34,508 bases of DNA from Pseudomonadota bacterium (GTDB lineage Bacteria; Pseudomonadota; Gammaproteobacteria; Burkholderiales; Burkholderiaceae_C). Both the position numbers and the translations under genes were made by a program. A model generated the notes under the pieces. The model saw nothing but the letters and a program-made list of their open reading frames with translations. It was not told the DNA's origin and did not search any database. Shown here piece after piece: positions 1 to 34,508 of this stretch (the stretch's first letter is position 1; the number at the start of each line of letters is the position of its first letter). The DNA lies in NCBI GenBank assembly GCA_031119395.1, contig JAVHYA010000051.1, positions 1 through 34,508 on the forward strand. Reading direction: 5' to 3'.

Positions 1-2363
1 TCACCGCGCTCGCCACGCTCGGCGACATCGGCCGGCCTGGGGGCTCGGCGTTCGCGGCGGCCTTCGCGCGGCGCCTGCTCGTCACCTGCACCGGGGAGGT
101 CCGAGGCCGCGGCGCGGGGCTCGCGGATCGAACCCTCTTCGCGGCGTGCTTCACCACGCTCGCGCCGCTCGCCCTGGCGGCCACGCGGCGCGCGCTCGAT
201 GCCGGCCTCGCCGCGCTGTTCGTCGGCAGCCGCCGAGCCGCTCCCCTGAGCCAGCGCTGCCTTGTCGCCCCACTCCTGCTCGCGGGCTTCGATCGACTCG
301 CGACGCTCGCCACGGCTGCCGCCTCGGCGGTCGCCGTCGCGCGGAGGACGCGCATCGCCACGCTGTTCGCGGCTTCCTTCGACGCGGCCTTCGCGGCGTG
401 CATCGCTGCCACTGCCTTCACGGCGCTCGCCGTTGCCGTTGCGGCCACCGCGGCGTTCGCCGTCGCGCGCGGCGCGGCCTTCGCCGTCACGGCCCCGGCC
501 TTCGCCACGGCCGCCGCGGCGCTGCTCGCCGCGGCCGCCCTCGCGGCGTGCCGGCTTGGTTTCGTCGGCCGCCGCCACGGCCGGCGAGGGTGCCGGGGCC
601 GCAGCGGGCGCGTCCTGGGCGCCACCGCCGAAGAAGCTCTTGAGCCATGCGAAGAAGCCGCGTTCGGCCGGTGCGCGCGGTGCGGCCGGGGCCGGCGCGG
701 CCACGGGGGCCTGCACCGGCGCAGGCGCCGCCACCTCCTTGGGCGCCACCACGGGCGCCGGCGCATCGGGCAGCACTCCCTTGATCACCGGGGTCTGCTT
801 GTTGGTCGGCTCCTGCGAGCGTCGCGTGACGTGGGTCGGGTCCTCGACTTCCTCGGCCATGGTGTAGCTGGCACGCAGGTGGTCCAGGCGCGGGTCGTCG
901 TGCTTGAGGCGCTCGAGCTTGTAGTTCGGCGTCTCCAGCGTCTTGTTGGGCACCATCAGCACGTTCACGCGCTGCTTCAACTCGATCTTGGTGATCTCGG
1001 TGCGCTTCTCGTTGAGCAGGAAGGAGGCCACCTCGACCGGCACCTGCACATGCACTGCGGCGGTGTTGTCCTTCATGGACTCTTCCTGAATGATCCGAAG
1101 GATCTGCAGGGCGCTCGACTCGGTGTCGCGGATGTGGCCCGAGCCGCCGCAGCGCGGGCAGGGGATCGACGAGCCTTCGCTCAGCGCCGGCTTCAGGCGC
1201 TGGCGGCTCATTTCCATGAGGCCGAACTTGCTGATGGAGCCGAACTGCACGCGGGCGCGGTCCTGGCGCAGCGCGTCGCGCAGGCGGCTTTCGACCTCGC
1301 GGCGGTTCTTCGACTCGTCCATGTCGATGAAGTCGATGACGATCAGGCCGCCCAGGTCGCGCAGGCGCATCTGGCGGGCCACTTCGTCGGCGGCTTCGAG
1401 GTTGGTACGGGTCGCGGTCTCTTCGATGTCGCCGCCCTTGATGGCGCGGGCCGAGTTCACGTCGACCGAGACCAGCGCCTCGGTGTGGTCGATCACGATG
1501 GCGCCGCCCGAGGGCAGTTGCACGGTGCGGGCGTAGGCCGACTCGATCTGGTGCTCGATCTGGAAGCGGCTGAAGAGGGCCGCATCGTCGCGGTAGCGCT
1601 TCACGCGGGCGGCATGCTCGGGCATGACGTGCGCCATGAACTGCTGCGCCTGCTCGTAGATGTCGTCGGTGTCGATGAGGATGTCGCCGATGTCGTGATT
1701 GAAGTAGTCACGGATGGCGCGGATGACCAGCGACGATTCCTGGTAGATCAGGAAGGCACCCTTGCCGCCCTTGGCTGCGCCGTCGATGGCGGTCCAGAGC
1801 TTGAGGAGGTAGTTCAGGTCCCATTGGAGCTCGGGCGCCGAGCGGCCGATGCCGGCGGTGCGCGCGATGATGCTCATGCCCTTGGGGTACTCGAGCTGGT
1901 CCATCGCCTCCTTGAGCTCGGCGCGGTCCTCGCCCTCGATGCGCCGGCTCACGCCGCCGCCGCGCGGGTTGTTGGGCATCAGCACCACGTAGCGGCCGGC
2001 CAGGCTGATGAAGGTGGTGAGGGCGGCGCCCTTGTTGCCACGCTCTTCCTTCTCGACCTGGACGACGATCTCCTGGCCTTCCTTGATCGCGTCCTGGATG
2101 CGGGCCGAACTGGCCGACACGCCATCGGCGAAGTACTGCTTGGAGATTTCCTTGAACGGCAGGAAGCCGTGGCGGTCCTCACCGTAGTCGACGAAGCAGG
2201 CTTCGAGCGACGGCTCGACGCGCGTCACGACGGCCTTGTAGATGTTGCCCTTGCGCTGTTCGCGCCCTTCGATTTCGATTTCGTAGTCGAGGAGCTTCTG
2301 CCCGTCGACGATGGCCAGGCGGCGCTCTTCGGCCTGCGTGGCGTTGATCAGCATCCGTTTCAT
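1..2363 (-). CDS. rne: Ribonuclease E (3' end missing)
   Basis: Endoribonuclease that starts mRNA decay, processes rRNA and tRNA and scaffolds the degradosome. The frame opens at ATG 2363-2361 ([10 protein letters not shown]) and stays open to the left edge, so the C-terminus lies outside. Order seen: S1 RNA-binding and 5'-sensor region, then the DNase I-like catalytic region with D301 ([12 protein letters not shown]) and D344 (LIVIDFIDM), matching the E. coli magnesium-binding D303 and D346, then the zinc-link CPRCGGSG with C402 and C405. From about residue 520 the protein becomes an Ala/Pro linker and then a low-complexity tail rich in Arg, Gly and Glu ([19 protein letters not shown]), typical of the disordered scaffold half. 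RNase G is excluded by this tail. A leader of several hundred bases precedes the start. Identification is secure; the end is not visible. Confidence 0.96.
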
Positions 2364-2938
2364 GGGAGTGCGTGTCCTTTTTGTTGTGTCTCGTCACTGG
2401 CCCGCAAGGGGCCCACGATGCACGGACGACGCAGCGAAACGACGGGAATTGCCGTTGCACTCCGGAGGCTGGGACTGGCGAGGGGCGCGAGCGCCGCCAC
2501 CGGTCCGGGGCGATCAGCCCTGCAGCCGCGGTGGTGGTGGCGCGAGGATGGGCGCGAGGCCGATGGGCTGCCGCGCTGCTATCTTTTTGATAGCTGGTTG
2601 CGCAACAACGACGGGCGTTGCGGGCGATTCAATGCCTGTATTCGCTGGGGTCAGCCAGCGCAGGCATATCTGAATCAGCCACATCAACACAAGGGCACTC
2701 GCTTCGATCCGCCGGCCAGCGCCTCGCAAAGGAGCGGGCGCGCTGGCTGGCTTGGGTATTCCGTGGTCCCAATGACTTGGGGTTTCGTTTGCGTCGGCTT
2801 GACTGCCTTGCCTGGCTTGCCACTTTGCGCTGGAGCGCGGGGTCTGCAAGCCGTGCAACGAAGTGGCATCGACCTCGCAGCGCCATCGTGGGGTGCTCTA
2901 AACTTCTCGCTTAATCAAGCACTTACACAACCGCGCTG
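2364..2938 (-). other. Long rne leader / rne-rluC divergent gap
   Basis: 575 bases with no gene I accept. Read on the minus strand it would be the rne 5' leader if the TATAAT at 2953-2948 is used. It carries one copy of the dispersed palindromic repeat (2578-2643). A minus-strand open frame (2858-2514) with a hydrophobic patch (LVLMWLIQICLRW) lies inside it but has no recognised family. E. coli rne is known to have a 361-base leader used for autoregulation; similar use here is inference. Confidence 0.4.
2578..2643 (+). repeat. Dispersed palindromic repeat, copy 1
   Basis: Core GCTATCTTTTTGATAGC (2578-2594) has a perfect 6-base stem. It is followed by a second hairpin CGCAAC/GTTGCG (2601-2622 area). 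Lies in the rne leader, so on the transcript it would be read as its complement. Confidence 0.7.
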
Positions 2939-4015
2939 GTGAAAAACATTATAGGTGCGAAGCCGCGGGCTGCGACGGGGAAAGTCCTTGCCGCCCCGTC
3001 GGCCCCGCCGGCCGAGGCGCGCATGCTCACCGTGGATGCGGAGTCCGCCGGCCAGCGGCTCGACAACTTCCTCTTCCGCCACTTGAAGGGCGTGCCCAAG
3101 ACGCACGTCTACCGCATCATCCGCTCGGGCGAGGTGCGCATCAACAAGGGCCGCGTGCAGGCCGATTCACGGGTGGAGGCGGGCGACACCGTGCGCCTGC
3201 CACCGGTTCGCGTCAGTGCGGCGCCGGCGGACGCGGTGCCCGCACCGGCGCGCAGCTTCGACCTGCTGCTGGAAGACGACGCGCTCATCGCGCTGGACAA
3301 GCCTGCCGGCACCGCCGTCCACGGCGGCAGCGGCGTGAGCTTCGGCGTCATCGAGCAACTGCGCGCCGCCCGGCCTGCCGCGCGCTTCCTCGAGCTGGTG
3401 CATCGGCTCGACCGTGAAACCTCGGGCGTGCTGCTGGTGGCCAAGAAGCGCAGCGCGCTCACCGCGCTGCAGGCCCAGTTCAAGAGCCGCGAAACCGGCA
3501 AGACCTACCTCGCGCTGGTCGAGGGCGACTGGCCGGCGCGCCTGAAGGTGCTCGATGCGCCGCTCGCGCGCTACCTGCTCCCCGGCAAGGACGGCCGGGC
3601 AGGCGAGGGCGAGCGGCGGGTGAAGGTGGTCGAGAAGGACCACCCCGACGCCATGCGCGCCGTCACGCTGGTGCGTGCGCTGGCACGCCTCACGCTTGCC
3701 GGCGACGCCGCGCCGATGACGCTGCTGGCCGTCACGATCAAGACCGGCCGCACCCACCAGATCCGCGTCCACCTCGCGTCGGCCGGACACCCGATCGCCG
3801 GCGACGACAAGTACGGCGACTTCGAACGCCGCCGCGCGCTGGCTCGCCTGGGCCTCAAGCGCATGTTCCTGCATGCCTGGCGGCTGCGTTTCACCCATCC
3901 GGCCACAGGCGAAGCCATGGCGCTGCAGGCGCCGCTGCCGCCCGAACTGGCCGACCTTCTCCCTGCAGCCGCGCGCGCTGCCCTGGACACCCATGACAAC
4001 AACGACAAGCCCTGA
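2939..4015 (+). CDS. rluC: 23S rRNA pseudouridine synthase RluC
   Basis: Isomerises uridines of 23S rRNA (955, 2504 and 2580 in E. coli). An S4 RNA-binding domain comes first (QRLDNFLFRHLKGVPKTHVY, about residues 40-100), then the RluA-type catalytic domain with HRLDRETSG, D158 being the catalytic aspartate, and KTGRTHQIRVH near the end. The GTG at 2939 gives 358 residues with a lead of about 30 residues before the S4 domain, as I expect for betaproteobacterial RluC. ATG at 3024 is the alternative and would trim that lead. No clear ribosome site precedes either. It sits divergent from rne, a pairing common in proteobacteria, and its 3' end overlaps the next gene by 23 bases. Confidence 0.92.
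   Translation: MKNIIGAKPRAATGKVLAAPSAPPAEARMLTVDAESAGQRLDNFLFRHLKGVPKTHVYRIIRSGEVRINKGRVQADSRVEAGDTVRLPPVRVSAAPADAVPAPARSFDLLLEDDALIALDKPAGTAVHGGSGVSFGVIEQLRAARPAARFLELVHRLDRETSGVLLVAKKRSALTALQAQFKSRETGKTYLALVEGDWPARLKVLDAPLARYLLPGKDGRAGEGERRVKVVEKDHPDAMRAVTLVRALARLTLAGDAAPMTLLAVTIKTGRTHQIRVHLASAGHPIAGDDKYGDFERRRALARLGLKRMFLHAWRLRFTHPATGEAMALQAPLPPELADLLPAAARAALDTHDNNDKP
2948..2953 (-). promoter_or_regulatory. Candidate -10 box for rne
   Basis: A perfect TATAAT on the minus strand, overlapping the first codons of rluC. The best -35 at 17-base spacing is GTCGCA (3 of 6), so it is weak. Transcription from about 2941 would give a leader of about 578 bases. Confidence 0.35.
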
Positions 4016-4676
4016 CGGCGCCCCGCGCCGCTTCGACCTCATCGCCTTCGATTGGGACGGAACGCTCTACGACTCCACCGCCGTCATCGTCCGGTGCATC
4101 CAGGCCGCGGTGGTCGACGTCGGCGGGCGCCTGCCCAGCGAGCGCGACGCCGCCTGGGTGATCGGCCTGGGCCTGGCCGAGGCGCTCGCCAAGGCGGCGC
4201 CCGACGTGCCGCCCGAGAAGTACCCCGAACTCGGCGCGCGCTACCGGCACCACTACCTGCGCCACCAGGACGACCTGGTGCTCTTCGATGGCACGCTGGC
4301 GATGATCGATGCCCTGCGTGCCCGTGGCCACAAGCTGGCGGTCGCCACCGGCAAGTCGCGCCGCGGCCTCGACCTGGCGCTGGAGACCGTGGCCCTGCGC
4401 GAGCGCTTCGACAGCTCGCGCACCGCCGACGAGACCTTCGGCAAACCGCACCCGCGCATGCTGCTCGAACTGATGGAGGAGCTCGAGGTGCCGCCCGAGC
4501 GCACGCTGATGATCGGCGACACCATCCACGACCTGCAGCTGGCCGCCAACGCCGGCTGCGCCAGCGTCGGCGTGAGCTATGGTGCGCACGAGCCCGCCAG
4601 CTTCGCCGACCACGCGCCGCTGCACGTGGCCCATTCCGTGCAGGACCTGCACGACTGGTTGATCCGGAACGCCTGA
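3993..4676 (+). CDS. HAD-family phosphatase, Gph-like
   Basis: 227-residue haloacid-dehalogenase hydrolase. Motif I is FDWDGTLYDS (nucleophile Asp and acid/base Asp), motif II VATGKSRRG, motif III the Lys in FGKPHP, motif IV MIGDTIHDL. A small helical cap lies between motifs I and II, as in phosphoglycolate phosphatase and related enzymes (HAD-IA). The start is ATG 3993, overlapping the rluC stop by 23 bases, which implies translational coupling. A HAD phosphatase directly after rluC is common in Burkholderiales. The substrate cannot be read from the sequence; phosphoglycolate or another small sugar phosphate is possible. Confidence 0.9.
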   Translation: MTTTTSPDGAPRRFDLIAFDWDGTLYDSTAVIVRCIQAAVVDVGGRLPSERDAAWVIGLGLAEALAKAAPDVPPEKYPELGARYRHHYLRHQDDLVLFDGTLAMIDALRARGHKLAVATGKSRRGLDLALETVALRERFDSSRTADETFGKPHPRMLLELMEELEVPPERTLMIGDTIHDLQLAANAGCASVGVSYGAHEPASFADHAPLHVAHSVQDLHDWLIRNA

Positions 4677-4689
4677 CCTTTCCTGCGCC

Positions 4690-5058
4690 ATGACGACCGA
4701 AGCGATTCCCCTGTGCAATTCCCGTGATCTCGTCGAAGGCGGCGAGGCGGTGTCCTTCGATGTCACGTACGGCGGCGAGAGCTGCCGCGCCTTCGCCATC
4801 CGTTTCGAGGGGCAGCCGCATGCCTACCTCAACCGCTGCACCCACGTGGCGATGGAGATGGACTACCAGCCCGACCGCTTCTTCGACGACACCGGCCAGT
4901 GGCTGCTGTGCGCTACGCATGGCGCCGCGTACCGCCCCGACACCGGCGAATGCGGCGGCGGTCCCTGCCGCGGCGGGCTGGTGAAAATCGAGCTCAGCGA
5001 GCGTGACGGCGTGGTGCACTGGCATACTGCCTGGAACCTGCAGCCCCTGCAGTTCTGA
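4690..5058 (+). CDS. Small Rieske [2Fe-2S] protein
   Basis: 122-residue single-domain Rieske ferredoxin-like protein. The cluster ligands are C50-T-H52 and C74-A-T-H77, the standard CxH and CxxH pairs. No transmembrane segment or signal peptide is seen, so it is probably cytoplasmic. It starts 13 bases after the HAD gene and is followed by sppA after 35 bases, forming rluC-HAD-Rieske-sppA on one strand. Known relatives act as small electron carriers or as ferredoxin parts of oxygenases, but no oxygenase is nearby, so the partner is unknown. Confidence 0.9.
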   Translation: MTTEAIPLCNSRDLVEGGEAVSFDVTYGGESCRAFAIRFEGQPHAYLNRCTHVAMEMDYQPDRFFDDTGQWLLCATHGAAYRPDTGECGGGPCRGGLVKIELSERDGVVHWHTAWNLQPLQF

Positions 5059-5093
5059 CCCGGGCCCGCCCCGTAGCCGCGCCCCTTTTCCCC

Positions 5094-6122
5094 ATGAGCA
5101 CCTCCGACCGGAAGGAACCTTCGGGTTTCGAACCTTTTGAGCCGCAAGCGCCGGACCTGGCGAGCCCCCCCGTGAACAAAGACCCCACTTCCTCGCCCGG
5201 CTGGGAGCGCGCGACGCTCGAGAAGCTGGCCTTCGCGTCCCTCAGGGAGCAGCGTGCCACGCGCCGCTGGAAGACCTTCGTGCGCCTGGGCTGGCTGCTC
5301 TTCTTCGTCGCGCTGGCCTGGCTGGCCTTCATGCGCGCCCAGCCCTCCACCGCCAAGACCACGGCCCACACGGCGGTGGTCGAGATCAAGGGCGAGATCG
5401 CCAGCGGTGCCGACGCCAGCGCCGAATTCGTCGTCGCCGCCATGAAGAGCGCCTTCGAGGACGAGGGCGCCAAGGGCGTGGTGCTGCTGATCAACTCGCC
5501 AGGCGGCAGCCCGGTGCAGGCCGGCATCATCAACGACGAGATCAAGCGCATGAAGGCCAAGTACAAGAAGCCGATCTACGCCGTGGTGGAGGAAAGCTGC
5601 GCCTCGGCCGCGTATTACATCGCCGCCGCCACCGACAAGATCTACGTCGACAAGGCCAGCCTGGTCGGCAGCATCGGCGTGCTGATGGACGGCTTCGGCT
5701 TCACCGGCACGATGGAAAAGCTCGGCGTCGAGCGGCGCCTGCTCACCTCGGGCGAGAACAAGGGCTTCCTCGACCCCTTCAGCCCGATGAGCGACGCGCA
5801 GAAGCAGCACGCGCAGCAGATGCTCGACCAGATCCACGCCCAGTTCATCGACGTGGTGAAGAAGGGCCGCGGCGAGCGCCTCAAGGCCGACACGCCGGGC
5901 CTGTTCAGCGGCCTGTTCTGGACCGGCCAGCAGGCCGTCGACCTGGGCCTGGCCGACCAGATGGGCAACGTCGACTACGTGGCGCGCGAGGTCATCAAGG
6001 CCGAGGACACCATCGACTACACCCGCCGCGACAACGTGGCGGAGCGCCTGGCCAAGAAGTTCGGCGCCGCCTTCGCCGACACCACGGTGCGCAGCATGCG
6101 CAGCACGCCGGCAGTCCGCTGA
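5094..6122 (+). CDS. sppA: S49-family signal peptide peptidase, SppA-like
   Basis: 342-residue membrane-anchored serine peptidase that degrades cleaved signal peptides at the inner membrane. The N-terminus is cytoplasmic and polar, followed by one transmembrane helix at about residues 62-80 (WLLFFVALAWLAFM). The catalytic Ser is S171 in SCASAAYYIA and the general-base Lys is K223 in SGENK; their spacing of 52 matches the short one-domain SppA of Bacillus (Ser147/Lys199), not the duplicated E. coli protein. The loop INSPGGSP is also typical. Start ATG 5094. A strong terminator follows 25 bases after the stop, making this the last gene of the rluC transcription unit. Confidence 0.92.
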   Translation: MSTSDRKEPSGFEPFEPQAPDLASPPVNKDPTSSPGWERATLEKLAFASLREQRATRRWKTFVRLGWLLFFVALAWLAFMRAQPSTAKTTAHTAVVEIKGEIASGADASAEFVVAAMKSAFEDEGAKGVVLLINSPGGSPVQAGIINDEIKRMKAKYKKPIYAVVEESCASAAYYIAAATDKIYVDKASLVGSIGVLMDGFGFTGTMEKLGVERRLLTSGENKGFLDPFSPMSDAQKQHAQQMLDQIHAQFIDVVKKGRGERLKADTPGLFSGLFWTGQQAVDLGLADQMGNVDYVAREVIKAEDTIDYTRRDNVAERLAKKFGAAFADTTVRSMRSTPAVR

Positions 6123-6147
6123 GCGAGCGTCGCGGCCTTCGCTTCAA

Positions 6148-6168
6148 CGGCGCTTCGGCGCCGTTTTT
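6148..6168 (+). terminator. Rho-independent terminator after sppA
   Basis: CGGCGC-TTCG-GCGCCG stem-loop with a stable UUCG tetraloop followed by five Ts, 25 bases after the sppA stop. Confidence 0.85.
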
Positions 6169-6191
6169 CATGGGCGCCGACGCCCGGCGTT

Positions 6192-6256
6192 GCTCACATT
6201 TCGATAGCTGCCCGCGCCCGTCCCCCGGGCGCGGGTGGCCGATATGGCCTGGAAAG
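6192..6256 (+). repeat. Dispersed palindromic repeat, copy 2
   Basis: Core GCTCACATTTCGATAGC (6192-6208), then a perfect second hairpin GCGCCCG-TCCCC-CGGGCGC and the tail GGCCGATATGGCC. Sits between the convergent ends of sppA and the MFS gene. Confidence 0.75.
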
Positions 6257-6261
6257 TCGGC

Positions 6262-7446
6262 TCAGTGGTCGCCGGCCGGGGCCGGCGCGCCCGCGCTGGC
6301 GGCGGCCCGCGGCGCCGCCACGGCCAGCGCCACGGCGAACACCACCACCACCGACAGCGCCGCCGTGAGCGAGCTCACCCGCGCCAGGAAGCCGATCATC
6401 GGCGGCCCCGCCATGAAGCCCAGGTAGGCCGCGGCCGAGACGGCGGCGATGCCGCGCGCCGCATCCACGCCCGGCACCCGCGCCGCCGCGGCGAACAGGA
6501 TCGGCACCACGTTGGCGAAGCCGATGCCCACGCCCGCGAAGCCCGCCAACGCGAGCCAGGGCGAATCGGTCAGCAGCACCCCGGCCATCGACAGCGCCGC
6601 CAGCGAGGCACTGGCGCGCAGCAGCGTCGCCGAGGCGAAGCGCGCGCGCAGGGCGTCGCCGCCGAAGCGCGCCGCCGCCATGGCGGCCGAGAAGCTCGCG
6701 TAGGCGAGGGCGGCCTGCTGCTGCGGGCTGCCGAGCTCCTGCTGCAGGTAGAGCACGCTCCAGTCGTACATCGCGCCCTCGGCCACCAGGCCCAGGGCGG
6801 CGAGGATGCCCAGGACGACCAGCGCCCCGCGCGGCAGGCGGAAGCCGCCCTCGGCCGGCGCCGTGCTGGCCGTGAAGCGACGCGGCAGCATCCAGCGCGT
6901 GCCGCCGGCCACGGCCACGGCCATGACGCCCGCGACCAGCGCCAGATGCCAGTTCGGCGGCAGGCCGGCCGCCAGGGCCGCACTGCCGCTCACCGCGCCG
7001 GCCATGCCGCCCAGGCTGAACATGCCGTGCATGCCGCTCATCAGGGGCCGGCCGCCGTGCAGTTCGAGCTGCGAAGCCTCGGTGTTGATGGCGACGTCGA
7101 ACACGCTGGTCACCAGGCCGAAGGCCGCCAGCAGCACCAGCAGGAAGGCGTACGACGGCATGTGGATCAGCAGCGCCACCAGCAGCGCGTACACGGTGCC
7201 GGTGACCAGCGCCATGCGCGCGGCGCCATGACGACCGATCCAGCTGCCCGCGCGGCTGATGCCGAGGAGCGCGCCGAAGCCGGCCGCCAGCAGGGCCAGC
7301 CCCAGTTCGGCCTCGTCGACGCCGTAGTGCGCCTTCACGGTGGGGATGTGCACGCCCCAGGTCGCAAAGATGAAGCCGGAGCAGAAGAACTGGGTGCGGG
7401 TGGCCCAGCGGGTGGGGGCGCTGCGGGCGAGGGTGGTGTCGGTCAA
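6262..7446 (-). CDS. MFS transporter
   Basis: 394-residue major facilitator with about twelve hydrophobic helices, for example LALLAAGFGALLGI, MALVTGTVYALLVALLI, FLLVLLAAFGLVTSVFDVA and ALSVVVVFAVALAVAA. The sequence SVFDVAINTEA and a glycine-rich GMHGMFSLGGMAG loop resemble the sugar/drug-efflux subgroup of uncharacterised MFS proteins. I chose TTG 7446-7444 (LTDTTLARSAP) because no ATG lies closer to the first helix. The next in-frame ATG, at 7668, would add 74 residues translated from two intergenic repeats and is unlikely. No strong ribosome site is seen. Substrate unknown. Confidence 0.8.
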   Translation of the reverse strand: MTDTTLARSAPTRWATRTQFFCSGFIFATWGVHIPTVKAHYGVDEAELGLALLAAGFGALLGISRAGSWIGRHGAARMALVTGTVYALLVALLIHMPSYAFLLVLLAAFGLVTSVFDVAINTEASQLELHGGRPLMSGMHGMFSLGGMAGAVSGSAALAAGLPPNWHLALVAGVMAVAVAGGTRWMLPRRFTASTAPAEGGFRLPRGALVVLGILAALGLVAEGAMYDWSVLYLQQELGSPQQQAALAYASFSAAMAAARFGGDALRARFASATLLRASASLAALSMAGVLLTDSPWLALAGFAGVGIGFANVVPILFAAAARVPGVDAARGIAAVSAAAYLGFMAGPPMIGFLARVSSLTAALSVVVVFAVALAVAAPRAAASAGAPAPAGDH

Positions 7447-7465
7447 GGGATGGGTCAGCGGAATT

Positions 7466-7531
7466 GCTCTCGAATTGATAGCGTGCCGCGCAAGTGGGGC
7501 TTGGGTTGGAAGCCGATCTGGCTCGAAATTC
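7466..7531 (+). repeat. Dispersed palindromic repeat, copy 3
   Basis: Core GCTCTCGAATTGATAGC (7466-7482). The second hairpin is degenerate (CGCGCAAG...GCTTGGG) and the tail GCCGATCTGGCTCGAAA is recognisable. Lies upstream of the MFS start. Confidence 0.65.
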
Positions 7532-7540
7532 GGGCTTCCG

Positions 7541-7637
7541 GACGCAGAAGCCGCAGAAGTCACGCAAGGGGCGCGGAAGAACACATTGTCGATGTCCCCT
7601 TTGACGCCTTTTGCGAAACCTTGGCGTCCGCTGCGTT
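7541..7637 (+). repeat. Large inverted repeat of CGCAGAAG-type units
   Basis: Left arm 7541-7580 and right arm 7598-7637 pair as inverted repeats; I count 25 of 40 identical positions, with a 17-base spacer. Each arm is itself a degenerate tandem of units of about 10 bases (GACGCAGAAG, CCGCAGAAG, CACGCAAGG, GCGCGGAAG). Lies in the 205-base gap between the methyltransferase stop and the MFS start. Confidence 0.7.
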
Positions 7638-7651
7638 TGGATGTCCCGAGT

Positions 7652-8413
7652 TCAGCGCCCGATGGCAAACACCGCCGGCAGCCGCTCCTCGGCCAGCGTG
7701 GGTGCGGCGCGCCAGGCCTTCACGCTCTGGCTGCGCACCTGCATCGCCGGCAGCGTCAGGCCGCTGGCCACCGCCAGGCGGGTGTGGTGCTGCAGCGTCT
7801 GGACCAGCGCCTGCAGCAGCGCGGCGTTGCGGTAGGGCGTTTCGATGAAGAGCTGGGTCTGGCCGGTGCGCAGCGCCAGCGATTCCAGTTCGCGGATGCG
7901 CGTGCGGCGTGCCTCGGCGTCCTGCGGCAGGTAGCCGACGAAGGCGAAGTTCTGCCCGTTGAGCCCGCTGGCCGCCAGGGTGAGCAGCAGCGAAACCGGT
8001 CCGACCAGCGGCACCACCGCCGCGCCGATCTCGTGGGCCGCGCGCACCACCGAAGAACCCGGGTCGGCCACCGCAGGCATGCCGGCCTCGCTCAGCAGGC
8101 CCATGTCGTGGCCTTCGCGCAGCGGCGCGAGCAGGGCCGCGATGGCCGCCGGGGCGGGCGCGCCGTCATGGTCGCCCTTCTTGTGCACCTCTCGCGGCAG
8201 CTCCTGGATCGACATCGACTGCAGCGGCGCGGCCAGCGGCACCACGGCGTCGATGCGCTTGAGGTACGCGCGGGCGGACTTCGCGTTCTCGCACACCCAG
8301 TGCGTGAGCCGCGCGGCGGCCTGCAGCGTGCCCAGGGGCAGGGCGTCCTGCAGGGGCGCCTGCACCTCGCAGCCGAAGTCGAGCGGGGCGGGAACGAGGT
8401 AGAGCGTGGGCAT
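7652..8413 (-). CDS. SAM-dependent methyltransferase, RsmI-like (tetrapyrrole methylase fold)
   Basis: 253-residue member of the TP-methylase superfamily. Seen motifs are the N-terminal strand MPTLYLVPAPLD, the LLSEAGMPAVADPGSSVVR block (RsmI proper has LISDAGTPLISDPG) and the GPVSLLLTLAASGL segment that shapes the SAM pocket. RsmI 2'-O-methylates C1402 of 16S rRNA, but this protein is a divergent paralogue of the kind found next to maf in Burkholderiales, so its target is uncertain. Start ATG 8413; a longer frame to 8458 would be translated from a repeat. Same strand as maf, 75 bases downstream, with repeat copy 4 between. Confidence 0.82.
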   Translation of the reverse strand: MPTLYLVPAPLDFGCEVQAPLQDALPLGTLQAAARLTHWVCENAKSARAYLKRIDAVVPLAAPLQSMSIQELPREVHKKGDHDGAPAPAAIAALLAPLREGHDMGLLSEAGMPAVADPGSSVVRAAHEIGAAVVPLVGPVSLLLTLAASGLNGQNFAFVGYLPQDAEARRTRIRELESLALRTGQTQLFIETPYRNAALLQALVQTLQHHTRLAVASGLTLPAMQVRSQSVKAWRAAPTLAEERLPAVFAIGR

Positions 8414-8423
8414 GGGGGCGGTT

Positions 8424-8488
8424 GCTATCGATTCAGGAGCTGCCGGCGCCCGCTCCATGGGCGTTGGCGGCCGGTTTGATTCAGAAGG
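8424..8488 (+). repeat. Dispersed palindromic repeat, copy 4
   Basis: Core GCTATCGATTCAGGAGC (8424-8440), then GGCGCCCG/GGGCGTTGG hairpin and the tail GGCCGGTTTGATTCAGAA. Fills nearly all of the gap between maf and the methyltransferase gene. Confidence 0.75.
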
Positions 8489-9070
8489 TCAGAGCAGGTC
8501 CACGCCCGCGGCGCGCAGCATGCGGCAGGTGCGGATCAGCGGCAGGCCGACGAGGGCCGTCGGGTCGTCGCTGTCGATGGCTTCGAGCAGCGCGATGCCC
8601 AGCCCTTCGCTCTTGGCGCTGCCGGCGCAGTCGTAGGGCTGCTCGGCCCGCAGGTAGTGTTCGATGGCTGCGTCGCTCAGGTCGCGGAACACCACGCGCA
8701 CCGGCGCGATGTCCTGCTGCACGAAGCCGGTGGCATGGCAGACCACGGCCACGGCGGTCTGGAAGATCAGCGTCTGGCCGCGCATGCGGCGCAGTTGCGC
8801 GGTGGCGCGGTCGTGGTCGCCGGGCTTGCCCAGCGGCTCGCCGTCCAGGTCGGCCACCTGGTCCGAGCCGATCACCACGCTGTCCGGAAAGCGGGCCGCC
8901 ACGGCATGCGCCTTGGCCAGCGCCAGGCGCACGGCCAGATCGGCCGGCGCTTCGCCCGGCTGCGGGGTCTCGTCGACCTCGGGGGCCTGGACGTCGAAGG
9001 GCAGGCGCAGGCGCGACATCAGGTCGCGCCGATAGCGGGAGGTGGAACCGAGGATGACGGGGCGCTGCAT
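8489..9070 (-). CDS. yceF: Maf/YceF nucleotide pyrophosphatase
   Basis: 193-residue Maf-family pyrophosphatase that hydrolyses non-canonical nucleotides; the YceF subgroup prefers 7-methyl-GTP. Seen are the phosphate-binding GSTSRYRR at the N-terminus, EVDET, IGSDQV with the catalytic Asp, GKPG, and CAGSAKSEGLGIALLEAI. The CAGS.KSEG.GI signature and the LVGLPLI ending fit E. coli YceF rather than the dTTP-type YhdE. Start ATG 9070. It diverges from yceD over a 35-base gap, the arrangement known from E. coli, where yceF is divergent from yceD-rpmF. Confidence 0.93.
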   Translation of the reverse strand: MQRPVILGSTSRYRRDLMSRLRLPFDVQAPEVDETPQPGEAPADLAVRLALAKAHAVAARFPDSVVIGSDQVADLDGEPLGKPGDHDRATAQLRRMRGQTLIFQTAVAVVCHATGFVQQDIAPVRVVFRDLSDAAIEHYLRAEQPYDCAGSAKSEGLGIALLEAIDSDDPTALVGLPLIRTCRMLRAAGVDLL

Positions 9071-9105
9071 GTGGGCGATTGTCGGTGCCGCGTAGACTGT
9101 CGCAG

Positions 9106-9660
9106 ATGAAGAAGGATTTCGATGCCGGCCGCCTCGACGTGCCGGCCTTCGCCCAGGCGGGTGCCACCCTGGAGGCGGCCGAGCCGTTGTCGGCCTATCG
9201 CCGCCTGCTGGCCGAATCGGCCGTGGCGCACGCCGCGCCCGAGGTTCGCTGGACGGCTTCGGGTGAGCTGCGTACCGCCACGGGCGGACCGGCCGTCCCG
9301 TGGCTACGCCTGGACGCGGCGGTGACGCTGCCGCTCGTCTGCCAGCGCTGCCTGCAGCCCGTCGACACGCCGCTGCGGGCCGACCGCTGGTTCCGCTTCG
9401 TCGCCGACGAGGAGACCGCCGCGCTGGAAGACGAGGAGGCCGAGGAGGACGTGCTGGTCAGCAGCCACGATTTCGACCTGCGCGAGCTGGTCGAGGACGA
9501 GCTGCTGATGGACATCCCCTTCGCCCCCGTGCACGAGGTCTGTCCGGCGCCGGTTCGCATGTCCGCCGCCGATCCGGACTTCGACGCCGCCGGCCAGGAG
9601 CGCCCGAACCCTTTCGCGGCGCTGGAAGCCCTCAAGAAGAAGCCCGCCGATGGGGGCTGA
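9106..9660 (+). CDS. yceD: YceD / DUF177 protein (23S rRNA accumulation protein)
   Basis: 184-residue DUF177 protein. The family is needed for normal 23S rRNA levels and is nearly always encoded just before rpmF, as here. Features are the central Cys pair LVCQRCLQP, a very acidic segment (ALEDEEAEEDVLV), and DLRELVEDELLMDIPFAP followed by a third Cys (VHEVCPAP). I chose ATG 9106 (MKKDFDAGRL) over the GTG-type extension to 9079, which runs into the maf promoter region. No Shine-Dalgarno sequence is visible. Function in detail is unknown. Confidence 0.88.
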   Translation: MKKDFDAGRLDVPAFAQAGATLEAAEPLSAYRRLLAESAVAHAAPEVRWTASGELRTATGGPAVPWLRLDAAVTLPLVCQRCLQPVDTPLRADRWFRFVADEETAALEDEEAEEDVLVSSHDFDLRELVEDELLMDIPFAPVHEVCPAPVRMSAADPDFDAAGQERPNPFAALEALKKKPADGG

Positions 9661-9693
9661 GGCGGGGGCTGGCGCGGCCCGGCCCCGGCGGGC

Positions 9694-9699
9694 TATAAT
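9694..9699 (+). promoter_or_regulatory. Candidate -10 box for rpmF
   Basis: Perfect TATAAT in the context CGGGCTATAATCG, 34 bases after yceD. No good -35 at 16-18 bases. Would give a leader of about 165 bases for rpmF. Confidence 0.5.
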
Positions 9700-9786
9700 C
9701 GTGGGCTACGCGCGCGCTTGCCGATCTGGTCGATGACCTGGATCGCCGACCGAGGAGTGCGATCCGAAGGGATCCGCGCACCCGGC

Positions 9787-9839
9787 GGCAGTGGCAGGCG
9801 ATGCCGGCTTCGCAAGCCCCAGGCGCCGGCCGCACTGCC
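9787..9839 (+). promoter_or_regulatory. Structured leader hairpin of rpmF
   Basis: Outer stem GGCAGTG (9787-9793) with CACTGCC (9833-9839) and inner stem GCCGGC (9803-9808) with GCCGGC (9825-9830), ending about 30 bases before the rpmF start. Role unknown; could be a leader structure for regulation or processing. Confidence 0.4.
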
Positions 9840-9870
9840 CACTCACCTTACCGTCTATTCAGGAGCCATC

Positions 9871-10053
9871 ATGGCCGTTCAGCAAAACAAGAAGTCGCCC
9901 TCGAAGCGCGGCATGCACCGCTCGCACAACGCCCTGGGCGTGCCCGGCATCGCCGTCGAGCCCACCACCGGCGAAACGCACCTGCGTCACCACATCAGCC
10001 CCAACGGTTTCTACCGTGGCCGCAAGGTGCTGAAGACCAAGTCCGAAGCCTGA
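9871..10053 (+). CDS. rpmF: 50S ribosomal protein L32
   Basis: 60-residue bL32 of the large ribosomal subunit. The N-terminus [20 protein letters not shown] is the L32 signature. There is no zinc-ribbon Cys set, so this is the zinc-free form usual in proteobacteria. An AGGAG ribosome site lies 7 bases before ATG 9871. Basic, Lys/Arg rich. It stands between yceD and plsX as in most proteobacteria, with its own candidate promoter and terminator. Confidence 0.97.
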
Positions 10054-10070
10054 GTTGCTCTTTCAAGGCC

Positions 10071-10113
10071 AAGGCCCGAAGCTACTGAATCCGTAGCGTC
10101 GGGCCTTTGTTTT
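10071..10113 (+). terminator. rpmF terminator built on the repeat core
   Basis: Long stem AAGGCCCGA (10071-10079) with TCGGGCCTT (10099-10107), continued by GCTAC/GTAGC with a 7-base loop, then TTGTTTT. The inner 17 bases, GCTACTGAATCCGTAGC (10081-10097), equal the core of the dispersed repeat. The T-tract ends just before the plsX ATG. Confidence 0.8.
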
Positions 10114-10114
10114 G

Positions 10115-11218
10115 ATGCCCTCGACTTCCTCTTTTTCGAGCGCCTCCCCGCCGTCGGCCATCACCGTGGCCGTGGACTGCATGGGCGGCGACCATGGTCC
10201 CCGCGTCACGCTCGCGGCCTGTCGCGCCTTCCTGGAGCGCCACGCCGACGCGTCGCTGCTGCTCGTGGGTGCGCCCGCGGCGCTGGCGTCCTTCAGCCAT
10301 CCGCGGGGCCGGGTCATTCCGGCCACCGAGGTGGTCGGCATGGACGACCCGATCGAGATCGCCCTGCGCAAGAAGAAGGATTCGTCCATGCGTGTGGCGA
10401 TCCAGCAGGTCAAGGATGGCGCGGCGCATGCGGCGGTCTCGGCAGGCAACACCGGCGCGCTGATGGCGATCGCCCGCTACCTGCTCAAGACGCTGGACGG
10501 CATCGACCGCCCGGCCATTGCCCCCCAGTTGCCCAACAGCAAGGGCGGCGCCACCACCGTGCTCGACCTGGGCGCGAACGTGGATTGCGACGCCGAGGAC
10601 CTGCTCCAGTTCGCCGTGCTGGGGTCGGCGCTGGTGTCGGCGCTCACGGGCAACGAGTCCCCCAGCGTGGGCTTGCTGAACGTGGGTGAAGAAGCCATCA
10701 AAGGCAGCGAAACCATCAAGAAAGCGAGTCAACTGCTCCAAAAAGCGGCCAACTCGCAAGATCTGAACTTCTACGGCAACGTCGAGGGCAACGACATCTT
10801 CAAGGGCACCACGGACATCGTGGTGTGCGACGGCTTCGTCGGCAACGTGGCGCTCAAGGCCACCGAGGGGGTGGCGTCGATGATTGTCGACTTCATGCGC
10901 CAGGAGTTTTCGCGGGGCATCTTCAGCAAACTTGCGGCCATCGTGGCCTATCCGGTGCTAAAAGCCTTGAAAGGTCGGCTCGACCATCGGCGCTACAACG
11001 GGGCGGCGCTGCTCGGGCTGCGCGGGCTCGTCTTCAAGAGCCACGGGTCGGCCGACGAGGAGGCGTTCGGGCATGCGCTGGATCGCGCTTATGATGCCGC
11101 TCGCAACAACCTGCTCGACCGAGTGCGTGCCCGCATCGCCCATGCCGCACCGCTCTTGGCCCGCACCGACGCTGCTTTCGCGGTGTCGGCCGAGGCCCCG
11201 GTCGTGATCCACGCCTGA
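10115..11218 (+). CDS. plsX: Phosphate acyltransferase PlsX
   Basis: 367-residue enzyme converting acyl-ACP to acyl-phosphate, the acyl donor for PlsY in phospholipid synthesis; membrane-associated. The family start [11 protein letters not shown] lies at residues 18-28, then [21 protein letters not shown] and [12 protein letters not shown]. The chosen ATG 10115 adds about 15 Ser/Pro-rich residues before the usual start; a GTG inside AITVAVD is the alternative. The ATG is immediately after the rpmF terminator T-tract and has no Shine-Dalgarno sequence, so expression probably relies on read-through. The stop overlaps the fabH start (TGATG). Confidence 0.93.
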
Positions 11219-12195
11219 TGACCCTTTACTCCCGCATCACCGGCACGGGCAGCTACCTGCCACCGCGCCGGGTGACGAACGACGATCTGGCCCGTCAGCT
11301 GGCCGACCGCGGCATCGAGACCTCCGACCAGTGGATCATCGAGCGCACCGGCATCCGGGCACGCCATTTCGCCGAGCCCGAGGTGACCAGCAGCGACCTC
11401 GCCCTGCATGCCTGCCGGCACGCGCTGGAGGCGTCCGGGCGCAGCGCGCAGGACGTGGACCTCATCATCGTCGCGACCTCGACGCCCGACATGGTCTTCC
11501 CCTCGTCGGCCGCCATCCTGCAGCACAAGCTTGGCATCGCCGGCTGCCCGGCGTTCGACGTGCAGGCGGTGTGCAGCGGCTTCGTGTATGCGCTCACGGT
11601 GGCCGACGCGATGATCCGCACCGGCGGCGCCAAGTGCGCGCTGGTCGTCGGTGCCGAGGTCTTCTCGCGCATCCTGGACTTCAACGACCGCACGACCTGC
11701 GTGCTCTTCGGCGACGGCGCCGGGGCCGTGGTGCTGGAGGCCAGCGACACGCCCGGCATCCTGGCCAGCGACCTGCATGCCGACGGTTCGCACGTCGGCA
11801 TCCTGTGCGTGCCGGGGAACGTCTCGGGCGGCCAGGTGCTCGGCACGCCGCTGCTGCGCATGGATGGCCAAGCCGTCTTCAAGCTCGCGGTGCGCGTGCT
11901 CGAGGATGCCGCCCGTGCCACGCTGGCCAAGGCCGGCAAGGTCGATGCCGACATCGACTGGCTCATCCCGCACCAGGCCAACATCCGCATCATGCAGGGC
12001 ACGGCCAAGAAGCTGAAACTGCCGCTGGACAAGCTCATCGTCACCGTCGACGAGCACGGCAACACCTCCGCGGCGTCCATTCCCCTGGCGCTCGACGCCG
12101 CCGTGCGCGGCGGCAAGGTCAAGAAGGGCGACACGCTCATGCTCGAGGGCGTGGGCGGCGGCTTCACCTGGGGCGCGGTGCTATTGAATCTGTAG
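11218..12195 (+). CDS. fabH: 3-oxoacyl-ACP synthase III (KAS III)
   Basis: 325-residue condensing enzyme that joins acetyl-CoA and malonyl-ACP to start fatty-acid synthesis. The triad is visible: C119 in AVCSGF, H252 in IPHQAN and N282 in [11 protein letters not shown]; the C-terminal [11 protein letters not shown] is typical. Start ATG 11218 overlaps the plsX stop, so the two are coupled. The last codons (LLNL) and the TAG stop fall inside repeat copy 6, so the natural C-terminus may have been replaced or trimmed. Confidence 0.96.
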
Positions 12196-12244
12196 CAGCT
12201 TGCGCCCGCTGGACGGGCGCTGCGGCTCGATTGGAGACACAAAC
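12180..12244 (+). repeat. Dispersed palindromic repeat, copy 6 (fabH stop)
   Basis: Core GCTATTGAATCTGTAGC (12180-12196), then the perfect hairpin GCGCCCG-CTGGA-CGGGCGC and the tail GGCTCGATTGGAGACAC. It contains the fabH TAG stop at 12193-12195 and, in its tail, the GGAG ribosome site of fabD. Confidence 0.8.
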
Positions 12245-12245
12245 G

Positions 12246-13196
12246 ATGAAGACCTTCGCATTCGTCTTTCCCGGGCAGGGTTCGCAGGCCGTGGGCATGC
12301 TGGACGCCTGGGGCGACCATCCCGCCGTGCGCGACACCCTGGCCGAGGCCTCCGAAGCGCTGGGCGAGGACGTGGCGAAGCTGATCCACGAAGGACCGAA
12401 GGAGGCGCTGGCGCTCACCACCAACACCCAGCCCGTGATGCTGGTGGCGGGCGTTGCCGCCTGGCGCGCCTGGCTGGCCGAAGGCGGTGCACAGCCGGCC
12501 GTCGTGGCGGGCCATTCGCTGGGCGAGTACTCGGCGCTGGTCGCTGCCGATGTGCTCACGCTCGCGCAAGCCGCGCCGCTGGTGCGCTTCCGCGCGCAGG
12601 CCATGCAGGAGGCGGTGCCGGTCGGCGTCGGTGCCATGGCCGCGATCCTCGGCATGGAATCCGCCAAGGTCATTGCCGGCTGCGCCGAGGTGTCGGCCGG
12701 CTTCCCGGCGGGCAGCGGCGAAGTGGTCGAAGCCGTGAACTTCAACGACCCGGTGCAGACCGTGATCGCCGGCAGCAAGGCGGCGGTCGAGAAGGCCTGC
12801 GAACTGCTCAAGGCCAACGGCGCCAAGCGCGCGCTGCCGCTGCCGGTGTCGGCGCCTTTCCATTCCAGCCTGATGAAGCCTGCGGCCGAAGCGCTCAAGG
12901 GCCGCTTGGCCGACGTGGAACTGCGCGCGCCGGCCATCCCGGTGCTGAACAACATCGATGTCGCCGTCGAAAGCGACCCGGCGCGCATCCGCGACGCCCT
13001 CGTGCGGCAGGCGGCCGGTCCGGTGCGCTGGGTCGAGAGCGTGCAGGCGCTCCAGGCACGCGGCGTCCAGGCGATCGTCGAGTGCGGCCCGGGCAAGGTC
13101 CTGTCCGGCATGGTCAAGCGCATTGCGCCCGAAGTGGGGAACGGCGCCATCTACGACCCGGCCTCGCTGGCCGATGCCAAGCAAGTGCTGGCCTGA
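12246..13196 (+). CDS. fabD: Malonyl-CoA:ACP transacylase
   Basis: 316-residue enzyme that loads malonate from CoA onto ACP. FVFPGQGSQAVGM at the N-terminus, nucleophile S91 in GHSLGEYSAL and catalytic H206 in SAPFHSSLM (E. coli Ser92 and His201), NFNDPVQTVIAG in between, and ECGPGKVLSGM near the end. Start ATG 12246, preceded by a GGAG that belongs to the repeat between fabH and fabD. Length is normal. Confidence 0.96.
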   Translation: MKTFAFVFPGQGSQAVGMLDAWGDHPAVRDTLAEASEALGEDVAKLIHEGPKEALALTTNTQPVMLVAGVAAWRAWLAEGGAQPAVVAGHSLGEYSALVAADVLTLAQAAPLVRFRAQAMQEAVPVGVGAMAAILGMESAKVIAGCAEVSAGFPAGSGEVVEAVNFNDPVQTVIAGSKAAVEKACELLKANGAKRALPLPVSAPFHSSLMKPAAEALKGRLADVELRAPAIPVLNNIDVAVESDPARIRDALVRQAAGPVRWVESVQALQARGVQAIVECGPGKVLSGMVKRIAPEVGNGAIYDPASLADAKQVLA

Positions 13197-13221
13197 GCAC
13201 CACCCATCCTTTCTTTCTGTC

Positions 13222-13964
13222 ATGAGCATTCCCACCATCGCGGGCCAGGTGGCCCTGGTCACGGGCGCCACGCGCGGCATCGGTGCCGCCATCGCCCTCG
13301 AGCTGGCCCAGCGCGGCTACAAGGTCATCGGCACCGGCACGTCCGCCGACGGCGCGGCGAAGATCGGTGCGGCCCTGGCGGCGCACGGCGGGCAGGGCGA
13401 AGTCCTGAACGTCACGGACGGCGCGGCGCTGGAGGCGCTGGTCGACGGCATCGTCAAGGCGCACGGCGGCCTGCACGTGCTGGTCAACAACGCCGGCATC
13501 ACGCGCGACATGCTCGCCATGCGCCTGAAGGACGAGGACTGGGACGCGGTGATCGACACCAACCTCAAGGCCGTCTTCCGCGCCTCGCGCGCCGCCATCC
13601 GGCCGATGATGAAGCAGCGCTTCGGCCGCATCATCAGCATCACGAGCGTGGTCGGCGCCTCCGGCAACCCGGGCCAGGCCAACTACGCCGCCGCCAAGGC
13701 CGGCGTGGCCGGCATGACGCGCGCTCTGGCACGCGAGTTGGGCAGCCGCAACATCACGGTCAACTGCGTGGCCCCGGGCTTCATCGAGACCGACATGACG
13801 GCCAGCCTGCCCGAGGCACAGCAGCAGGCGCTGCTGTCGTCGATTCCGCTGGGCCACCTGGGCAAGCCGGCCGACATCGCGCATGCGGTGGCGTACCTTG
13901 CATCGCCGCAGGCCGGCTACGTGACGGGGCAGGAACTGCACGTCAACGGCGGCATGTACATGTA

Positions 13965-13965
<1 letters not shown>
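13222..13965 (+). CDS. fabG: 3-oxoacyl-ACP reductase
   Basis: 247-residue short-chain dehydrogenase that reduces 3-oxoacyl-ACP with NADPH. Cofactor loop VTGATRGIG at residues 12-20, NNAGITRD, and the catalytic set S142 (SITSVVG), Y155 and K159 (NYAAAKAG). The C-terminal GQELHVNGGMYM is typical of true FabG. Start ATG 13222. It follows fabD by 25 bases and precedes acpP, as in E. coli. Confidence 0.95.
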
Positions 13966-14304
<339 letters not shown>

Positions 14305-14419
14305 TCCAGGCCCCCGGAAGCCGAGCCCGCGCACGGGGCCGGCGCCGATGGCGCTGCCGCCCGCCGTATCGCGCGATGCGGCGCCGCTTCCTTCCCTTTT
14401 CCCAGAAAGGCTCGCCGGC

Positions 14420-15664
14420 ATGACCCTACGCCGCGTCGTCGTGACCGGACTCGGTTGCGTTTCTCCCGTTGGCAACACCGTCGCCGACAGCTGGGCTGGC
14501 CTGATCGCAGGCAGGTCCGGGATCGACACCATCACCAAGTTCGATGTCAGCGCCTTCGCCTGCAAGTTCGCCGGCCAGGTCAAGGACTTCGACATCACGA
14601 AGTACATCTCCGAGAAGGAAGCGCGTCACATGGACCGCTTCATCCATCTCGGGATGGCGGCGTCGATCCAGGCGGTCGAGGACAGTGGGCTGCCCACCGG
14701 CGATGCGCTCACGCCGGAGCTGGCCTCGCGCATCGGCTGCAACATCGGATCGGGCATCGGCGGCCTGCCGCTGATCGAGGACACGCACGGCGAACTGGTG
14801 AACCGCGGCCCGCGCCGCATCTCGCCCTTCTTCGTGCCGGCCTCGATCATCAACATGATCTCGGGCCACGTCTCGATCAAGTACGGCTTCACTGGCGCGA
14901 ACATCGCGGTCGTCACGGCGTGCACGACGGGGCTGCATGCCATCGGCCTGTCGGCCCGGCTGATCCAGGCCGGCGATGCCGACGTCATGGTGGCCGGCGG
15001 CGCCGAATCGACGGTGTCGCCCCTGGGCATCGGCGGCTTTGCCGCTGCCCGCGCGCTCAGCACCCGCAACGACGACCCTGCCACGGCCTCGCGTCCGTGG
15101 GACAAGGACCGCGACGGCTTCGTGCTGGGCGAGGGCGCCGGCGTGCTGGTGATCGAGGAGTACGAGCATGCCAAGGCCCGCGGCGCCAAGATCTATGCGG
15201 AGCTGGTCGGCTTCGGCATGAGCGCCGATGCGTACCACATGACCGCGCCCAACGTCGACGGTCCCCGCCGCTCGATGGAAGCGGCACTGCGCAATGCCGG
15301 CGTCAATGCCGACGAGGTGAATTACCTCAACGCGCACGGCACCTCGACGCCGCTGGGCGACCTCAACGAGACGAACGCGATCAAGAACGCCTTCGGCGAC
15401 CACGCGAAGAAGCTCGTCGTGAACTCGACCAAGTCGATGACCGGCCACCTGCTGGGCGGCGCCGGCGGCATCGAGTCGGTGTTCACGGTGCTGGCCGTGC
15501 ATCACCAGAAGAGCCCGCCGACCATCAACATCTTCAACCAGGACCCCGAGTGCGACCTGGACTACTGCGCCAACGAGGCGCGGGACATGAAGATCGAGGT
15601 GGCCGTGAAGAACAACTTCGGCTTCGGCGGCACCAACGGCACCCTGGTGTTCAAGCGCGTCTGA
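14420..15664 (+). CDS. fabF: 3-oxoacyl-ACP synthase II (KAS II)
   Basis: 414-residue elongating condensing enzyme. [15 protein letters not shown] opens the protein; the active-site C168 is in [12 protein letters not shown], with H306 in [11 protein letters not shown] and H343 in [11 protein letters not shown]. The [13 protein letters not shown] ending is typical. Start ATG 14420 after AGAAAGG; the longer frame from 14348 lacks a ribosome site. It follows acpP by 115 bases in which I see no terminator, so it is probably co-transcribed. Confidence 0.96.
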
Positions 15665-15686
15665 CCCGCCGGAACACCCCGCTCGC

Positions 15687-16178
15687 ATGCACAGCGCCCC
15701 ATCGGTGAGCTATCCGGTGGGGCGCTCGCGCGTCGGCTGGACCATGCTTTGGGTCATTTGGGCCGTTGGAGCTTGCTGCACCTGCGCGTGGTGCTACCAA
15801 AACGATAGCAGTGAAGCGCGCTGGGCGATGGTGCTGGGCGCCTTCGTGGTGGCCTCGCTCGCGCTGGCGTGGGCGCTGAGGCCGCAGGCGGCGCGGGTGC
15901 TGCGGTGGGACGGGGCCTTCTGGTCACTCTCGGGCGCGCGGCCCATGGGCATGGCCGAAGCGGCGGTGGCGCTCGACCTGCAGGGCACGCTGCTGTTGCG
16001 CCTGCAGGAAGCCGGCCGCGCCACCCAATGGGTCTGGGCCGAACGCGCTGCAGCCCCCGAGCGCTGGAACGCGATGCGCCGTGCGGTATATTGCCGCGCC
16101 CCCCGCCTGCAAGATGCCGGGCTTCCAACCGCCGTCGCCGCCGCGCCGGCGCCCCGCACCCCCGATCTCCCCGCATGA
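15687..16178 (+). CDS. Small membrane protein of unknown function
   Basis: 163 residues, no family recognised. Two hydrophobic segments are seen: about 17-36 (WTMLWVIWAVGACCTCAWCY, unusually Cys/Trp rich) and 47-63 (AMVLGAFVVASLALAWA), then a soluble region with WDGAFWSL and RAVYCRAPR. The first segment coincides with repeat copy 7 (15746-15809) read opposite to the repeat's own direction. The stop overlaps the rpoE start by ATGA, so it is coupled to rpoE. Its position between fabF and rpoE suggests an envelope role, but that is inference. Confidence 0.75.
   Translation: MHSAPSVSYPVGRSRVGWTMLWVIWAVGACCTCAWCYQNDSSEARWAMVLGAFVVASLALAWALRPQAARVLRWDGAFWSLSGARPMGMAEAAVALDLQGTLLLRLQEAGRATQWVWAERAAAPERWNAMRRAVYCRAPRLQDAGLPTAVAAAPAPRTPDLPA
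15746..15809 (-). repeat. Dispersed palindromic repeat, copy 7 (inside a CDS)
   Basis: On the minus strand the core reads GCTATCGTTTTGGTAGC (15809-15793) and the tail GGCCCAAATGACCCAAA ends near 15746. The second hairpin is degraded. It lies within the small membrane protein gene and covers about residues 20-41. Confidence 0.6.
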
Positions 16179-16852
16179 CCTCGTCCGCGCCGCCTCCGCC
16201 GCCTTCGGGCGAGCTGCCCGACGCGGCAGCCGCCGCGCCGGCGCGGCCGGTCGACCCCGATTTCCAGCTCGTCCAGCGCACGGTCGCGGGCGACGGCAAG
16301 GCCTTCGAACTGCTGGTCCTGAAGTACCAGCGCCGCATCGAGCGGCTGATTGGCCGCATGGTGCGCGACGTCGACCTGGTCGAAGACATCGCGCAGGAAA
16401 CCTTCATCCGCGCCTATCGGGCGCTGCACCAGTTCCGCGGCGAGGCGCAGTTCTACACCTGGCTGTACCGGATCGCCGTCAATACCGCCAAGAAGGCGCT
16501 GGTCGACATGAAGCGCGACCCGACCATCCCGGAAGCGGCCCTGCGCGGCGCCAGCGACGACGACGATGAAACTTACCGACCGGGAAACGAACCAATCAGC
16601 GACGAAACCCCCGATTCCGTGCTGGCCGCCAATGAGATTGCGGCCGCGGTGAACGCTGCCATGGAGGCGTTGCCGGCCGAGCTGCGCCAGGCCGTGACGC
16701 TGCGCGAGATCGAGGGCTTGAGCTACGAAGAGATTGCCGAGGTCATGAATTGCCCCATCGGGACGGTGCGTTCGCGCATCTTCCGGGCGCGGGAAGCCAT
16801 CTCGGCGCGGGTGAAGCCGCTGCTGGACAACCAGTCCGGCAAGCGCTGGTGA
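16175..16852 (+). CDS. rpoE: RNA polymerase sigma-E factor (ECF)
   Basis: 225-residue ECF sigma factor for envelope stress. Region 2 is VLKYQRRIERLIGRMVRDVD..EDIAQETFIRAYRALHQFRGEAQFYTWLYRIAVNTAKK; region 4 has LPAELRQAVTLREIEGLSYEEIAEVMNCPIGTVRSRIFRARE. No region 1 or 3. Compared with E. coli RpoE it has an N-terminal Ala/Pro-rich extension of about 25 residues. Start ATG 16175 overlaps the previous stop. The following rseA-rseB-mucD genes make this the AlgU/RpoE type of module. Confidence 0.95.
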   Translation: MTSSAPPPPPSGELPDAAAAAPARPVDPDFQLVQRTVAGDGKAFELLVLKYQRRIERLIGRMVRDVDLVEDIAQETFIRAYRALHQFRGEAQFYTWLYRIAVNTAKKALVDMKRDPTIPEAALRGASDDDDETYRPGNEPISDETPDSVLAANEIAAAVNAAMEALPAELRQAVTLREIEGLSYEEIAEVMNCPIGTVRSRIFRAREAISARVKPLLDNQSGKRW

Positions 16853-16858
16853 TCACAG

Positions 16859-17563
16859 GTGAACGACATGAAGCAGACGAACGGATCGGAATTGCTGGAA
16901 CGGGTGTCCGCGCTGGCGGATGGCCAGCTGGAAGGCGATGAATTCGCCCGGGCGGTGGACGAGCTGGGCTCGGGCGCCGAATTGCGCGCGAGCTGGCAGG
17001 TCTACCATTTGGTGGGCGAGGTGCTGCGCACCGGTGCCCATGCACCGTGCACCGACTCCGGGGTGTTCATGGCCCGCTTGCAGCAGCGCCTGGCTGCCGA
17101 GTCCGTGGCCCGGCCGGTGGCTTCGGCGGTGCCGGTGGCACCGCTGCCGCAGGTGGCGGAGGCTGCCAACGAGCCCGTGTTCCGCTGGAAGATGGTCGCC
17201 GGCGTCGCGACCATCGCAGCGGCCGCAGCGATCGGCTGGACGTGGATGGGGCAGGGGCCGGCACCGGCCACCACGGGCGGCGCGCAGCTGGCATTGCAGA
17301 CGCCGCAGGCGCCGGTGGGGGTGGAGGCCGCTGTTCCGGGCGGTGCTTCTGGCCAGGGGTCGATCCTGGCCGCGGCCGCCACGGCCGGCGGCGCAGCGCC
17401 GCTCAGCCGGACGCGGGTCCTGGTGGGCAACGGGGCGCCGCAGGTGATGCTGCGCAACCCGCGCCTGGACGAGTTGCTGGAAGCGCATCAGCAGGCCAGC
17501 GGGGCGTCGCAGATGCCCTCGGGCTTCCTGCGCAACGCCACCTTCGAGTCGCCGTCCCGCTGA
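16859..17563 (+). CDS. rseA: Anti-sigma-E factor RseA
   Basis: Inner-membrane anti-sigma factor that holds RpoE inactive until cleaved under envelope stress. The cytoplasmic N-terminal domain (ELLERVSALADGQLEGDEF, WQVYHLVGEVLRTG) is the RseA sigma-binding fold; one transmembrane helix lies at about residues 111-130 (KMVAGVATIAAAAAIGWTWM); the periplasmic C-terminal part is Ala/Gly-rich and ends with LDELLEAHQQASG, the sort of region bound by RseB. GTG 16859 and ATG 16868 are both possible starts, three codons apart. Six bases after rpoE. Confidence 0.9.
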   Translation: MNDMKQTNGSELLERVSALADGQLEGDEFARAVDELGSGAELRASWQVYHLVGEVLRTGAHAPCTDSGVFMARLQQRLAAESVARPVASAVPVAPLPQVAEAANEPVFRWKMVAGVATIAAAAAIGWTWMGQGPAPATTGGAQLALQTPQAPVGVEAAVPGGASGQGSILAAAATAGGAAPLSRTRVLVGNGAPQVMLRNPRLDELLEAHQQASGASQMPSGFLRNATFESPSR

Positions 17564-17567
17564 GGCC

Positions 17568-18683
17568 GTGCGAAGCCGCCTCTCGATGACTCCTGCAGCG
17601 CCCGATTGGCGTCCCGCCTCCGCACGGCTGGCCGCCGCCGTCGCCGTGGTTGCCGGCTGCGCGACCTCGTCCGCCGTCTGGGCGGGCCGCGAGCAGGCGC
17701 CGACATCCGCGCGCGCGCACCAGGAGGCGGCCGTCGCGCAGGCTGCGGCCGATCCCGCCAGCTACGGGGTGATCGACTGGCTGCGCCGCATGCACCTCGC
17801 CGCGCGGCGCACCAACTACGTGGGGACTTTCGTCGTCACGGCGGCCGCGGGCAACCTCTCGAGTGCGCGCATCTGGCACGCCTGCGAGGCCGACCTGCAG
17901 ATCGAGCGGGTGGAGACACTGTCCGGCCCGCCACGTTCCACCTTCCGTCGCAACGACCTCGTGATGACCTTCCTGCCGGAGGCCAAGCTCATCAAGAGCG
18001 AGCGGCGCGAGAACTTCGACGTGTTCCCCAACCTGCTCGGCGCCTCGGAATCGGCGATCGCCGAGCTCTATGGCGCGCGCCTGCTGGGCAAGGGCCGGGT
18101 GGCGGGGATCGATGCGGATGTGGTGCAGCTGGCGCCGCGCGACGCGCTGCGTTTCGGCTATCGGGTGTGGAGCGAGCGGCGTTCGGGCCTCGTGCTCAAG
18201 CTCCAGACGCTGGATGCGGAGGGGCGCATCGTCGAGCAGTCCGCCTTTTCCGAACTGCAGCTCGACGCGCCCGTCAAGACACATGCGCTGGCGCAGATGA
18301 TGAACAACACGGCCGGCTATCGGGTGGAGCGGTCGGAGCTGGAGCGCACGACTGCAGCCGCCGAGGGCTGGTCGCTGCGCGGCCTGGTGGCGGGCTTCAA
18401 GCCCGTGAGCTGCTATCGGCGGGCGCTCACGGCCCGTGGGGCGGAACCGGGTGAGCGCACGATGCAGTGGACCTTCTCCGACGGTCTGGCGACGGTGTCG
18501 CTGTTCGTCGAGCCCTACGACGCGCAGCACCCGCAGCAGGAAGGTGCGATGGCGCTCGGGGCCACCAACACCCTGACCCGCCGCATCCCGGACGCGCAGG
18601 GCGACTGGTGGCTCACGGCCGTCGGCGAGGTGCCGCCACAGACACTGGAGGCCTTTGCGCGCAATCTGGTGCGCAATCGCTGA
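17568..18683 (+). CDS. rseB: Sigma-E regulatory protein RseB/MucB
   Basis: About 371 residues. Periplasmic sensor that binds RseA and shields it from the first protease; lipid or lipopolysaccharide signals release it. MucB/RseB features: IDWLRRMHLAARRTNYVGTFV at the start of the mature domain, VERVETLSGPPR, and a C-terminal domain with GFKPVSCYRR and ATVSLFVEPY. The signal sequence ends with AVWA, a normal cleavage site, but a VAGC lipobox-like motif comes just before it. Starts at GTG 17568 or ATG 17586. Follows rseA by 4 bases. Confidence 0.9.
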   Translation: MRSRLSMTPAAPDWRPASARLAAAVAVVAGCATSSAVWAGREQAPTSARAHQEAAVAQAAADPASYGVIDWLRRMHLAARRTNYVGTFVVTAAAGNLSSARIWHACEADLQIERVETLSGPPRSTFRRNDLVMTFLPEAKLIKSERRENFDVFPNLLGASESAIAELYGARLLGKGRVAGIDADVVQLAPRDALRFGYRVWSERRSGLVLKLQTLDAEGRIVEQSAFSELQLDAPVKTHALAQMMNNTAGYRVERSELERTTAAAEGWSLRGLVAGFKPVSCYRRALTARGAEPGERTMQWTFSDGLATVSLFVEPYDAQHPQQEGAMALGATNTLTRRIPDAQGDWWLTAVGEVPPQTLEAFARNLVRNR

Positions 18684-18777
18684 AATCCGCGGCTCTGGCC
18701 GACGAGCGCTGAACCAAAGCGGCCAGGACAATTCAGAACCCTGTCCTGAATCCCCATTCATTCCTGAAAGCAGTTCG

Positions 18778-20289
18778 ATGATGTTCCAACCCGAGGGCAA
18801 GAAACTTCATGCGCGGCTGATCGCCGGCGCGCTGGCTGTGGGCGCCGCAGCGGCCATGCAGACGGCGGTGACGCCGGTCTTCGCGCAGTCCGCGCCGCAG
18901 CCCGCGGCGCCGACGCGTGCGTTGCCGGATTTCACCGACCTGGTGGACCAGGTGGGGCCTTCGGTGGTCAACATCCGTACGGTGGAGCGCGTGGCCCAGC
19001 GCGGCGGCAATGGCGACATGGACGAGGAGATGCAGGAGTTCTTCCGCCGTTTCTTCGGCCAGCCCATTCCGGGCGTGCCGCGGCAGGGACCGCGGCCCAA
19101 CCGGCCGCAGCAGCCTCAGGAAGAGGAGCGGCCGCGCGGCGTGGGCTCGGGCTTCATCCTCACGCCCGACGGCTACGTGATGACCAACGCGCACGTGGTC
19201 GAGGACGCGTCGGAAGTGCTGGTCACCCTGCCCGACAAGCGTGAGTTCAAGGCCCGGATCGTGGGCGCCGACAAGCGCACCGATGTTGCCGTGGTCAAGA
19301 TCGAGGCCACCGGGCTGCCGGCGGTGAAGGTGGGCGACATCTCGCGCCTGCGGGTCGGCGAGTGGGTGATGGCCATCGGCTCGCCCTTCGGCCTGGAGAA
19401 CACCGTGACGGCCGGCATCGTGAGCGCCAAGCAGCGCGACACCGGGGACTACCTGCCCTTCATCCAGACCGACGTGGCGATCAATCCCGGCAATTCGGGC
19501 GGCCCGCTGATCAACATGCGCGGCGAGGTGGTGGGTATCAACAGCCAGATCTATTCGCGCTCGGGTGGCTTCATGGGCATCTCGTTCTCGATCCCGATCG
19601 ACGAGGCGATCCGCGTCAGCGACCAGTTGCGCACCTCGGGCCGCGTGTCGCGCGGACGCATCGGCGTGCAGATCGACCAGGTCACGAAGGACGTGGCCGA
19701 GTCGATCGGCCTGGGCAAGGCGCAGGGTGCGCTGGTGCGCGGCGTGGAGGCCGGCTCCCCAGGCGAGAAGGCCGGTGTGGAGGCGGGTGACATCATCGTC
19801 AAGTTCGACGGCCGGGCGATCGAGAAGCCCAGCGACCTGCCGCGCCTCGTCGGCAACACCAAGCCCGGCACCAAGAGCACGCTGACCGTGTTCCGTCGCG
19901 GGGCCACCAAGGACCTCACGGTCACGGTCGCCGAACTGGAGCCGGACAAGCCTGCACGCCCCGCGACGACCCGCGAAGAGCCCACGCCCAAGCCCTCGTC
20001 GGCGTCCGCCGCGGCCAAGGCGCTGGGCCTCCTCGTCAATGAGCTCAGCGATGCACAGAAGAAGGAACTGAAGCTGCGCGGCGGTGTGCGCGTGGAGGCC
20101 GCCACCGAGGCCGCCGCACGCGCAGGCCTGCGGGAGGGCGACGTCATCCTGGCCGTCGGGAACCTCGAGGTGGCGAACGTCAAGGAGTTCGATGCCGCCC
20201 TCGCCAAGGCCGACAAGTCCAAGCCGATCAGCGTGCTGTTCCGGCGCGGTGAGTGGGCCCAGTACGCATTGATCCGGCCCGCCCGCTGA
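18778..20289 (+). CDS. mucD: Periplasmic serine protease MucD/DegP (Do family)
   Basis: 503-residue HtrA protease and chaperone for misfolded envelope proteins. Signal peptide (LIAGALAVGAAAAMQTAVTPVFAQS) cleaved near VFA. Trypsin-like domain with H139 (TNAHVV), D169 (KRTDVAVVKI) and S240 (NPGNSGGPL). A Q/P-rich loop (RQGPRPNRPQQPQEEERPRG) precedes the first strand. Two PDZ domains follow: GALVRGVEAGSPGEKAGVEAG and GVRVEAATEAAARAGLREG. Start ATG 18778. It closes the rpoE operon; the 94-base gap before it holds an AGGACA/TGTCCT inverted repeat (18725-18747). Confidence 0.95.
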   Translation: MMFQPEGKKLHARLIAGALAVGAAAAMQTAVTPVFAQSAPQPAAPTRALPDFTDLVDQVGPSVVNIRTVERVAQRGGNGDMDEEMQEFFRRFFGQPIPGVPRQGPRPNRPQQPQEEERPRGVGSGFILTPDGYVMTNAHVVEDASEVLVTLPDKREFKARIVGADKRTDVAVVKIEATGLPAVKVGDISRLRVGEWVMAIGSPFGLENTVTAGIVSAKQRDTGDYLPFIQTDVAINPGNSGGPLINMRGEVVGINSQIYSRSGGFMGISFSIPIDEAIRVSDQLRTSGRVSRGRIGVQIDQVTKDVAESIGLGKAQGALVRGVEAGSPGEKAGVEAGDIIVKFDGRAIEKPSDLPRLVGNTKPGTKSTLTVFRRGATKDLTVTVAELEPDKPARPATTREEPTPKPSSASAAAKALGLLVNELSDAQKKELKLRGGVRVEAATEAAARAGLREGDVILAVGNLEVANVKEFDAALAKADKSKPISVLFRRGEWAQYALIRPAR

Positions 20290-20309
20290 CAGCTTTGTGA
20301 CGGTCAAGT

Positions 20310-20345
20310 GGCCCCACCCGCCAGTCGGGATTGGGGTCTTTTTTT
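20310..20345 (+). terminator. Rho-independent terminator after mucD
   Basis: GGCCCCA (20310-20316) pairs with TGGGGTC (20332-20338), enclosing CCCG/CGGG, and is followed by seven Ts. Ends the rpoE operon. Confidence 0.88.
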
Positions 20346-20680
20346 AGCGACAGCGCCCCCGCCGACCGGGACGTTCGGGGAAATTTTGGCCTCGGCGGCA
20401 TCGCGCCGAATTGTTTGCAGGCACTAACTTGTCGGCGGCTTAATGACCAAATTCGATAGAATGTGGGCCTGCCCGCCCTGGCTCGACGCATAAGCAGTGG
20501 GTCGCGCGCCACGATGCGGGATGTCCCGGTGCCGTGCACCGCTGCTCCACAGATCGCCCACAAGTTGTTCATCAAGTAGCCCACAGATGCTGTGGATAAG
20601 TTGTTTATAAAATCCATGTTGCTGACCTGCAACGAGCATGGCGGCCCCTCCCTCAGCCTGTACGCGCCCCCCGTTTTGCC
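20346..20680 (+). other. Non-coding region upstream of lepA
   Basis: No convincing gene. Holds a short hairpin CGGTGC/GCACCG near 20528-20542, a phased cluster of CCACA/TGTGG sites at 20547-20599 and an AT-rich patch (GTTGTTTATAAAATCC). Open frames here on both strands are short, Arg-rich and unlike neighbours. Confidence 0.5.
20547..20613 (+). promoter_or_regulatory. DnaA-box-like cluster with AT-rich flank
   Basis: TGTGGATAA at 20591-20599 is an exact DnaA box (TTATCCACA) on the minus strand. CCACA occurs at 20547, 20558 and 20581, so the intervals to the next site are 11, 23 and 10 bases. CCACAG-ATG-CTGTGG (20581-20595) is a perfect palindrome. An AT-rich stretch follows directly. Confidence 0.4.
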
Positions 20681-20686
20681 TACAAT
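20681..20686 (+). promoter_or_regulatory. Candidate -10 box of the lepA-upstream small RNA
   Basis: TACAAT in the context GTTTTGCCTACAATG. -35 is weak (TGTACG, 3 of 6 at 16 bases). Predicts a start near 20693. Confidence 0.4.
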
Positions 20687-20692
20687 GAAGTT

Positions 20693-20757
20693 CCAACTAC
20701 TGCAGTTGCCATTGCTTGTTGGTTCAGGGCGCGTCTCTCGAGGACGCGCCCTTTTTT
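20693..20757 (+). ncRNA. Candidate small RNA or lepA attenuator
   Basis: About 65 bases between TACAAT and a strong terminator. It would hold a 5' hairpin CAACT-ACTGC-AGTTG, a single-stranded stretch CCATTGCTTGTTGGTTCA and a terminal hairpin. No family recognised. It could equally be the attenuated leader of lepA, which starts 55 bases later. Confidence 0.45.
20727..20757 (+). terminator. Strong terminator upstream of lepA
   Basis: GGGCGCGTC (20727-20735) and GACGCGCCC (20743-20751) form a perfect 9-base stem with a 7-base loop, followed by six Ts. Confidence 0.88.
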
Positions 20758-20812
20758 CTTGTGCGCTTCCCTCTGTGCGCCAGCTATTTCAAGTACTTAA
20801 GCGTTCCCGTTG

Positions 20813-22624
<1,812 letters not shown>

Positions 22625-22661
22625 GCGGCGGCCCGGCCCGCCAGAAGAAGAATTCCCAGCG

Positions 22662-23633
22662 ATGGCACTCCTGACTTCCCTGATCCTGGCCGCCTTCGTC
22701 GGCTACATCGGCGCCTGGTACACCGGCGCGGTGGAGGGCAACTTCGCCCTGCTGCTCTTTTTGGCAACGGTGGTCACCGGCGTGTACTGGCTGGCCGAGC
22801 GCTTCTATTTCCTGCCGCGGCGCCGACGGGCGGTGGAGGCCTTCGAGACTTCCAGTGCGCAGCGGCGCGAAGCGCTCACCCAGCAGGGCATCACGCAGTT
22901 CGACCGCGAGGACGACAAGGCGCGCGAGAAGATCCTGGCGCAGCCATGGTGGCTGGACTGGACGGCAGGCCTGTTCCCGGTGATCCTGGTCGTGTTCCTG
23001 CTGCGCTCCTTCGTGGTCGAGCCCTTCAAGATCCCCTCGGGCTCGATGATGCCGACGTTGCTCACGGGCGACCTGATCCTGGTGAACAAGTTCACCTACG
23101 GGCTTCGCCTGCCGGTGATCAACACCAAGATCACCGATGGCACGCCGCCGGCGCGCGGCGACGTGATGGTCTTCCGCTACCCCCCGAAGCCGAGCATGGA
23201 CTACATCAAGCGCGTCGTCGGCGTGCCCGGTGACGAGGTGGCCTACCTCAACAAGAAGCTCACCATCAACGGCCAGCCGGTCAGCAAGGTCGAGGTGCCC
23301 GACTACTTCGACGACGAGGTGATGCGCTACTTCAAGCAGTACCGGGAGGACCTGGGCGGCAAGGAGCATCTGCTGCTGAACGACGACACGCGCCGCGCGG
23401 GCCTGTCCGACGCCGAGATCATGTCGTTCCCGAATCGTGAAAATTGTCGTTACAGTGTCGAGGGCGTGGTCTGCAAGGTGCCGCCCGGCCAGTACTTCAT
23501 GATGGGCGACAACCGCGACAACTCGCTCGATTCGCGCTACTGGGGCTTCGTTCCGGACCAGAACATCGTGGGCAAGGCCTTCTTCGTCTGGATGAATTTC
23601 GGCAACCTCAAGCGCATCGGACCATTTCAGTAA
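22662..23633 (+). CDS. lepB: Signal peptidase I
   Basis: 323-residue inner-membrane protease that removes signal peptides. Two N-terminal hydrophobic segments ([31 protein letters not shown]), a charged cytoplasmic loop, then a third helix ([15 protein letters not shown]) leading into the catalytic box. S128 is the nucleophile ([10 protein letters not shown]) and K183 the general base ([11 protein letters not shown]); [15 protein letters not shown] is the conserved box E. An insertion of about 40 residues with [14 protein letters not shown] precedes it. Start ATG 22662. Confidence 0.97.
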
Positions 23634-23666
23634 TCCGTCGACCGGGGAAGAGGAAGAGAAGAGGGT

Positions 23667-24023
23667 ATGAGGGCAATGCAATCCAGGGCGCGCCAGCGCG
23701 GCATCTCGTTCATCGGCCTGCTGTTCGTGGCGGTCGTCCTCGTGTGCGTGGGCATCGTGGTGGCCAAGGTGATTCCGACGGCGATCGAGTACCAGACCAT
23801 CCTCAAGGCCGCCAACAAGGCCAAGGAAGGCTCGACCGTGCCGGAAGTCCGCGCCATCTTCGACCGGGCCCAGGCGGTCGACTACTTCGACGCCGTGTCG
23901 GGCAAGGACCTCGACGTGCAGAAGGTGGGCGACAAGGTGGTCGTCTCCTTCGCGTACGACAAGGAGATCCCGCTCTTCGGCCCCGCCTATCTGGTGATCA
24001 AGTACCGGGGCCAGTCCAACTGA
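23667..24023 (+). CDS. DUF4845 membrane protein
   Basis: 118 residues with one N-terminal transmembrane helix ([23 protein letters not shown]) and a short periplasmic domain ending [15 protein letters not shown]. Recognised as DUF4845, a family found between lepB and rnc in betaproteobacteria and gammaproteobacteria; function unknown. Start ATG 23667 after GAGAAGAGGG. Its stop TGA overlaps the apparent CTG start of rnc. Confidence 0.85.
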
Positions 24024-24739
24024 GCCCGCCCACCCGCCAGCGCCCCGTCGACGCGGCTCCCAGCGGGCTCGGGGGGCTGCAGGCGCGCCTGCAGCACGCC
24101 TTCCGCGACGCCGGCCTGCTCCAGCGCGCACTCACGCACCGCAGCTTTTCGGCCGAGCACAACGAGCGCCTGGAGTTCCTGGGCGACTCGGTGCTCAACC
24201 TGGCCGTCTCCCATCTGCTCTACATCCGGCTCGCCCAGTTGCCCGAGGGCGACCTGTCGCGCGTGCGGGCCAACCTGGTCAAGCAGGACACGCTGCACCG
24301 CATCGCGCTGCAGCTGGAGCTGTCGCCGCTGCTGCGCCTGGGCGAAGGCGAAGCGCGATCGGGCGGGTCGGCGCGGCCGTCGATCCTGGCCGATGCGCTG
24401 GAGGCCGTGATCGGTGCCGTCTACCTCGACGCGGGCTACGGGGCCGCGCAGGCCCTCGTCGAACGGCTGTACGAGGCCGTGGAAATCAACCCACGCATGG
24501 ACGCGGTCTCCAAGGACCCGAAGACCGAATTGCAGGAATGGCTTCAGGGCCACAAAATGAAACTGCCCGCCTACCGCGTGGCCGGCACACTGGGCGCGGC
24601 GCACAAGCAGACTTTCGAGGTGGAGTGCGAAGTGGCCGAACTCGGTCTGGTCGCACGCGGCATCGGCGGCTCGCGCCGGGCCGGCGAGCAGGCGGCCGCC
24701 GCGGCGATGCTGCTCCAACTCAAGGCACGCGGCCGTTGA
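24020..24739 (+). CDS. rnc: Ribonuclease III (probable CTG start)
   Basis: Cleaves double-stranded RNA in rRNA precursors and mRNAs. RNase III signature [11 protein letters not shown] with the metal-binding acidic residues, then [16 protein letters not shown], and a C-terminal dsRNA-binding domain ([20 protein letters not shown] ... [18 protein letters not shown]). No ATG, GTG or TTG lies in frame between the DUF4845 stop and the catalytic core. CTG at 24020 overlaps that stop as CTGA and gives 239 residues, a normal length. A much longer upstream frame reads through lepB out of frame and is rejected. Identity is certain; the start is inferred. Confidence 0.9.
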
Positions 24740-24747
24740 AGACCCGA

Positions 24748-25785
24748 ATGACCACCGATCCCAATTCCAACGCTATCGATTCCGTAGCGCCTTCCGCAGG
24801 CACCACGGGCGCCGCAGCCCCAAAAGGCCTCCAAAGCCCGGACGCGGGCGCTGTCCGCCGCTGCGGCCTGGTCGCCATTGTGGGCAAGCCCAACGTGGGC
24901 AAGTCCACGCTGCTGAACGCGCTCGTCGGCCAGAAGATCAGCATCACCTCGCGCAAGGCCCAGACCACGCGCCACCGCATCACGGGCATCCGCACGGTGC
25001 CCACGCCCGACGGCGGCGGCGCGCAGTTCGTCTTCGTCGACACGCCGGGCTTCCAGACCCGCCATGCCAACGCCCTCAACCGCTCGCTCAACAAGACCGT
25101 GCTGGGCGCGGTGGCCGACGTCGACCTGATCCTGTTCGTGGTCGAGGCGGGGCGGTTTGCGCCGGCCGATGCGAAGGTGCTGTCGCTGCTGGGCAAGAAC
25201 ATCCCGGTGCTGCTGATCGCCAACAAGCTCGACACGGTCCACCGCCGGGCCGACATCGCGCCCTGGCTGGCCCAGATGCAGGCCGACAACGCGGGCGAGG
25301 GCGGCGAGCGCTTCGCCGAGTTCGTGCCGATGTCGGCCAAGAACGCCAAGGACATCGAGCGGCTCATCGGCATCTGCGAGAAATACCTGCCCGAGCAGCC
25401 GTGGTGGTACGACGAGGACGAACTGACCGACCGCAGCGAGAAGTTCCTCGCCAGCGAGACGGTGCGCGAGAAGCTGTTCCGGCTCACCGGCGACGAGCTG
25501 CCCTACACCTCCACGGTGGTCATCGACAAGTTCGAGGAAGAGCCGCCGCAGAAGAAGGGCCAGAAACGCCTGATGCGCATTGCCGCCACCATCGTGGTCG
25601 AGCGCGACGGTCACAAGGCGATGGTGATCGGCGACAAGGGCGAGCGCATCAAGCGCATCGGCACCGAGACGCGCCAGGAGCTGGAAAGACTCATGGACGC
25701 CAAGGTGTTCATCGAGCTGTGGGTCAAGGTGCGCTCCGGCTGGGCCGACGACGAGGCACGCGTCAAGTCCTTCGGCTATGAGTGA
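24748..25785 (+). CDS. era: GTPase Era
   Basis: 345-residue GTPase needed for 16S rRNA maturation and 30S assembly. G1 GKPNVGKS (46-53), G2 region [12 protein letters not shown]3 DTPG, G4 NKLD, then the C-terminal KH domain ([15 protein letters not shown]). E. coli Era has 301 residues; the excess is an Ala/Pro/Ser-rich N-terminal extension of about 38 residues, of which residues 9-31 are translated from repeat copy 8. Start ATG 24748; an in-frame TTG at 24736 overlaps the rnc stop (TTGA) and would add four residues. The following gene overlaps its end by 8 bases. Confidence 0.95.
24772..24838 (+). repeat. Dispersed palindromic repeat, copy 8 (inside era)
   Basis: Core GCTATCGATTCCGTAGC (24772-24788), then CCGCAGGCACCACGGGCGCC and the tail CCCCAAAAGGCCTCCAAAG. 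In frame with era, encoding residues 9-31. Confidence 0.7.
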
Positions 25786-26446
25786 ACCGGGCCGGCGCGC
25801 CGCCGGCCGCCTGCGGGTGCTGATGCTCGCCGCCTGCCTGCTGGGCGGCGGCACGGGCGCCGGGGCGCAGGCGCCGTCGGCCGCGCCGCCGCTCTTGCTG
25901 CGCGCCGGCACCGAGCAGAACCTGGTCATCGATGCCTCCGGCGACCCGCGCCTGCCGCACCTCTTTTCCGTCGAAGGCGATGCCGCCGCCCCGCAGCGGC
26001 GGTCATGGGCCGTGTCGCTCAACGTCGCACTCGACGGCGCGGCGGAACTCGACCGGCGGCTGGTGCACGAACTGGCGCAGCGGCAACTGGCGGGACAGGT
26101 GTTGCTGGAGGAATTCCGCCCGCCGCGCGCACCCCGCTGCACCGAACTGCAGGTCGGCAGCCGCGTGCCGGTCGCGGTCGTGCAGGCCGTCGTCCGTGCA
26201 CTGCTGCCGCTGCCGCAGCGCTGGTCGGTGCAGATCGTGGAGGACGATGAATCCGGCACCGGCGAGCTGCAGCGTGTCTACATCGGCGGCATGGTGCAGC
26301 GGCCCTGTGCGTTGGCACCGCCTTCCAAGCTGCGCGAACTGGCCGCGCCGGGCCTGAGCCTGCCCGAACTCCATCGCCTGCTGCGCACCATCAACGGCAC
26401 CGCCCGGCAACACGCCGCGGCGGCACGGCCGCTCGGCGGAGCATGA
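25778..26446 (+). CDS. Secreted protein of unknown function
   Basis: 222 residues with a signal peptide ([22 protein letters not shown], cleavage near GAQA). The mature part has an alternating strand-rich pattern ([52 protein letters not shown]) and two Cys that could pair. No family recognised. It overlaps era by 8 bases and is followed by recO after one base, so it is embedded in the rnc-era-recO operon although its product should be periplasmic. Confidence 0.75.
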
Positions 26447-26447
26447 C

Positions 26448-27218
26448 GTGAAGCGTGGCGTCCTGCACGAGCCGGCCTTCGTGCTGCACCGCTACGACTG
26501 GAGCGAGTCGAGCCTGATCCTCGAGACGCTGACCCGGCACCACGGCCGCATCGCGCTGGTGGCCAAGGGCGCCAAGCGGCCCAGCTCGAATTTCCGGCCC
26601 ATCCTGCTGCCCCTGCAGCCGTTGCAGGTCAGCTATGGCGGCGACGCGGAGATCCGCACGCTCAAGGCCGCCGAGTGGATGGGCGGCCACGTGATGCCGA
26701 CCGGCGAGGCCCTGTTGTCGGGCTACTACCTCAACGAGCTGCTGATCCGCCTGCTGGCCCGCGACGACGCGCACCCGGCGCTCTTCGATGCCTACGCCGC
26801 CACCGTGAGGGTCCTGGCCACGGCGCACGAAGCAGGCTCGCAGGCCAGCGTGCAGGCGTCGGCGCTGCGGGCCTTCGAACTGCTGCTGCTGCGCGAGGTG
26901 GGCCTGTTGCCCACGCTCGATGCGCAGACCTCCACGCTGGCACCGCTCGATGCCCAGCGCGCCTACGCGCTGGTCGCCGAGGCCGGGCTGCGCGAGGCCG
27001 CGGCCGGCGAGGCCTCGCTGAACGGCGCGGGCTGGGCCACTGTGCAGCGCGCGCTCGACGAGCCCGCGCCCTTCACCGCCACGCTGCGCGCGGTGGCCGA
27101 GCTGTCGGCCGGGGCGAACGCCTCCCTGCGCGGCCAGTTGCGCACCTTGCTCAACTACCATTGCGGCGTGTCCACGCTGCGCACGCGGCAGTTGATGCGG
27201 GAGCTGCAGAACCTTTGA
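26448..27218 (+). CDS. recO: DNA repair protein RecO
   Basis: 256-residue recombination mediator of the RecFOR pathway, which loads RecA on gapped DNA. N-terminal OB fold ([35 protein letters not shown]), then a helical domain with [14 protein letters not shown] and [13 protein letters not shown]. No Cys4 zinc site is evident, as in other proteobacterial RecO. Start GTG 26448, one base after the previous stop. Position after era matches E. coli era-recO. Confidence 0.94.
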
Positions 27219-27279
27219 GCCCCGCCGATGCCCGGCCTGACGCGGCGCGTCCTGCCTCCGGGCGCATGAAAGTCCTGCC

Positions 27280-28056
27280 ATGAGTGCTTCTTCTTCCTCG
27301 CTCGACCGCACGGCCCTGTCGGTCAACCTGAACAAGGTGGCCCTGGTGCGCAACACGCGCCACCTCGGCATCCCCAGCGTGGTGTATGCCGCCGCGCTGT
27401 GCCTGGACGCCGGCGCCGACGGCATCACCGTCCATCCTCGGCCCGACGGGCGCCACATCCGCGCGCAGGACGTGGCCGACCTGTCCATGCTGCTGCGCCG
27501 CGACTGGCCGCAGGCCGAGTTCAACATCGAAGGCAACCCGTTCCAGAACCTGATGGACTTCGTGCGCGAATTCCGTCCGCAGCAGGCCACCTTCGTGCCC
27601 GACAGCGAGGACCAGTTCACCAGCGACCACGGCTGGCGTTTCCCGGACGACCTGGCCCGGCTCAAGCCCCTGGTGGCCGAGGCACGCGCGCTGGGCGTGC
27701 GCGTGAGCCTGTTCATGGACCCCGACGCCGACCAGATGGCCGAGGCACGCGCCACCGGCGCCGATCGCATCGAGCTCTACACCGAGGGCTATGCGGCGTC
27801 GCGCGGCACGTCGCGCGCGGCCCAGGTGCTGGCCCGCTACGCCGAGGCGGCACGCGCCGCGCAGGACGTGGGCCTGCAGGTGAACGCAGGGCACGACCTG
27901 AGCCGCGACAACCTCACCGACTTCCTGCGCTCGGTACCCGACGTGAAGGAAGTCTCGATCGGCCACGCCTTCATCGCCGACGCGCTGGAACTGGGCTACG
28001 CCGACACCACCCGCGAGTACCTGCGCTGCATCGACGATGCGGCGCGCATCGCCTGA
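27280..28056 (+). CDS. pdxJ: Pyridoxine 5'-phosphate synthase
   Basis: 258-residue TIM-barrel enzyme that condenses deoxyxylulose 5-phosphate with aminoacetone phosphate to form pyridoxine 5'-phosphate. [15 protein letters not shown] at the N-terminus, [33 protein letters not shown] and [12 protein letters not shown], the last being the phosphate-binding end. Start ATG 27280. Followed by acpS after 11 bases, the conserved pdxJ-acpS pair. Confidence 0.96.
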
Positions 28057-28067
28057 GAGCACGCGCC

Positions 28068-28466
28068 TTGGTCCACGGCATCGGCACCGACATCTGCGAC
28101 ATCCGGCGCATCGCCGCCACCTTCGAACGCCAGGGCGAGCGCTTCGCCGAGCGCGTGCTGGGCGACGCCGAACTGGCCGTCTGGCGGGCCCGCAGCGCCC
28201 GCTGGCCCAAGCGCGGCCTGCGCTACCTGGCGACGCGCTTTTCCGCCAAGGAGGCGTTCAGCAAGGCGATCGGCCTGGGCATGCGCATGCCCATGGCGTG
28301 GCGACTGTGCGAGATCCTCAACGAACCCAGCGGCAAGCCCCGCATCGTGCTGCACGACCCGCTCAGGAGCTGGTTCGAGGCGCAGGGACTGACGGCCCAT
28401 GTGACCGTCACCGACGAGACCGATTACGCCGCCAGCTTCGTGGTGGTCGAAAAGAAGAACCCCTGA
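28068..28466 (+). CDS. acpS: Holo-ACP synthase
   Basis: 132-residue enzyme that transfers 4'-phosphopantetheine from CoA to the serine of ACP (acpP at 14065). [13 protein letters not shown] carries the metal-binding Asp; [15 protein letters not shown] has the second conserved acidic site. Start is TTG 28068 (LVHGIGTD), because no ATG or GTG occurs in frame between the pdxJ stop and the motif. Stop followed one base later by the nagZ ATG. Confidence 0.94.
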
Positions 28467-28467
28467 G

Positions 28468-29616
28468 ATGGCCGACTCCCTTCACCGTCCCCTCGTCATC
28501 GACGTCGCGGGCACCACCCTCACGGCCGACGATCGCCGGCGCCTCGCGCATCCGTGGGTCGGCGGCGTCATCCACTTCGCACGCAACTGGGAAAGCCGCG
28601 CGCAGATGACGGCGCTCAATGCCGAGATCAAGTCGATCAACCCGCACGTGCTGATCTGCGTGGACCACGAGGGCGGGCGCGTGCAGCGCTTTCGCACCGA
28701 CGGCTTCACGCGCCTGCCCTCGATGCGCATGCTGGGCGAACGCTGGATGCGCGATCCGATGGAAGCCACGCAAGTGGCCACTGCGGTGGGCTTCGTCCTG
28801 GCGAGCGAACTGCGCGCCGTCGGCGTCGACTTCAGCTTCGCGCCGGTGCTCGACCTGGACCATGAAGCTGAGCCCCCCACGCAAGCACCGCCGCCTGCGC
28901 GCCCCCGCGGGGCGCCGGCTGGTTCGGGGCGGGCCGGCTCCAGCCGCAGCAGCGTCATCGGCGACCGCAGCTTCCACCGCGACCCGCGCGTGGTGGCGCT
29001 GCTGGCCAAGAGCGTCATGCATGGCATGCTGCAGGCTGGCATGTCCAACTGCGGCAAGCATTTTCCGGGGCATGGTTTCGTCGAGGCCGATTCGCATGTC
29101 GCGATCCCGGTCGATCGCCGCAGCCTCAAGGCGATTCTGGCCGACGACGCGCGGCCTTTCGAATGGTTGGCCGGCACGCTCGGCGCGGTGATGCCGGCGC
29201 ACGTGATCTATTCGCGCGTCGATGCGCGGCCCGCGGGCTTCTCGGCCAAGTGGCTGCAGGACATCCTGCGCGGCCGGCTGGGTTTCCAGGGGGCGATCTT
29301 CAGCGACGACCTCAGCATGGAGGCGGGGCGCCACATCGATGGCCGGTTGCTGAGCTACACGGACGCCGCGCTGGCGGCGCTGTCGGCCGGATGCGACCTG
29401 GCCATGCTGTGCAACCAGAGCGTCGGCAACGGTGCGCCGCTGGACGAATTGCTGGAGGGTTTCGCGCGCGCGGCCCGCTTGGGCGCATGGAACGCATCGG
29501 CGGCCGGCGAGCGCCGGCGGCGCTCGCTTTTTCCCGTGCGCGAGTCATCGGGATGGGCGGCACTGGCGACCGATCCCGCGTACGCCCGCTGTTCGAGCTT
29601 GCTCTCGATTTTGTAG
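28468..29616 (+). CDS. nagZ: Beta-N-acetylhexosaminidase NagZ with in-frame insertion
   Basis: 382-residue GH3 cytoplasmic enzyme that removes GlcNAc from muropeptides during wall recycling. VDHEGGRVQRF, IGDRSFHRDP, GKHFPGHGFVEADSH (K197, H198) and FSDDLSMEA are all present, so the active site looks intact. Between FAPVLDLD and SVIGDRS the protein carries about 26 extra Pro/Ala/Arg/Gly-rich residues (133-158); removing bases 28865-28942 restores a continuous HGRSSVIGDR. This accounts for much of the excess over E. coli NagZ (341). The TAG stop lies in repeat copy 9. Activity is likely but not certain. Confidence 0.9.
   Translation: MADSLHRPLVIDVAGTTLTADDRRRLAHPWVGGVIHFARNWESRAQMTALNAEIKSINPHVLICVDHEGGRVQRFRTDGFTRLPSMRMLGERWMRDPMEATQVATAVGFVLASELRAVGVDFSFAPVLDLDHEAEPPTQAPPPARPRGAPAGSGRAGSSRSSVIGDRSFHRDPRVVALLAKSVMHGMLQAGMSNCGKHFPGHGFVEADSHVAIPVDRRSLKAILADDARPFEWLAGTLGAVMPAHVIYSRVDARPAGFSAKWLQDILRGRLGFQGAIFSDDLSMEAGRHIDGRLLSYTDAALAALSAGCDLAMLCNQSVGNGAPLDELLEGFARAARLGAWNASAAGERRRRSLFPVRESSGWAALATDPAYARCSSLLSIL
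28865..28942 (+). repeat. 78-base GC-rich insertion inside nagZ
   Basis: Exactly 26 codons between CATG and GCCGCAGC. Begins AAGCTGAGCCCCCCACGC, contains the perfect hairpin GCGCCCC-CGC-GGGGCGC and ends GGGCCGGCTCCA. Looks like a mobile intergenic-type repeat that landed in frame. Confidence 0.6.
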
Positions 29617-29658
29617 CGCCTCACGCTTGCCGGGTGGGCGCTCTAGCCCGATTGGAGC
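29601..29658 (+). repeat. Dispersed palindromic repeat, copy 9 (nagZ stop)
   Basis: Core GCTCTCGATTTTGTAGC (29601-29617), then CACGCTTGCCGGGTGGGCGC and the tail GCCCGATTGGAGCC. Supplies the nagZ TAG stop at 29614-29616. Confidence 0.7.
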
Positions 29659-29916
29659 CATGAAGCCGGGGCCCGAGCACGCCGGCCTCAGGGGTGGCGT
29701 TCCGGGCTGGGCCGCAGCGGCAGCTCGGGGCGGGCGGCAAGGAAGCGGGCGACATCCTCTTCGCCGAGGCGCTGAACTCTCAGCCCCAGGTCTGGCAACC
29801 CGGGAAGCGCTGGCGCAGCGCATGGCCCACGCCGCACTCCGGCCACGGGTTGAACGGGCAGTCGTACGCTCGCTGGTCCCGGTCCTGCCGGAGAAACCGC
29901 GCCGTGGCGCCGCCGT
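29617..29916. other. Gap between convergent nagZ and lysS
   Basis: 300 bases. The first 42 are the rest of repeat copy 9. I see no T-rich terminator for either gene. On the minus strand a 46-codon frame (29920-29780) begins with a CTG overlapping the lysS stop and encodes a Cys/Trp/Pro motif DCPFNPWPECGVGHALRQRF; it has no recognised family and no ordinary start codon. Confidence 0.4.
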
Positions 29917-31440
29917 TCAGCTTTCGCGCCGCAGTGCCGGAAACAGGATCACGTCCCGAATGCTCGGCGAATCGGTCAGCAGCATCATCAGCCGGTCGAT
30001 GCCGATGCCGCAGCCGCCGGTGGGCGGCATGCCGTATTCGAGGGCGCGCACGAAGTCGTGGTCGAAGTACATCGCCTCGTCGTCGCCGGCGTCCTTGGCG
30101 CTGACCTGCGCATTGAAGCGGGCGGCCTGGTCCTCGGCGTCGTTCAGCTCGCTGAAGCCGTTGCCGAACTCGCGGCCGGTGATGTAGAGCTCGAAGCGCT
30201 CGGTCACTTCCGGCCGGTCGTCGTTGGCCCGGGCCAGCGGCGAGATCTCGGTCGGGTGCTCCATGATGAAGGTGGGCTGCCAGAGCTTTTCCTCCACCGT
30301 CTCCTCGAAGTACAGCACCTGCAGGCTGGCCAGGCTGCGGCCCGAGAGGCGGTCCTTCTCCTCGCTCAGGCCGAGCTTGCGCAGTGCGTTCGTCAGCCAC
30401 ACGGCGTCGTCGACATGCTCGCCCGCGTCGGTGTACTTGAGGATCGCTTCGCGAATGGTCAGCCGCGCGAAGGGCTGGCTCAGGTCCACCGGCTGGCCCT
30501 GGTAGCTCAACTGCTGCGAGCCGACGGCCTTCTCGGCGATGGTGCGGATGAGCAGTTCGGTGAAGTCCATCAGGTCGCGGTAGTTCCAGTAGGCCGCGTA
30601 GAACTCCATCATCGTGAACTCGGGGTTGTGCCGCACCGAGATGCCTTCGTTGCGGTAGCTCCGGTTGATCTCGAACACGCGCTCGAAGCCGCCGACGATC
30701 AGGCGCTTGAGGTACAGCTCCGGCGCGATGCGCAGGAACATCTCCTGGTCGAGCGCGTTGTGGTGCGTCTTGAAGGGCTTGGCGTTGGCACCACCAGGAA
30801 TGGGGTGCAGCATCGGCGTCTCGACCTCGAGGAAGCCGTGCTCGACCATGAAGCTGCGCAGCGCCGACACGGCCCTGCTGCGGGCGGTGAAGCGCGCGCG
30901 CGCACCGTCGTCGGTGATGAGGTCGACATAGCGCTGGCGGTACTTCTGCTCCTGGTCGGCCATGCCGTGGAACTTGTCGGGCAGCGGGCGCAGGCTCTTG
31001 GTCAGGAGGCGCAGCTTCGTCACCTTGACCGACAGCTCGCCGGTCTTGGTCTTCATCAACGTGCCTTCGGCGCCGACGATGTCGCCCAGGTCCCATTTCT
31101 TGAAGTCGGCGTACGCCTCGTCGCCGATGGCGTCGCGCGTCACGTACAGCTGGATGCGGCCAGTGGCGTCCTGCAGCGTGGCAAAGCTCGCCTTGCCCAT
31201 CACGCGCTTGAGCATCATGCGGCCGGCGACGCTGGCCGCGACAGGTTGTGCTTCCAGCGCCTCGGCGCCGGCCTCGTCGTGGACCTCGGCCAGCGCGGCG
31301 GCGCGGTCGGCGGGCTTGAAGTCGTTGGGGAAGGCGACGCCCTTGCCCTCGGCCTGCGCCGCGCGCAGGCCCTTGAGCTTCTCGCGCCGTTCGGCGATCA
31401 GCTGGTTGTCATCGGACGGGAGGGCGGGCGTATCGGACAT
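29917..31440 (-). CDS. lysS: Lysyl-tRNA synthetase, class II
   Basis: 507 residues; charges tRNA-Lys. N-terminal OB-fold anticodon domain ([21 protein letters not shown]), then the class II catalytic domain: motif 1 near [13 protein letters not shown], motif 2 [21 protein letters not shown], motif 3 [26 protein letters not shown]. Start ATG 31440. A candidate promoter lies about 45 bases upstream. Confidence 0.97.
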
Positions 31441-31484
31441 GAAGAAGAAGGAAAACAGAAAGGGGGCGCAAGGGGCAGCCGCGC

Positions 31485-31490
31485 ATTTTA
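31485..31490 (-). promoter_or_regulatory. Candidate -10 box for lysS
   Basis: TAAAAT on the minus strand with TTTGCC as a weak -35 at 16 bases; the -35 falls in the tail of repeat copy 10. Predicts a leader of about 38 bases. Confidence 0.4.
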
Positions 31491-31498
31491 GCTGTGCG

Positions 31499-31563
31499 GG
31501 TTCGAAGGCAAATCGGCCGCTCGCGCCCGCGGGACGGGCGCAATGCGCTATGAAAAAAGGAGC
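31499..31563 (-). repeat. Dispersed palindromic repeat, copy 10
   Basis: On the minus strand: core GCTCCTTTTTTCATAGC (31563-31547), then GCGCCCG-TCCCG-CGGGCGC and the tail GGCCGATTTGCCTTCGAA. Begins one base after the LON-domain gene stop and runs in that gene's direction. Confidence 0.75.
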
Positions 31564-31564
31564 A

Positions 31565-32224
31565 TCAGTCCTTGGCGATGCCGGTGCGCGCGAGCAGGTC
31601 GCTCACCAGCTCCAGCCGCATGAGCGGACTGCCGAGCTCCATCAGGCGCTGCTTCAGCTCCGGCTGCAGCGGCAGCAGCTCGCACCAGCGGTTGGCCACC
31701 CAGCCGCAGTCGTCGAAGCGGAAGGGCTCGGCGATGGGCAGGCGCGGTGCCGTGCCGCTGGCCTCGGCCTGCCGACGCTGGCGTTCTTCCAGCGTGCGCA
31801 CCAGGCGCTGCAGCGCCTCGCCCGTGTGCCGCAGGTCGTCGGGGATGGACAGGGCGACGTCCTCGTCCACCATCTCCACCTCCGCCGTCCACAGGCCATG
31901 CCTGTGCAGTTCGCTGCTGCGGACGCGAAAGCGCGAACCGCCGACGCATTCGATCTGCATCAGGCCGGACTGCGGCGACTCGAAGCTGCGGATGTGCGCC
32001 ACCGTGCCGATGCTCGCGAACTGCTCGGCCTGGGCGCCGGCCACGCGCACCTCGGAGCCCTGCGTCAGCCCGACCACGCCGAAGGGCGTGCCGGCCTTGT
32101 GGCATTTGCCGATCATGTCGAGGTAGCGCACCTCGAAGATCCGCAGGGGCAGCAGGCCGCCGGGATAGAGCACGGTGCCCAGTGGAAACAAAGGCAGTAC
32201 GGAATGCGGGGGAGGGGAGGTCAT
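31565..32224 (-). CDS. LON peptidase N-terminal-domain protein
   Basis: 219 residues consisting of the substrate-binding N-terminal domain of Lon without ATPase or protease parts. [29 protein letters not shown] is the diagnostic start, followed by [20 protein letters not shown] and a helical C-terminal half ([37 protein letters not shown]). Such stand-alone proteins are widespread; the role is unknown, perhaps substrate handling. Start ATG 32224 chosen; ATG 32248 would add eight residues. Divergent from the YggT gene over 51 bases. Confidence 0.88.
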
Positions 32225-32275
32225 CGGGGCCTTTCGCGTGGCTATCATCGCACTCCCTTTTCGCCCTGGCCGTCG

Positions 32276-32833
32276 ATGTTCTATCAGATCCCTTCGTTCC
32301 TGCTCGATGTGATCGTCGGTCTGCTCGGCGGCGCCTGCCTGCTGCGCCTGTACATGCAGTACCACCGCGTGCCTTTCGGCAACCCGCTGGGCCGCTTCGT
32401 GTTCGCGCTGTCCGACTGGATCGTGCTGCCGCTGCGCAAGATCGTGCCCTCCGTCAAGCGCTGGGACCTGGCCAGCGCCATCGCCGCCTGGCTGCTGGTG
32501 ATGCTCAAGTACCTGCTGCTGATGCTGCTGGGGGGCGTGATGCGGCTGAGCGTGCTGCCGCTGCTGTCGATCTTCGGACTGCTGCAGCTCGCGGTGTCGG
32601 GACTCACGGCGCTGCTCGTGGTGTATGCGGTGCTGTCGTGGGTGCCGAGCGTGTCGTCGATGCTGCGCGATTTGGTCGAGCGCCTGGCCGAACCGCTGGT
32701 GCGTCCGCTGCGCCGCTTCATCCCCCTCGTGGGCGGCGTCGACCTGTCGCCGCTGGTGGCCATCGTGCTGCTGCAGGTGGGCGCGATCATCCTGGGCAAC
32801 CTGCTGGCGGGCGTGTACGCGCTGGGGCGCTGA
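32276..32833 (+). CDS. YggT family membrane protein
   Basis: 185 residues with two YggT repeats: an N-terminal helix (SFLLDVIVGLLGGACLLRLYMQ) with the FGNPLGRFVFALSDWIVLPLRKIVP motif, then LLVVYAVLSWVPSVSSM and PLVRPLRRFIPLVGGVDLSPLVAIVLLQ. About four to five membrane helices. YggT proteins have been linked to osmotic stress and cell division, without a settled mechanism. Start ATG 32276. Followed by a terminator shared with the convergent accD. Confidence 0.93.
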   Translation: MFYQIPSFLLDVIVGLLGGACLLRLYMQYHRVPFGNPLGRFVFALSDWIVLPLRKIVPSVKRWDLASAIAAWLLVMLKYLLLMLLGGVMRLSVLPLLSIFGLLQLAVSGLTALLVVYAVLSWVPSVSSMLRDLVERLAEPLVRPLRRFIPLVGGVDLSPLVAIVLLQVGAIILGNLLAGVYALGR

Positions 32834-32860
32834 GGCCGCATCGCAGCGTCACCAACGACA

Positions 32861-32883
32861 ACGGCGCCCGAGGGCGCCGTTTT
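32861..32883 (+). terminator. Terminator between YggT gene and accD
   Basis: CGGCGCC-CGAG-GGCGCCG with four Ts on the plus strand. On the minus strand the following bases (TTGTCGTTGG) are only moderately T-rich, so it mainly serves the YggT gene. Confidence 0.75.
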
Positions 32884-32906
32884 GCTCATTGCATGCGCAA
32901 GGCCGA

Positions 32907-33779
32907 TCAGCTCACCGCATCGGCCGGCTGGCGCGTCAGCATGGCCAGCACGCTGGCGATGGTCTTGCGCAGTTCGCGGCGGTCGCTGATGAAGTCGATG
33001 GCTCCCTTTTCCTGCAGGAACTCGGCACGCTGGAAGCCCTCGGGCAGCTTCACGCGCACGGTCGACTCGATCACGCGCGGGCCGGCAAAGCCGATCAGCG
33101 CCTTGGGCTCGGCGATCACCACGTCGCCCACGAAGGCAAAGCCCGCCGAGACGCCGCCCATGGTGGGGTCGGTCAGCACGCTGATGTAGGGCAGGCCCTT
33201 CTTGGCCAGCCGCGTGAGCGCGGCATTCGTCTTGGCCATCTGCATCAGCGAGAGCAGGCCTTCCTGCATGCGCGCGCCGCCAGTGGCGGTGAAGCAGATG
33301 AAGGGCACCTTCTGCTCGATGGCCGTCTCCACGCCGCGCACGAAGCGCTCGCCGACCACGCTGCCCATGGAGCCGCCCATGAACTCGAACTCGAAGCAGG
33401 CCGCGACCACGCTGATGCTGTGCACGCATCCACCCATCACGATGAGCGCATCGGTCTCGCCGGTGGACTCCAGTGCTTCCTTCAGGCGTTCGGGGTACTT
33501 GCGGCTGTCCTTGAACTTGAGCGCATCGACCGGCAGCACTTCCTGGCCGATCTCGTAGCGGCCCTCGGGGTCGAGGAAGGCGTCCAGCCGCGCACGCGCG
33601 CCGATGCGGTGGTGATGGCTGCAGCTCGGGCAGACGTTCTGGTTCTGCTCCAGATCGGTCTTGTAGAGCACCGTCTCGCAGCTCGGGCACTTGATCCACA
33701 GGCCCTCGGGCACCTGGCGGCGCTCGGCGGGGTCGGTCTGGGCGATCTTGGGGGGAAGCAGTTTTTCAAGCCAGCTCAT
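32907..33779 (-). CDS. accD: Acetyl-CoA carboxylase carboxyltransferase beta subunit
   Basis: 290 residues; with AccA moves the carboxyl group from biotin to acetyl-CoA, making malonyl-CoA for the fab genes. Zinc ribbon C31-C34-C50-C53 (CPSC...CPSC) at the N-terminus, then the crotonase-like domain with [36 protein letters not shown] and [11 protein letters not shown]. Start ATG 33779. It follows trpA by 66 bases on the same strand, the common trpBA-accD order. The gap holds a hairpin CGCCCGG/CCGGGCG (33805-33821) without a T-tract. Confidence 0.96.
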
Positions 33780-33845
33780 GGGGTTCCATCCTGAAGGCTT
33801 CCTGCGCCCGGTGTCCGGGCGGAGGGTTGGAAAGGCAGCGGGCGA

Positions 33846-34508
33846 TTATCCGCCAGCCGCGTTCTTGGGCACGGCCGCGGGCAGGGCATCCAGTGCCCGG
33901 CGGATTTCGGCCAGGAATTCGGCCACCCGCGGCACCACCTGATCGCGCGGCTGGCCCTCGATCAGCTGGATGATCTTCGTGCCGATCACCACCGCGTCGC
34001 CGGCCGAACCCACGGCCTGCGCCGTGCGTGCGTCGCGGATGCCGAAGCCCACGCCCACCGGGATCTTCACGTGCTCGCGGATGCGCGGCACCATCAGCCC
34101 CACCGCCTCGGTGTCGAGGTGGCCGGCGCCCGTCACACCCTTGAGCGACACGTAGTACACGTAGCCGCTGGCGATGCGGGCGACCTGGGCCATGCGCTCG
34201 GGCGTGCTCGTGGGCGCGAGCAGGAAGATCAGGTCGATGCCGGCGGCTTGCAGCCGGGCGGCGAAGTCCTCGCACTCCTCCGGCGGGTAGTCGACGATCA
34301 GCACGCCGTCCACGCCTGCCGCGGCGGCGTCGCGCACGAAGGCGTCGGCGCCGTGGCGCAGGTCGTAGCGCTCGACCGGGTTCGCGTAGCCCATCAGCAC
34401 GACGGGTGTGCTGCCGTCCTTCTCGCGGAAGGTGCGCACCATCGCCAGCACCTGGGCCATGCCGATGCCCATCGCCAGCGCGGCCTCGCCGGCCTTCTGG
34501 ATCACCGG
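33846..34508 (-). CDS. trpA: Tryptophan synthase alpha chain (5' end missing)
   Basis: Cleaves indole-3-glycerol phosphate and passes indole to TrpB. The visible 220 residues begin around [14 protein letters not shown], so about 50 N-terminal residues, including the first catalytic Glu, lie past the right edge. [14 protein letters not shown] contains the second catalytic acidic residue (family Asp60 region), followed by [24 protein letters not shown] and VGVGFGIRD. Stop TAA at 33848-33846. Confidence 0.96.

Follow-up and report, generated by a model that had tools for sequence, protein, structure and literature searches.

The window, a stretch of 34,508 nt from a genome of the genus Xenophilus (Comamonadaceae), contains nine copies of a 66-nt element detected with covariance models, seven on the plus strand and two on the minus strand. 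Each element consists of a 17-nt core with the inverted tags GCTAY and RTAGC, followed by a hairpin and a tail, GGCCGATTTGGCTTGAA. Model R1 was trained on eight of the window copies, which it scores at 53.8-67.5 bits; the ninth, weaker copy (15747-15812, minus; R1 32.1 bits, R2 38.7 bits) was outside the training set and falls in an open reading frame (15687-16178) at a place that our home-made gene finder called intergenic. The copies at 2575-2640 (plus; 53.8 bits, also a weaker one), 7463-7528 (plus; 57.8 bits) and 8421-8486 (plus; 67.5 bits, between two minus-strand genes) are accompanied by one at 6189-6254 (plus; 67.0 bits), which has a perfect second stem and is placed between convergent S49 peptidase and MFS genes. 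Others take part in the genes themselves. At 12177-12242 (plus; 65.2 bits), upstream of fabD, the core supplies the final codons and the TAG stop of fabH (the two genes were identified by Pfam Acyl_transf_1 and ACP_syn_III_C, respectively), and the TAG of the copy at 29598-29663 (plus; 58.9 bits) is used as the end of a glycosyl hydrolase 3 gene (28468-29616). The copy at 24769-24834 (plus; 56.1 bits) is, judging from the translation, read in frame in the N-terminal extension of an Era GTPase (Pfam MMR_HSR1 and KH_2), and that at 31501-31566 (minus; 64.3 bits) comes directly after a gene with a LON-substrate-binding domain (31565-32173, minus).

A sequence-only reading of this DNA had proposed ten sites with the core GCTAY-N7-RTAGC. 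The family was confirmed and the number was not: the site at 15793 lies inside the weaker minus-strand copy, and the unstranded palindrome at 10081-10097 resembles the core alone (9.6 bits) and was rejected as a copy. The pattern is exact at only five of the ten sites (2578, 10081, 12180, 15793 and 24772), and the match at 6192 needs two mismatches. With at most one mismatch, the window holds 10 matches against 0.95 expected, a number reached by 0/100 shuffles; with two, the 32 matches (24.2 expected; 32 reached by 8/100 shuffles) are not clearly above chance. To the eye, the palindrome at 10081 seems to belong to a more extensive hairpin of terminator type with T-rich sequence after it; the terminator scan gave no call there. 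The remaining structural claims held, namely the occurrence in both orientations, the second stem-loop, tail and constant spacing, and the perfect GCGCCCG-N5-CGGGCGC stem at 6192, at 12180 and in the 31563 copy. The proposed length of about 65 bases agrees with the sharp ends of 45 copies, in which conservation starts near position 2, lasts to 66 and has dropped to background by 67, giving about 66 nt. No Rfam family reached its gathering score in the window, and searches of open-licence literature brought up no published description of the 66-nt family.

The two-mismatch counts and the loss of 10081 are what one would expect if palindromes of a 69% G+C genome had merely been linked by eye. 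That reading was refuted by genome-wide counts, and its probability is practically nil: all 150 scored candidates of the same genome match over all 64 positions, the core pattern occurs 53 times in 380 kb against 6.2 expected, and seven genomes of the same genus act as negatives. A 400-kb sample of the genome gave 47 matches at E<=1e-5, which by extrapolation implies about 600 copies. The family is real, abundant, sharply bounded, mostly intergenic and structured in its hairpin. The suggestion of similar elements in other Comamonadaceae proved correct, with R1 matches in 34 of 120 family genomes at E<=1e-6, the present genome included. Among 15 Xenophilus genomes, five gave 150/150 scored candidates, G120 gave 46, two gave 4 and 1, and seven gave none. 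We distinguished six element-rich and nine element-poor genomes; the six rich ones cluster together in the tree, so that the contrast between rich and poor is close to a single event.

The stems had been described as kept while the loops vary. This is supported for the second stem across genera, and not for the core arms or for either stem within the genome itself: the window copies alone showed no covariation above shuffles, and 79 copies from the same genome showed none in either stem. In about half of the genome's copies the upper pairs of the second stem are mismatched (39/77 and 36/77 at two pairs). In 60 copies from eleven other genera, two-sided changes were found in 6 of 7 second-stem pairs and 0 of 5 core pairs. 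The second stem has 27 two-sided cells against 12.1 in shuffled alignments, and neither this count nor its covariation score was reached by any of 500 shuffles, whereas the bare number of two-sided pairs (6) was reached by 285/500. A lack of stem covariation, which the sequence-only reading had named as evidence against itself, was thus found for the core and within the genome, and not for the hairpin across genera. Because its pairs show no covariation, we regard the core as two conserved sequence motifs in inverted orientation, with no sign of selection on base pairing. In the 79 copies, the tag before the hairpin is ATAG in 60 and GTAG in 18, the stem begins about 6 nt past TAG, and the consensus shows no evident terminal inverted repeats. 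A REPIN-like arrangement, in which a second, mirrored hairpin would share the core, was considered and rejected, as only low-scoring opposite-strand matches and no upstream conservation were found.

Copies are placed unevenly with respect to genes. Leaving aside one stretch of 56% G+C, 44 of 57 copies were intergenic by the home-made gene finder, with convergent spacers (4.4 kb) holding 12, tandem spacers (25.7 kb) 28 and divergent spacers (11.3 kb) 4. Enrichment between convergent and scarcity between divergent genes would suit an element selected for a host function, whether as the DNA target of a protein of the nucleoid or of replication, as an mRNA 3′-end stabiliser or as a terminator, with its presence beside a transposase gene being incidental. 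Conservation of sites across congeners and a terminator-like site (8439-8471) inside one of four copies covered by a scan of 6000-12400 point the same way. The scan as a whole stayed at chance level (4 vs 2.9), however, many copies fold with unremarkable energy (z -4.1 to +0.3, 16 folded), the 28 tandem sites show no strand preference (13 in the same and 15 in the opposite orientation), 13 of the 57 copies are inside predicted coding sequence, and 7 of the 15 Xenophilus genomes manage without any match. We consider a host function of this kind unlikely.

The absence of a transposase, correctly noted for the window, does not extend to the genome, which has a single gene of the REP-associated tyrosine transposase (RAYT) type, upstream of gltB. 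Its 231-aa protein has NHFH, WE and YIDLNP motifs and C-terminal helices, and matches Pfam PF01797 over the cut-off (1.5e-11) and NCBIfam REP_Tyr_transpos (NF047646) at 1.1e-19 and 70.7 bits, below the 80-bit cut-off of that model. The structure modelled for an orthologue with 95% identity (mean pLDDT 86.9) has TnpA_REP with a REP hairpin (4er8; E 3.8e-8) as its best PDB match and additional helices past residue 140, Pfam matching Y1_Tnp alone; sequence searches of phage families and the PDB with the protein gave no match. The gene is bounded by the terminal repeats GGGGTCAG and GGGGACAC/T, of the GGGGWSAS type. On the 3′ side this repeat shows GTCCC in 20/20 and TCNGACCC in 19/20 family loci; on the 5′ side GGGTCRGA is found in 13/20 family loci and in 0/15 Xenophilus loci. 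The protein fits subclass 2.1 (TIRYT). Nearly all element-carrying genomes have a RAYT, in line with the check advised in the sequence-only reading; relatives are present in 114 of 120 family genomes, so that presence of the gene by itself explains little.

At the 3′ end of the gene, a reversed element begins at the stop codon and adjoins the terminal repeat (R1 20.4 bits, R2 25.0 bits). It keeps the register of the family, with 32 nt from GATAGC to GATTCG as in the consensus. Directly 3′ of the RAYT, R2 gave 47.0 bits in G128 (with an insertion), 32.6 bits in G126 and 25.0 bits in G000, weak matches in G071 and G125 (13.4 bits each, E 0.02), and none in G120 or, at this place, in the nine element-poor genomes. 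By model, then, the rich genomes have three clear and two weak cases and the poor ones 0/9; the 13.4-bit matches do not exceed the stray ones, of up to 14.0 bits, that poor loci give at other places. The core pattern lies beside the terminal repeat in 6/6 rich and 1/9 poor Xenophilus genomes. Within Xenophilus, a RAYT-linked copy accompanies the abundant family. This distribution and the shared register tell against the reading that the family belongs, as a miniature element, to a different transposon (DDE or unknown) and came to lie beside the RAYT by chance in an ancestor: in this genus, the RAYT-end copy is missing where the family is missing. Sharp ends, abundance and inverted tags would accord with such an origin, and the lack of apparent terminal inverted repeats and of any target duplication would not; we hold it to be improbable.

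Outside Xenophilus the link is looser. The core pattern adjoins the RAYT terminal repeat in 63/76 genome_contigs loci (shuffled 1.5) and in 13/20 element-bearing family genomes (shuffled 0.3), and the spacing between tag and terminal repeat is similar in many genera, which speaks against an incidental copy. Usually the tag alone is recognisable there: R1 found an element at the RAYT 3′ end in 1/20 family loci, the present one, and R2 in 0/11 other loci tried with filters off and in 1/80 genome_contigs loci, from a Xenophilus-clade genome. Directly upstream of the RAYT, R1 found an element only in G010 among 20 loci. Nor does the core pattern separate genomes outside Xenophilus, being present in 5 of 12 genomes without an R1 match (G054, G061, G008, G050 and G018; the 12 are those of L093-L120 that lack such a match), against the 13/20 with elements. 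Variovorax RAYTs mostly have the tag despite few or zero copies. A dispersed Variovorax family, considered on account of this tag, was rejected: R2 counted 9 copies in one Variovorax genome, 6 in a second and 0 in a third as well as in V. dokdonensis, and the flanks of the 76 genome_contigs loci, mainly Variovorax, held 1 core pattern against 5.8 expected (418 kb). Giesbergeria anulus likewise had 0 R2 copies. At least two R1 matches occurred in 21/42 genomes whose RAYT is at least 60% identical and in 7/78 others (Fisher 1.6e-6, ignoring phylogeny). G095, with 19 R1 matches and a closest RAYT relative just 42% identical, and G040, with 15 matches and no RAYT found (genome 74% complete), break the correlation, and G009 (37 matches) and G088 (38) have a RAYT without the core pattern. 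That models usually miss a RAYT-end copy outside Xenophilus, and that the core pattern there does not sort element-bearing from element-free genomes, both shift weight from a transposase-linked origin to a host function.

Comparison with congeners indicates that the copies are old, since most of those tested are common to several genomes. The 2575 copy has a same-site counterpart in G126, G128, G071, G125 and G120; the 7463 copy is common to G126 and G128, and no intact counterpart is present in G071, G125 or G120. G121 and G122 lack the 8421 copy: at the corresponding place the identity over the element is 0.00 and 0.03, and that of the near flanks 0.86. Neither a recent insertion nor an excision or a target duplication emerged from these comparisons, and no clean empty site with a target duplication was obtained. 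At three sites, relatives without the element have host coding sequence with which a copy or its core aligns, namely 15747-15812, the end of fabH and, for the core only, an ORF at L061:14955; at the end of fabH the last codons are now AT-rich synonymous codons matching the core. In G120, where the RAYT-end copy is degenerate, ten shared sites are further from the family model than those of other congeners (orthologues paired by eye; 7463 and 29598 excluded as not shared). Such sites raise the idea that the family is kept, besides insertion, by rewriting, the RAYT templating the element from its 3′-end copy or other copies onto existing DNA, which we regard as rather doubtful. One of the two loci used for the tree places G120 with the outgroup, and its state is compatible with both "decay" and "less built up".

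We favour, at a probability of roughly 0.6, a REP-like non-autonomous family that is dispersed or maintained by the TIRYT-type RAYT; movement is deduced here, because recent insertion was not seen and several genomes depart from the correlation. By analogy with E. coli TnpA_REP, the RAYT would recognise RTAG and the hairpin as single-stranded DNA. It may cut beside the tag and insert or copy the element at new sites, mostly close to gene ends; the RAYT-linked copy would serve as source or reference, and loss of this link could lead to decay of the family. A candidate substrate in hundreds of copies, a copy at the gene end and a contrast within one genus allow the role of tamed transposases to be tested directly in bacteria of soil and water, and annotation is gained for a repeat that terminates genes and encodes protein tails.

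Among known systems, REPINs are likewise miniature, non-autonomous and RAYT-linked; the Xenophilus element differs in having no second inverted hairpin and an upstream flank at background. BRE elements, 75-91 bp in Bordetella, often in tandem and with at most 29 copies in the account of PMC3110155, are also dispersed, mostly intergenic, sometimes coding and reported in Comamonadaceae; they differ in the length, tandem habit and copy number described there. GTAG-REPs are described as tagged short hairpins that number in the hundreds and lie mostly close to the 3′ ends of genes, with an abundance said to track the cognate RAYT gene (PMC2817692, PMC3733652). With their RAYT/TnpA_REP genes they form the REPtrons of Pseudomonas, Stenotrophomonas and E. 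coli, which our family resembles in the tagged hairpin, its conservation as a structure (here across eleven other genera), high extragenic copy number, gene 3′-end placement and adjacency to an HUH tyrosine transposase gene. Where PMC6006769 places a GTAG-type tetranucleotide 0-2 nt 5′ of the hairpin, the Xenophilus tag is mostly ATAG with the stem about 6 nt past TAG, and the element is an inverted tag pair on one side of the hairpin with a fixed tail, about 66 nt in all. Its RAYT, below the NCBIfam REP-RAYT cut-off, has a 3′-end copy as a rule in place of two flanking inverted REPs. That RAYT shares with TIRYT (TnpA_Y1 subclass 2.1), as far as described in PMC6006769 and PMC3733652, the GGGGWSAS terminal inverted repeats, the length, the three motifs and, by the structure model, C-terminal helices. 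Subclass 2.1 is marked by a C-terminal extension with a helix-turn-helix, for which the model offers the additional helices past residue 140 as a candidate. The PMC6006769 survey describes subclass 2.1 genes as having no REP-like sequence in their vicinity, and PMC3733652 mentions moderately abundant TIR families; the 66-nt family is distinct from the terminal repeat itself, and in Xenophilus a gene of this type has a REP-like family attached to it, hundreds of copies strong.

The repeat is a real REP-like family of 66-nt elements, each with a 17-nt core bearing inverted tags (GCTAY/RTAGC), then a hairpin (the second stem) and a tail. In Xenophilus, the genus of the source genome (G000), it is tied to a REP-associated tyrosine transposase (RAYT) of the TIRYT type, which carries GGGGWSAS terminal repeats. 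Literature searches limited to open-licence papers turned up no description of the family. Of ten sites listed in the sequence-only reading, five match GCTAY-N7-RTAGC exactly; in the window, the pattern occurs 10 times with one mismatch (0.95 expected) and 32 times with two (24.2 expected). A covariance model, R1, was built from eight window copies, which score 53.8-67.5 bits each, and it added a ninth, weaker minus-strand copy at 15749-15812. The site at 10081 reached only 9.6 bits and was rejected as a copy. Nine copies thus lie in the 34.5-kb window, so that the claimed family stands and its membership of ten does not.

In G000 (5.14 Mb), R1 gave at least 150 matches, namely all 150 scored candidates, at E 1.1e-10 or better. 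Twenty 20-kb stretches contained 47 matches at E<=1e-5 in 400 kb; extrapolated from this sample, the whole genome carries about 600 copies. One of the twenty, L068 (G000:C62:1-20000), lacks an element match; with 56% G+C against 69% for the genome, this island is perhaps foreign DNA. The consensus from 79 copies is gTTGCTATCGATTtGATAGCTGCTcGCGCAcGCcGGGCGGGCGCTGCAGGCCGATTTGGCTcGg, then AA, and conservation spans about position 2 to 66 with none past that (45 aligned of 48 copies taken). Another dispersed repeat, about 110 bp long and with inverted arms of 46 nt that are 83% complementary, was observed in a different stretch at L061:6939-7041 (G000:C8 about 116939-117041); among the matches listed, dozens lie in G071 (X. 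aerolatus E41) and others in congeners.

Gene context was assessed with a home-made gene finder over 414.5 kb, in which 44 of 57 copies lie between genes. Copy density is highest between convergent genes and lowest between divergent genes, and tandem gaps show no strand bias (13 same, 15 opposite). The other 13 copies fall inside predicted genes, not all of them necessarily real. Five predicted genes have their stop at the core's TAG (end offset of 19); fabH and one for a glycosyl hydrolase 3 are the two that lie in the window. At 12177-12196, fabH ends as VLLNL-stop on the core, and a similar end peptide with G/C-rich codons occurs in several element-free congeners. The copy at 15747-15812 lies within an ORF (15687-16178), and that at 24769 lies in frame within the Era N-terminus, though the gene finder scored both places as intergenic, having begun Era later. 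About 22 in-frame residues of the Era GTPase N-terminal extension come from the element (24769-24834), and this segment varies in element-free congeners.

Across the family, R1 matched 34 of 120 genomes, with 44 candidates scored per genome. A second model, R2, built from the 79 own-genome copies, matched at least 7 of 300 genomes of the order, five of them in the same family, G000 included; this is a lower bound because 17 candidates were scored per genome under strict filters. Three of these matches (L238 and L245 in G257, L239 in G246) come from two genomes of other families, one of them 78% complete, so that misbinning is possible. In an R2 survey of 12 named genomes, Acidovorax defluvii, whose record is marked UNVERIFIED_CONTAM, had 138 matches among 150 scored candidates, A. 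soli had 58, and two Extensimonas genomes had 66 and 64. Two X. aerolatus genomes had at least 150 and 103, and three Variovorax genomes had 9, 6 and 0; Xenophilus sp. L33 had 2, and V. dokdonensis and Giesbergeria anulus had 0 each.

The sequence-only reading held that the stems are kept, pointing to selection on structure or to replication of a folded form; conservation of the stems proved apt for the second stem and not for the core. No covariation beyond shuffles was detected in the window copies alone or in the 79 own-genome copies. Both core arms draw on one small sequence set (GCTATC, GCTATG, GCTACG, GCTCCT and others) and vary independently, matching in 22 of 79 copies against 26.6 expected. 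Among 60 copies from 14 stretches and eleven genera other than Xenophilus, two-sided changes affect 6 of 7 second-stem pairs and 0 of 5 core pairs. Relative to shuffles, which are not corrected for relatedness, two-sided cells (27 against 12.1) and covariation score (0.164 against 0.102) were each reached in 0 of 500, and further pair types (20 against 16.0) in 15 of 500. Simply counting two-sided pairs gave no excess over shuffles, 285 of 500 of which reached the observed number. Among slid controls, the best had a score of 0.085 and 16 two-sided cells. The consensus second stem is GCGCTTG/CAAGCGC in other genera, as against GCGCCCG/CGGGCGC in well-paired Xenophilus copies. Given these cross-genus changes, the hairpin acts like a structural element, and the core like paired sequence motifs.

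G000 has a single PF01797 gene, the RAYT (G000:C15:39144-39839), between a methyltransferase gene and gltB; a similar gltB start follows the RAYT in the 20 family genomes fetched (by eye). A RAYT relative was present in 114 of the 120 family genomes; at L039:3945-8127 the RAYT lies upstream of a gltB-like start, and it diverges much within the genus. The protein has the motifs NHFH, WEGR and YIDLNPVRAG and reaches 70.7 bits against the NCBIfam RAYT model, below the cut-off of 80. An AlphaFold2 model of a 95%-identical orthologue (mean pLDDT 86.9) has as its best solved-structure match 4er8, TnpA_REP with a REP hairpin. Subclass 2.1 features given in PMC6006769 include 238 aa, NH[YF]H, W[EQ] and Y..LNP, and its account of these genes reports no REP-like sequences found nearby. 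On the basis of these features, we read the G000 RAYT as a probable member of subclass 2.1.

The RAYT is present in all 15 Xenophilus genomes, at 90-100% identity in six element-rich and 59-68% in nine element-poor ones. In rich genomes, the complement of its 3′ flank reads GGGGTCAGATTC...GGGGACACATCAAATTTGATAGC...GGCCGATTTGGC...RAYT stop, whereas poor congeners have the same terminal repeats there without the element. By core pattern, this linked copy occurs in 6/6 rich genomes and 1/9 poor ones, the latter being G122, with 4 R1 matches. Clear model matches were obtained in G128 (47.0 bits, where the alignment contains an inserted stretch of about 43 nt), G126 (32.6) and G000 (25.0). Two nearly identical assemblies of a single strain, G071 and G125, score 13.4 bits each (E 0.02), no better than stray matches in poor genomes, which reach 14.0 bits on the opposite side of the RAYT. 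The model found no linked copy in G120 (which matches X. aerolatus DSM 19424) or in any of the nine poor genomes. Since the rich six group apart in a tree that included six poor genomes, the difference amounts to little more than a single evolutionary contrast rather than fifteen. We propose that the RAYT would move the elements, which is the best explanation rather than a demonstrated fact.

The RAYT-end copy in G120 is degenerate, and 46 of 150 candidates there match R1; in the named counterpart of G120, R2 matches 103 of 150. At ten shared sites, matched by eye, G120 copies score under the mean of the other available congeners; element identity to G000 is 0.73 in G120, 0.79 in G071 and 0.82 in G128, with similar near-flank identities (0.85, 0.875 and 0.85). 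The 8421 copy is missing from G121 and G122, and at the 2575 site the 3′ half persists in G122; remnants are thus present in some poor genomes, and the core pattern is somewhat over expectation in poor genomes (9 against 3.0 in 179.5 kb). At the fabH end, L061:14955 and 15747, a core or copy aligns with coding sequence of element-free relatives, which raises the rather unlikely idea that a tamed RAYT restores or imposes the element on existing DNA with a copy as template; these alignments may instead reflect convergence.

Outside Xenophilus, the link to the RAYT is weaker. Of 20 family genomes that bear the element, 13 have the short pattern GCT-N8..15-GTCCC at the RAYT, where shuffling gives 0.3; 63 of 76 genome_contigs loci have it too, where shuffling gives 1.5. 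At counts so far above shuffled, the tag beside the terminal repeat is a widespread part of the RAYT unit. The pattern also occurs in 5 of 12 genomes without an R1 match (L093-L120 set). The whole element was found at the RAYT by R1 in one of 20 family loci, the own locus, and by R2 in none of 11 loci outside Xenophilus and one of 80 loci, that of ALPHA2B in the Xenophilus clade; both models were trained on Xenophilus copies and may be less sensitive elsewhere. In G031 (L120), an element-like sequence stands beside the RAYT, where by eye a left arm of the dispersed type (CTAT) replaces the terminal repeat. In G010, a full element (L043:3895-3958; 38.7 bits with R1, 44.8 with R2) lies directly upstream of the RAYT, an arrangement that resembles one side of a classic REPtron.
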